DNA of 64,000 bases from Eucommia ulmoides (taxonomy: Eukaryota > Streptophyta > Magnoliopsida > Garryales > Eucommiaceae): contig CM028335.1 of the NCBI GenBank assembly GCA_016647705.1, forward strand, positions 34,052,212 through 34,116,211, written 5' to 3'. The position numbers and the translations under genes were made by a program. Shown piece after piece: positions 1-64,000 of the stretch (position 1 is its first letter; each line of letters starts with the position of its first letter). Under the pieces are notes generated by a model. It ran no database searches, was not told where the DNA came from, and saw only the letters and a list, made by a program, of their open reading frames with translations.

Positions 1-92
1 CATGGAACTATAAATTTGAAACACTTAATGAAACCATTAGTTCTACCAAAAACATCAATATTTAATTGCTCATCAAAACCTTAGATTCAACA
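1..92 (-). mobile_element. Terminal fragment of a SIRE-like (Ty1/copia) LTR
   Basis: These bases match, with few differences, the right end (about 12190-12283) of the complete solo LTR at 10198-12283, including the terminal ATTCAACA. Read on the minus strand this is the TGTTGAAT start of the LTR. The rest lies outside the window. The following 5 bases (AACAC) would be the target duplication, which cannot be checked here. Confidence 0.8.
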
Positions 93-1400
93 AACACGCT
101 ATGGCGTAGGGAACCTAGAATGTCAATCTTTCAACATTTTCTAAATTTAGATCGAACCCGCTCGGGGCTTTCTACATATCTTGGCCACACTAAGAATCAA
201 GTCAATGTAGTTTTGACCGTCCTGAAATTTTACGAGGTAGGAAACAATAAGAACTTTCAACAATAATTATCCTTCTTATTATGAGGTCGTGGATAAACCT
301 CGTTTATTATGAGCTCGAGTAACATGAAAATTCAGCCTATTTTGAGGTTGTGGAAACCATTCAAATAATATTTTTGCCTTATAGTGAAAAACGAGGCAAA
401 TTGTGAAGATCAAACTTTCCCCTTACTTTGAAAGATGATATAGATCAAACTCTCACCTTATATTGAAAGACAAGATAAATCGTAAATCAAAATCAAATTC
501 TCACCTTATATTAAAGAACAAAACATACACAGAAATTACATTCAAATTCCTGCCTTATATTGAAGAACGGGACAAACACATGAAATAAAACGCTCGCCTT
601 ATATTGAAGGACAAGATAAATCATAGAAATAAAATTCTCACCTTATATTGAAGGACGAGATAAATCATATAAAATAAATTATCACCTTATATTGAAAGAC
701 GAGATAAATCATAGAAATTAAATTCTAATTCCTGCCTTATAGTGAAGAACGGGAAAAATCATAAATCAAATTTAAATACCCGCCTTACAGTAAAGAACGG
801 GAAAATTTTGCAAATCAAATTTTAAATACTCTCCTTATACTGAAGAATGGGAAAAATCATAAATCAATTAAAACTTGTCATTCAGAACAGACAGATGGAT
901 TTTAATTTAGGAAACCAATAAATGCATCCTATCATTTGGCTAAACAAATGGATTTTAATTCAAGCTAGGCTATTGATGGTCATGATCACCCAGAACCGAA
1001 TTCAGGTTATTGAGAGCCGTAATCGCCTATTTCCTGAGTCATGCTATTGAGTGTCATACCCGCCTTTTCGGACACATTTGCTGCTTCATCTCGACATGTA
1101 CAGACACTTGCAAATATTTCATGTAAAACATAGGTTTTTATTGAGAAAAACATTGATTACACATGCTATTGAAAATATTGCTTTATGTTCTCTACATTCC
1201 ATGGATTCTTCAAAGGTCTTCCTTCTAGTGTTTTGAGTTCCTAGGTGCCTGGGCCGATGACTTTGGTGACATGGTAGGGTCCTTTCCACTTTGGTCCTAC
1301 ATTCTCTTCTACTCGGTCGCGCATGGCAGGGGTAACTTTTTGTAGTAAAAAATCACCTTCTTTGAATAAGCGTACTCTGGTGCACTTGTTATGGTATCAG
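93..1400 (-). mobile_element. OG1 element, region downstream of integrase (3' UTR)
   Basis: This is the non-coding tail of the minus-strand Ty3/gypsy element OG1, between integrase and a 3' LTR outside the window. Bases 1080-1215 align well with 21645-21760 of the second element OG2 (for example the shared 'aaaacatagg...ttattgagaaaaa' stretch), which also lies just downstream of OG2 integrase. No reading frame here looks coding. The main internal structure is the minisatellite listed separately. Confidence 0.65.
377..872. repeat. Minisatellite, 11 units of about 44-50 bp
   Basis: Eleven imperfect units begin with CCTTATATTGAA or variants (starts near 377, 421, 456, 503, 553, 597, 641, 684, 734, 783, 832). 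Each unit continues with a purine-rich 'gaacgggaaaaatcata' or 'gacgagataaatcata' part and an AAATTC spacer. The array lies in the 3' UTR of OG1, a position where plant Tat/Ogre-lineage elements are known to carry tandem arrays. Confidence 0.85.
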
Positions 1401-1423
1401 GTCATCTGTCATTTGAAAGCAAT

Positions 1424-1725
1424 TTATCGGATATGGGCATGTTCTCGTTTTTCTTCTAGTAGATCCAAGCTCAGCGCTACCTCATGCTGTTTTTTATCGT
1501 GATAATAGTGGTCTACTATACAAGTCGATAGGGCCAACTTGATGTGAATTATTACTTCTGATTCGAACAACATTGCGAATGGTGTTTCCCCAATAGATAT
1601 TCTCAAGGTAGTATAGTAGGCCCACATCAACGAGGGGAGATCACCCTCACGTTTTGTTTTAGACTTCTCCAATCGAGTTTTCAGTGTATAAAAGATAGTT
1701 CGATTGGTTACCTTAACTTATCCGT
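1424..1725 (-). pseudogene. OG1 integrase C-terminal part (Ty3/gypsy), decayed
   Basis: The minus-strand frame reads WAYYTTLRISIGETPFAM followed by a region matching the conserved segment after the integrase catalytic core of plant Ty3/gypsy elements (WAYRTT...TGETPF...YG). It follows directly the core domain at 1730-2131. Near 1690-1720 the frame reads VKVTNRTI where families usually have AEVTNRTI, so the third catalytic acidic residue appears to be lysine; a stop codon also interrupts the frame just upstream. The same block occurs in OG2 at 21972-22196. It is not functional. Confidence 0.85.
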
Positions 1726-1729
1726 TGGA

Positions 1730-2131
1730 TTACGGGTGCCCTAGAGTTGAATTGTGGTGCCAAATTCCTAGGTCGGTGTAGAGGTTGTTGAATAGGGTGA
1801 AGTCAAATTGCAAGCCATGGTTACTTACGATGGCCTGTGGAATCCTAAATTGGCATACGATGTATTTCCAGGTGAAATCTCTGATCTTGGTATCGGTGAT
1901 CTTTGCTACAACTTCGGATTCTACCCATTTTGTGAAGTTGTCAATGGCGACGACAACGAACTTCTTCTGAGCTTTGGCAACAAGAAAGATCCAGATGATG
2001 TTAGCTCTCCATTGGGTGAATGTCCATAGTATGGACATTGGCAATTGACCCGTATATGGGGTGTTGATAGCTGATCTGAATCTTTGGCATTTATCGCATT
2101 TCTTAACCAATTCCTTAGCCTCGGCCTCCAT
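1730..2131 (-). pseudogene. OG1 integrase core with zinc-binding tail, decayed
   Basis: The minus-strand frame starts with a CDKCQRF segment, the second half of the HHCC zinc-binding domain, and continues into the DDE core. The first catalytic aspartate is visible in VVAIDNFTKW. The second motif reads VSNHGLQFD where the family has S-D-N-G, so that aspartate is asparagine. The gene would splice the retroelement cDNA into the genome; with two altered catalytic positions and a stop it cannot. It sits between RNase H (2608-2868) and the integrase C-terminal piece, the usual order for plant Ty3/gypsy pol. Confidence 0.9.
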
Positions 2132-2607
2132 TGTTTGCCAAAAGTAGCTATATTTAAGTACCTTTATGGAGAAACATTATGAACCTAAGTGGTTACCATA
2201 GAGGCCTTTGTGGACATCCAGGAAGACCAGGTGGCCTTCGTTCAAGCACAAGCAGCGTAGTAGTGACCCTATGAAGCAACACTTATATAGGACACCTTAC
2301 AGCAAGGTGTACTTCGATACTAGATAACAAACTTTCCTAGCCTCGTTTTTCTACTCTGGGAGGATTCCGTTGTGGAGGTAACTGTATATGGGGTCCATCT
2401 AGTTGGGCTAGTACATTATCATCTTTACCTCATGTTCAAATTCGTTAGCTGTGAGATGCATTCGACCATGACGTTTTGATGTCCAAGGAAGTCAACGGTT
2501 GAAGCTAAGCTAGCCAGTGAATCAACGTGCTTGTTCTCTTATCTCGGGATCTACTTTATAGTGACCTTCTTGAACCCTTGTCACAAGAGCGTGGCTTTGC
2601 TCAGGTA
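2132..2607 (-). pseudogene. OG1 pol: integrase N-terminal/RNase H linker, heavily decayed
   Basis: No open frame survives, but on the minus strand the sequence aligns with 28020-28340 of OG2, which lies between the integrase zinc-binding segment and the RNase H end. Shared blocks include the 'tggatgtccagga' and 'gcttgttctc' stretches. I see no motif clear enough to place residues. Confidence 0.6.
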
Positions 2608-2868
2608 TTATACCATTTTAGCCTCATTGGCGGCATACTCTATGTTGATCTGATTTTCTATCAAGAAGAAGTCAAAGAATAATTCTGTTGTGGTGGAACT
2701 GAGCTCTTTGAGGATCCATAGGGAAGATATCAGCACTACATACTCGACCTCGTTATTCGTTGGTTTAAAACTGAACCTTAGGAAATATTCCAAGATGTCG
2801 TCTTCGAGAGTACATATCAGAAATATGGCCCCTGAAACGTTATAGTTTGAATATCCGCGCACATGCAA
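2608..2868 (-). pseudogene. OG1 RNase H domain, decayed
   Basis: The 86-residue minus-strand frame has the plant Ty3/gypsy RNase H landmarks: HVRGYSNYN (family HVDGSSN), LEYFLRFSFKPTNNEVEY (family LEYSLRFSFKATNNEAEY) and FDFFLIENQIN (family SDSQLVVNQVN). The first catalytic aspartate is replaced by arginine; the TNNE glutamate and the third aspartate appear kept. The domain degrades template RNA during reverse transcription. It is followed, in element order, by integrase. Confidence 0.85.
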
Positions 2869-3198
2869 TATTCAACATTCGACTGAACACTGGTCTGGGT
2901 TACCTATGTTATCTCCGCTTCCGGAGATTGGCCCCTCTGTGAAAGTGAACTCTGAGATAAAATTAGCTAACACCTGGCCTTTGATGGTCGTTCATGGCCG
3001 ATATTCAATGTGTAATTCCCCCAGTTCAATAGACCATTTCAGCAGTCATCCGAAAGTCTCTAGTCAATTCAGAAAACCTTTAGGGATTGGTAAGCACCAC
3101 CATCAAATTAGCTTGGAAATAGTGTTGGACCTTTCTTGTAGATATTATTATCGTATACACAATCAAATCCTAGAGGGGGTAGCGACATTCTGCTCTAT
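2869..3198 (-). pseudogene. OG1 pol: RT-RNase H linker
   Basis: The minus-strand sequence aligns with 28780-29280 of OG2, including the 'cagttcaatagaccatttc' block. The reading frame is broken repeatedly. It corresponds to the tether between the RT connection segment and RNase H. Confidence 0.6.
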
Positions 3199-3725
3199 TT
3201 AGCGCATAACTAACGTAATATACAGGCTTTTGGATCCCGTGCTCTTCGAATTACCATGGTCAAGCTCACGTCGGTGGCCAAAGTGGCCAGATAGATGATC
3301 ATCTCTTGCCCTAACTTCAAGGTCGTGAGTATCAGAGGCACTGAGAGATATATTTCTTGAGCGCCTAGAAGCCAGCTTCATATTCATCGGTCCACTCCAA
3401 ACTCTTGCTACCACGTAAAGTCTTGAAGAAAGGCAGGCACTTGTTAGAGCTCTGCGAGATAAATATTTGAGTGACTCATAGCTGGCTGTAGCGTCCATGA
3501 TCACATCAATCTTCATGAGAGGAAAACAATCTTTGAGGCATGCCTTGTTCAAGTCAATGAAGTCCACAAACATTTACCACTTTCCCATCTTCTTTTAGAC
3601 CAAGACAACGTTAGCCAACCAGAGGGGAAAGTTGATTTCCTTGATGGTGCCTATGTCTAGGAGCTTCTTTGTTTCTTTTTCAATTACTGCTTACATCTTT
3701 GGTCCGAACTTTCGTCGTTTTTGTC
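3199..3725 (-). pseudogene. OG1 reverse transcriptase, palm deleted
   Basis: On the minus strand the frame reads VDFIDLNKAC, a hallmark of plant Ty3/gypsy RT motif, then KIDVIMDATASYESL. At about 3465-3480 it jumps to sequence equivalent to OG2 29480-29530, the region downstream of the catalytic palm. About 0.5 kb present in OG2 (33377-33800), including the YxDD box, is missing. After that point the sense frame continues only in pieces. The domain would copy element RNA into DNA; this copy is dead by internal deletion. Confidence 0.85.
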
Positions 3726-4379
3726 TCGCTCATTTAGTTTTTAAAAGTATCGGGTCTAAAGTGCAAATTCGGATAAACTTTAAACCAAGGTTTAGAGGGA
3801 ACTAATTCTAGACTTAGATTACATTAGATAACAAAAGGATAAAAAACATAAGAAATCATAAAATCGTCAATTCGATTGAACTTCGGTATAAACGAAGGTT
3901 TCTAGTTAATTTCAAAATTTCTTAAAGTTAATGGGGACTAAAATGACAATATTAAAAGTAGATTTTCTACGAATATCAGTTTTAATATGTTTAAATTAGT
4001 TTCTACCCTTTAATTTAAGAAAAATTTATCAATTACATTACTTCACTTTTTGACCCCTAGAACTTCCGTTTTCACCGGTTTTGTTAAATTGACAACCAAA
4101 AATATTTGTTTAAATTCTTGTTTATAGTGTGAATCTCCTAACTTAAGCAAAAAAGTCTTTATTAGGCAAATGGGTGCCCAAGACACCAAGATTACGAAGA
4201 GCACACCCTCCAAAACTTTGAAAAAGCATAGGATTCTTCCACCGATGTGCCCTTAGCAAAAGTCGACAATAAATTTAAGCACTAATGAGTATCTTATGAA
4301 AATATCTCATGCATAAGAATATTATCATTTTCTAGGGATGTCATGATACCTAAGCTAGTAGAATTAGCATGCCATCATT

Positions 4380-4880
4380 CAAAATCATTAAATGATATTC
4401 AATGAAGCATTAAATGAAGTCATAAGTGAAGCATTTAATAGGAAATCTTATGTAAGATTTGTTTCATGAACATCTCATGATGATAAAATATCATAATTCC
4501 ATAGGTATTTAAGTTGCTTAAACATATGCCTTAGTAGCCTTCATTATGACTAAACCATTAAGAGCATTAAATACAAGCATTAAATCTCAAATCTTTTGGC
4601 AAGATTTTTATCAAAAAATCTTATGATGAACCAAATATCATCATTGCCTAGGGTAATTAGTGCCTAAAAATAGGATAATTATCCCCCATCATGGCTAGGC
4701 CATTAGGTGGGCATTAAATGATGCATTAAATGGCATTAAATAGAGCCTTAAATGAATCATTAAATGTTTGATCATCATAACAAAGATCTTCATGATCACC
4801 TATAAGATACTAGGAGATCTTGATCATTGCTTAATCTCTTATAGCCATAAATGGCCTTAAATTAGCATTAAATAAATAAT
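4380..4880. repeat. Cluster of CATTAAAT motifs upstream of TATA
   Basis: GCATTAAAT, TCATTAAAT and close variants occur at least ten times in this stretch, three of them almost back to back near 4712-4740 (gggcattaaatgatgcatta). The cluster ends about 50 bases before the TATA box of the insert. Confidence 0.75.
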
Positions 4881-4934
4881 TAAAATTGGCTGACTATGCC
4901 TACGCATTGGTGAATGCGTTGGCATGCATTTTCC

Positions 4935-4942
4935 TATAAAAG
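4935..4942 (+). promoter_or_regulatory. Putative TATA box of the 3726-6795 LTR
   Basis: The string CCTATAAAAGAC is a good plant TATA box. It is followed about 40 bases on by a pyrimidine-rich leader (ttctctctctagactt), as expected near a transcription start. Confidence 0.55.
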
Positions 4943-6795
4943 ACAACCTCTTTTCATTAGAATCCAAGGTTGTTCAGACCATTTCTCTCTCTAGACTTGA
5001 ATTCATCTCTCGGATCTCTTGATATCTTAAGCTTTCTACCTCATAAACACACATAAATTCTTGTAAAAAAAAACTCTTGAAAGGTGTTTTTTATACTTTT
5101 CTAACAAGATTTCAAGAAGTTCTTCAAAAACAACCAAGTAAAAGGAACAAGAGATTAAAGGGGGAGAAGAAGGAAAAAACACTTAAGGAATAACTACTCC
5201 CCTAAGTTAGGTAAAAAAAAATTAAACTTCTATTTGTATTTTATTTGTTTATCCTATTTTGATTTGTTTGTACATATTGTTCTTTGGTTGTTCTTAGTGT
5301 CTTAGGTCTTGCACATAGTGTGTATAATTTATTTTTTTGTGTCAAGAACAATAATAACATATAGTATATGCATCGCATATTTGGCCTTGGTAAGGAATAC
5401 ATGAAACCAAAATCAATGAACTTAAAATAAACCACCAACTATGGACTATTGACTAGAAACAACTAACATTTACTTTTCTCGCTCTAATCCTTTCCGCGCT
5501 AGCCTAGATCACGGCCTGACCCTACGTCTCAAGCTATGGACTGACACCCTTATATATATAAGCCTAGGCTATAGACTGGACCTACATCTTATTTCATGGA
5601 CTGGACCCTTTATATATTACTAAGTATAGACCCTTGTGGTTAAAAGGTGGAATAAAGGGAGGTCCTCTATTCTTTGGGGGATAAGTGTGTGTCTTCTTCA
5701 AAAACGTTTTCTCTTTCTTAGTTACGAGTAGGAAAGACTCTTATATTCTATATTTTCTTCTCTTTTGTACTAATAAAGTAAGAATTAACATTAAACTTTC
5801 CTAAGCAAGTAAATTTGGTTGGAGTGTTCTTGACAAAATCAAATGTGCATATCGTTTACCATTTGTGTCATTCTTGTTCTTATGCTTTCTTACTAAAAAA
5901 TAAAAAACAAGGAAATAAAGTGTTTCCATAAGTAGTTTTCTACACAAAATTACTTTGTGTTTGACTCTAAAAAAATAATAAACGTTTGTCTTTTGTAAAG
6001 TATTTTCATAAATAAATGTTTTTATAAAACTTTTACTTGTTTTCATACTTAAAACATGGTTTTCCACATTCCAATAAAAATGTGTTCTTAAATGTGTTTT
6101 ATCTTTTCTTTTTATTTTAAAATAAACATACTAGTTTAGTTAAGTCAACTTTTAAACAAATAAAACCTTCCCCCCTGGGCTAAACTTCTCGATTCTTTCA
6201 TAATCGATAGGCGGTAAAAAATGGGGACATTTATTCTTTATTTTTTTTATCTATTTTATCTGTTGCTTCTTTTAATAAATAAGTTTATCTTATCTTTATT
6301 ACATAAAATAACATAAAAAATACAACAAAATAAAAAAAAAAATGAAAAAATAAGAACTAGTGTGTCAACCAAAATCGAAAAAAATTACTTGGACAAATTT
6401 AAATGTCAAGATTTATTTAAACTAAGGTACCATCTTCGAATGGGTGTCTTGCAACACCTAATACCTTCCCGAGCATAACTGGCCCCCAAAATTTAAATAA
6501 ATCTCTAATAAAGACCTAGTATTTTTCAAGTCAAAACTTCGGCCTTTTCTTAAAATAAAAATGATTTTGTAAAATCTCGTTAACCTAGCACACCATTTAA
6601 CTGAACGTTAGGTGGCGAATCTATTTTTTAAATAAATATTGGCCTAAATAATGTTTTTAAATTTGGCACCAAGTAAAACCCTTTAAACTATTTTTTTTCT
6701 AAACCGAACGAATTTTTGAGGATTTCTGAGAGAGAGGAAATCATATTGCATTTTCCTCTTTCTCGTTTCCTTCTCTATTTTCCAAAATCTAGGGT

Positions 6796-7130
6796 GCGTC
6801 AGTGGGTAGGTCGTCTCCATGTGAAGTCAGTTTATAGATATGTTTGGATCTATCCTAGGAAGATCCACATGTGACCAGGTGAACACATCGCGATTAACTT
6901 TGAGGAGCTCAACCAATTGATTCCTTATGCCCCTAGCTAGGGCTCTTCCAATCTGGATCGTTCAGTTCAGATCCATCATATGGATTTAGCCATCCCCTAG
7001 TTCTTCATTGGGATGGGGTCGTAGTTGACTTGGGTACTCGATATAGGGGGTCTACTAAGTCCCTTGTCATGTGGTGCTCGGTGATTATCACAGGTGATAA
7101 CTCTTTATCAACCACCTCGATCCTTGATTT
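6796..7130 (-). pseudogene. OG1 pol: protease-RT linker
   Basis: Resumption of OG1 after the insert. It aligns with OG2 34015-34330 ('gcccc.agttagggct', 'caaccaattgattcct' and similar blocks). No intact frame. Confidence 0.6.
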
Positions 7131-7600
7131 CTATTTGGTGAATGGTGCTTTGGTGAGTTTAATCTCTTCCATGAAACATTCTTTATCCACCTTCAGGCTT
7201 CCACGTACCTCTCCCACATCGTTCTTCATGGGGAATTTTAGTTTGAGTTGGTAGGTTGAGGTGACACCTTTAAAAGCATTAAAGCAGGGTCTCCCGATGA
7301 TAACATTATACGCTGATGAATAGTCTATTACCATGAACAGCGTGTCGACAGTGGCATGCCTCAGCTCTTTTCCTGCTATAATCTTTAATGTGGTCCTACC
7401 GAGAGGCATCACAATTTTTTCTTCGAATCTGACTAGAGTGGTCAGCATCGACTTCAGTCATTCTAACTAGATTCTAATTCTGTCAAAGGTAACTAGGTAC
7501 AGGATCTCTATTTAGTTTCCACTATTAACCTAGTTGACCACACCAGTGGGTGTGTGCATCCCACAGTGATCTTCGTCGATGAAGGCAATCGCCTTCTTTG
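7131..7600 (-). pseudogene. OG1 aspartic protease domain (C-terminal half)
   Basis: The minus-strand frame contains SAYNVIIGRPCFNAFKGVTS and later KFPMKNDVGEVRG, the highly conserved block that follows the flap in the protease of plant Ty3/gypsy elements (usually YNAIIGRP.LN...STYHL.KFPT..G.GEVRGDQ). The protease cleaves the gag-pol polyprotein. The D-S/T-G active site region upstream (about 7450-7600) is frameshifted and I cannot place it. The homologous block in OG2 lies at about 34320-34800. Confidence 0.85.
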
Positions 7601-8208
7601 TAGTGGGCAACTTTTTGAAGACTTTAAACACGTATTCTTTGGTAGGATGCTTGTCGAGCTGGGCATGAGCTTTGTGCTTGTACAGGGAGGTTCCTATGGA
7701 GGTGAATCCATCATGGATTATGTGGATGTTTCCCTAGACTTTCGATCTTCCTCTTTCCTCATTAAGGCGTTGTTCACCCCGACTTCATTCGGCACTGAAC
7801 TTCTTGAGGTATCCTCTTTGAATTATAGATCAATTTCATTTTTTTAACTCAAAACAAGTATCAGGAGGGTGTCCAGGACTTCAATAGAAGTCGCACCACT
7901 TATCAACCTGATAGTTCTTCCCATGGGGCTTTATGGGCTAAGGCTATTTGAGCAACTTCTTACTATTGATCTATATTAGGATGGTGGCTATTGGGGTATT
8001 GTGGGGCATCAAGTTATTGTAGTGCCAAGGGGACTAGTTTCGTTCTACCTTCAATTTGCTGACCCCTTATCTACCTCACCCTGTTTCTTCTTCGATCAGG
8101 AGTCGTTCTGCTAGGGGTTTTAACCGTTGGGCTCGCCAACTTTTCTCTTTCACCGACGCCCTCTTCTTCTTAGGCTCAGGCCTCACAAACATCCTCTACA
8201 TTGATGTA
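7601..8208 (-). pseudogene. OG1 gag-protease junction, decayed
   Basis: The minus-strand sequence is colinear with OG2 34800-35400 ('cttctt.acat', 'aagtcaccacttatc.acc' types of blocks). It corresponds to the basic, zinc-knuckle-bearing end of gag and the start of protease. No CCHC box is readable, and stops occur in all frames. Confidence 0.6.
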
Positions 8209-8600
8209 TTAAGTGGAGAGGGTAAAATTCGTAGCCAATGTTTTTGGAGGGGCACGGGCCATCTCATACAGGAACGGGTTCGACCATAACCCAGTCATGA
8301 GGGCAGTAACAACCACCTCATCGTTTAGATTTTTGACTTGGTCCGATTTATGGAAAAATCTCTCGATGTAAGCCTCCAGTCTTTCACCTTCTCTCCGTCT
8401 AATTAACAAGAGGTGCAACGGGTTCTTGGCCAACTTCTTGCTGCTAAAAAACCTTGGGAAAAAACAAGGCTAAAATATTCAAAAGTGTTAAAGCTACCTA
8501 GCTTCAGGTTCTTGTACCACTCTTGCGTGGACCCAACCGAAGTGACCTGGAAAGCTTGGTACTTTGTTGAGTTCGACTTTCCTTGGAGGTTCATATGTGC
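8209..8600 (-). pseudogene. OG1 gag capsid domain (retrotrans_gag type)
   Basis: Two overlapping minus-strand frames together show the plant gag core: QEWYKNLKLGSFNTF (family RQWY..LKPGSI.SF), then REGERLEAYIERFFHKSDQV (family GES L..Y..RF..E...V), NLNDEVVVTALMTGLWSNPF and APPKTLATN (family PPKT..EL). A frameshift separates the two parts near 8403-8433. The protein would form the virus-like particle. The OG2 counterpart is at 35400-35875. Confidence 0.88.
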
Positions 8601-9480
8601 ATGGTAGGCATCGAGATGATCTGCAAGATCAGAATCTTCTTGGTAGGTCTTAATCTAGGATGCCAACTTGAAATTAGAAAAAATAGGCTCCTGTAACACA
8701 TATGAAGTAAAAGGAGAAGCGTTTCGCATCACCATCTTGTAGATGCGCAGCTTCTTCCTCCCAATCTGTCCCAACTTCTTATGGATGGCTCTAACTTGCT
8801 CTCGTAGGTCATCGTCAGTTCTATGACTAAGGTTGCAGTGCTGGGGTCTCCAACGTGTCGTTGAGAAAGCTTTCTCGAAACACGATAGAGTCTTCCAGGA
8901 TGCCCCATGAGTTTCTCCTACAACGTGTTTGTGTCATGCGTCATCCCTTAAGGGGTAGATCCCTCTGAGTTCAGTTATGAGGTTCTTCAGATGATGCTCG
9001 CAAAGCTAGTCGAGAATTAATGTCGGAGGGTTTGGTTTGACCTCAGGGGTTCTATATCATATTTACGGTTTCTATCCTACTAGCACATCTCATCTTGTTT
9101 AACACAGATCCTTTCTAACTCCTATCGTAGGTCTCACTACATGTGGCAGCATTCTTCCTCCTAGTTTCATTCATGTCGGGCCTTTCATCCTCTACCGGTG
9201 GTAAGCCGTGTCTCGTCAACGAGTGGCAACGCTTTTGTAGTGCTAACAGGGGCGGAAGGACCTATTCAAGGAACGTCTGCTCAACGTGACTCCGAAAGTA
9301 TTAAGAAAAATTATAGACTTCTCTTATTATCTCCCCCCAAGAGTGTTGGTTCACCGGGGGGACCATTCTCAAGGGTAGCCATGCGAGTTGGCTGCCTTGT
9401 GCTTTCACCGTCGTTAGTCACGAGTCTCGATCTCAATTCAACCATTAAACTAAAAGCACAAGAACAACCGTAACTCATTC
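8601..9480 (-). pseudogene. OG1 gag N-terminal region and leader
   Basis: This part lies between the gag capsid core and the primer-binding site. It aligns with OG2 42481-42612 plus 48272-48720 (for example 'gtcgttgagaaagctttc' and 'cccaagagtgttggt'). No frame is intact. The plus-strand open frame at 9198-9473 is not supported by anything. Confidence 0.6.
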
Positions 9481-9495
9481 CTATAGATGGCGCCA
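9481..9495 (-). promoter_or_regulatory. OG1 primer-binding site
   Basis: On the minus strand the LTR end (...CATCATTA) is followed after GAT by TGGCGCCATCTATAGG. TGGCGCC starts are normal for plant Ty3/gypsy minus-strand priming; the later bases resemble the site of Tat-lineage elements more than the Athila type seen elsewhere in this window. Confidence 0.65.
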
Positions 9496-9498
9496 ATC

Positions 9499-10125
9499 TA
9501 ATGATGCTTGGAAATCGATCACGGACATGTCGACTTATGATATCAGGAGGTGATTGACAGCAATGGTTATCTCACTTTCTCTCAGTTTGGTTTTTGTAAA
9601 ACAATACACCGAGGGTGGTAGCATTACACCTCCAGTGTGAGAATCAGTACAGATTTCTAAGAAAAAGGTTATGTAGTATGGTAGAAATCATATGATATTT
9701 CGTATGGTTTTACATAAAAAAAACATACCATAGCATCCTCAAACCTTTAGGGTTCCGACCTTTATATAGGAAGTAGAGAAGACTCGTTTGACAAGTCTTT
9801 CTCAATTCTCTAGATACTAGTATTCTAAGTGGCACATATCTCGGTTCCCATTCCATAAAGATAGTGGGATAGCAAGTGGAGATTGTGGGAGAGACGCCTC
9901 TAACCGCCTTTGGAGCGGGAACATGGGTATTCATGCCCTAGGAATAATGACCCAAGACAGGCGTGGAGATCCAGAATGGATATAGAGACCAAGAAGGATG
10001 TAGTGATATGGAGCTACTATATAGAGGGGGTCTATTTGATTGATTAGTTTTTGAAATACCAGATCAGTCGTATGTTCGAAGACGCATGATACCCTGGTGT
10101 TTTTCAGCAGAATTTTTCCTCATCA
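9499..10125 (-). mobile_element. OG1 5' LTR
   Basis: A 627-bp LTR, minus orientation, starting TGATGAGG (right end, 10125) and ending CATTA next to the primer site. It aligns throughout with the OG2 3' LTR at 15312-15955, sharing the TATA box, the 'acacctccagtgtga' block and the 'ctcagtt.ggtt' block. A TATA box (minus) is at 9761-9768. The 5 bases outside, TCTAT (10126-10130), would be the target duplication; its partner is off the window. Confidence 0.85.
9761..9768 (-). promoter_or_regulatory. TATA box of OG1 5' LTR
   Basis: CCTATATAAA on the minus strand, at the same place in the LTR as 15575-15584 in the OG2 3' LTR. Confidence 0.7.
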
Positions 10126-10197
10126 TCTATCATAAACAACAATCATTTGCCCATATCTATCAACACATATTTTATTATAAAAATAACTTACCATTTT
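10126..10197. other. Short flank between OG1 and the SIRE-like LTR
   Basis: Seventy bases of AT-rich sequence outside OG1, ending in the 5-bp target duplication ATTTT (10193-10197) of the next insertion. Probably part of the older sequence that continues at 12284. Confidence 0.6.
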
Positions 10198-12283
10198 TGT
10201 TGGCCCAAAGAGCTACCCAATGGGGGTGAATTGGGTAATTCCAAAATTTAAACAATTAATTTATTTAAATACTTAATATTAACTAATCAATTTTCCTAAA
10301 TTAGTTATTATCTTAGTTACACAACGGATATGTGTTTAATACTAAGTACACACTCAAACACAACATAAGAAAATAAACAATACAACACACAACGATATAT
10401 CTTGGTTCGGTAAAGCTAGTCTTGCTTACATCCAGTCTCCCGAGCTCCACAGAGATTCGCAATCCACTAAATCCCTTTGATCCCTTTACTAGGTGGGTAC
10501 TAAACCCCTATAATGATTCTTTTACAAGCACATAATCAATCTTTACAAATTAATCTTTTCTCAGGCCAATGATGAACTCTATCTTTTTACCAGGCCAAAG
10601 ATTGACTAACCTAACACTCTCTCACTTTATCCTTTTGACAAGGAATGATGAATCTTTACAATTCACTCAAAAAATAATAATTCAATTACTAGAAGAATCA
10701 AAACCTAACTACTTTCAAGGGAAAAAAATAACCTAACATTTTTACCATGACAAAGATTAAACCCTAACCTTTTTCGTAGAAAAAAGATCGAAAGCTAGCT
10801 ATCCTGACTAGACATTGTCCCAAGCGTGTCTAATCTGCTCAAACTCACAAATACAAAAAATGCACGTTTCTTCCCACAATGAGTTTCTATCACCTCAATA
10901 CAAATATGCTCAATTAATTACTCGAATAATTATTACATGATAGATACAATGTGAAGTAAATAAAATTGGATTAATAAATAATGTGGGTAATACAATTTAA
11001 GCACGTAATATGATAATCAAATAAAAATCATTTAAAATAGATTTTCAGGCTTTTAAGTTTAAAACAATTTTCTAAACAATTTTGTACCAAGCAATCAATA
11101 AAAAATATAACTTCAAATTAAAAAATAAAGCTTGGATAGATCTCACCGGGGAACACCGAAGATAATGATAGAACAACAATAGAACACAAGTCGATGACGC
11201 CAAACCACAAACTCTTTAGATTAAGAACTTAGAATAAATCTCTCAGAAAAATCTTAGTATAAATATCACTCTTAGAAAAGCACAAACTAGTTGTTCCTGA
11301 TGAGTTGATAAAAAATTCCGCAGGTTCAAATTAATAGACAAATATCTGGCTCTCCATAGAGATAGGAAGTATTAATCCATTTAAATTAAGAGAATCTTTA
11401 AGTATGTAGACCAAATCAATCGGGATGATAACATAGGTTGTCAACATCTTAATTAAGTTCAAATCCCCCAAATCCTTCTCTTGGAATCATAAAAAAATGG
11501 ATAGTTTTTTATTAAGAGACCAAATCTCCCGATTTCTCAACTAACTTAGTCAGTTGATCGAGTCCCAGAGGTCAGTTAACTGACCTGTCAAGAGCCAAAT
11601 ATTATCGTTGGCTTAAAGCTATTCGGTTGACCGATTGGATCAGTGTGATCCATTTTTCTACCATTTCTCCTTCTGACTCAAATGGTTAACCGACCACTTT
11701 CAAACGGTTAACCAATTGGATCAATGTGCTCACTTCATTTACCAATTTAGCTACTACTTCAAACGGTGATCGAAAATTCCATTCGGTCGACCAACTGGAT
11801 CAGTAGTACCTTATTTCAACTCTAAAACTCATTATTTGATTCGGTTGACCAATTGCTTTTCTCAATTGATCGAATTAACCTAAAAATTTAACTTTTTATA
11901 CTTAAAATATGTTTTCCAATTAGGTCAATTATCAATTTAATTTCATATAAGGAGCACATACAATATCTCATTTTAAGATCTTTAACTTATCGTTTCTTAT
12001 CATGACAAACATATAATTAACTCATTTAAAGTGTCGTGTGTGATCCAAATTCGGGTTGCATTAAGAGTATATAAGTAAAGAGTTGTTTTCAACCATTTTT
12101 CTTTAAGGTCTTCAAAATTCTTTATATCTTCAGTTCGTCCATCTTGCACCCTTTATGTTTTCTTCATAAGGTCTTATTCTTAATCACATGCATAGAACTT
12201 ATAAATTTGAAACACTTGATAAAATCATTAGTTCTACCAAAAATATCAATACTTAATTGTTCATCAAAATCTTGGATTCAACA
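10198..12283 (-). mobile_element. Complete solo LTR, SIRE-like Ty1/copia
   Basis: A 2086-bp unit with TGTTGG...CAACA ends and a perfect 5-bp target duplication ATTTT (10193-10197 and 12284-12288). It has no coding capacity and no internal LTR pair, so it is a solo LTR. The first 45 bases include GGGGGTGAATTGGGTAATT, a hallmark near one end of SIRE/Maximus-type copia LTRs; by comparison with the plus-sense copy at 35901-37973 (which has a TATA box on plus) the sense strand here is minus. Related fragments lie at 1-92 and 63959-64000. Confidence 0.85.
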
Positions 12284-13790
12284 ATTTTAAATTATCCCTC
12301 TAGTAGGTACTCTAAGAAGTAATCACAGTAACAATCCTAGAAACCACAACCCTCGCCTTAACAAAATAATGCGTGAATTCTCCAGCAAGCAAGCAAAATA
12401 TTACTGCACAAGTATGTGTTATTTCAGATGATAAAAAATCAACATATGATATATTTAGTTAGGCTTAATCAATCGTTTAGATAAAGAACATGAAAAATCC
12501 AATGAAGAGGTTTTAACTTATTGAATCAACCAATAAAAGACTAAAAGTTTTGTCTAGGTCCAATATCCTGAAATTCTTCTCTGTAATAATGCAAAGGAAG
12601 GCAAGGTGAGTTAGGGTAGAATTTGATATTGACAATTCGGGCAGAATATTGATTCTTTTGTAGAGAGAGAAGAGTAAGGTGGTGAAAATTGAAATTTCCA
12701 TAAAGAGATGGGAAATCACAATTGATATAGAAATCATGATTGTCATAGATAGAGCGATAATCGCGATTGACATGAAAGCATGATCTCTTTTTCTATATAT
12801 ATGGAGAGAGAGAGAGAGAGAGAGAGAGTGTGTGTGAAAATCCCAATTTATCTCTATGGAAATCGCAAGGCGATGGTGAAGATGGCGCGACTTGATGGAG
12901 GTAGAGGAAGAGAAAAGATTTTGCCCTATGCGCTATGGAACGACTAAAACGAGAACCCCAAACCATAAGGAAAAATAAAGAATTAGGAAAGATGAATAAG
13001 GAACATAAGAAAACAAAAATAAAATGAGGTTTTTATTATTTAAACTTCATTCCAGTGTTAATGTAGAAAAACATACGAACAGTTTCATTGATGGAAAGAC
13101 TGATCTTTACAAACAATTTAATTTTAATCCTTGACGGTTATAGAAATAAATAGAATGGATGTTCATACTCCTACGTGATTTATGGATGATTTAAATGCAA
13201 ATTGGAGTCAATATTTCTTTTATGTTAATTTATTTCTCTATCAATCTTCAACATCTAGAATAGGGTTTTATCCAAACCTGTTATCCCAGATCTTCAATAC
13301 CTCCTCCTTCATCTTCACCGACCGTCACCACCGGAGCAACGCCACCCCCGAAATTTCGTTCACCACCACATCCATTTTCAACAAGTTAGATCTAAAATCA
13401 AGAAATCGAAGACTCTGAAATAGAATGGAGGAGATGTTCGAAGTGGGTGGGATTGGTCGTGTAGAATCCATGGGAGAGGCCATGGTTAACCTATAGAGTG
13501 AGAAAATGGGTAGATAAGAGCATATTGATGACCTAATCATGGAAGTGGTGGAGGTGGCGAAAGAAACTGATCTGATTTCGATTAGTGGGTAGGCTTGGGG
13601 ATGAGGAAGCTAAGGAGAGAGAAGAGAAATAGAGATCAAGCAAAGAAAAATAAGAGAAAGTAGAGAACCAATAAAGATCTAAAGGAGAACCATCGAAACA
13701 ATTATCTCCGGAAGAAACTGAAGATGAAGAACCAATCACATTTGGGGTTAGGGTTCACATGTATTGCAGGTTAAAGGCTATTAATTATAT
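12284..13790. other. Unassigned, possibly low-copy sequence
   Basis: The stretch follows the ATTTT target duplication and has no similarity to other parts of the window. Its base composition is less extreme than its neighbours and it contains short open frames on both strands (for example minus 13325-13540 and 13533-13739, serine-rich), but none shows a recognisable domain or convincing codon pattern. A GA microsatellite lies at 12801-12828. It could be old intergenic DNA, a gene fragment carried by a DNA transposon, or gene-flanking sequence. Confidence 0.4.
12801..12838. repeat. GA/GT microsatellite
   Basis: A run of about 14 GA dinucleotides followed by a short GT run. Confidence 0.95.
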
Positions 13791-14747
13791 TTTGTCCTCC
13801 TTTTTTTGTTTTAATTTTTTAGATTTATTTTCATTTCCCTTCCCTTTTTTTTTTTTTTTTTTTTGTTTTAGTTTTAATTTTTTAGTTATATTTTACATTC
13901 TCCCTCCTAAACATTTACAACTATTTAAATAATAATTTGATTAAATTTATCTTCTTCTTTTTTTCAAAATATTATGAACATTCACATCAGTTCATTGAAG
14001 TGTGAACATACACAATAATAACCCTATTAAATCTAGAACATTGTGAGTTATGTTTCGTAATTTTGTGAACATTCACAGTAGTTCAATCAGTTATCATTGT
14101 AGTAAAATATAACTAAAGAACGTGAATATTCATTTAAAAATTGTAAACATACAGTAGTTTAAACAATCCCCCTAAACATTGTATTAAATGTTTACAAATA
14201 GTAAAATAAAATGTGAATATTCACATGTTAACCTAGACAATCTAAACAATAACTCAATGGTATGAACAATCAGATTCTTGTATTTTATTTAAAAAAAATA
14301 CCCAATATATATATATATATATATAACAAAAACATGAATTATACATTAAAATGGTAAATTTTTTTAACATTAGAATCATTCACATTGTTAAATTTTTTAG
14401 ACATGTTTTTTGTTCCATAATTTAAGGTACTTTCCTTTTTTATTTCACAATTTCTATATTTATAGAATGACATTTTATGTAAATTAGATGAAAACGATGA
14501 TCAAAGAATGAAGACTATTTTCCAAAACATCATTGGGGACCAAAAACGTAATTATAGTAGTTGGGGGTCTTTTTAATAGCTTTTATATATTTAGAGGACT
14601 AAAAAATAAATTTCCTAAATAAAAAAGGTAAAAATAAAATGATTTTTTTATATATAAATATTTTATATTTAATTATATTTTGATTTAAATTTAGAGTATT
14701 AGATGACTAAAAAATGCTTTACGTCTCATATATCCGTTATATTTTAT
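13791..14747. other. AT-rich intergenic stretch with palindromes
   Basis: Very AT-rich sequence, with a long T run near 13850, a TA microsatellite (14308-14327) and several GTGAAYATTCAC palindromes (13974, 14065, 14122, 14213). No coding signal. It may belong to the flank of an old DNA transposon. Confidence 0.5.
13974..14224. repeat. Dispersed GTGAAYATTCAC palindrome, 4 copies
   Basis: GTGAACATTCAC or GTGAATATTCAC (one base variants) at about 13974-13985, 14065-14076, 14122-14133 and 14213-14224; related GTGAACATACAC near 14002. The copy at 14213 is a perfect 12-bp palindrome. Confidence 0.8.
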
Positions 14748-15311
14748 ACTAGTTTAGACCTGGCTCATTGCCTGGGCTAAGAAATAAAAAATATAATAAA
14801 TTCTTAATATTAAAGCATGAAATATATAGGTATCATTTGGTTAATTTGGTAGCAATATCCAAGAGTGATTGCATAAATTTTAGTGAGTTATGGTGTTTTA
14901 TAAATACCAAAAACAAATATATTGTTAAAAATTACAGAAAAAATCATAAGAGTGAAATAATACTTTCTACAAATTAACTTTTACTAATATATTGTAAAAT
15001 AACAAATTATATAAACAATCAAAATAGTGATCATATTTTCTACAAATTAATTTTTACTAATATAGTATAAAATAACAAACAAATAACTAGAAATAGGATT
15101 AATTTTATTATATTTTGCAAGTCCATAAATTCTAATTTAATTAATTTATATTGTGTCTACTTTCTTTTCAAGTGAAAAAAAAAATTTGAATCATAATTTT
15201 TTAAAAGTAATTTAAAATGTGTACCATGGAAATTAATCATATATGTGTGCATTAATTAGAAGAAAAAAAATATCACTAAAATAAAAAAAAAAGAGAGAAA
15301 AAATTAAGTGG
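14748..15311 (-). mobile_element. Possible Helitron 3'-end fragment
   Basis: Read on the minus strand, 14780-14748 gives GCCCAGGCAATGAGCCAGG, a GC-rich near-hairpin in AT-rich surroundings, followed by TCTAAACTAGT. Plant Helitrons end with a short GC-rich hairpin a few bases before CTAGT or similar CTRR. The match is to form only: the stem is imperfect and the 5' end (to the right) is not identified. The remaining sequence to 15311 is AT-rich with a 73-bp tandem duplication. Confidence 0.3.
14951..15095. repeat. 73-bp tandem duplication
   Basis: Two adjacent copies share TTTCTACAAATTAA and TTTTACTAATAT, then TAAAATAACAAA, with a period of about 73 bases (anchors at 14964 and 15037). Confidence 0.8.
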
Positions 15312-15955
15312 TGATAATGCCTGGAAATGGATCACCAGACATGTCAGCTTCTGAGACCAAGGATGGTGGTTAGTGGGGAAGGTTAACTCACTTTCTCTCA
15401 GTTCGGTTCCTGCAAAACAATACACTGCGGGTGGCCTATTGGTGTTTCACCTCCAGTGTGAAAATCAATATAGGTTTATGACAAGAAAGGTAGTTTAATA
15501 CGGCTAACAGTATACAGTAGTGTATATCGCACAGTGCCTTCTGTCACATACCTAGAACCACTACGGCTCTCACCTTTATATAGGAAGTGAAGAAAGACCA
15601 GTTTCGCAAGCCTTCCTTAATTCTTGGAGTACTAATATAACAAGGGGAGCAGATCTTACCCTCCTTTCCAATGAGGTAGTAGGATCATTGACGAAAATTG
15701 TGAGCCCGTTATGGCAATGGCAATTTTCTTGAAGAGAAGGGCGATTCTGACTGTCTTTGGAAGCGGGAGCATAATGGCGCTCATGCCCTAGGAGTATTGA
15801 CCTGTGTGGGATATGGAGACCAAGCAGGGCATTGTGACCTAGAGTAAGTGTATCGAGGGGCCCATCCAAAAGGTAGGTTCTGGAGATCCCGGATTGGTGG
15901 TGTGTTCGAGGCCACGTGGCGCCCTGGTGTCTTCTGATTGAATTCATCCTTATCA
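15312..15955 (-). mobile_element. OG2 3' LTR
   Basis: A 644-bp LTR in minus orientation, starting (minus) TGATAAGGATGAA at 15955 and ending in ATTATCA at 15312. It aligns along its length with the OG1 5' LTR and partly with the broken OG2 5' LTR at 48738-49390. TATA box on minus at 15575-15584. Immediately to its right the minus strand reads TTTTGGGAATAGGGG, a polypurine tract, which fixes it as the 3' LTR. Left flank AGTGG is the expected target duplication; its right partner is lost in the rearranged 5' LTR. Confidence 0.88.
15575..15584 (-). promoter_or_regulatory. TATA box of OG2 3' LTR
   Basis: CCTATATAAA on the minus strand, in the same LTR position as in OG1. Confidence 0.7.
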
Positions 15956-15958
15956 GAT

Positions 15959-15975
15959 GACCCCTATTCCCAAAA
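15959..15975 (-). promoter_or_regulatory. OG2 polypurine tract
   Basis: Minus strand CTTTTGGGAATAGGGG directly before the LTR start. It would prime plus-strand DNA synthesis. Confidence 0.65.
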
Positions 15976-18565
15976 GTGTAATGATTTCATACCTTGGGAA
16001 TATTTGGATGATGAGTCTGCGTTCCGTCATTTTGTTTTTCATGGGTTGTGTCATGTCAATACTTTAGTGGCGGCATAACATCGCAACTTTTCATATTTCA
16101 AGAATTTCGGGCATTAACTGCCACATGACTTGATTCAATGGATAATTGTTTCAATTGGCATGAGACGAGACATCGTAAACTATAGATGAGACATGAAATT
16201 CATTCATACTCCTCGTACGATGATGCTCTATCTCTATGGATTGAGCTTCCCTGATAATAGCTGACGGGGAGCTATATTCGATCGATTTAAATGGAAGAGT
16301 CAGTGGACTCTCCATACATGTTCTCTGGAATGTTGTTTTCATTGTCGAACAATCTGCAGATCTTCTTGCTATATTTAGTAATGGAAAGAGGTCTAGGATC
16401 TTCTTTTTACCCTTTTGAGGGCGATAACGAGGCTGGTACATCATCTAGAGTGCCTAGCAGTAATGATGATGTTGGGACATCATCTAGGATGTATAGTGAT
16501 AATGCTAGTAGTGTCAGGAGAACTGGTTTGGTGGCAGCTCAGAACGAAGGGGTAGAACTGGTGGAACTTCATCACCACCTTACTCTTGAGGCTAACGTTA
16601 CTATTGAGGTTGCGTTAGTGGGAGAGCGAAGATAGGAAATGGCCCATCACATGGTGAGTCACCTAAGGGACTTCCATATTTTTTTATATGCAAACGGAGT
16701 TTTTCATCCCATTGGCCGTGAATATGATTGCACCCGAGCTTTTGAGGAATGTTGTATTGTAACTGTTTAGATACGTCACTTTTTACGATGAAGCCTTTCA
16801 TAGTGGAGTTCATTTATCGCTTCATCATCTTCTTCGTGAAGTCCTACATATGGTTCAGCTGGTACCTTGGCAGTTAGTGCCCAGTGCATAGAGGCTGATG
16901 TTAGGGTTCGCCATTCTGTGCTTACAGAATGGCGTCCCTCTTCCACCTCCATTTTTTTTTTCATTTTTATCAATGTTCTAGGAATATGGCCTTACCCACT
17001 TGCTGCTATCAATTTTGTTACCAGAACAAACAGCTTATTACTGGGGTTCCGGTAGATAACCCGAGGTAGAGAAACAAGTGGGTCCTAGTGACGGGGTCCT
17101 GGGAGCAACACTTGCGAGGAGATAGGGCCTCCCAATGCCTAGGGAGTGGAAATATCCGAGTAAGTTTTCACTCTCACTCTTCTCTTATCTTGAGTTGCCT
17201 CATCTTCTCAATTTCCTTCTTCTTTCGCAAGGCTTCTCATCTGCTCGACACTTGTCGAGGCATATGACGTTGTGGTTACTCTTTCGTGAGGGCTTCTGGT
17301 AGACAAATGGGATTTTTCCTTTCCCAAAAATACATCATCTGACCTATTCTTTATGGCTCCGCTGGAGCTGTTGATCACTCGGTTTCGAATTCGTCGTTAG
17401 GATCCGAACCATCTCTGTTTGGCACGTCTTCTGGGGAAGGTGGTTGGATTCCTTGTGCTTTTCATTTTTTGAAATTGTTCTCCACTTTGTCCTTCGTTAA
17501 TGTTTGACGATTTTGTTGGTGCAAAACTATTGGATGCTAAGCCAGAGGTCTTGTTAGATGCTAAGGCTAGCGTAATTCCATTTCTTCTAATGCATTTGCT
17601 AACAGCTAGTGAGGGAGCATCGGCGGTGGTATTCCCATTCATAGTTTTCTTGGGGTAACACTTAGCTCGATCCTCGACTCTACTAAGATGAGGCGCAATC
17701 CCATTGTTGTCATTATGATTCGTAGCGAATTGACGATAAAGAGAGCACAGCAATCCTTTTCGATAACTTCCAAGAATGGAAAAGAGATGGTGGGTGAGCC
17801 TTCTGGAGATAGGGCACCATCCAGTGATCCCGTGACAAGATCCCCTAAAGTTGAGAAATCGATGGCTGGTGACGAGACTCTTCTCTTTTCAGAAGATATA
17901 GCAAGGTGGGCTCAAGCCGTACTTTCCTCAGGAAATATTAACTCTGGTGACCTTTTAAGAATTACCTGATGTTCTCTAATGGTTTCTAGCTCGTTGCGTG
18001 ATCTTTTTCTTTGCTCGATGAGTCGAGAAAAATCACATCTCAGCTTGTCCTCCTTGAGCGAGAGAGATATGAAACACGGGCCTATCTGGAAGAGCAGGAA
18101 CATAGGGTAGATGAAGCTAAACGCACAATTTCTGAGGCTTTCCAGGATACGGAGAGATTGATACAGGTGGTTGCCATAACTTAGTAAAGGTCTGTTAAGG
18201 CCATGGAAAGGATCATGTCCCAAGAGAGATGGCTCCGGAGGTTTCCTAAACCCAAGTCGACAACGAGACGCCGTGATGGAGGAGATGCATGGGGGTGCTT
18301 CATTCCATGTAGAGGGAGGAGAGGAGAATGACCTTTTTCGAGGAGGAGACCTCTAACCCAAGAGGTACTTTTATCTTGTAAATTTTGTTATTTTTTTCTC
18401 CTTTTTTGAATAAGAGGGTGTGCCCTCTATCATGTACATGACTTGCTCAGTAAAATTATATTTTTTTCGTTTCTTTTACTTTTTCGCTCTATTTTTGCTT
18501 CTTTCAATTTCCCAAGTGGAGTCTTCAGTTAGGTGAATCCAGGCTGGAGCCCACTCAGTATTGAT
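15976..18565 (+). pseudogene. Antisense-ORF-like region between OG2 integrase and 3' LTR (part 1)
   Basis: OG2 is a minus-strand element, but this region looks coding on plus. An open frame at 16291-16635 carries two GTSSR repeats in a serine/aspartate-rich stretch; 17688-17969 is open and hydrophilic; and a frame near 18012-18180 reads LERERYETRAYLEEQEHR and continues as a heptad-like coiled coil. AATAAGAG follows near 18408. Tat-lineage Ty3/gypsy elements are known to carry an extra, often antisense, ORF in exactly this place. I cannot name its domain, and the frame is broken many times. Confidence 0.45.
18012..18180 (+). pseudogene. Coiled-coil fragment within the antisense-ORF region
   Basis: One plus-strand frame, open for over 50 codons, is rich in Glu, Arg and Leu in heptad-like spacing (ERERYETRAYLEEQEHRVDE). 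Long coiled coils are common at the C-terminal end of plant mobile-element accessory proteins. The upstream frame at 17688-17969 is in another register, so a frameshift separates them. Confidence 0.45.
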
Positions 18566-18767
18566 TAATAGGTGTAATTTATCTATTTATTCCCAAGCTG
18601 ATTTTAGTAGTTTTCAAATATTTTTATAGTGTTTTAATTTGTTTTAATTAATTTTTATTTGTTTTTGTATGAACCAGGTGTTTAGGACGAAAACGGTCCA
18701 TAAACGACTAAGTTGGTGGAAGAACGGTGGGAAAACGAGCAAAAAGATATAAGTTTAGAACCTGCAG

Positions 18768-18870
18768 CCCACCGCTGCAGTGGTCAAAGTATAGAGAGTT
18801 GTTGTATTTCCACCACTGCAGCGGTCATCCAACAGTAACCCCACTGACATTTCCACCGCTGCAGCGGTAG
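18768..18870. repeat. Dyad array, 3 copies, TGCA centre
   Basis: ACCGCTGCAGTGGT, ACCACTGCAGCGGT and the perfect ACCGCTGCAGCGGT, each preceded by CC. The variants differ by single transitions. Confidence 0.9.
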
Positions 18871-18914
18871 TCCGACAGCAGACAGTTTAGGATATTTTAA
18901 GATATTTTGAATCC

Positions 18915-18922
18915 TATAAATA
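18915..18922 (+). promoter_or_regulatory. TATA box of solo LTR
   Basis: CCTATAAATAGC, a canonical plant TATA box, about 45 bases downstream of the dyad array. Confidence 0.7.
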
Positions 18923-19891
18923 GCATCTCTTATCTCTTACATACGAGGAACGTTTTTGGGACTGTCTTGAGAGATCCAAGCCCTATCAACCAAGAGAAGA
19001 TCACAACGTAAAGAAGAGAGAGGGTTCTTGGAACAGTTTTAGCGTCGATTCTTTGGATAATAACTAGTCTCCTCATTTCTCTCTTTTATTCTTAGTTTGG
19101 TTGATAGTTTTGTATATATTTATCTTGTTTATTATTGTATATTTGGTTATGACCATGTATAGCCAAACATATATTGTCTAGGGAGCGATTCGTGTACGAA
19201 AAACGTTGTTTGAATAAATCTATGTTTCGTTAATGGTTGTTCATGTTTATTTGATTGTGTTTCTCATTTTATTACAATATTAATATGATTGTTATGGTAT
19301 TAGGGTTGATTTTGAGAATACAAGGTTTGACACTCGGGAGAGGTAACCCCAGATTCGAACTAGGGTTTAAACACAACGCGACGATCCAATGACCTGGGAG
19401 GGCGTTAGAAAGTGTGCAATCCATGATTTTGGGGCGAGACTCATGCAACCAAGTGTTATATAGATGCTCGAGAGGGACGTCAGTATTGACGCGAAATCAC
19501 ATATTCATTCACTTTACATTCCGGAGAGGTAGTGAGTGAGATTTCGATACCGAGATTGTTAGATAGGATGAATGTTGTTAATGTAAACTAGATTGAAACG
19601 AACACATTTAAGTGGACAAAGATAATCCCTTGACAATTTACTCCCTTAAACATCTATTTTAGTATATTAGATTAATTAGTTTAATTAGTTAATTAGTTTA
19701 GTATATTAGTATATTAACAAAAATATAAATCGAGTCGCCTAGATAAAGTTAGGTTATAATCATTGTGGTACTCAACGACCATCTAATCCAATCCCTATGG
19801 ATACGACAACCCTTACTCTTCCCACTCTACTAAAACTTGACTCGTACACTTGCGATGAAAGTAGCGTCGTAATTTACGAGCTACCATCGAT

Positions 19892-21295
19892 ACTGACACC
19901 AAATTTCGTATGTTTTCAAGGTGAGACTGGTCTAAGTATATCTCTAAGCTCAGCCTTCATGAAATGTATCGGTAAGCAGGCTTTATGGGAATTTGCTAAT
20001 ATTTTTATTCGTCGGCATTTGATGTCACGTGCTCGACTCCCGTCATTAATCATACGCATCTCTTGGCGTTTCGTTTGGGACACCTATTTAAGGAGCGCTT
20101 GATTGCCTCACTTTCTCATCCCTGAATCATTCCTCTTGCTTTTCATATTTCTTGAACGATGGGCTTTCTTATGAGCTTTGAAGTTGATAGTGGCGATAAG
20201 TTTCAGAAGACAAAGGTTTTTGTTCAGCAACTGTCTGATAGCTTCAATGCCCCTGTTATCTGAAAATGTTAGGAGTTCTTGTCATCCTTGCGTACAACAT
20301 CTGCCCTAATAATCTTCGGTGTCTGGAATCCTAAGAGGTATGGCCTGCTAAGCCACAGCTAAAGGTGGTTCAACGATCAAGTGCAACGGCAGAAGTGGAG
20401 GAGGATGTCTGTCATTCTGCGATCGTAATATTCAGTTGTTTATCTACAGGTAAATACAAATCCTTTCTCTCTGTAGGGTGTAGAACCTGAAGAAGAGTTC
20501 TTCTAGTGGTTCTTGGCCTTAAAGGAGTACGATACCTCCCCCTACAGTGCATCAATAGGGAATAGACGTGCCAATGTTGGTCCCTCTCAGAAACGATTGG
20601 CTCTTTAGTGGTTTGTGCCCTGAATTCTCGCATGGCAAGTTCTAAAAATGAGCCTTCTCTGAGTTTGCTGGTTTTGGGACCGGGAAACCTTTTTTCTCCC
20701 GATGCAGGTTAATCGATCTTGATCTGATAGCTTATTGTCTTGCTTTGGGAGATTTGAGGTGCAGCTATGTCGATTTTTTCTGATGAACCCATAGTTTTCA
20801 ATCATTCGGCGAAAATCTCCATCTTTTTCTCACCAATTGAGGGACAGCCCTTCTTCCTTGACTGAGAAGAAGGGTGGATCTTTATGGGACTTACTCCATA
20901 CCTTCTTTCTGGAAAAAGGATTTTTCCTCAATACTTGTCGGAGCCAAGGGGATTCTTGTTCTCAGGGTGTTTCTTCTAGGGAAGTTTCCAATCATGTATA
21001 CTGCAAATTCTTTGATTATATTCCTCTTCCATTTTTTCCTTAGGGCATTTTCTGTACCGTGTCAGATAACTTGTATGCTTGAGAAAACTTGTATGGAAAG
21101 CTTACTCATACGAATAAAAGATCTATGTTTTTTTTTTTTGCTTATCTATTTGCATTGTTTGTTTTATAACGATGACATTATCCAGCTCCTCGTCACCCCC
21201 CTATTGAAGGTGGGCACGGTTTTTCGATCATGACCAAATGTACGGAGGGGTATTTCATCCCGTCATCCTTTCCACGCGTGATGTAAGGACTCAGA
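19892..21295 (+). pseudogene. Antisense-ORF-like region of OG2 (part 2)
   Basis: Continuation of the OG2 3' region after the solo LTR. On plus there is a possible promoter-like string CTATTTAAGG near 20084, an ATG at 20159 opening MGFLMSFEVDSGDKF, then broken frames; 20874-21233 is open on plus with hydrophobic stretches. Nothing is recognisable as a known domain. By position it would be the N-terminal part of the antisense ORF whose later part is at 16-18.3 kb only if transcription ran from right to left, so orientation remains uncertain; read rightwards it could be a second small ORF. Confidence 0.3.
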
Positions 21296-21640
21296 TCTCG
21301 ACTAGAGGTCATCACCATCTGATGAGTTTCCTAATTTCGGCTTGTTTAGGGCATATTGTTGAGTCAGGAGCTAATGCTACCCTATCGAGCTAGTCTTACC
21401 ATTGGTCGGCCGCGACTTTCTTCCTACGCGGAGTGCGAGGAATCGGGTCTCGACCATATGGCAGAAGGCCTGATGAGTTCTTGAATTTTAGCTTGTCGAG
21501 GGCCTATTATCGAGTTAGGGGCTAAGACCGCCTTATCAAGCTAGTCCAACCATTGGTCAACAACGACTCCTTTCCTACGAGGAGCGCAATGAATCTTTGA
21601 GCCAGGGCTAAGGTCGCCTTATCAATTCAGTTCAGTGTTG
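21296..21640. repeat. 151-bp tandem repeat, just over 2 units
   Basis: Units begin TCTCGAC at 21296 and 21448, share GATGAGTT, 'ggcttgt' or 'agcttgt', GAGCTAGTC or AAGCTAGTC, CCATTGGTC and TTCCTACG in order; a third partial unit covers 21600-21640. It occupies the place in the OG2 3' UTR where OG1 has its minisatellite. Confidence 0.85.
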
Positions 21641-21971
21641 CATCTTGACATGTGTAGATACTTGCAAGTATTTCAAGTAAAACATAGGTCTTTATTGAGA
21701 AAAAAACATTGATTGCATATGCTACTGAAAATATTTCTTTAGGTGCTCTACATTTTTATCAACAGTCTTCATTCCAGCATTTTGAGTTCCTAGGTCTCTA
21801 GGCCGATGAATTTGGTGACACGATAGGGTCCTTCCTATTTCGGTCCCATCATCACCTCCACTTAGTCTTGCATGGAAAGAGTACTTTCTGTATTACAAGA
21901 TCACCTTCCTTGAATAAACGTGCTCTGATGCATATGTCATGGTATCGAGCCATCCACTGTTTATAAGCAGT
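21641..21971 (-). mobile_element. OG2 post-integrase region
   Basis: Aligns with OG1 1080-1425. Non-coding in both; it links the integrase end to the 3' UTR repeats. Confidence 0.65.
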
Positions 21972-22260
21972 TTACTCGATATAGGCGTGCTCCCATTTTT
22001 CCTCCGATAAATCCAAGATTAGCACTAGTTCGAGTTGGTTTTTGTTAGGTTCATAGTGATCTACCCTATAGGTTGGTAGGCTTAGCTCGATCGAGAAGAC
22101 TATTTCTGATCTTAATGTCATTGTGAACGGAGTTTTCCCTATTGAGACCCTTAAAATAGTGTGGTAAGCACACAATACTGAGGGGAGATCTTTCACCCAC
22201 TTAGATTTGGATTTTTGCAGCCAAGTTTTTTAGCATATGAAGGATAGTTCTATTTATTAC
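21972..22260 (-). pseudogene. OG2 integrase C-terminal part, decayed
   Basis: The minus-strand frame reads LCAYHTILRVSIGKTPF, then RSEIVFSIELSLPTYRVDHY, matching OG1 1424-1672 residue by residue in pattern and the post-core segment of plant Ty3/gypsy integrases. Stops and a shifted frame upstream near 22200-22260 show it is dead. Confidence 0.85.
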
Positions 22261-22604
22261 CTGAACTTGTCTGTTTAATTGCAGGTGGCTCGAAGTTGAC
22301 ATGTGGTGTTGGATCCCCAAGTTGGTGCAAAGGTCTTCAAACAGGTTATAATTGAATTACAAACCATGGTCGCTTATGATGGCCTGTGTAACCCCGAATC
22401 AGCGATGTACTTCCAAGTGAAATATCTAATCTTGGTATCATTGATCTTGGCTACAGCTTCGGATTAGGCCTACTTGGTGAAGTAGTTAATGGAGATGATG
22501 TAGAAGTTCTTATGGGCTGTAGCGATAGGTAATATCCAAGGATGTCAACTCCTCACTAGGCGAATGGCCAGGGTCCAGTCATTGGCAGTTGACTCGTAGC
22601 TGGG
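22261..22604 (-). pseudogene. OG2 integrase core, decayed, split by insertion
   Basis: The minus-strand sequence aligns with OG1 1730-2060 but has no long open frame. It is cut at 22604 by the pol-less element and resumes at 27954 with the zinc-binding part. The CTGGG (22600-22604) and CCGGG (27954-27958) flanks are the near-identical target duplication. Confidence 0.75.
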
Positions 22605-22961
22605 TATAAAAACTTGGTATGGTCATAGGAATATGCCGCTACTTACACCCGCAAGTATACGAGGTCTAAGTTTTAGTATAGTGTGATCATTAAGATCAGG
22701 TAATTGTATCCACAAAGATTGGTGTCGTTACTATCAAATACCATGTTTGTTGTGACCTAACTTTATTTAGGCGAAAAACAAATATAATTAATTAATTAAA
22801 CTAATACTAATATAACCTAAATTAACTACACTAATATGCTAATATGTTTTAGGGTGAATAATTACCTAGGGATTAACGGGTTTACAAATACGTGTTCGAT
22901 CTCGATTGACTCACGTTTACGATGCTCGACCTATTTGACAATCTCGGTACATAAACTCCAT

Positions 22962-23355
22962 CGCCACCTCTCCCGAGTGTAAGATGGGGGAATACATGAC
23001 TTTGAGTCAACGAAGAAGTCCTCCTCAACGTCTTAACGACCCTAGGTCACGTGAGTCTCGCCCAGCATCATTGATTGCACACAATCCAACTCCCAACCGA
23101 GTCAATGGATCGTGCATCGTATTTACCCTATTGAAACTCTATGTTCTAAAACCTCCTCGCCACCTCTCCTGAGTGTAAGACGAGAGATATAACACAACTT
23201 GGAGTCAACTAAAGTCCCCCTCAACGTCTTAACGACCCTAGGTCGCGTGAGTCTTGCCCCAACGTCATTGATTCTGCACGATTCAAACCCCGACCGGGTT
23301 ATAGAATCGTGGCATTTGTTTACCCTAATCCAAATCCGGGGTTTACCAAAACTCG
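22962..23355. repeat. Tandem U5 block, two units of about 196 bp
   Basis: Each unit runs CGCCACCTCTCC.GAGTGTAAGA, a GAGTCAAC...AAGTCC segment, CAACGTCTTAACGACCCTAG and a CGTGAGTCT...TCATTGATT segment. The same duplication is in 26603-27000, and in both LTRs of 42618-48266; other family LTRs have a single unit. Confidence 0.85.
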
Positions 23356-23824
23356 TATTTTCCATTTATCTAACTAAGCATGATAAACAAACAATACGAT
23401 AAATACAATCAAACTACGAAAGAATAATCACAAACGAAACACTAAAATCATCCAAACAACGTATTTATAAATATAGTGTTAATCCCTACTACAATCCATG
23501 TTTATCTATGGCATTAGCCGCATTTACATTGAAATAACGAGCTAAACATGCTCACATGATCCTAAGATAAAGAAATAAGGAAAAATAATCGAAAAACTTA
23601 GCCTCGTCCGAAGATAAACCGCTAAGAACGCTCAACGATTGATTCACTGCCTTCTCCACTTCGGGATGTGAGATCCACCTCTAAAACTCCTAAAGGCTAG
23701 CCTAAATATAGCTTAAGTTGCCCAAATGGCTAGGGGGGTTCAAGAAATAGGGAAAGGGGATGGTATTTATAAGCAAAATATCTAAATAATTATCCTAAAA
23801 ATATCTAGGTTGCGCAGAGGCTCT

Positions 23825-24068
23825 CCACCTAGGCGGAGGTAGGTCGGTTTGTGACCGTCATGGCAATGAAAACAGCGGTGGCTTAGGAAGAACAATCTGC
23901 TGAATTTCCGCCTAGGCGGTGGAATTCTCCACCTAGGCGGTGGGCTGTCAGTAGCCTATTTTTTATTTCTCTGCTAGATTTTTGCCTAAGCGGTGGTCCA
24001 TCAGTAACATTTGCCTTTCTCAGCTTCTTCACCGCCACGGCAGTGGTCTGGACACCGCGACGGTGGGC
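23825..24068. repeat. Dyad array, mostly CTAG centre
   Basis: CCACCTAGGCGGAGG (23825), CCGCCTAGGCGGTGG (23908), CCACCTAGGCGGTGG (23929), GCCTAAGCGGTGG (23983), then ACCGCCACGGCAGT (24029) and ACCGCGACGGTGG (24055). The first four are AvrII-type centres, the last two GC-only. Confidence 0.9.
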
Positions 24069-24287
24069 TCGTTTCACAATTTTGCCTCTGAGCTTGTTTT
24101 TCCGCCGTTCTTCGATCGCTTTTGGTTCGATCTCATCGTTTTCTCTTCAATTTCATATCTTTTTTCCCCACACACCTGATTTATACAAAAAGTATGAAAA
24201 CTAATTAAAATGTAACAAAATACTATATAAACGCTTGAAAACTAACTTAATTCGGTTTAGAAATACATAGGTGGATCACACTTATCA

Positions 24288-26260
24288 AATACCCCCAAAC
24301 TTGGAATTTGGCTAGTCCTCGAGCCAAACACACACACGAAAATGAAAATACACAAACTGAATTAAATAACAAACAACCTAAAAATAATCTAAATATAACA
24401 ATATGCGAGTTTTGACATCTTTTAATGGCCTAGTTATTGTTGTCCCTCAACAACCGCCAGTCATATCGAGTTTAGGCAGTAACACACATCATGAGGTTCT
24501 AGAATTTCGACATGAAATAATGGTGAACGCTATTCTAGATCCTGTAAACGTGTTAGTTCGTAACTCAATAATATAACTATACAACGACCGAATTGGATTA
24601 TCCCCCAACAAAATTCATGACTTCGACCGTGAAGGACTAGGATTTCCATAAGCCTGATTGGGGTCCACTCTCCACTAATGTAGGCTTGGAAGTTCAAAAA
24701 GATCAGAAGGACTTGGTTCGGTTTAGGAACATTTGGCCAAGGGTATTTCGGAATAGAAAACGGGTTAATGTTGTTAACTTAATGTTACCCAAGGCTCAAC
24801 GCTTGGCACATTCACTCTCGAACCCCTATAGATAAATTGGAAAACAATTCCGAACTAACATTTAAGAACATTATACTCACTTGTCAAAAGAAACGGAAAT
24901 AAAAACCATATTTACATTTGATTATTTTTTTTTTCTATTTTTTTTTTCTTTTCAACGAACACACCCCCAAACTAATTTGATTGTTATAATTGAAGGGGTT
25001 TGTGAAATACAAATGAAAAACGACAAGTGAGTACTCAAATACCGAACCAATTAGAAGTTCTCCCTAAACCCAACCGCTCATATCAACTAGCATTTACAAT
25101 TGCTAACTTGATTCACTCAAATGTGCCTTTGAATACAGCAATTAAATTTTGGAAAAAAAAAAGATCCATTGGTCGTGGTATTAGTTTATGTGTTCTGAAT
25201 TAAATTTGCATTTAGGCTTCGACAGGGTAACGAGGGATAAAGATATTGCATGGTAGGCTTCAAAAGGCTCAAGCGATAAAACGACTGCCTAAATCACTTC
25301 TCCTGAACTACCTCGCCTAGGATTTTACCTCAAACTTCCCTTTAATCAAGTTCTAGAATCCTTAATGCGTCATGAATTTAGCTTTTTCGATAATCGTCCT
25401 CAAGTCAATTGAATACAAATACATTGAGTCTATGTGCTCGTGTAAATTAGGATCTACTATAATTTTTACCAAAAAGCATAGTCAAGCACATAGAATCACA
25501 CATGCATGGGCATTACCCTTGACTTAGAAAACAACCAGGGGTAATTATCATCATTGGGTAACGGCCCAATTGAATGCAAAACTCAGCATGAAAACAACAA
25601 CACAAAAACATAAACACATTCTAACCTAGACACACATGCAATATGAGAAAACAGTAACACATAAACTAACATACTACACATCACTTCCAAACTTAAAACG
25701 GATAGTGTGCTCAGTGAATCCAATGATCAATCTCAATATATGAAATTTAAAGCATACTGACGAAAGGTGTTTAGAACACTTACCTGGGAGGTGAAAGGAT
25801 CTCGCCTCCAATTCAAGTTGGATGTAACAGAATTAATTTATTTGACCTTGGGTTGTCTGCCAAGAAGCGCGTGGTTTAATGACCTCGGCCCGATATTTTT
25901 AGAACGCCATTAGAATTGGCAAGGTTTTACACTGGATGGATCGATCTTTCAACGAAATGTCTCACCGGCTTATGTGCTCGGCTAAGCAACATAAAACGGA
26001 TTGGAATCCCGTCGAAAGGGATGCATCAATACCCGACGATCTAACATCGACAAGTACCCAACATTACATACAAAAAATTATATACAAAGAAATGCCTAAA
26101 ATAAAATTAGGTCATTTACACACAATATCAAAACTAACAACATCGCTAATCCCCAAATACAATACATTTGCTTCTCCTATCTAAAACTTAAGTCCTGAGC
26201 CGTTACCACATTTCTCCGGCAATAACATCAAAACAATCCTCGGCAACGGTGCCAAAAACT
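24288..26260 (-). mobile_element. Internal region of pol-less element
   Basis: Minus orientation. From the PPT end it contains the GGCTCGAGGACTAGCC stretch, then long non-coding sequence strongly alike in 29640-30840, 39208-40740 and 44880-46428. Near the primer end only a short remnant of a gag-like frame persists: the minus strand at about 25890-26050 keeps the counterpart of the 5' part, but some 0.8 kb seen in the copy at 40880-41700 is missing. The plus-strand open frame at 25936-26184 lies antisense to this remnant and is not believed. Confidence 0.75.
26241..26254 (-). promoter_or_regulatory. Primer-binding site, tRNA-Asp type
   Basis: Minus strand TGGCACCGTTGCCG, one change from TGGCGCCGTTGCCGGGG, the complement of the plant tRNA-Asp 3' end used by Athila-type elements; six bases (AGTTTT) separate it from LTR ACCA. 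Confidence 0.75.
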
Positions 26261-27953
26261 TGGTAGGGGCATAGGAATACGCCGCTACTTACACTCGCAA
26301 GTATACAAGGTCTAAGTTTTAGTATAGTGTGATCGTTAAGATCGGGTTATTGTATCCACAAAGATTGGTGTTGTTACTATCGAATACCGCATTTGTTATG
26401 ACCTAACTTTATCTAGGCAAAAAACAAATGTAATTAATTAGTTAAATTAATACTAATATAACCTACATTAACTACACTAATATGCTAAAATGTTTTAGGG
26501 TAAATAATTTCCTAGGGATTAACATGTTTACAAATACGTGTTCGATCTCGATTTACTCACGTTTACGGTGTTCGACCTATTTGACAACCTCGATACGTAA
26601 ACTCCACCGCCACCTCTCCCGAGTGTAAAATGGGGGAATACATGACTTCAAGTCAATGAAGAAGTCCCCCTCAATGTATTAACGAACCTAGGTCACGTGA
26701 GTTTCATCTAGTGTCATTGATTGCACACAATTCAACTCCCAACCGGGCCATTGGATCGTGCGTTGTATTTACCCTATCGAAAATCTCCGTTTTAATCTCC
26801 CTCGCCACCTCTCCCGAGTGTAAGACAAGGGATATAATGCAACTTCGAGTCAAATAAGAAGTCCCTATCAATGTCTTAATGACCCTAGGTCACCTGAGTC
26901 TCTCCCCAACGTCATTGATTGTCCACGATTCAAACCCCGATCGGGTTATAGAATCGTGGCGTTTGTTTACCCTAATCCAAATCCAAAGCTTGCCAAAACC
27001 CTATATTCTCCATTTATCTAACTAAGCATGATAAACAAACAATATGATAAATACAATCAAACTACGAAGAACAATCACAAACGAAACACCGAAATCATCC
27101 AAATAATGTATTTATAAATATAGTGTTAATACCAACTACAATCCATGTTTAACTATGGCCTTAGCCGTATTTACAATTAAATAACGATCTAAACATTCTC
27201 ACATGATCCTAAGATAAAGAAATAAGGAAAAACAATCAAAGAACTTAGCCTCGTCCGAAGATTAACCACTAAGAACGCTCAACGATCGATTCGTCGTCTT
27301 CTCCACTTCGGGATGTGAGCTCCACCTCCAAAACTCCTAAACCCTAGCCTAAATATAGCTTAAGGTGCCCAAATGGCTGCGGGGTTCAAGAAAGGGGGAG
27401 AGGGGATGGTATTTATAAGCAAAATATCTAAATAAATATCCTAAAAATATCTAGGTTGTGCAGAGGCTCTCCGCCTAGGCGAAGGGTTCCTCCACCTAGG
27501 CGGAGGTAGGTTGTTTTATGACTACCGCGGCGATGAAGATAGCGGTGGCTTAGGAAGAACAATCTGCTAAATTTTCGCCTAGGCGGTGGGATGTCAGTAG
27601 CCTATTTTTTATTTCTCTGCTGGATTTTTGCCTAGGTGGTGGATTTCTCCACCTAGGTAGTGGTCCATCAGTAACATTTGCTTTTCTCAGCTTCTTCACT
27701 GCCGTGGCAGTGGTCGGGACACCGCGGTGGGGGCTTATTTCCCAATTTTGCCTCTGAGCTTGTTTTTCCACCGTTCTTCGATTGCTTTTGGTTCCATCTC
27801 ATCGTTTTCGCTCCAGTTTCCTATATTTTTGCCCCACACACCTAATTTATACAAAAAATATAAAAACTAATTAAAACGTAATAAAATACTATATAAACGC
27901 TCGAAAACCAACTTAATTTAGTTTGGAAATACGTAGGTGGATCACACCTATCA
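26261..27953 (-). repeat. 5' LTR of pol-less element
   Basis: Starts (minus) TGATAGGTGTGATCCACC at 27953 and ends CCCCTACCA at 26261; 1693 bp. TATA box on minus near 27415 (CTTATAAATACC). Two U5 blocks (26610 and 26806) and a dyad array at 27468-27735. Confidence 0.85.
27468..27735. repeat. Dyad array in 5' LTR
   Basis: CCGCCTAGGCG, CCACCTAGGCGGAGG, CGCCTAGGCGGTGG, GCCTAGGTGGTGG, CCACCTAGGTAGTGG, then ACTGCCGTGGCAGT (27697) and ACCGCGGTGG. Colinear with 23825-24068. Confidence 0.9.
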
Positions 27954-28339
27954 CCGGGGTATTGATACATAGCCCGAACCTTATGCACTTGTTGCATTTT
28001 TTCACAAATTCCTTAGCATCGGCCTCCAGCATTGGCCAAAAGTAGCCGTATCGAAGTGTCTTTCTAGCTAGAGATCACGCTTTTCAAATATTACTGCAGA
28101 GACCCTCGTGGATGTCCAGGAGGATTAGGTGGCCCTCGTTCGAGTGCAAGCAATATAATAACACCCCCAGAAATAAGCACTTATATAGGGTACCTTGTAG
28201 CAAGGTGTACCGGGATGCTCAGTAGCTAACTTTCCTGGCCTCACTCTTCTGTTCCGAGAGGATTTCACAGTGGCAAATCCATTTAGCTAGGCTGGTGTGT
28301 TATTATCTCCACATTTTCTTAAGGCTCATTGTAGTTGGG
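27954..28339 (-). pseudogene. OG2 integrase zinc-binding end and linker
   Basis: Resumption of OG2 after the insertion. On minus, the sequence aligns with OG1 2060-2607 (for example 'attccttag.atcggcctcca', the codons around the CxxC). No long frame survives. Confidence 0.7.
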
Positions 28340-28800
28340 CTACAGGACGTTTTCGACCATGATGTTTCGAGGTCTAGGGGAATTAAAGGTAGAAGCTAAG
28401 TTGGCCAACGAATCAGTGTGCTTGTTCTCCTCCCACGGGATTTGCTTGATAGTGACTTTCTTAAACCCTTGCAGCCGGAGCCTAGCTTTTCTTAAGTATG
28501 ATGCTATTTTGGCTTCTTTGGCGGCATACTTCCCATTGATCTGATTGGCTATCAAGGGGGAGTCGTAAAAGGTTTCAGCTTCAGTGGTGCCAAGCTCTTT
28601 GAGGATCCTAAGGATACCAGCACTTCATATTCAGCCTCGTTGTTTGTAGCTTTGAGGGAAAGTCTCAAGGAGTATTCGGGGGTGTCTCATTCAGAAGTTT
28701 AGATCACAACCCCGGCCCCCGTGCTGTTGTAGTTTGAAGATCCATCTACGTGTGTGGTCCAGCATTCAATCGAATGCTGGTTCGAATCATCTATACTCTT
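28340..28800 (-). pseudogene. OG2 RNase H domain
   Basis: The minus frame at 28340-28555 reads ANQINGKYAAKEAKIASYL, KKVTIKQIPWEENKHTDSLA and NLASTF, the C-terminal half of plant Ty3/gypsy RNase H (family V.QV.G.Y.AK...M..YL, ..QIPRE.N..AD.LA.L). The upstream half is frameshifted but keeps the ATNNEA codons near 28640 and a domain start near 28760. The final catalytic aspartate, in the family's N-x-x-A-D-x-L-A, is retained as TDSLA. Confidence 0.88.
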
Positions 28801-29098
28801 CGTGCTTCCTGAAGGTTGGTCTGTTAGGGGACGTGAACTCCGAGATGAAATCGGCTAATACTAACCTTTGATGGTCATTTGCGGTTGGTACTCGATGTTG
28901 AATGCCCCTGTGCTGTTGTAGTTTGAAGATCCATCTACGTGTACGGTCCAGCATTCAATCGAATGCTGGTTCGAATCCTCTATGCTATCCATGCTTTTGG
29001 GAGGTTGGTCTGTTAGGGGATGTACACTCCGAGATGAAATCGGCTAATACTGACCTTTTATGGTCATTTACAGTTGGTACTCAATGTCGAATTCTCCC
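28721..29098. repeat. 189-bp tandem duplication in OG2 pol
   Basis: Units 28721-28909 and 28910-29098 both begin GTGCTGTTGTAGTTTGAAGA and are about 90 percent alike by eye. The junction has short CCCC homology. The period is a multiple of three. OG1 has a single copy at the same place. Confidence 0.9.
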
Positions 29099-29639
29099 AA
29101 CTCAATTAACCATTTCAGGAATCGCCTGGAAGTCTCTAGTCAGTGTAAGACAACCTTCGGGGGCTGGTTGGTAAGTACCACCATGAGACGAGCTTGGAAG
29201 TAGTGTCGAAGCTTCCAAGCGGATATTATTAGTGCGTACTTAATCAATTCGAGGTAAGGGTAGTAAGATTCTGCTCCGTTCAATGCGTGGATAACATAGT
29301 GCATGGGCTTCTAGACCCCGTGTTCCTCGATTGCCAGGGCGGGCTCACAGCGGTGGCTAAAGCGGCCACATAGACGATCATTTCTGACCCAAGCTTCAGG
29401 GTGGTGAGTATCGGAGGTTCAGAGATGTATTTCTTGAGCACTTGGAAGGCGGTTTCACATTTTCCAGTCCACTCCAGACTTTTGTTACCATACAAAGTTT
29501 TAAAGAAAGGCAGGCACTTGTTAGAGCTTCACAAGATGAACCTTTTTAGGGTGGCTACTCGTCTTGTTAGGATTTGTACCTTTTTTACCATCCTCAGGGA
29601 TGCCATATCTAGGATTACCTTGATTTGTTTTGGGCTGGT
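29099..29639 (-). pseudogene. OG2 RT connection segment
   Basis: The minus frame at 29280-29495 reads LEWTGKCETAFQVLKKY, then SEPPILTTLKLGSEMIVYVA, matching the segment between RT and RNase H in plant Ty3/gypsy pol (F.W...CE.AF..LK.YL..PPIL..P..G..L..YLA). From 29496 to 29639 the same region continues toward the RT thumb and is interrupted at about 29640 by another insertion. Confidence 0.88.
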
Positions 29640-30841
29640 CTTGGAAGTTCAAAAAGATCAATAGGACTTGGTTTGGTTTTGAACATTTGGCTAAGGGTAT
29701 ATCGGGAATATAAAATAGGTTAACGTTATTAAGTTAATGATACCCAAGCCACAATACTTGGCACACAATCACTCTCGAACCCTCACAGATTAATTTGAAA
29801 CAACCCTAAACATACATTTAAGAACTTCGTACTTACTTGTCAAAAGAAACGGAAATAGAATAATATTTACATATGTCTTCTTCTTTTTTAACATAAACCA
29901 CACCCCCAAACTTATTCGATTATTACAATTTCATGGGTGTGGTTAAAACGAAAGAAAAATAACAAGTGAGTACTCAAATACCGAATCAATCAAAAGTTCA
30001 CCTTAAACCCAACCGCTCACTTCAAGTAGTATAAACGAATGCTAACTTGATTCACTCAAATTGTGCCTTCAGTTCAGCAATATAGGTTTGGAAAGAATTC
30101 AATTGGCCAGGGTATTTGTTATGTGTTCAGAATTAAAACGGCTAATTGGTTTCGATAGGGTAACGAGGGGTAGACATTTTATAAGTTAAGCTTCAAAGGC
30201 TCAAGTGAATCAAATGAATGCCTAAATCATATCTCCTGAACTACCTCACCTAGGATTATGCCTCAAGTTTCCCCCATTCAGGTTCTAGAATCCTTAAAAT
30301 TATCATGAATTTGGCTAATAGATAATCGGTCTCAAATCAATTGAATAACTATACATTGAGTCTACGTGATCATGCAAATTAGGATCCACAATAACTTTTA
30401 CAAAAACGACCTGTCAAGCACACCGAACACACATGAATGGGCATTACCCTTGACCTCGACAAACAACTAGGGGATAATATCATCATCAGGTAATGGCCTG
30501 GATGAACGCAAAACTTAGCACATAACAACACAATAAACATAAACATACTACACTAACAAACAAACATGCATAATTAAACTAAACTAACACAACTAACAAC
30601 AATTAAACATACTAAAATACTACACATCACCCCCAAAGTTAAAATGGTCAGTGTCCACAATGACCCAATCATCAATCTCAACATTTAGCATGCATTATAG
30701 TGATGAAAGAGGTTTAGAACACGTACCTAGGAGGTGAGACAATCTTGCCTCTGAATGAAGTCAGCGGTGATGATCTAATTTATTTCGAAAACTTGGGTTG
30801 CCTCCCAAGAAGCGCTTGGTTTATAGTCTTCACCTTGACAT

Positions 30842-31753
30842 GGAGAAGTGCTCCTCAAAGAGTGGTTTCTGCCCATAGTAAGTGTCGTACAACAGCATAT
30901 ATGGGTCTTGATTCTTAACGCCCTCAAGCTTGGCGAAATATCGCATTGTTTGGCCTATGCTTTCAACTTAACTCTTCACCGTCTCATGTGTATTGGAAGT
31001 TTGAATGAACGGAGTTGGAAGTGGTGGAGGAAAAGCCATCCACATTGGATCCTCATAGAAATATTCGGCTTTGATCGGTGTTGGAATCACAACGTGGATC
31101 TCAAATGGTAAAGATTCACAAGTGTTGTCTTGTAATTCTTTACCATCAATCAATTCTTGGGTCTCCTCCTTATTAGAATCTGCATCATCGAATGGACCCA
31201 AGTTCCTCCTATATGTATCCAATTCCTCACGGTGGCTTTCACATTCGGATAGGACTTGTGTGTTTCTCAGTGCCATCGTTTCTGCCTCGGCCTCAATGTA
31301 GCAAATAAGTTGATGGATTTGCATCTCAAGAGACTTTGCGGTCGTGTCAATTTTAGTTCAGATTGTCTCAATATTATCAAGTCGATCCTCATGCTCATTG
31401 AGACGGTTTTGCGTTTTCCTCAAGAAAATTTGAGTTTCTTCCATAACAATAGCGAACATTTCTTCCAAGGTGAGGGAAGACTCCACAGGTTGGTCCGATG
31501 TGTAAATCCATGGTGCCCAAATGTTGGAATTATCCCCCAAATTTTGGTGACTTGTTGAAAAATTCCAAATCTGATAGTCCAACTTGGCCATGACTTCCAA
31601 CGACAAATAGGCTTCGTCCGCGGGTAGATCGTAGAAATAAGTGGTACCATTTCCTCCTTCCACCCATGTTCTCGTTGCGGCTTGTAACTTGTCGAGAAAA
31701 TTCAGTAATCGACACTCTATTGGGAAACAATCATTGGGGAACTGGAACAACAA
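30842..31753 (-). pseudogene. Gag-like ORF of TGATAGG family, one stop
   Basis: Two minus-strand frames (31358-31753 and 30968-31324) are in the same register and separated by a stop near 31355. The first reads LNFLDKLQAATRTWVEGGNG, then ADEAYLSLEVMAK, matching the C-terminal capsid region of Athila-type gag (F...L...TR...D...GG....K...EAY.L.E.MA), followed by a charged coiled-coil-like stretch. The second is hydrophilic, then proline-rich. A frame after 30968 ends in a DTYYGQKPLFEEHFS-like stretch shared with 40761-40982. The element has no pol after it. Function: presumably particle formation or RNA packaging; inferred only. Confidence 0.7.
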
Positions 31754-31950
31754 CTCCTTGTATCTATCCCAAGCACAATGAAATGGCTCAGAATCTCATT
31801 GAAAGAAATGCAATAGCACTTGTTGATCTAACATCTTCAAGTACCTTGCAAATCAAAACAAAACTACAAACAAAAATTATAAACAAAATAAATGCCTAAA
31901 TTAAAATCAAGTTATTTATTCACAATATCAACAACAATCTTAAAACCAAT

Positions 31951-31963
31951 CCCCGGTAACGGC
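31951..31963 (-). promoter_or_regulatory. Primer-binding site, decayed
   Basis: Minus strand GCCGTTACCGGGGATTGG, i.e. the tRNA-Asp type site lacking its first TGGC bases. Confidence 0.65.
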
Positions 31964-31970
31964 AAAAACT

Positions 31971-33376
31971 TAGTAGCAGAATATTACATCACTACTTTTA
32001 CCGCAAGTGTACGGGTCAAGTTTTAGTATAATGGAAAAAGTAGGGTTGTCATATCTAGAGAGATTGGATTAAATCGCCGTTGAGTACCACGATTGTCATA
32101 ACAAAATTTTATTTAGGCGATTGAATTTAGATTTTTGTTTTTAATATAAACTAAATTAAACTAAACTAATTAAACTACAATACTAATATGATGTTTAAGG
32201 GATTATATTGCCTATGGATTAACTTTGTTCACTTAAATGTGTTCGAATCAATCTAGTTTACATTAACGACATTCAAATCTATCCGACAATCTAGGTATTG
32301 AACACTCACCCACTACCTCTCCCGAGTGTAAAGTGAATGAATATGCGACTTCGCGTCAACGCTAAAGTTCCCCTACAGCATCTATATGACACTTGGTCAC
32401 ATGAGTCTCACCCCAAGCTCACGTATTGCACACTTTCTAATACCTTCCTAGATCACTAGATCGTCGCGATATGTTTAAACCTTAGTCCAAATCCAAGGTT
32501 ACCTCTCCCGAGTGTCAAACCCCAATTTCTCAATATATCATAACAAGTATATAATGGAAGTGGAAGAACGGTAAACACAATCGAATATAAATGAACAATC
32601 GATAACGAAATAAAGATCAAACAAACAACGTTTTTTATAAACAAATCGCTCCCTAGATAATATATGTTTAGCTACACATGGCCATAGCCCTATATTCAAC
32701 AATACACAAGCCAAACTATAAACCAAAACTAAGAAATAAAGAGTGAAACAATGAGAGTAGCCGTTATCTAAAGAACCGACGCTAAAACCACTCCGAGATT
32801 GTTTCCTCTTCTTGTCTTTGTGATCTTCCCTTGGTTGATATGGTTTGGAGCTCTCAAAACCTTCCCAAAAATGTGCTCAATGTGTTGGGAAGAAGGGAGG
32901 ATATTAAGGGATCAAAAATATCGAGAAAATATCCCAAAATATCTAAAACATCGGGTGGCAGCGGTGGGAAGTCAATAGCCTTTCTAACGGGTGACCGCTG
33001 TAGCGGTAGAAAGTCAATAGCTTTTCTAACAGGTGACCACTGCAATGGTGGGAATCACCGTTGCAATGATGAGGTTCACTACTGCAGCAGTGGGCAAGCA
33101 GAAAGGTCATGTTCTATTAACCGTTGTAGCGGTGGTTTCACTGCTGCAGCAATAGCCTACAATCTTGCACTTTCTTTCTTTGCTCTTTTTCCACCGTTCT
33201 GCCATCAAAGTTCTACCGATTTGCTCATTTATGAACTGTTTTTATCCATTTTCATCCAAAACACCTAATTTATAACAAAATAAATAAAAATATGTTAACA
33301 CATATTAAAACAATATAATAGCACTCAAAAAATACCAAAATTGGCTTGGGAATATATAGACAAATTCCACCTATCA
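31971..33376 (-). repeat. 5' LTR, 1406 bp
   Basis: Starts (minus) TGATAGGTGGAATTTGTC at 33376 and ends CTGCTACTA at 31971. One U5 block only. Dyad array at 32955-33155. No clean TATA box is visible at the family position (about 32910-32950 reads AGATATTTTGGGATATTTTC on minus). Confidence 0.85.
32955..33155. repeat. Dyad array, TGCA-type centre
   Basis: Includes ACCGCTGTAGCGGT (32995), ACCACTGCAATGGT (33035), ACCGTTGCAATGAT, ACTACTGCAGCAGT (33078), ACCGTTGTAGCGGT (33120) and ACTGCTGCAGCAAT. The changes are mostly transitions from ACCGCTGCAGCGGT. Confidence 0.9.
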
Positions 33377-34030
33377 GGCCTCAATTCCTCTCAGGGTCAC
33401 CAGGTGACCTAGGAAATTGCCAGTGTTGACTTCTAAGATACACTTGTTAGGGTTCAGCTTCATTTGGCGTTTTCTGAGTACGTCTAAGCATTCCTGCAGG
33501 TCGGTGAGGTAGTCCTCAACCTACCTACTCTTGGTGAGCATGTTATAGATGTAGACTTCCATAGTCCTTCCAAGCAGTTCAGCAAAAATTTTATTTACCA
33601 ACCTTTAGTAGGTGGCTCCAGCGTTTTTCAGACAGAAAGACATAACCATGTAATAGTAAAGTCCCATGTTGATGATGAATGTTGTCTTCTCCTTATCAGG
33701 CAGGTACATATTGATCTGGTTGTATCTAGAGAATACATCGAGAAAGTTAAGCGATTCGTAGCTGGCTATAGCATCCACAATCACGTCAATTTTTTAGAGA
33801 GAAAAACAACATTTGGGGCACGCATTGTTCAAGTCGGTAAAATCCATGCACATGCGCAACTTACCCATTTTCTTCTCTACCAGGACTATGCTGGCCAATC
33901 AGAGGGGAAAGTTGATTTCCTCGATGGTTCCGACGTCCAGAAGCTTCCTTATTTCTTTCTTGATCACGGGTTGCCTCTCCAATCTAAACTTTCTCCTCTT
34001 CTATCGGATAGGCAAGTAGGTCGAGTCCGC
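33377..34030 (-). pseudogene. OG2 reverse transcriptase core
   Basis: On minus the sequence from 33880 downward reads MDFTDLNNACPK, ASYESLNFLDVFSRYNQI, EKTTFI, FCLKNAGATY, LVNKIF, GRTMEVYIYNML and NFLGHLVTLRGIEA: every landmark of plant Ty3/gypsy RT in order. The YVDD catalytic box reads YIYN, so both aspartates are lost, and at least three in-frame stops are present. The 30-bp stretch encoding the end (IEA) abuts the insertion at 33376. Confidence 0.92.
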
Positions 34031-34320
34031 ATACAATTGGTGAATATAGATACAAGGATCTATCCACAATAGATTTGCATTTGATCAAGCAAACACGTTA
34101 TGGTTAGCCCTCTGGATCGCAACTAATTGGTTCCTCATGCCCCCAGTTAGGGCTTTTTTAATCTGGACCAGTTGGTCTGGCTCCGTCAGATGGATTTGAA
34201 TGTCCTCCAGTTCTTTGTAGGGACGGGGGTGCGGTTGACTTGGTTGCACGACTCGGGGGTCCAAGATATCACCTGTTCTAGGGCGCTCAGTGATGTCACT
34301 GGGTAAGGAGTCTTCGTCAA
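34031..34320 (-). pseudogene. OG2 protease-RT linker
   Basis: Colinear with OG1 6796-7130; no intact frame. Blocks such as 'tggttcctcatgccccc' are shared. Confidence 0.65.
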
Positions 34321-34800
34321 ACCCCCTGCATTTTGATTGCTATTTGGCCAATAGCGCTTTAGGGAGTTTCATTTCGGCCATAAAGAATTCCCTGACCACC
34401 TTTTGACTTCCACGCATCTCTCCTATGTCATTCTTTGTGGGGAACTTCAGCATAAAGTAGTATGTTAAGGTGACGACTCTAAAGGCATTCAGGCATGGTC
34501 ATTCGATGATGGTGTTATAGGCCAACAGGAAATCCACTACCATGAATCATGCATCGACTATAGCGTTTCTTGGCTCCTTGCCAGCCATGATTTACAGCGT
34601 AATCCAATTGAGAAGCTTTACGATTTCTCCTCCAAATTCAACTAGTGAGGTCACCATCGGCTTCAGTCATTCTTGGTCAATCCTTATCCTGTCAAAGGCA
34701 ACCAGGTAGAGAATTTTCACTAAGATACCACTATCGACCAATACGCACCCCAAATTATAGTTGTTTATTTGCAAGTTGACCACCAAGGCTTCATCGTGGG
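34321..34800 (-). pseudogene. OG2 aspartic protease, decayed
   Basis: The minus strand aligns with OG1 7131-7600 across the conserved YN-IIGRP and GEVRG region (codons near 34490-34520 and 34400-34440), but with more frame breaks; no open frame over 60 codons remains. Identification rests on alignment with OG1. Confidence 0.75.
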
Positions 34801-35400
34801 GTGGTGCACTCCACGGAAATATTCCTAGGCCAAGCGTTTACCGCACCGAGCATAGGCATTATGCTCGGCTTGAGAAGTTTCTCCAGAAGAAAACCCATCG
34901 TGGATGGTGTAAATATTGCCTTAGACTTCTGGTCTTCCTCTTTCCTCATCGGGGCATTGCTCTCCCTAACCTCCTTCGATAGTGAACTTTTTTAAGTAGC
35001 CTCTTCGAATCAGTTGCTCGATTTTATTTTTCAACTCAATGTAATTGTTGGTGTGGTGGCCAACACTTTGATGGAAGTCTCACCACTTATCTGCTTAGTA
35101 ATTATTCCCATGAGGTTTCATGGGATGAGGCCATTTAAGCAGCTTCTTGACATCCATTTGCATAAGAATGATAGCTATTGGGGCATTGAAAGGCGTGTAG
35201 CTGGGATAGAACCGAGGGGATCTATTTCCCATCTATTTACGATTAATTGAGTTCATTTTTGTCTCGTCCCATTCTTTCTTTGGTCAGGAATCATTTCGCC
35301 CGAGTTTGTGACTGCCGGACTCATCAACTTTCTTCCTTTCCCTAGCACCTCCCTATTCTTGGGCTTGGGCAATACAAACGTCGTCCTTAGTGATGAACTC
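34801..35400 (-). pseudogene. OG2 gag-protease junction
   Basis: Colinear with OG1 7601-8208. The plus-strand open frames here (34761-34982, 34801-34995, 35014-35250) run against the element and show no domain. Confidence 0.6.
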
Positions 35401-35875
35401 GATAGAGAGGGCCACAAGCCATTTCCTATAGGAATTGGCTTGATCGTAACCTGAACGTGAGGGAGTGACGGTCACCTTGTTATTTGGTTCCATAACTTAG
35501 TTTGACTCGTGGTAGAATCTTTTGATGTAGGCATTCATCCTCTCTCATTCCATCTGTCTTATCGACATGAGATGCTATGGGTCCTTGGCTTGCCTCTTGC
35601 TACTAACAAACCTATGGGAAAAAGTTAGGCTAAATGATTCAAAAGGGTTCAAACTACCTAGTTTTAGAGTTTTGTACCACTTGCACGTAGCTTCGGCCAA
35701 AGTGACTTAGAAAGCCTAACACTTGGTCGAGTTTGACGTTTCTCAAAGGACCATGTGTGCGTGGTAGGCATTGAGGTGATCTACAGGATCAGAATCTGGT
35801 AGGTTCCGATCTACGACGACTTTTGAAGTTAGGCGGGACTGGCTCCTATAGCACGTAAGAGGCAAACAGGGAAGC
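35401..35875 (-). pseudogene. OG2 gag capsid domain
   Basis: On minus, aligned to OG1 8209-8715: the codons for the W-Y-K-N-L-K block lie near 35670 and those for the RF...V and G-L-x-S-x-P-F blocks near 35520-35560 and 35430. The frame has many stops. Sequence continues, after the insertion at 35881, at 42481. Confidence 0.8.
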
Positions 35876-35895
35876 GTTCCTGATAGGTATGATTT

Positions 35896-37978
35896 ATCTA
35901 TGTTAATCCAAAGATTTTGATGGACAATTAAACCTTGATTTTTTTGTAGGACTAATGGTTTGTTTAAGTGTTTCACTTTATTAGTTCCAATTGAAGAAGA
36001 TTTGATAATAAAGATGATAAAGGATTAAGAGATTGAAGAATTTGAAGAACCTAGGGAAAGCAACTCAAGTTTAAATTTTAACTCTTAATATCTCAGTTAG
36101 GATCACACACGACACAAAAATATTACTAAATGATTTTTATAAATATGTGTGTTTTTAATAGGATCCTAATTAGCTAAATTATTTGATCCTATGTGTAATT
36201 GAAAAAGAAATATTTATAATGGATTAAAATTGAATTTAAGTATTTAGTGAAGCTTATTAAGAAAATAAATTGGTTAAAAGGGCGAAAACGTCAATAAGAA
36301 TGAGTTAAAAACGAGTTCAGCAAAAAAATTCAGTATCCTGAAGTCGACTGGTAAGTCGACTGGACAAAGCAGACAAACTCTCTGAATCTCTAAGTTGACC
36401 GGTGAAGAGAAATGGAACTCTCTGAATCTCTAAGTCGACAGATAGGTCGACCGATGGGCACAGAATCTTTGGCTTGGCTACATCCTAAATCGAGCGGTCG
36501 ACTAGTCGGTTGACTGGTGTGTCAGTTTCAAGATATTGTGGAATTCCGAATTCATATCTAAAAGTAGCCATTTTTGGTTGAGATTTGTGAGAGATTTTAG
36601 GGATTTTATGATATTTAAGATATACTACACTTATTATTTAATTCCTATTGATTTGGTTCATTAAGTTTGAATGTTTCTCAATTTGGTACATATAATTGTT
36701 TCTATTCTATTTAATTGAGATTGAGAAATATTTTAGGGAATTAATTCAAAGATTTAAAAGCTATAATTAACTGAATTGAACCAAAATGAAGTCATAATGA
36801 TATAAGGGGTCTCAGAGAGCAATTAAGTGTCATGACAAATGGGAACTAGCCGTTAGAGAGCTATTTCTTATCCCATATATATAGACCTGCTTTTTTTTCA
36901 TATCATTAAGAGAAATTAGTAGATCAAGAGATCATATTGAGCTTTTCTAAGAGATATCATACTGAGTTTTTGTGAAAGCTATTCTAAGAAATAATCTTGA
37001 TAATCATTGGTTGTTAATCATTGCTGCTACCGGATCTAAAGTTACTACGCTCTAATTATTTTTTCGGTGGGTTCCGGGTGAGATCTTTCCAATTACTTTC
37101 TATATTGTATTACTTGTTTAATTTTTGGAAATTGATCTTTAGAAATTATTTTTTATTTTTATTGAAGAAAATATTTTGTAAACAATTTCTTGAATCTGAT
37201 TACGTGCTACCCATCTTTTGTTAAAAATTAGATTTTGACTATCTCACATTTTCTATCACTAGTTTTGGGATATTAATTGAGTTTTAATTTATCTGGGGTG
37301 GTAGAAGCTCCGATTGAGAAAAATCACTTGTCAATTTTTATTGGTAAGTTGAGTGACGGATTAAATACTGTTGGGTGTATTTAATCAAACGGTAGCTGGT
37401 TTCAATCTATTCCTGTAAAGAGATTGAGGTAGTAATTCTTCCGAGAGAGAATTGATTTGTGTGAATTTTGTAACTATTCAATCCTTACCGGGGTGAAAGG
37501 ATATTTGGAGTGTTGGTGTGGTTTTGATTCTTTTGTCTTTGTGTTAAAAAGAATTAGGTTATTCTTGGGCCTGTAAAAAGTAGAGGTTCTTCCTTAGCCT
37601 GTGAAAAGGATTTTGTAAAGGTTGCTTCTGAGCATGTAAAAGAATCGTTGTGAGGGTTTGGTTCCTACCTTTAAAGGGATCTTGAGTTTAGTGGGTGCAA
37701 ATCTCCGTGGAACTTGGAGAACTGGATTAGTCAAGAGTAACTTAGTGAACCGGGATATATCGGTGTGTACTGTATTGTTTATTTTTTTTTATTTTATCTT
37801 GTGTTGTTTAGGTGTGCACCTAGAGCTTATTACACTTATCCGCTGCTATAAAGATAATTAATTTTAGGATAAAATTAATTGTTTGATTTTTTAAGTGTTA
37901 TTATTTGGATTAATTTTTTAATACTACCCAATTCACCACCCCCCACCCTCTTGGGTAGTTCACTGGACCAACAATCTA
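35896..37978 (+). mobile_element. Complete solo LTR, SIRE-like Ty1/copia
   Basis: LTR 35901-37973 (2073 bp), TGTTAATCC...GGACCAACA, with perfect target duplication ATCTA (35896-35900 and 37974-37978), inserted 20 bases inside the LTR of the chimeric element. TATA box on plus at 36876-36884 sets the sense strand. The end region has ATTCACCACCCCCCACCCTC, the complement of the GGGGGTGAAT hallmark near 10220. The open frames inside (37021-37224, 37658-37861) have no domain. Confidence 0.9.
36876..36884 (+). promoter_or_regulatory. TATA box of SIRE-like solo LTR
   Basis: CCCATATATATAGACC, with a purine-rich leader beginning 30 bases further; the only good TATA box in the 2-kb unit. Confidence 0.6.
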
Positions 37979-40760
37979 TTTATTCCCAAATCAATTTTGT
38001 TAGTTTTAGAGTATTTTTATAGTTCTTTTTATATATTTTAATATGTTTTTATTCTTTTTGGTATAAATCAAGTATGTGGGGTAAAAAGGGATGATAACGG
38101 ATCATAAACAATCATATAAAATTAAGAATGGTGGAAGAACGGTGGGAAAACAAACACGAGGGCAATATTCTTAAAGGTAGCCCACCGCCGTGGCGATCAC
38201 TCTGCACCAAATTTAGATATTTATTTAGATATCTATTTCTTCTCTTATCCTCTCCTCCAGCCATTAGAGACCCCTTAGGGCTTAGGATATTTTAGAGAGA
38301 GTTTTGGGAGTGTTCAATCAATTCCGAATGAGAAGAACACGTTGCGAAGAAGGAGAAGCTATCCCAAAGCGTTGTTAGCGGCAAATCTTCGGACTATGGC
38401 TAAGTTTCTTTCATTTCTTCTTTGTTTTCTTAACTTCGATAGATGGTTAAGCATGTTTAGCTCATTTTTCGTCATGTAACTGGTTATGGCCATAAGCTAA
38501 ATGGATTTTTGTCTAGGGATTAATATAAATTTATAAGAATGTTGTTTGTTTGAGTTTGTGTTTCGTTAATGGTTGTTTTTCTCTATTTTGATTGTGTTTT
38601 CCATATTGTTATGTTTATTATGCTTGGATAGATATATCGAGAATACGGGGTTTGACACCCGAGAGAGGTAACCCTGAATTCGAACTAGGGTAAACACAAC
38701 GCGACGATCTAATAACCCGAGAGGGAGTTGGAGAGTGCGCAATCAATGACGTTGGGGCGAGACTCACGTGACGTAGTGTCGTTAATATGTTGAGGGAGAC
38801 TTCTTCATTGACGCAAAATCACGTATTCACTCATCTTACACTCAGGAGAGGTGGCAAGTGAGTTTACGAACCGAGATTGTCAGATACGTCGAACGCCATT
38901 AACGTAAACTAAAACGAGACCAAACATGTTTTTGTAAACAAATTTAATCTCTAGGCAATATTTTCCCCTTAACCATCTCATATTAATATTAGTATTAGTA
39001 TAGTTTAATTAGTATTTTAGTATTAGTATTTATTAATTATAAATTACATTTTTTACCGCCTAGATAAAATTAGGTTATGATAATCGTGGTACTCGATAAT
39101 AATCTCAACCATTCCCTGTGGACACAATATCCTTACTCTCCCCATCTATATTAAAACTTGACCCGTATACTTACGGTGTAAGTTAGCAACGTAATATTCT
39201 GCTACCAAATACCACCAAACTTGGAATTTTGTTAGTCCTCGAGCAAAACACTCACACTAAAATTTAAAATACAACTAAATTAAATAACATGAACAACCTA
39301 AACACAAACAATAAAAATATAACGATATGCGAGTTTTGAATTCTTCTATCGACCAAGTCATTTTCCCCTCAACAACCTCCAGTCATATCAAGTTCAGGCG
39401 GTAAAACGCACCATGTGGTGTTCTAGAATTTCGACATTCAATGATGGTAAACGCCATTCTAGATCCTGTTAACGTGTTTGTGCGAGACTCAATAATATAG
39501 TTATACAACGATCAGATTGGATTATCCACCAACTAAACTCATGACTTAGACCGCATAGGACTAGGATTTCCATATGCCTGATTGGGGTCCACTCTCCACT
39601 AATGTAGGCTTGGAAGTTCATAAAGATCAGAAGGACTTGGTTCAGTTTTGGAATATTTGGCCAAGGGTACTTCGGAATAGAAAATGGGTTGACGTTGTTA
39701 ACTTAACGTTACCCAAGGCTCAACGCTTGGCACACTCACTCTCAAAACTCTATAGATAAATTGGAAACAATCCCGAACAAACATTTAAGACTGACGTACT
39801 CACTTGTTAAAAGAAACGTAAATTTAACGATATTTACATATTTTTATTTTTATTTTAAATTACCACACCCCCAAACTTATTCGATTATTATGATTTCACG
39901 GGTGTGGTTTAAACAAAATAAAAATGACAAATGAGTACTCAAATACTGAACCAATCCGAAGTTCACCCTAAACCCAACCGCTCACATCAAGCAGCATATA
40001 CAAATGCTAACTTGATTCACTCAAATTGTGCCTTTTATTAAGTGATATAGGTTTGGAAAAAAAATCAACTGACCAGGGTATTTGTTCATATGTTCAAAAT
40101 TGAAATGGAATTTAGGTTTTGACAAGGTAATGAGGGATAAACATATTACAAAATAGGCTTCAAAGGCTCAAGCAATAAAAACGAATGCCTAAATCATGTC
40201 TCCTGAACTACCTTGCCTAGGATTTTGCCTCAAGCTTCCCCTCAATCAGGTTCTAGAATCCTTAATTTGTAATGAGTTTAGCTAATCGATAATTATCCTT
40301 AAATCAATTAAATAGAAATAGATTGAGTCTATGTGCTCATGAAAATTAGGATCTACAATAATTTTCACCAAATGCATTGTCAAGCACACAGAATACACAT
40401 GCATGGGTATTACCCTTGACCTCGAAAACAACCAGGGGGTAATATCATCATCGGGTAACGGCCCAGATGAACGCAAAACTCAGCATGTAATAACAACAAA
40501 AAAACATTCTATACTAAACAAACATGTGATACGGTAAAACAATAACACATACTAATATCCTACACATCACCGCCAAACTTGAAATGGACAGTGTCCTCAG
40601 CAACCCAATCATCATTCTCAATATATGAAATATAGCATACTGACGAATAGGGTTTAGAACACGTACCTAGGAGGCGAGAGAATCTCACCTCCGAATGAAT
40701 TTGGATGTGATGGATTTAACTTATTTTTTACCTTGGGTTGCCTCCCAAGAAGCGCTTAGT

Positions 40761-41568
40761 TTATGGTTGTTGGCCTGACACGCCGAAGTGCTCGTCAAAG
40801 AGTAGCTTTCGCCCATAGTACGTGTCAAATAACACCACGTACGGCTCTTGGTTTAAAACGCCCTCAAGACTGGCGAGATATTGCTCTGAATGGATCGATC
40901 TTTTAACATCACACCTCACCATCTCAAGTACTTGGTAGGCATGAATGGATGTTGCTAACGGCGGCGAAGGATAGTGAGCCATATCAGATCATCGTAGAGG
41001 TGATCGTTGACTGTGGCGTCACGAGCTAGAATTCAAACGGCGAAAATTCATAATGATAAATATGTGAATCTCCATCAATCTCTCCCAAGTACCTCCCGCT
41101 TGTCTCCAGTTACTTGTGGTGGCTTTCGATGAATATGGTTTGTGTATTTCCTAGGGCCACCACGTTTGACTCAGCCTCAATCAAGCAGATGAGCTGACCG
41201 ATTTGCGTCTACAAAGACATTACGGTTGCATCGATGTCGGTGCAGACTGTATCGATATAATCAAGATGTTCCTCGTGCTGGTTGATCCCGGCATTTATTT
41301 CCCTCAAGACTCTCTGAGTCTCCCCCATGACAGTAGTGAATATTTCTTCCAAATTGCAGAAAGAACCCTCATCGTGGTTCAGAGTGTCAATCCATGGCAC
41401 CATAGTGTTGAAACTATTAAACTCAAAGGCCGCCATGTCTTCTAGCAACCAATAGGTTTTGTTTGCTATTAGTTGGTAGAAAGAGGTAGTACCGTTTCCT
41501 CCTTCAACCCACATTCTGGTTACGGCTAGTAACCCATCAAGGAAGTTCAGTAGTTGACACTCCCTCAA
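40761..41568 (-). pseudogene. Gag-like ORF of chimeric insertion
   Basis: Minus frames at 41209-41568 and 40761-40982. The first carries TRMWVEGGNGTTSFYQL and TYWLLEDMAAFEF, colinear with 31358-31753; the second ends DTYYGRKLLFDEHFGVSG, colinear with the end of the 30.8-31.7 kb frame. Stops and shifts lie between them (40983-41208). The stop near 41209 is at a different codon from the one in the other copy, so the ancestral frame ran through both. Athila-type gag ancestry is inferred from the GG...EAY-type block. Confidence 0.65.
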
Positions 41569-41798
41569 GAAACGATGGTTCTAAAACTGGAATAGCAATT
41601 CCTTGTATCGATCCAACTACTATAAAACGACTCAGAATCCTGTTGAAAGAAATGCAAGAGTACCTGTTGATCTAACATCTTCAAGCACCCTGCGGAAAAA
41701 CAAAACAAAACTACAAATAAAAAATTATAAACAAAAGAATTGCCTAAAGTAAAATTGGATCATTTACTCACAATATCTATAAGAATCAAAAAACCAAT

Positions 41799-41814
41799 CC
41801 CCAACAACGGCGCC
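41799..41814 (-). promoter_or_regulatory. Primer-binding site in inverted interior
   Basis: Minus strand GGCGCCGTTGTTGGGG, close to the complement of the tRNA-Asp 3' end; next to LTR end CCACCA on minus. Confidence 0.7.
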
Positions 41815-41821
41815 TAAAACT

Positions 41822-42475
41822 TGGTGGCACGTAATTAACGCATGCCACTTTCACCGCAAGTGTACGGGTCAAGTTTTAGTATAGATTGGGAGAGTAGGGG
41901 TATCATGTCCACAGAGATTGGTTGTTGTTATTATCGAGTACCGTGTTTATCATGACCTAACTTTATCTAGGCGATAAAAATGTAATTAATTAATACTAAT
42001 ACTAAGTTAATTAATCTACTTATACTAATACTAATATGAAATGGTTAAGGGGAAAATATGGCCTAGGGAATAACTTTGTTTACAAAAATGTGTTTATTCT
42101 CGTTTTAGTTTACGTTAACGACGTTTGACCTATCCGACAATCTCGGTTCGTAAACTAACTCGCCACCTCTCCCGAGTGTAAGACAAGTGAATATGTGACT
42201 TTGTGTTAATGAATAAGTCCTCAACATCTTAACGACACTAGGTTATGTGAGTCTCAGCCCAACATCATTGATTGCACATTTTCCAACTCCCTCCCGAGTT
42301 ATTGGATTGTCGCATTGTGTTTACCCTAATCCGAATACGGGGTTTGATAAATGCGGTACTCGATAATAACAATAACCAATCCCTACGGACATGATACCCT
42401 TACTCTCCCAATCTATACTAAAACTTGACCCATACACTTACAGTGAAAGTGGCGTGCGTTAATTACACGCCACCA
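41822..42475. repeat. Foldback of LTR 3' ends
   Basis: The first 125 bases (minus LTR end) and the last 130 bases (plus LTR end) are inverted copies; both have the TACTCTCCCAATCTATACT and GCGTTAATTAC blocks. The loop between is about 400 bases of LTR in minus orientation. Confidence 0.9.
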
Positions 42476-42480
42476 GTTCC

Positions 42481-42612
42481 GCTTTACTCTATCATAGATG
42501 CTTAGCTCCTTCCTCCAAAATTTGCCACAACTTATCATGTATAACTCTAACTTTCTCTCACCAGTCGTCGTCGGTTCGATAGTCTGGGTTGCATCGCAGG
42601 GGCCTCGAGCGG
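42481..42612 (-). pseudogene. OG2 gag fragment between two insertions
   Basis: Continues OG2 gag from 35875; aligns with OG1 8725-8862 ('ccttcctcc' and 'aactc.tctctc' blocks). It is bounded left by the GTTCC duplication and right by the GTCGT duplication of the next insertion. Confidence 0.75.
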
Positions 42613-42840
42613 GTCGTTGACAGGTGTGATCTACCTACATATTTTCAAACTGAATTAAGTTGATTTTTGAGCATTTATATAGTATTTTATTATGTTTTAA
42701 TTAGTTTTTATCTTTTTGTATTAAATCAGGTGTGTGGGGCAAAAAGATAGGAAACTGAAGCGAAAACAATAAGATCGAACCGAAGGCGAGTCGAAGTTAC
42801 AGTGGATAAACAAGCAAGGAGGCAAAAATATGAAAGAAGC

Positions 42841-43270
42841 CCACCGCCTAGGCGTCCAGACCTCCGCCTAGGCAGTGAAGATACTAAGAATGACAAAAGG
42901 CTACTGACAGCCCACCGCCTAGGTGGTAAATTCCTCCTCCTAGGCGGGAAACCCCAGTAGAAACATTTCCAAGTCTACCGCCTACTTCTTCGCCTAGGCG
43001 GTCACCAAACCTGCAAAGCAAGTATAGGTGCTGTAACTTCAAGGCTATGTTGGACTATGATTCAATACTATTTTGGAAACACTCAAAACATGGAAGTTAT
43101 ATATCTTTTTATTATATTTCCATAGGTTTTTGAAATACCTCAATCGAAGTTCGGATGAAGAAGTTACAGTTAAAACAAAATGCAAACCTACAGTAACTTC
43201 GCCTAGGCAGATATTCCACCGCCTAGGCAGAAAAGCAACAGAAAGTTAACCGACCTAACTTTACCTAGGT
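42841..43270. repeat. Dyad array, CTAG centre
   Basis: At least eight CCTAGG-centred sites, among them ACCGCCTAGGCGTC (42843), CCGCCTAGGCAGT, ACCGCCTAGGTGGT (42926), CTCCTAGGCGG, TCGCCTAGGCGGT (42993), ACCGCCTAGGCAGA (43218) and ACCTAGGT (43263). Confidence 0.9.
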
Positions 43271-43323
43271 GAAAACCCCTGACATAGCCTTGATATTTAT
43301 TAGATATTTTAAGATATTTTGGC

Positions 43324-43330
43324 TATAAAT
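43324..43330 (+). promoter_or_regulatory. TATA box of 5' LTR
   Basis: GCTATAAATATC, in the same position as 47154-47160 of the other LTR and preceded by the family's repeated GATATTTT strings. Confidence 0.7.
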
Positions 43331-44497
43331 ATCATCCCTTCTCCCCTCCTTGTGAACCCCCTGGCCATTTGGGCACCTTAGGCCATATTTAGGCTATGGT
43401 TTAGGAGTTTTAGAGGTGGAGCTCACATCCCGAAGTAGAAAAGACGGCGAATCAATCGTTGAGCATTTTTAGTGGTCTATCTTCTAACGAGGCTAAGTTC
43501 TTCAATTGTTTTTCGTTATTTATTTATCTTAGGATCATGTGAGCATGTTTAGATCGATTTATATGTTTATACGGTTATGACCACGAGTTAAATATGGATT
43601 GTAGTAGGGATTAATGGTATATTTATAAATATGTTTGTTTGGATGATTTCGGTGTTGTGTTTATGATTGTTCTTCATAGTTGGATTGTGTTTATCGTATT
43701 TGTTTGTTTATCATGCTTAGTTAGATAAATAGAGAATACGGGATTTTGACAAACCTCGGATTCAGATTAGGGTAAACAAACGTCGTGATTCTATAACCCA
43801 GCCGGGGTTTAAATCGTGGATAATCGATGACGTTGGGGTAAGACTCACGCGACCTAGGGTCATTAAGACGTTGAGGGGGACTTTTTCGTTGACACGAAGT
43901 TGTGTTATATCCCCCGTCTTACACTCAGGAGAGGTGGCGAGGGAGTTTTAGAACGGAGATTGTCGACAGGGTAAATACAACACGACGATCCAATAACTCG
44001 GGAGGGAGTTGGATTGTGTGCGATCAATGACGCTGGGCGAGACTCATGTGACCTAGGGTCGTTAAGACGTTGAGGGGGACTTCTTTGTGGACTAGAAGTC
44101 ATGTATTCCCCCGTCTTACACTCGGGAGAGGTGGCGGTGGAGTTTACGTACCGAGGTTGTCAAATAAGTCGAACACCGTAAATGTGAGTAAATCGGAATC
44201 GAACACGTATTTGTAAAAACGTTAATATTTAGGCAATTCTTCACCCTAAAACATATTAGCATATTAGTGTAGTTAATTTAGGTTATATTAGTGTTAGTTT
44301 AATTAATTAAATACATTTGTTTTTCACCTAGATAAAATTAGGTCACGACAAACGCATTATTCGATAGTAACGACACCAATCCTTGTGGATACGATAACCC
44401 GATCTTAACGATCACACTATACTAAAACTTTGCCTCGTACGCTTGTGAGTAGTCATATACGCGAAGGAGAGTAGAATCCTTCAGGCGTATACGTTTT

Positions 44498-44514
44498 TGG
44501 CACCGTTACCAGGG
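44498..44514 (+). promoter_or_regulatory. Primer-binding site, tRNA-Asp type
   Basis: TGGCACCGTTACCAGGG, six bases after the LTR end; two or three changes from the tRNA-Asp complement. Confidence 0.75.
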
Positions 44515-46411
44515 ATTGGTCGTTAGGCGAATTCAATTCTTGGTGTTCGCAACCAAGTTTTTGGTAATGATTATTGGGCATTGATTTGTTGTTATTGTCG
44601 ATATTGTGTCTAAATGACTTAATTTTACTTTAGGCGTTTCTTTGTATATAATTTTTGTTTATAGTTTTGTTTTTGTTTCCAATGCAGGGTACTTGGCGAT
44701 ATTAGATCGATGAATATTGATGCATCCCTTTCAACGGGATTCCATGCCGTTTTATGTTGCTTGGCCAAGCACATAAGCCGGTGAGGCGTTTTGTTGAAAG
44801 AATGAGCCATCCAAAGCAAAACCTCGCCAATCTTGAGGGTGTTCTGAAAATGTCGGGCCGAAGACATTAAACCATACGCTTCTTGGAAGGCAACCCAAGG
44901 TCAAATAAGTTAAATCCGTCATATCCGACTTGATTCGAAGGCGAGATCCTCTCGCCTCTCAGGTAAGTGTTCTAAACACCCTTCGTCAGCTTGCTTTAAA
45001 TTTCATATGTTGAGAATGATGATTAGGATCACTGAGAACACTATCCATTTTAAGTTCGGAAGTGATGTGTAGTATGTTAGTTTATGTGTTACTGGTTTCT
45101 CGTATTGCATGTGTGTTTAGGTTAGAATATGCTTATGTTTTTGTGTGTTGTTGTTATATGTTAAGCTTTGCATTCATCTGGGCCATTACCTGATGATGAT
45201 AATTACCCCTGGTTGTTTTCGAGGTCAAGAGTAATACCCATGCATGTGTGATTCTGTGTGCTTGATTATGCGTTTTAGTCAAAATTATTGTAGATCCTAA
45301 TTTGCATGGGCACATAGACTCAATGTATAGTTATTCAATTGATTTGAGGATGATTATTGATTAGCCAAATTCATAACACATTAAGGATTCTAGAACTTGA
45401 TTGAGGGAAAATTTGAGGCGAAATCCTAGGCGAGGTAGTTCAGGAGACGTGATTTAGGCATTCTCTTGTCGCTTGAGCCTTTTTAAGCCTACCTTGTAAT
45501 ATCATTATCCCTCGTTACCCTGTCGAAGCCTAAATGCAAATTCAATTCAGAACAAGTAAACTAATACCCTGGCCAGTTGATCATTTTTAGAACCTTAATC
45601 GCTGAATTTAAAGGCACATTTGAGTGAATCAAGTTAGCCGTTGCAAAGGCTACTTGATGTGAGCGGTTGGGTTTAGGGAGAACTTCGGATTGGTTCGGTA
45701 TTCGAGTAGTCACTTGTCATTTTTTATTTTTTTTTAACTATACCCGTAAAATCATACTAATCAAATAAGTTTGGAGGTGTGCTTGGATTTCAAAAAAAAA
45801 AACTATGTAAATAAGTTTATTTCGTTTCTTTTTTATAAGTGAGTACGTCGGTCTTTAATGCATGTTCAGGGTTGTCTCAATTTAACTATGGGGTTTCGAG
45901 TGTGAATGTGCCAAGCGTTGAGCCTTGGGTAACATTAAGTTAACAACGTTAACCCATTTTCTATTCCAAAATACCCTTGGCCAACTATTCCTTAACCAAA
46001 CCAAGTCCTAATGATCTCTATGAACTTCCAAGCCCACATTAGTGGAGAGTGGACCCCAATTTGGCATATGAAAATCCTAGTCCTTCACGGTCTAAGTCAT
46101 GAATTTCGTTGGGGGATAATCCAATCGAGTCATTGTCTAGTTATATTATTGAGTCACACACTGACACATTTACAGTATCTAGAATAGCATTCACCATTAT
46201 TTCATATCAAAATTCTAGAACCTCATGATGTGTTTTATCGCCTGAACTCGATATGACTGGCGGTTGTTGAGGGACAATAACTTGGCCGTTAGAAAAATTT
46301 AAAACTCGCATGTATTTATGTTTGGATTGTTTTTAGGTTGTTTGTTATTTAATTCAGTTTGTCGTATTTTTCATTTTAGTGTGTGTGTTTGGCTCGAGGA
46401 CTAGCCAAATT

Positions 46412-46428
46412 CCAAGTTTGGTGGTATT
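46412..46428 (+). promoter_or_regulatory. Polypurine-like tract before 3' LTR
   Basis: AAGTTTGGTGGTATT immediately before the LTR TGATAGG; other copies read GTTTGGGGGTATT here. Confidence 0.55.
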
Positions 46429-48266
46429 TGATAGGTGTGATCTACCTACGTATTTCCAAACCAAATTAAGTTGGTTTTTGAGCGTTTACATAGTATTTTA
46501 TTATGTTTTAATTAGTTTTTATCTTTTCGTATTAAATCAGGTGTGTGGGGCAAAAAGATAGGAAACTGAAGTGAAAACGGTGAGATCGAAATAAAGGCGA
46601 GTCGAAGTTACGGTGGATAAACAAGCGAGGAGGCAAAAATATGAAGGAAGCCCACTACCTAAGTGTCCAAACCTCCGCCTAGGCAGTGAAAATACTGAGA
46701 ATGACAAAAGGCTACTGACAGCCCACCTCCTAGGCGGGAAATTCCTCCTCTTAGGTGGGAAAGCCCAGTAGAAACATTTTCAAGTCCACCGCCTACTTCT
46801 TCCCCTAGGCGGTCACCAAACCTGCAAAATTGGTACAGGTGCTGTAACTTCAAGGCTATTTTGGACTATTATGCAATCCGATTTTGGAAACACTCAAAAC
46901 ATGAACGTTGTATATCTTTTTCTTATATTTCCATAGGTTTTTGGATCACCTCAATCGGAGTCGGATGAAGAAGTTACAGTTAAAACAAAATGCAAACCTG
47001 CAGTAACTTTGCCTAGGCAGATATTCCACCGCCTAGGCGAAAAAGCAGCAGAAAGTTAACCGACCTAACTTCTCCTAAGCGAAAATTCCTTCGCCTAGGC
47101 AAAAACCCCTGACACAGCCTTGATATTTATTAGATATTTTGAGATATTTTGACTATAAATATCATCCCCTCTCCCCTCCTTGTGAACCCCCCGGCCATTT
47201 AGGCAACTTAGGCCATATTTAGGCTATGGTTTAGGAGTTTTCGAGGTGGAGCTCACATCCCGAAATGGAGAAGACGGTGAATCGATTGTTGAGCATTCTT
47301 AGCGGTTCATCTTCGGACGAGGCTAAATTCTTCGATTGTTTTTCCTTATTTCTTTATCTTAGGATCATGTGAGCATGTTTAGCTCGATTTATATGTTTAT
47401 ATGGTTATGACCATGAGTTAAATATGGATTGTAGTAGGGATTAACGGTATATTTATATATATGTTTGTTTGGATGATTTCGGTATTGCGTTTATGATTGT
47501 TCTTCGTAGTTTGATTGTTTTTCATAGTTTTGACAAACCCGGGATTCAGATTAGTGTAAACAAATGTCATGATTCTATAACCTAGTCGGGGTTTAAATCG
47601 TGGACAATCGATGACGTTGGGGCAAGACTCACACAACCTAGGGTCGTTAAGACATTGAGGGGGACTTCTTCGTTGACACGAAGTTGTGTTATGCCCCCGT
47701 CTTACACTTGGGAGAGGTGGCGAGAGAGTTTTAGAACAGAGATTGTCGATAGGGTAAATACAACGCGACGATCCAATAACCTGGGAGGAAGTTAGATTGT
47801 GTGCAATCAATAACACTGGGTGAGACTCACGTGACCTAGGGTCGTTAAGAAGTTAAGGGGGACTTCTTCGTTGACTCAAAGTCATGTATTCTCCTGTCTT
47901 ACACTCAGGAGAGGTGGCGGTGGAGTTTACATACCGAGGTTGTCAAATAGGTCGAACACCGTAAACGTGAGTAAATCAAAATCGAACACGTATTTGTAAA
48001 AATGTTAATCCCTAGACAATTCTTCACCTTAAAATATATGAGCATAGTTAATTTAGGTTATATTAGTATTAGTTTAATTAATTAAATACATTTATTTTTC
48101 GCCTAGATAAAATTAAGTCACGACAAATGCGGTATTCAATAGTAACGACACCAATCCTTGTGGATACTATAACCCGATCTTAACGATCATATTATACTAA
48201 AAATTTGACCTCGTACACTTGCAAGTAGTCATATACACGAAGGATAGTAGAATCCTTCGGCGTATA
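46429..48266 (+). repeat. 3' LTR of second pol-less element
   Basis: TGATAGGTGTGATCTACC...GGCGTATA, 1838 bp; TATA box 47154-47160, two U5 blocks (anchors about 47710 and 47913), dyad array 46651-47105 colinear with 42841-43270. Confidence 0.88.
46651..47105. repeat. Dyad array, CTAG centre
   Basis: Same order of sites as in the 5' LTR, several further decayed (CCACTACCTAAGTGTC, CTCTTAGGTGG) and others kept (ACCGCCTAGGCGAA, TCGCCTAGGC). Confidence 0.88.
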
Positions 48267-48271
48267 GTCAT

Positions 48272-48737
48272 CAAGAAAGCTTCCTCTGAGTACAATGAGG
48301 TTGGCTTGGATGCCCCGTAAGTTTCGCCCGTAGTGTGGTTACATCGCACATCTTCCCTTTGAAGTGGAGCCCTCCAGGTTCTATCACTCAGTTCTTCTAT
48401 GGAAGCTCGTGGTCCGATCCTAGAGTGGACGCTAAGGGTCTGGTTCGACCTCAAGGGTTGGGTGTCGCGTCTGCGATTTCTAGCATGCTAGCGTGGTTCT
48501 TCCCACTCCATGTGGATTCGGTACAACTCTTCTCGTAGGTCTCGCAACATGGGGCAGTCATCTTTTTCCTAATTTCGTACGCGTCAGGCCCTTCGTCCTT
48601 AGCCGATTGTGGGCCGTATTTCGTCGATGGGCAGTGGCGCCGCTTTTTACTATGCCGGCGGGGGTAGAAGGGCTTGATGAGGGCACTTTTCTTATGGTCT
48701 CTCCCAAGAGTACTGGTGACCAGTATGACAAGTTACA
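48272..48737 (-). pseudogene. OG2 gag N-terminal region
   Basis: Continues OG2 from 42612; aligns with OG1 8863-9345 up to the 'cccaagagt.ttggt' block, after which OG1 continues to its primer site but OG2 jumps into the middle of the LTR. Primer site and about 0.15 kb leader are deleted. The open frames on both strands here show no domain. Confidence 0.7.
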
Positions 48738-49390
48738 GATATCGTCCTCATTTTCCAATGAGGTAGTAGGATCGTTGGCAGAGATTGCAGGACCATTATG
48801 GCAATACCACTTTCCTTGAAATTAGAGACGACCTTGACTGCCTTTTGAAGCGAAACATAATGGCACTCATGCCCTAGGAGTATTGACTCATGTGGGATGT
48901 GGAGACTCGACCGGGTATTGTGACTCAGAGAGAGTAAACCGCAGGAACCATCCAACTGGTCTATTCTGGAGATCCCGGATTGGTGGCATGTTTGAGGCCA
49001 CATGGCGCCTTGAGAGTTCTCATGCTCCCGCTCTAAAGGTAGTCAGAGTCATCTTTCCCATAAAGGAAAGAATTATTTCTATAATCGTCCTACGACCTCT
49101 GCCTTCCATCCCACCAGATCTATAAAAAAAGAACCGAGATCCGCGCTACTTACTATACCAGTATCCATAGAATTAAAGAAGATTTTTCAAATAGGTCTTA
49201 TCCACTTCCTATATAAAGGTCAAAACCCTAGTGGTCTGAGGTATGCAATATTGTATGCTCTTTACCATACTACATTATTTTTCTCTCATAAACCAATAAT
49301 AATTCTCACACTGGAGGTGCAACGCCGGTAGACCTACCTAGGGTGCATTGTTTTGTAGGAACCAAAACAAGAGAAAGTCAGCCTACTGGC
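48738..49390. mobile_element. OG2 5' LTR, rearranged into a foldback
   Basis: 48738-49011 is the U3 half of the LTR in minus orientation, colinear with 15640-15925 (TCCAATGAGGTAGTAGGATC, CTCATGCCCTAGGAGTATTG, GGAGATCCCGGATTGGTGG). At 49012 it switches to plus orientation: GCTCCCGCT..AAGG onward, a TATA box (CCTATATAAAGG, near 49212), CACACTGGAGGTG (49303) and on to about 49390. The two arms overlap for about 150 bases as an inverted repeat. The normal U5 end, primer site and target duplication are lost. Confidence 0.85.
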
Positions 49391-50511
49391 GTACCCTGGA
49401 TATTGATTGTGGAAGTAGAGAATCTGGAAGAAAACAAAAACAAGTTTCATCCATTCTTGTCTAAGTCATCCAAGTCTGTTCATTTTTTAGAATGGTTTTT
49501 CAAAGGCTTTTCTAGGCATCGGTTGTGAAAAATTTCTTGAGCCGAGATTTTTGTTAAAAATAGAGTCACCACCAGTACGGGGTTAAAGGGTGTGCTAGGT
49601 CACCGGGATTTTAGAAATTTATTTTTCCTTTGAAAATGGCCCATGTTTTGACTTCCACAGGTCTATGTACCAGAGATATTCCTTAAGTCTGGATGTCGGT
49701 TATGCTTGGAAAAGGTGTTAGACACCACCAAGATACTCGTCCAAAGACGGTACTTTAGTCTAAATAGATATTCACTGTTAAACACTATCCAAGCAGTTTT
49801 CTTCGATTTACTTAAACAAAATAATTCCTATTTTTTTTAAGTTTTTGTTACTTTTAGGTATTTTTCACATGATTTAATGGAAAGTACATAAATACTATAG
49901 CTACTACAAGTCAGTAACACCCAATAACAGTTAATATACAGACACATATGTAAATATGCAAGTTATACTAAATGAAATACAAACTAAGACTAAGTTATTT
50001 GGATATAAGACCAAACTCGCACGTGGGTCGCCAACATATCTCGAACGAGAATCAGGTCATCACATAGTTCGTTCTGATTAAGGTAAAGGATATGGTTTAT
50101 TATTAGAGGTATGACTAAAGCCTTATGGGTTGCCTACGTACTTTGAGTGGTTACCAAAGATCAGGTCAAACGTAGTTCATTCTCTTCTCGTTGAAAACTG
50201 GATTCATTATTAGAGGTGTAATCGAACCCTTATGGGTTGCTTATGTACTTTGGGTGGTCACCAAAGATCAGGTTTAACATAGTTCAGTCTTGTTAGGTTT
50301 GAAAAGCTGGGTTGGTTTTAGTTAAAGACTGAGTTAGTTCTTACTTAAAGAGGTTTTGAATGATTATTAGATAGTTTTGGTTGTGAACAACCTAAATCTC
50401 AACCTGAGTTAGCTATTATTAACAGTTCTTAAATTTGTAAACAACCTGAATCACAAGCCTAATTAGGTTTATTAACAGCTTTTAGTGTTGTGAACAAACT
50501 GAATCACAACC

Positions 50512-50513
<2 letters not shown>

Positions 50514-50543
<30 letters not shown>
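50514..50543. repeat. TA microsatellite
   Basis: About 14 TA dinucleotides. Confidence 0.95.
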
Positions 50544-50546
<3 letters not shown>

Positions 50547-51570
50547 CAACCCTTTGATTTTGTCACAAGCCCTAAACAAACTCCTTTCTTTTGGTTAGTA
50601 CAGTGTTAGTGTGTGAGTTGTTAGTTAAAAGTGATAAGAAATACCATATATTTATTCTAGTCCTACTCATAACTAAGGAAAACAGGAAGGTTTCTAAAGA
50701 AGAATCATACATATCCCTGAAGGAATAGAGGCCCTCTCTTTATCCAGGATTATTAGCCACAAGGGTCTGTCGGTTGAGTATATAAGTATATATATAGTGT
50801 ATGTCTTTTTTAGGTAAAAAAAAATATGATTTTCTTGAGGGAATCATATAGACTTTGCATAACTCATATTATGATAGAATTTTTATTTAAATCCTCACAT
50901 ATTCTTAACATGTTGTTGGATGATTTGATGTTTTTCAACATCTTTGAATGTTCTTGAAATGCATGAAATGGTTTTGTATGACTTGACCCTAGTTTGGTTG
51001 TTATAGTTAAGATTAGGTATTTGATTGATGTTCTTGACAAAATCAAAAGTTTGTTTAGTTGTTTTATGGGTTTGTTGTGTTATGTACGTGAAAGTAAGTG
51101 TATTATCTACATGATCCTACTATATACAAGCAATATACATAAGATTAACCAAGAATCGTAGGGGGTTTTTAAGAAACATACCTACTTAGGGGATGTGGTC
51201 TTCCCTAAGTGTTTACTTCCTTTTTTTCCCTTGATCTTCTTGGGCGGTAGTTGATCGGTGGTAGTATATTTCTCGAGTTCTTAGCCGAGAACCCAAGAAC
51301 ACCTTACCTAGGGGATGTGGTCGTCCCTATGTGGATAACCTCATTTCCCTCCTTTGTTCCTCTTGGCTCGATGTTGATCAGTGATCGTTGATCCTTGAAG
51401 TTCTTCCTCTAAGAACTGTAAGAATACCCTCCATGACCAGATTTCAATAAAACAACGATGTGTTATTTGAGTAATATGCTTGAGTGGCCTAGGACCCGAG
51501 AGATTTTCTCAAGTTTAAAGAGAAAAACTAGGCTTTCAAGACTGGCAAAAATGAGAGGGGTGGCCTGGTA

Positions 51571-51578
51571 TTTATAGA
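51571..51578 (-). promoter_or_regulatory. TATA box of element X LTR
   Basis: Minus strand GGTCTATAAATACC, followed (minus) by GGCCACCCCTCTCA, a plausible start region. Confidence 0.6.
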
Positions 51579-52089
51579 CCTGGGGGCCTGTCCATTGGCC
51601 AATGCGCAGGCCAATCCCGGGTGTTCCTTGGGAAGTGTTTGGTTGAGGGGACTTCTTACCTTGTCTTGGTTTAGTTTGGCTTTGAACGAATTTAGGATGG
51701 AAGTAAGATTCTAAAATATTTGATAATGATTGGCAATCATTACCAATCTTTTGCTCTCCTCCAATCAAAATCCTTGCATATGGGTGCATTTATGACTTGA
51801 TGTGATGGATCCAGTTCATCTTAGGGGCTAAGTACCAATTAGATCCAATATTTCAATTTGGTCATCATAAATGCATTGAAGGTTGATTGCATCTAGGCCT
51901 TAGGTGTCACCTTGTATTTATTGAAAAGTGATGAGTCATAACTTGCAGGGCACTCCTACGGTTGGATTCAGATGGAATTAGGTTAACTTGTTGTCTAGGG
52001 ATAAGTTTCATTTACGAATACGTGTTCAGTCTCGTTTTAGTTTATGTTAACGGCGTTCGACTTATCCGACAATCTCGGTATCTAAAACT

Positions 52090-52570
52090 CCTTTGTCACC
52101 TCTCCCGAGTGTAAGACGGGGGATATAACGCAACTTCATGTTAACTAAGAAGTCCCCATCAACGTCTTAACGACCCTAGTTTGCATGAGTCTTGCCCCAA
52201 CCTCATTGATTGCACACAAAACCTCAGTTCGTAAACTCTCTCGCCACGTCTCCCGAGTGTAAGATGAGGGATATGAGGTGACTTCGAATCAATGAAGAAG
52301 TTCCCATCAACGTCTTAACGACCCTAGATCACATGAGTCTCACCCCAACGTCATTGATTTCAAGCGTTGTGTTTACCCTATCGACAATCTCAGTTCTAAA
52401 ACTCCTTCGTCACCTCTCCCAAGTTTAAAACGAGAGAATACGTGACTTCATGTCAATGCCAAAGTCCCCCTCAATGTCTTAACGACTCTAGGTCACGTGA
52501 GTCTTGCCCCAACGTCATAGATTATCCACAATCCTAACCCCGACCGGGTTATAGAATCGTGGCATTTGTT
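52090..52570. repeat. Triplicated U5 block
   Basis: Three partial to full copies of the CACCTCTCC.GAGTGTAAGA...AACGTCTTAACGACCCTAG block, spaced 147 and 168 bases. Confidence 0.85.
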
Positions 52571-53060
52571 TATTTTAGTCCGAAACTGGGATTTGTCAAA
52601 TCCCGTATTCTCAATATGTAAATCTAAGCAATATAAACAAACAATACAGCACACACAATCAACATAACTAAGAACAATCGCAAACAAAACACAAACTCAA
52701 CTAAACAACGTTTTCATAAATTATATTAATAATCCCTATACAACCTATGTTTAGCCAATGGCCATAACCACGTATACAATGTAAAATGGCATAAACATAC
52801 TCAACAACTACCAAAATGAAGAAAACAAAGAGAAGAAACGAGTGACTTAGCCAATATCCGAAGAATAGCCGCTAAAACCGTCGAATGATCACTTCCCTCT
52901 TCATCCTCCACCTCCGGTTGAGAGATCTTCCAAAAAAATCCCTTATCCTAACCCTAAAATATAGCCTAAGGCCTTAGGGGCCGAAGAGTTCGGAAGAGAG
53001 GAGGAGAAAAGGGTATTTATGTACAAAATATCTAAAACAATATCTAACACTGCGTAGAGG

Positions 53061-53328
53061 CCACCGCTGCAGCGGTGGAGTATGTCGGTTAAGGTTCACC
53101 TAGGTGGTGGAGTAGGTGGTAGATTGGGAAAACTTTTTGCTGGTTCACCGCCGCGGCGGTGGATTTTATCGCCACGGCACTGGGTAGTCAGTAGCCTATT
53201 TTTGTTCTTTACTTCTTCACCGCCGTGGCGGTGGGATTCACCACTGCGGCAATGGTCTATCAATGGCCTTTGGTCTTTCTCAGCATCTTCACCACCGCGG
53301 TGGTGGTCTAGACGCCATGACAGTGGGC
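53061..53328. repeat. Dyad array with TGCA, CTAG and CGCG centres
   Basis: CCACCGCTGCAGCGGTGG (53061, perfect 18-bp dyad), CACCTAGGTGGTG (53098), ACCGCCGCGGCGGT (53147, perfect), GCCACGGCAC (53171), ACCGCCGTGGCGGT (53219), ACCACTGCGGCAAT (53240), ACCACCGCGGTGGT (53291, perfect) and GCCATGACAGT. Aligned position by position with 23825-24068, where most centres are CTAG. Confidence 0.9.
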
Positions 53329-53528
53329 TTATTTGCAGAATCTTGCCGCCTTGCTCATTTTTCCACCGTTCTCGATACGAATTGATCATTTATGCTCCGA
53401 TTTCATACATTTTCACCCTACGCACCTATTCTAATACAAAAAGAATAAAAACATATAAAAATAACTATAAACGTACTCGAAAACTAACAAATTCGGATTA
53501 GAAATATAGGGGTAATTTACACCTATCA

Positions 53529-54590
53529 CTTATAACCGACGGTTGATTTCCAAGTTCTAAGTTAACCCTAAGATATTTTGGTAAACATATCTTAATACTT
53601 TGAACCTATCCATTCCATGTCATCCCAGGAATTTAATGATTTATGGTATATGAATTAAATTCATTGCTTGGAGGCTACTCATCTGGTTTGGTTTTGGTAA
53701 CAGGTCATCACGATTCAAGGTTTTTGGTTGGTTCTAAGATATTTTGCTTAAAATATCTAGATACCATGAATGTGGTCTTGACATATCATCCCAATCATTT
53801 AATTTTTGATAAGATGTGAATTCAATGCTCATTGAATTCCTTACTTAAGTGGTGAACCAAATCGGTTTAGTTTCGATAACGGTTGGTTGTACCCTAAGTG
53901 TCTCGGTTCCCTTCCTTAGCCATTTGATAGGAAACTTAAATGAATGTTCCTTGGTTATTATAAGGTTTGGTTTGTGGTCCTTAAATGATGGCTAGTCCCC
54001 TTTATTGCTTGAGCCAAGGATGGTTTGTCAAGACAACTTGAATTTGATGAAAATCCAAGTCAAGCCCAATTCTTAATTCACCTTGTTATTTAGGGCTTTG
54101 TCATGACCTTTCCAAGACTTGTTTAAGGTGTCTTGGATTATTTCTTGGTAGTTTTTGATGTAATATGCATAAATGAAATGGATATTTTTAGTGTTAAATT
54201 TTACTAAATTCAAGGGTTGTAAGTGTTTCAAGGTTGGGGTGGGTAACTGAGTTAATTATTTGAAATGTCCTATAATTTAAGGGTAGTGACAAACATTTAT
54301 CTATACTAAAGATTAATTAATAAAAATCAAACTTTGGTAAAGTCATTCTAGACCTCCTTAAATCATGGGAATTTCGAGGTTGACTCGAAAATTTTACTTA
54401 ACTGGATTTTGTCAAATTTAACAGTTTTGTGTTTTTATCATGTTTTTGGTTGTTTTTGTATATTGTATATTATGATCTCAGGTAGAAATTCATTCCCTTT
54501 AAATCCAAGTTTAAATTTTATATGAACTTGTACTTAATCTGACACTGATTGGGTGGGAAAAAATGTTGTGCTTGTAATTGCCCCTCTTTG
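53529..54590 (-). mobile_element. Element X LTR, upstream (U3) part
   Basis: AT-rich, non-coding; two diverged ~180-bp repeats beginning near 53550 and 53730 share TTCTAAG, GATATTTTG, CATCCCA and GAATT blocks. The 3' end on minus is preceded at 54570-54585 by GACAAAGAGGGGCAATT, a good polypurine tract, which places the LTR start near 54560-54540. Confidence 0.55.
54569..54588 (-). promoter_or_regulatory. Putative polypurine tract of element X
   Basis: Minus strand ATGACAAAGAGGGGCAATT, of the form seen just before the 3' LTR in Ogre/Tat elements. Confidence 0.5.
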
Positions 54591-55116
54591 TCATGCGAAT
54601 TTACTCGTAATAACAAAGAATGAGACACTAACATTTTGTTCGCTAGACATGAAATATAAAGACAGGTATTTAAATATATCCTAAAGGATGGAGACATACC
54701 TGATCTTAGACGATTCAACGCGAATGATGATTGATCACTTCTACCATCATACACTTTAGAGGATGACGAACAATCAACCCTAGAAGGTTGTTGTTGGAAG
54801 GATGGATGGAAATACATCTGGTTCCTATCTATCTACATTCCTAGATGATGGTTATATATCTAATCCTATAGGGCATGGTGAGCACGACACTTTGTACAAG
54901 TCCACCTAAGCATTATACTATTATATTATACTACTGCTTGGCCAAAATTATAAAATAAATCTATACTACTGGTTGTTATTACACTACTAGTTGCTATTAC
55001 ACTACTATACTCCTAAAGGATGATGCGTGGTCAATCTTATAGGAGGCAGAGAAGATGACGCACGATCAATCAACTCCTGGTGGTAGGGAAGATGATGCTT
55101 GGGTCAACCAACTTCT

Positions 55117-55675
55117 GGTTGTGACCGTACCCCAAAGGGTTTTCCTACATATCTCAAATTAATGAGAATCATGTCATATGTAGTTCTAACAAGTAAAGTA
55201 AATTCTACTACTACATTATACTATTGTCTGGAATCCATAAAATACTGTTTGGATGGTTGTCTGTATTACATACAAAATTATAATACGCTGGTTGTTTGCA
55301 TTACACTATGAAATTAAACTACACTAGTTGTCTGCATTACACTATGAAATTAAAATATACCAGCTATCTGCATTACACTAAAAAATTAAAATATTGTTCC
55401 TAAAGGATGATGCCCGATATATCCTATAGGAGGTAGGGAGGATGACACTTGGTCAATCGATTCCTGGTTGTGATCGTACCCCAAAAGGTTTTCCTACATA
55501 TCTCAAATTAATGAGAATCAGGTCACATGTAGTTCTAGCATAAAAAGTAAATTCTATTTCTACATTATACTACTATCTGGAATCTGTAAAATACAACTAG
55601 CTACTGGTTGTGACTGTACCCCAAAGGGTTTTCCTACATATCTCAAATTAATGAGAATCAAGTTACATGTAGTTC
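55117..55675. repeat. Three copies of a 70-bp unit
   Basis: GGTTGTGACCGTACCCCAAA followed by GGTTTTCCTACATATCTCAA, ATTAATGAGAATCA and TGTAGTTCTA, nearly identical at 55117, 55466 and 55605, with different sequence between. Confidence 0.9.
55270..55395. repeat. Short tandem repeat, TGCATTACACTA
   Basis: Three units of about 38 bases (NTGGTTGTTTGCATTACACTATGAAATTAAA and variants) in tandem. Confidence 0.8.
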
Positions 55676-56228
55676 TAGCTTAAAGTAAATCAAGACTGGG
55701 TGGAATGGTTCTGGGTTAGAGAATCCAATTCTAAGGTGCCTAGTCAGTCTAAGACTGAGGTCAACATTGATCTTTGTGGTGGCTTGACCGAACCCCATCA
55801 GGGCACCTACATATCTAAAAATTAACTAAGAATCAGGTCAACTGTAGTTCAGATTGGTGAACTTTATCAATATTTGGTGGAACATGTACTTGGTTAGGGA
55901 AACTGATTCCTGGGTCGTTACATCAATACAAGATTGAAAATGATTGAGAGAATTCACAAGTAGCGAAGACCCTTGGGGTACTCAACACCTTGTGGAGTTT
56001 CTTGGCTATATTCCACCTGGGATTGCAAGACGAGGACTAGAAAACTTCCCAAGAAAATTTAACCTCGGGTAAAATATGCCCCAGTTGTAGATTGGGGCTT
56101 GACGATGCCTATTCATTTTCTGGGATTACTGGTTTCATTTTTTTATTTCATTTTTTTGAACTTTCACCTTGATTATGATTGGGACTAGTGCGAGTCTTAT
56201 ATCAAAAAACTATACAGGGAGAAGATTT

Positions 56229-56400
56229 GATATAATGTGCCCCAGCTCTAAATGGGACGACTCTTATCATGGAGTGTCAATGGAGAAACAGGATATAATG
56301 TGCCCTAGCTCTAGCTGGGGCGAGTCTCATCATAGATTCAAAATAAAAAAATCAGATATAATGTGCCCTAGCTCTAGCCAGGACTCAGCTTAGGACTATC
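56229..56400. repeat. 63-bp tandem repeat, in frame
   Basis: GATATAATGTGCCC at 56229, 56292 and 56355. Because the period is 21 codons, the plus frame 56169-56393 stays open and repeats DIMCPSS. The frame starts in non-coding surroundings and I take it as a by-product. Each unit has CCCCAGCTCTA..TGGGGCG-like arms. Confidence 0.85.
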
Positions 56401-57649
56401 TCCTGAGTGTTCCAAGGATGCAGCAGAGCCCACATGGGTCGCCTCTGTATCCTAAATTGAGCGTGCGACTTGTAGTGTTTGTTTTAATCTAGAAACCATC
56501 ATTGGTTTGTTTATGTATTATTGGTATTACTGGTTCCAGATGGTAATCTTTGGATAACCAAAACCCACTTGGGTTACCTATATACACTGAGTTCCTAGGT
56601 TAGGAATCTAGTCGAAATATAGTTCAGCCTTCGATGTGCTATCTCAAATTGTTAAATATCCCCACAAGGGCTTGCTATGTACATTTGTAGTCTACCAAGG
56701 ATCAGGTCAACACATAGTTCGAGCACATGTATCCTTTGTTGTCTTTTACCAAAAGGATTGGTAGTCGGCTTCTCCAAGAAGTCAAGGGACTTCATGGGAG
56801 ATGCGCCCTGACATCTCTCTGGTTTCGATCAGACTGGCTTGGGTCTCCTACGTATCTTGGTGATCTACCAAGGATATGTTGAGGCATATTCTACTGGGGA
56901 TGGAGGAATTTTGTTTAAGGTGATGACCCAACCTGTAGAGGTTTCGCGTATCCTGGTGTTTACCCGAACTCAGGTCAACATCTAATTCTTCTTTGGCTGG
57001 TTAAGTTTAATATGGTTGGATCTGGATTGGTGGGTTATTGTTATGTTGGTTATGGTTTAATCCCAATTGATTTGGGAATTAATTATTGAGCAGCTCTCTA
57101 GGGATTCTATTGTAGATATTCCTCTATGGGGATTTTTAGTATTGATGACGTGATTCAATCCCGATTGACATGGGATTTTTGTTAATGGTGATCGAAGAAG
57201 GTTTCATATGTGTCCAAGGCTTTTTCAGGAGTTAGGCTGGACGTAGTTTCCTAGTTAAGCATCGTCTATTGTTTAGTAAACAAGCAGAGTGCATATGTCA
57301 TTTCTCTGTAGAGTCAACGAACTATTCCTAGAGATGTGTGGGGCCTAGGGCTGAAAGAGTGTCATAAAGATTATACTCATCCCTCATTTTTATTTCAACC
57401 AAATCCACTTGGGTTTCCTACGTTCCTTGGTTATCTACCAAGGATCTGGTCGAAATATTACTGGGTATTCTCGTTTTGCACAAGGAATCTGACTAACACT
57501 TAGTTCAATGTTTATAAATAACCTGTAGCTTAAAGGGCACGACCAAAACATGTAATGGTTGCTTACGTATCTCAAATAATAAATAATCAGGTTGGCATGT
57601 AGTTCATCGCATATGGTTAGGCTTAACCTTGTCAACTTAACCCCCTAGA

Positions 57650-57892
57650 GTTTCCTACATATCCCAGATGTTGTCGAGAATCAGGCTAACACGTAGTTCC
57701 TGTGTCTTTGATAAGTTCAGATTTGTCAGCCGAACCTGCGAGGATTTCCTACGTATCCCAAGTGTTGTTGAGAATCAAATTAACATGTAATTCCTACTTA
57801 ATTGATGAGTTTGAATTTGTTAAGCAAACCTACGAGGGTTTCCTACGTATCCTAGGCGTTACCGGGAATCAGGCTGACACGTAGTTCCTAAG
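57650..57892. repeat. 94-bp tandem hairpin units
   Basis: CTACATA (57655), CTACGTA (57749) and CTACGTA (57843), each followed 36-42 bases later by ACGTAGTTCC or CATGTAATTCC. Between arms are GAGAATCAGGCTAAC-like bases. Confidence 0.88.
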
Positions 57893-58380
57893 GCTTTGAT
57901 TTAGTTAGATTAGTTAAGTTTACTATGATTGAGGCATTTTGTTTTGCATTATGAAACAAAATGGGCACTGCTTCCATTAGGAAATCATGGACCGGATGAC
58001 ATGTGCTACAGTCGTAGATTGATGCAGTGACTAGATAAGTTACGTTGGGGAATCTAGTCTGACACTTCCTATTGTGTGATTCATGATTATTGACAGTGTG
58101 AAGTATGCCTCAACCTACGAGCTGGGGAGGATACTGATTAGCTATAGGATTGCAAAGCTAAATTGGTTTATCTTGCTATTTGTCGAGGTGACAAATTTAG
58201 GTTTTTACTGATTAAATCCCAAAATATACTTGGCTGACAGGTTTATTATTGTATTGTTTGTGAAGTTGGTATCTTAGGAGTTTTTCGTCTGTCACAACCT
58301 CCTGGGCCATGCAGTATTGTGAATTGTATCTAGTCATGCATTGGTAAGAGTGATTACCTGTATTACTAAAGTTTGTCGAT

Positions 58381-59413
58381 TACTTGTTGTTTTCTAAAAA
58401 GCTTTGGATATCATCTTTTATTACACCGAATTTCGTAGTGTGCCTTAATTAGTCTATTTCTTGGATATCATTATTTGTTCTTATAGTGGTGTATTGGTCT
58501 AGCATTTTGATGTTTCTCCTAAGCGAGATGGGTTTGCAAATTTTGGTATGTCGCATTTGTGGGGACGGGAGTTTTTAAATTGGTTTTTTTGGCTATACCT
58601 TAGTCTAAGGTAGGGAAGAATGCACGAGGTCATAACCGTTATTCTCAGAGAGGTAAACTCAATCCTTTGCCCCTAGTGCTTGGCTAGAAATAGATTATTA
58701 AAGATTAATCATGGTTGCTTACGATTGTTTTTATAAAATTGTGGTATAGTTAAGTCTGACATGTCTTTCAAAAGTTACGTGTGAATCTTTAGCGATTCAA
58801 ATGTTTCGTCTCAAGTCAAAACCCTAATGATAAAACCTTGACTTTCTTTCTAGACTACATTATATCAGACTCGGGTTCTTTATAGGATGCTGGTCGTCGT
58901 CCTTCTCGTTCTATTTGGAAAGGCAAGTCCCCTGAGACCTCGATCGGAGGGAGTGCGTCGAAGCACTCCCGAGGTCGACTCAGGATATCGCCACTCAAGA
59001 TTTTTGATGATATGCCTACCCTTTCCACTTCTACTGCTATGGAGACCTTCAGAGTGTTTAGAGTCGATGACTCGATAATGGCCAGCTCTTCAGGTATTAC
59101 ATTAGCAGGGGAGAGAAATGGAGTGCATTTTTCATATTGCAACTTAGTGCCCGAGTTAATCTTTACCCTTCCAGCTCCAAAGGACCCTGAGTTGAGGGAT
59201 CATAACTTTCGCATCCTACTACTTCTATTCTTCAGTGGGACTTCCACGGATTCTTTATCCAAAAGTTGGGAAATCTTCGTCTACTGGTGGTCTTCTTCTC
59301 TTTTCAAAAGATCCATCCCTAAGGTAACTTTATAGTGTACCACACTTGTCTAGTGGTTGAAAACCCAGCATCCTATGGGGTGTGGTGGTTTTCTAGTTCT
59401 ATGGCCAATAGGT
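58381..59413. mobile_element. Element X remainder, possible coding remnant
   Basis: A minus frame 58855-59142 and a plus frame 59012-59335 overlap. The minus frame (PANVIPEELAIIESSTLNTL) is acidic and could be a pol or 3' accessory remnant of X, but I cannot match it to a domain. The rest has no open frame. It ends at the LTR starting at 59414. Confidence 0.3.
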
Positions 59414-59589
59414 TGAAATATACCTATCTACTTCTAAGATGAATTTGGTCGTTTTTTAGTGTATTATTAATATTTAATTGCATTTTAGTTTATTTTTATG
59501 TAAATCAGGTGTAGGGACGTTAACGAGCTATAAACGAGCGAAACGGTGGGAAAACGGTGAAAAAGCAAGGTTTCAAGAATAGCAGACCC

Positions 59590-59820
59590 ATCACCGTAGC
59601 GGTCAGGCCACCGCCGCGGTGGTGAGAATGCTGGGAGATACTGAAATGCACAAGTCCCACCACTTAGGCGGTCTAGCCACCGCCGAGGCGATGAAAGTGC
59701 AGAGATTTTGGAGCTTGTTCCACTACCTAAGTGGTGATTCCACCGCCTAGGCAGTAAAAGATCAGAGAGCCAACCAACATACCTACCGCTGCAGCGGTGA
59801 TCCCACCACCGCAGCAGTCA
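59590..59820. repeat. Dyad array with three centre types
   Basis: ACCGTAGCGGT (59592), ACCGCCGCGGTGGT (59611), ACCACTTAGGCGGT (59659), ACCGCCGAGGCGAT (59679), ACTACCTAAGTGGT (59722), ACCGCCTAGGCAGT (59741), ACCGCTGCAGCGGT (59784, perfect) and ACCACCGCAGCAGT (59805). Confidence 0.9.
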
Positions 59821-59869
59821 GCTCTACACAGAATTAAGATATTTTCAGATATTTTTGGACCATTACACT

Positions 59870-59876
59870 TATAAAA
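59870..59876 (+). promoter_or_regulatory. TATA box of 59414-60849 LTR
   Basis: CACTTATAAAACTTG, about 50 bases downstream of the dyad array. Confidence 0.65.
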
Positions 59877-60855
59877 CTTGTTCTCCCACTGACAAAAAAC
59901 ATCCCTAACGTCCCTAACATTAGACACTTTATCCTTTTCCATTCTGGAAGAGCTCAAAGAGGAGGTTCATCATTCGGAAAAGAGGAAACACTTTCGAATC
60001 GCTCTTTGGCGATAGTAAACCATTCCACTTTAAGATTTGATCTTTCTTTCTTTGTTTCTCTCTTTGTAACTTAATGTTTTATTGTGAATGATGTTGAATC
60101 CCTCTTGTTTAAAGGTTTCAATGGCCAAGATCATGTTAGATTAGATAAATATTAGCTAGGGATTGTTGTAACTCATGTATATACTAGTTTGATGGAATAT
60201 ATGTTACCTTAATGGTTGTTTGTTTAAATATGATTGTGTTCACCATTTTATTTTGATATTAATATGCTAGTAATGGTATTAGGGTTCGTTTTGAGAATAC
60301 GGGGTTTGACACTCAGGAGAGGTAAACCTGGATTCGGACTAAGGTAAACACATCACGACGTTCTAACGACCCGGGAGGGCGTTAGAAAGTGTGCAATCCA
60401 TGACATTGGGTCAAGACTCATGTGACTATGTGTTCAAAAAGATGTTCGACGGGGACTTCGGCGTCAAGGCGAAGTCACATATTCATTCACTAAATACTCG
60501 GGAGAGGGAGTGAATGAGTTTAAAATACAGAGATTGTCAGATAGGATAAAACACCGTTATTGTTAACTAAACGAAGTCAAACATGTATTAAGTGAATGAA
60601 ATCAATCCCTAGGTAATCAAATTAATTAGAACTAACCCAATAGTTATTAGTTTAACTTAGTTTTAATTAGTTTACTTTAAACATTTATTGAACCGTCAGG
60701 ATAATATAAAACTATGCAAATTGCAATATTCAATTATTCAAACACTTTCCCAATGGAACAATATCCGATCTTAAAGCTCTATTATACTAAAATTTAACCT
60801 CGTGCACTTGCGAGTGACTCAGACGTAAGTGTAAAAACCTCATCGTACAAGTTTT

Positions 60856-60874
60856 TGGCGCCGCTGCCAAGGAC
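60856..60874 (+). promoter_or_regulatory. Primer-binding site, tRNA-Asp type
   Basis: TGGCGCCGCTGCCAAGGAC, with the family's AGTTTT spacer after the LTR end. Confidence 0.8.
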
Positions 60875-60910
60875 TTGTGTTTTGAATGGATTGATATTGT
60901 GACTAAGTAG

Positions 60911-61240
60911 TTGAATATTAATCCAGACAATTCTTTTGTTTTATTTTCTTTTAAATTATTTTGTCAATTTGTTTCGTTAGTTGTGATCAAGCAGTGCATG
61001 CAACGTAGAAAAAGTTTGGAATTCTTGACTCTTGATCTCGAGATTGAGCGTACCTTGAAAAAGATAAGGAGAAAGAGAAGAAGCCAACTTTAAGCCATGA
61101 ATCAAGATCCAATGGAGCATACTATCCCAAATTCCTTGTCTATGAGGGATTTTGGTAAAAAAATGCTCAACCACGCAGGAAGGTATTATAGACTATATCC
61201 TATATATGGAAGCTATACCGAAAGACGTACCGAAAGCCGT
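60911..61240 (+). pseudogene. Gag N-terminal remnant, Athila-type
   Basis: Open frame 60911-61093 ends with LDLEIERTLKKIRRKRR, which recalls the F-D-x-E-I-E-R-T...R-R box found before the main gag start in Athila-type elements. A second frame begins MNQDPMEHTIPNSLSMRDFG at 61098 and breaks down near 61200. It is the only piece in the window that suggests the autonomous relative of the pol-less family. Beyond 61240 the sequence is no longer gag-like. Confidence 0.6.
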
Positions 61241-61354
61241 ACCTAAAGCCGGCACACCTTTTGCAGATGATCCGGACCGTTTCGGATCAAGCAAATTTCC
61301 TTTCGGTTCAGTCAAACTAGAAGGTGAAGAGGAAAGGATCAAGTGTTATACAGT

Positions 61355-61535
61355 AGGATTGTATGGTAGAATCGTTAACTATTTAGGTAGTATGGTATAG
61401 CAGAATCGTTGACTGCTTAAGGTAGTATGGTACGGTTGGATCGTTGACTACTTAAGGTAGTATGGTACTGCTGAATTGTTGATTGCTTAAGGTCGTATGG
61501 CACTGCTGAATCATTGGATATTTAGGGTTGGATAG
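61355..61535. repeat. 35-bp tandem repeat, about 5 units
   Basis: GTAGTATGGTA..G..GAATCGTTGACTGCTTAAG; units near 61355, 61387, 61422, 61457 and 61492. Confidence 0.9.
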
Positions 61536-62825
61536 TATTTATCTTACCTTTTTCTTTTTCCTACGTCGTTTGTTATCTCGATTATCTACCCAAAGATGAA
61601 AGAAAAATGTAGACAATTGAAAGTCATAGCTTGCTATGCAAGTTTGCTAGATTTCTAGCAGTATTTTTTTTTTTTTAACCTTCATTTATTCTAATTCTAA
61701 GGGACTCTTAATTTCCACGTGTGAGGGGAGGAACTGTGAGAACGCGCTCTAGTCCATGGATGGGGGAGTTCATACAGTTGGATGACCGAACATCAAGAGG
61801 TTTCCTACGTGACCTGGCAATGTTGCCAAAGATCAGGTCAAGCATAGTTCTGGCTTAGTTGTCCTCCATTTGTTTGGATAGCAAGGAATGTGTCAAAGGA
61901 CTATTTCAGACGTGCGCCCCAGTATACGGCTAAGAGAATATCATGAGGCCGATTACTCACTTTCTTTTCGTTTCGATCAAACCCACTTAGGTTTCTTACG
62001 TACCTTGGTGATCTACTAAGTATCAGATCGAACGTAGTTCCAGTCTGAGATGATTCTAAGAATAGTACGTATCGCAGATAGCTGTATTTGCTGACAACAA
62101 TCTTGTTCTAGTCTAGCTAGTTTTAAGATTGATCGTGTTCTTTTATCTGTAGTCCATGTACGTCTTTGGATTATGCTATTTTTGTTTTAAGCTACTGGAG
62201 ATTTAGTATTTAGTGTACTTTGAATGATTCTAGGGTTTACTTAATCTTGGGAGAATCGTGTTAGATCCTAACAAGGTCAGGCTTCTAAAGACACTCTAAT
62301 ACACTCCAACGTTTCACAGCAATGGGCATGGTCTATCAAGACACACCTTCATTAAGGTCGATTCCTTGTCTAACTTCTAAGTTAGTTGGACCCTTTATTT
62401 GAGATGGACACTGGTATGGTGACTGGTAAGGTAACTTGACCAATATTACACGTTCGAGGATTGTTTGCTAGCCTTCTAGAGAATCCTAGATAAGGTATAT
62501 GGGTGCAAGTGTTATATCGATGATGGCCTATGGATGCAAGATGTCTAGTTTTCCTCATGTGTATGAAGGTTGTGCATGCCTAAGTGATCTGTGATGCATA
62601 GTGCCTGTGTAGTACTTTGATATAGACTTTCTGTATTGTATGATTTTGGGATGCCCAATTCTAAAATGTTTTCCTAGGGAATACACTGTCTATCTGGAGA
62701 TGTAGTCTTTTCCTAGAACTTTTCCTAGACTACTTGCGCTAGGTACCTTTTTCTATTTGCCTTCTCTCCTATTTTTTCTATGTCGTTTCTGATACGGAAA
62801 GTTAACCGGTGCTTCTGAGGGGCTT
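61536..62825 (-). mobile_element. Element X-like 3' UTR remnant
   Basis: Contains two more hairpin units (about 61803-61850 and 61993-62040) and a GTGCGCCCCAG string like those at 56.0-56.4 kb. No coding sequence. Probably X sequence displaced from 59.4 kb by the LTR insertion. Confidence 0.45.
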
Positions 62826-63705
62826 TGGTAGTGCTTAAAATACGCGGCTACTTTCACTCGTAAGTATACGAGGTCAAAGTTTTAGAATAGTGGATCGGTT
62901 AAGATCGGGTATCGTGTCCACAAGAAAAGTGTGAATAATTGAGTACCACAATTTACGTAGTCTCATATTATCCTGACGATTCCATTTAATATTTAAATTA
63001 AACTAATTAAAACTACTCCTAAGGATTAATTATAATTACACTAATTAACTAGGGATTGATTTTATTCACTTAGTAGCTATTTGGCTTAGTTTAGCTATCA
63101 ATAACAGTTATTATCACATCCAACAATCTTGGTATCTATAACTCATTCGCTCCCTCTTCTGAGTAAAAAGAGAACGAATACATGACTTTGCGTTGACGCC
63201 GATGTCCCCATCGAACGCCTTTTCGAACACATAGCCACGTGAGTCTTGACCCAACCTCATGGATTGCACACTCTCCAACTCTCTCCCGAGTTATTGGATC
63301 GTCGCGTTGTGTTTAACCCTAGTCCGAATCTGGGATTACCTCTTCCGAGTGTCAAACCCCGTATTCTCGGTTTATCGTAATAAGCATAATAAACGTTAAA
63401 TAATGGTAAACACAATTGGAATTGGATAACAAACCATTAAAATTAACTTATATTCAACCAAAAAGATATTTACATGAATTACATCTAACCATAGCTAAAA
63501 TCTACCTAATCTAATATGATCTTGTCCATTACAATATTAAACTAAGAGGAGATCATCATCATCAATAATAAACATTAAGTACAAAGATGGAAACAATGAA
63601 AGAAGAGTTAAATCTTAAAGTGGAGTGGTCCACTTTCATCAAAGAACAATCCTCCCAAGCTTCCTCTTCTCCAATGATGAACTTCCTCTTTTAGCTCTTC
63701 AAGAA
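62826..63705 (-). mobile_element. TGATAGG-family LTR, minus, truncated
   Basis: Minus orientation; LTR end GCACTACCA at 62826, single U5 block (63150-63345), similarity to 59940-60840 until about 63705, where it stops before reaching the dyad array and LTR start. No primer site on its U5 side, so a solo or 3' LTR. Confidence 0.75.
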
Positions 63706-63809
63706 TTGACCAAGAACACTTCCTAAAACTAATCTAATCTACTTTTGGGTTTCTTCCTCTTTCACATGTATTGTCTCTCTCTCTCTTTTCAACAGGTATG
63801 AACTGATGT

Positions 63810-63843
<34 letters not shown>

Positions 63844-63958
63844 TTATTTGTTTGTTTATATATATTTATGTGTGTATATAAATAAGTTATATGTGTGTGT
63901 GTGTGTGTGTGTATGCGCCCACGCGCGTAGGTATATGTTTATACATGTATAATGTAGT
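63706..63958. repeat. AT and GT microsatellites
   Basis: CT run near 63773-63788, TA run 63819-63842, GT run 63890-63912, in otherwise unassigned sequence. Confidence 0.9.
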
Positions 63959-64000
63959 TGTTGGCCCAGTGGAATACCTAAGAGGGAATGTGAATTGGGT
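63959..64000 (-). mobile_element. Start of another SIRE-like LTR
   Basis: TGTTGGCCCAGTGGAATACC followed by AGAGGGAATGTGAATTGGGT matches 10198-10240. The rest is outside the window. Confidence 0.8.

Follow-up and report, generated by a model that had tools for sequence, protein, structure and literature searches.

The locus studied here raises the question of why the long terminal repeats (LTRs) of a plant retrotransposon family should carry, in front of the TATA box, arrays of a short palindrome whose arms recur while its four central bases vary. A first-pass annotation of the window (the whole stretch of Eucommia ulmoides DNA that was analysed, 64,000 nucleotides) had described one to eight copies of the dyad ACCGC-NNNN-GCGGT per LTR in a family marked by the string TGATAGG, and had suggested a transcription factor site read by a dimer with free choice of centre, a hairpin former, or a product of gene conversion or replication. 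We argue in the following that the arrays probably represent a control region for LTR retrotransposon transcription, in which one-sided dimeric transcription factor sites would be joined to Evening Elements (EEs).

Dyad arrays in the LTRs of the window

The dyad is real: the 947-Mb host genome contains 11,873 copies of its exact form CACCGC-N4-GCGGTG, compared with 8 of the reversed pattern, and ACCGCNNNNGCGGT with at most one mismatch has 18 matches within the window (0.29 expected). The arrays sit in the U3 of one LTR family, and nine U3 regions of the window (A to I) each possess one to nine dyads 5' of the TATA region. The position originally given for them, between LTR start and TATA box, is thereby upheld with a slightly wider range of copy numbers, E being 5'-truncated and I having no clear TGATAGG-like start. 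As a string, TGATAGG is not enriched in the window (9 copies, 8.06 expected), and the LTR starts vary (TGATAGG, TGACAGG, TGATAAG, TGATTAATAGG).

LTRs B (U3 at 23740..24287, minus strand) and C (27390..27953, minus strand) are the 3' and 5' LTRs of the element 22608-27953 and are 86% identical. B has seven listed dyads (23822-24066) with the centres CGCG, CGTG, CATG, TTAG and CTAG, and EEs at 23775-23783 and 23798-23806; C has seven listed dyads (27468-27713), a further damaged one reaching 27736, and EEs at 27421-27429 and 27444-27452. The element 42618-48266 is bounded by LTRs F (U3 at 42618..43360, plus strand) and G (46429..47190, plus strand), its 5' and 3' LTRs, with 87% identity. F contains eight CTAG dyads (42841 to 43275), EEs at 43302-43310 and 43312-43320 and TATAAATA at 43324-43331, and G nine dyads (46652 to 47105) with the centres CTAG, CTAA and TTAG and EEs at 47132-47140 and 47142-47150.

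The U3 of LTR A (18562..18960, plus strand) includes the LTR start and carries three dyads (18769-18870), all TGCA, an EE (18900-18908) and TATAAA (18915-18920). LTR D (U3 at 32870..33376, minus strand) has six dyads (32992-33155) with the centres TGCA or TACA and an EE at 32936-32944, and LTR H (52960..53528, minus strand) eight listed dyads (53061-53326) of mixed centres (CGCG and its derivatives, CATG, CTAG, TGCA) and an EE at 53025-53033. The truncated U3 of LTR E (37974..38290, plus strand) retains a single dyad (38182-38199, CGTG), with AGATAT sites but no exact EE. In the U3 of LTR I (59420..59920, plus strand), eight dyads (59588-59820) form four pairs, 20 bp apart, with EEs at 59837-59845 and 59847-59855 and TATAAA at 59870-59875.

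Helical phasing and Evening Elements

Two features absent from the first-pass annotation, the helical phasing of the dyads and their linkage to EEs, outweigh the palindromy of the centres. Intervals between dyads cluster in bands separated by about 10.5 bp (near 20, 32, 42, 51, 64, 72 and 84 bp), with R=.667 at a period of 10.5 for 194 intervals, which, like the EE distances given below, are not independent because the arrays are homologous. One interval per source (38 sources) gives a mean R of.60, compared with.44 for the 99.9th percentile of the null, and the 43 distinct interval values alone an R of only.38. The bands reappear in held-out loci (n=72, R=.668), where intervals above 23 bp (n=47) give R=.558 (highest of 300 null draws,.461), with a best period of 9.9 and not 10.5. 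Orthologous intervals differ by about one whole turn (42 vs 49-51, 43 vs 51-53, 42-43 vs 52-53 and 20 vs 30-32).

Exact copies of the EE (AAAATATCT) number 17 in the window (2.25 expected), and 13 of them lie 16-48 bp downstream of arrays, in eight of the nine U3 regions. The EE core GATATTTT is found within 200 bp of 31 of the 42 clusters, compared with 6.6% of random sites, and is missing inside that distance in the other 11; among held-out arrays, 18 of 19 possess it. Genome-wide, GCGGTG-N8-38-AGATATTTT occurs 7,866 times and the reversed arrangement 40 times. The distance from the axis of the last dyad to the EE centre is mostly 28-31, 38-43 or 50-53 bp (R=.81, n=75), and most arrays are followed by EE cores in the same helical phase. 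The EEs are often tandem, 10-11 bp apart, and lie near the core promoter, as is characteristic of Evening Element promoters; of 46 oriented arrays, only 22 have a TATAAA or TATATA no more than 80 bp from the first EE. MYB proteins of the SHAQKYF type, a class that takes in LHY, CCA1 and RVE, gave 120 matches.

Centres of the dyads

The self-complementary four-base centre is a preference and not a strict rule. CTAG, TGCA and CGCG together account for 4,160 of the 11,873 exact-arm dyads of the genome (35%), roughly double what independent half-centres would give. Genome-wide, most centres are non-palindromic. Among 57 dyads listed by hand in the window, 40 centres are palindromic (CTAG 24, TGCA 9, CGCG 5, CATG 2) and 17 are not; as their register was chosen partly by symmetry, the unbiased figure is that of the window dyads selected by arms alone, 19 of 32 compared with 7.8 by permutation (maximum 17 in 5,000 permutations). 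The genomic tallies, which overlap since both locus sets were picked around the first 50 listed exact-arm dyads, gave self-complementary centres in 19 of these 50 (hand tally; 8.5 by hand calculation for random half-centre pairing), in 66 of 162 dyads from 20 loci (25.9 by random half-centre pairing, maximum 40 in 2,000 draws; chance could account for about 30 of the 162, the reversed control having given 30), and in 35 of 94 from 19 further loci (19.1 by random pairing, the maximum of 5,000 draws being 35, the observed value). In the youngest LTR pair seen (L020, 95.2%), the centres CTAA, CTGA and TTAG recur in matching positions of both LTRs, which speaks against a homodimer site with an obligatory palindromic centre; together with the genome-wide tallies, it led us to reject a strict palindromic-centre rule. 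Nor are all departures single transitions, as had been supposed: CGAG requires a transversion, and CGTA lies two steps away.

The coupling is concentrated at the two innermost bases (178 of 245, 94 expected), and positions 8 and 11 of the dyad are nearly independent. Favoured are the arms plus GC or TA as central dinucleotide, so that the supposed free choice of centre is borne out in part.

It could be argued that the dyads are a mutational by-product which template switching and block exchange have multiplied in the course of reverse transcription, with palindromy and coupling reflecting the descent of a few dyad types and no protein binding them. This would leave without explanation the whole-turn differences between intervals, the phase common to dyads and EEs, and the persistence of the dyads in divergent LTRs (5' U3 only 64% identical) despite fast CpG decay; we regard it as rather unlikely. 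In its favour, and as the movement of blocks would predict, the central pair changed at least 12 times over eight slots with one hybrid state only (A-T, A-C and G-T centres counted as GC type); coupling peaks at the adjacent central pair, where linkage is tightest; and hybrid or non-palindromic types (CTCG, CTAA) were amplified as well. One likely route by which centres move is the exchange of whole dyads, as blocks, from slot to slot.

Decay of the arms and RNA folding

Contrary to the expectation that the arms would be better conserved than U3, arms of the window copies compare with the 5' part of U3 as.84 vs.89 between LTR mates,.64 vs.80 between sister families and.67 vs.64 between distant copies. 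The excess decay of the arms is located at CpG (arm CpG.59 vs.62 elsewhere; non-CpG.93 vs.94). According to the first-pass annotation, a non-palindromic majority of centres or arms no better conserved than U3 would have meant just a decaying simple repeat; formally both were found, but the genome-wide count (11,873 vs 8 reversed) and the phased spacing bands speak against such a repeat, which we reject.

If the palindromes instead folded in LTR transcripts, as small-RNA templates or structural signals of the sort proposed for the maize Sirevirus LTR palindromes, a precedent would exist (described in PMC10760457), and array I, the only array folded, indeed beats 200 shuffles (z=-3.59). The arm pairs of the 57 hand-listed dyads are complementary above permutation at positions 3/16 (35 vs 27.9) and 6/13 (35 vs 27.1), but the larger arm-selected set displays no arm covariation at positions 3-7. 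Moreover, C>T arm changes, which keep G.U pairs in sense RNA, are rarer than pair-breaking G>A changes (100 vs 134), so that a selected sense-RNA hairpin is without support. Hairpins need no self-complementary loop, have no call for neighbours set off by helical turns and do not predict the EE linkage, and we consider this explanation quite improbable.

Element class and coding content

The primer-binding-site-like TGGCACCGTTGCCGAGGA (26237..26254, minus strand) lies at the end of LTR C and its counterpart TGGCACCGTTACCAGGGA (44498..44515, plus strand) directly after LTR F. Both look like the Athila/Tat tRNA-Asp type, TGGCACCGTTGCCGAGGA being presumably unlike the copia tRNA-Met primer site, and in this the family may differ from Sirevirus (Ty1/copia). 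Three internal regions, translated in three frames of one strand (nine translations), contained no Pfam families, and hence neither RT nor the RNase H and integrase of the Athila/Tat clade, so that the clade is not provable by domains; the first two translations submitted to Pfam gave no match either. We found no clean target-site duplication (B/C have a 6-bp match 3 bp off, F/G none). Lacking Pfam families, the copies examined look non-autonomous, which would suit a dyad reader encoded by an autonomous partner element and not by the host, but we know of no Ty3 element encoding such a DNA-binding protein and consider this highly improbable.

A putative docking rail for host proteins

Helix-locked spacing and the phase shared with EEs make a putative dimer-read transcription factor site the best fit of the three options. 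Judging from sequence, each dyad CCACCRC-NNNN-GYGGTGG may comprise a pair of inverted half-sites, separated by roughly one turn of the helix, to which a DNA-binding protein of the host would attach as a homodimer or pair. With whole-turn spacing kept between successive dyads, the half-sites would share a single face of the DNA, where proteins could bind side by side, so that the phased array resembles a docking rail for regulatory proteins of the host. One or more EEs (candidate LHY/CCA1/RVE sites), mostly 15-30 bp past the last dyad, would lie on the same face with the TATA region next, and transcription would then be gated by the host clock and the dyad-binding factor. The centre may act as spacer or as outer part of a half-site, with GC or TA preferred at the axis; centres would shift between slots as blocks upon dyad exchange, and after insertion they decay via CpG transitions.

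In our estimation, ACCGCC halves resemble DREB/ERF sites and ACCGCT halves do not. The motif cCACCGccc, named as DREB-binding by motif prediction (PMC10094877), does not fit TGCA centres, and an LBD factor (GCGGCG) was rejected as fitting CGCG centres only. If the proposed control region is true, thousands of scattered EE-bearing LTR sites would be potential clock-responsive promoters.

Comparison with known systems

A search of viral contigs for relatives gave four stretches (GC 0.52-0.72, without EE), which we take as chance, and the EE-TATA pattern had no match there. In the literature, no paper was found that combines LTR retrotransposon, evening element and palindrome (Evening Elements in LTRs alone may already be in print) or retrotransposon, circadian clock and LTR promoter, and the dyad strings containing N did not appear among the matches listed.

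Sireviruses (Ty1/copia; Bousios et al. 2010, PMC2829016) already have arrays of CGG/CCG palindromes in front of the TATA box of their LTRs, and the present arrays extend that kind; the view of the first-pass annotation that no named element is of such design is thereby set aside. The repeated motifs (RMs) described there are palindrome arrays with a CGG-CCG signature in 12 of the 13 elements of Table 3, located in the upper half of the LTR, 5' of the TATA box, with varying intervening bases. CCG and CGG likewise both occur within the arms of CACCGC-N4-GCGGTG, the maize version CACCGGACTGTCCGGTG has the same CACCG/CGGTG ends, and in both systems the palindromes are clustered in the LTR upstream of TATA. 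RMs, which that paper calls Sirevirus-specific, have one consensus per element, whereas in the present family the centre varies inside one array; they number at least eight copies per element, compared with one to nine listed dyads in each LTR of the window, and their further traits are extra copies upstream of the ENV-like gene and a CpG island border. Their function was left without test in 2010. The present family adds helical phasing and EEs, neither of which is mentioned in the RM section of PMC2829016. More tentatively, the helically phased one-sided rail, with half-sites that alternate in orientation at about every turn and tandem EEs at its end on the same face, might place transcription of the family under the control of the plant's circadian clock, and Sireviruses and an Athila/Tat-like family might have converged on CACCG/CGGTG via one conserved host factor; we regard this combination as conceivable but somewhat doubtful.

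The maize Sirevirus LTR palindromes (Bousios et al. 2016, as described in PMC10760457) are hairpin and small-RNA hotspots in a palindrome-rich cis-region with strong predicted folding, like the present arrays; in the latter, sense-RNA folding leaves no compensatory signature. The EE is written AAATATCT in PMC13102513, which deals with carrot MITEs (transposable elements) and genes under LHY/RVE control. EE sites adjoin the core promoter in Evening Element promoters as in the present LTRs, but the present EEs differ by their location inside an LTR, by being frequently tandem and by sharing the helical phase of palindromes. The heat-element LTRs of ONSEN/Copia-35 (PMC13102513) likewise base an LTR promoter on host transcription factor sites, with other sites and another predicted cue. 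The palindrome design of the Sireviruses now recurs, in thousands of dyads, in a family whose primer site looks different; spacing follows a rule that can be read, the adjoining element has a name, and all this makes binding, phasing and clock control directly testable.

Dyad arrays and their LTR family

The window, C11:34052212-34116211 of a 946.7-Mb genome, holds nine U3 regions (A to I) of one LTR family. The first-pass annotation had claimed that these U3s carry arrays of a dyad with inverted arms (ACCGC/GCGGT) around a 4-bp centre, and the counts bear this out: the window contains 18 matches to ACCGCNNNNGCGGT at one mismatch or fewer, where 0.29 would be expected, and exact CACCGCNNNNGCGGTG is found 11,873 times genome-wide against 8 for the reversed pattern. 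The nine U3s contain 57 listed dyads, 1 to 9 per U3, of which 49 fit into eight slots identified from the flanking sequence, leaving 8 elsewhere. The arms, described as constant, are not conserved above the surrounding U3 in these old window copies. Identity between LTR mates at CpG is.59 in the arms (23/39) and.62 at other sites (44/71), while at non-CpG positions it is.93 (85/91) and.94 elsewhere (942/1,006); this agreement points to neutral decay of the inserted copies, mainly at CpG, as the reason.

Two elements are near-complete, B/C (22608-27953) and F/G (42618-48266), each named after its pair of LTRs, which are about 1.7-1.9 kb long and 86-87% identical. Three internal regions, each translated in the three frames of a single strand (nine translations in all), gave no Pfam family. 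The end of LTR C bears a primer-site-like TGGCACCGTTGCCGAGGA, which we take to resemble the tRNA-Asp type of Athila/Tat elements. The B/C element is nested inside a copy of another repeat (21641-28908 and 1087-3021), in which 21641-22604 and 27956-28908 match 1087-2060 and 2058-3021, and this host repeat has a minus-strand RVT_3 match. In LTRs F (42618-43360) and G (46429-47190) the array contains about 200 additional bp in which GTTACAGT/AGTAACTT motifs recur; at this place the alignment has a gap in the remaining U3s.

Helical spacing and Evening Elements

Neighbouring dyads in the window and at 39 further loci yielded 194 intervals of up to 110 bp, which fall into bands of 19-24, 30-34, 39-45, 48-54, 62-65, 69-75 and 83-86 bp, apart from one at 17 bp and eight from 90 to 105 bp; none measures 25-29, 35-38, 46-47, 55-61, 66-68 or 76-82 bp. 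The resultant R at 10.5 bp is.667 for all 194, averages.60 when one interval is taken from each of 38 sources (99.9th percentile of the null,.44), and drops to.38 when each distinct value counts once. The periodicity was first seen in 42 clusters and then held in 19 new loci, where intervals above 23 bp gave a best period of 9.9. Orthologous intervals in different LTRs are offset by about one whole turn.

Evening Elements (EEs), the sites of LHY/CCA1/RVE proteins, accompany the arrays. The window has 17 copies of AAAATATCT where 2.25 are expected, and 13 of them lie 16-48 bp downstream of arrays, in eight of the nine U3s. Of 42 clusters, 31 have a GATATTTT no more than 200 bp away, compared with 6.6% of random sites; among the held-out arrays the figure is 18 of 19. 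GCGGTG-N8-38-AGATATTTT was counted 3,386+4,480 times genome-wide against 16+24 for the reversed pattern, tandem EEs being able to count twice. Among 46 oriented arrays, chosen for a GATATTTT within 130 bp downstream, 21 have a single such core, 17 have two, 7 have three and 1 has four. Most core centres are 28-31, 38-43 or 50-53 bp away from the axis of the last dyad; for a period of 10.5 bp R is.81 (n = 75), though, the arrays being homologous, the distances are not independent draws. TATAAA or TATATA follows within 80 bp of the first core in 22 of the 46. SHAQKYF MYB matches number 120, with none in 14 control genomes, and together with the EEs they lead us to regard the host as a plant. Of these matches 29, many scoring equally, crowd into a terminal part of C2 (C2:3718-72482) and into the small contigs C132, C70, C259 and C274, apparently a large tandem gene cluster.

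Palindromic centres

The proposal that the centre is itself self-complementary stands as a bias but not as a rule. Exact-arm dyads with CTAG, TGCA and CGCG number 2,106, 1,030 and 1,024, against 1,249, 374 and 456 predicted from independent half-centres (CT 7,703, TG 4,214, CG 4,655, of 23,746), an over-representation of 1.7x, 2.8x and 2.2x, but the three jointly make up only 35%. Palindromic centres account for 19/32 of the window dyads selected on arms only (7.8 by permutation), for 66/162 elsewhere (25.9; the reversed control suggests that some 30 of these 162 could be chance matches) and for 35/94 in further loci (19.1, with the top permutation of 5,000 reaching the observed value).

In 245 distinct array dyads, again chosen on their arms, the excess sits in the innermost pair, complementary in 178 against 94 expected (z = 12). 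Coupling is z = 2.8 at positions 8/11, from -1.5 to 0.9 at positions 3-7, and -7.1 at the outermost pair, owing to orientation; a smaller hand-listed set showed some excess complementarity at arm pairs 3/16 and 6/13. Mixed T/G centres are scarce (CT-TG 3 against 31 expected, CT-CG 13 against 33), with CG-TG at expectation (28 against 26). The direct-repeat pair at L020, the most similar (95.2%) among pairs of at least 700 bp at 20 loci, has CTAA, CTGA and TTAG at matching places in both copies, so an active progenitor evidently worked with such non-palindromic centres. At L015, L021, L022, L045 and L046 (C1), CTAA is followed by TTAG in dyads 19-20 bp apart, a pair that is itself an inverted repeat; at L020 the order is reversed. 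Array I, the sole array folded as RNA, folds better than its shuffles (z = -3.59), but single arm transitions in oriented arrays keep a G.U pair in the sense RNA in 100 cases and break the pair in 134.

Possible function

Half-sites about one turn apart in alternating orientation, whole-turn steps between dyads and EEs in the same phase together place the sites on one helix face, where a dimeric host factor could bind side by side, adjoining MYBs of the LHY/CCA1/RVE type close to the TATA box. On sequence grounds, the arrays are probably LTR control regions with host-dimer sites in helical phase with EEs. It is a good deal more doubtful that they form a one-sided, clock-gated rail on which Sireviruses and this Athila/Tat-like family converged via one conserved host factor. 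Alternatively, dyads could have spread by template switching or block exchange, with no binding protein. On the U3 tree at least 12 central-pair changes over eight slots, with one hybrid seen and some nodes weakly supported, look like whole-dyad exchange, and coupling alone is no proof of selection, adjacent bases being tightly linked. We nevertheless consider such a by-product origin unlikely. The tentative primer-site type, and the presence of a TATA motif in no more than 22 of the 46 arrays, make both the host-dimer and the convergence readings slightly less likely and the by-product slightly more so.

Comparison with Sirevirus motifs

We found no paper joining retrotransposons, the circadian clock and LTR promoters, nor one joining LTR retrotransposons, Evening Elements and palindromes; a prior report of Evening Elements in LTRs may exist among related papers, which were sampled in part. 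The present arrays are of the same kind as the Sirevirus repeated motifs, which, as described by Bousios et al. 2010 (PMC2829016), are palindromes with a CGG-CCG signature in all but one, cluster upstream of the TATA box within the LTR, are called Sirevirus-specific, and were not tested for function. According to PMC10760457, which restates a 2016 finding, small RNAs are drawn to such palindromes, and a cis-regulatory role is suggested. The present family differs from these motifs in its different-looking primer site, its variable centres, its spacing rule and its Evening Elements.
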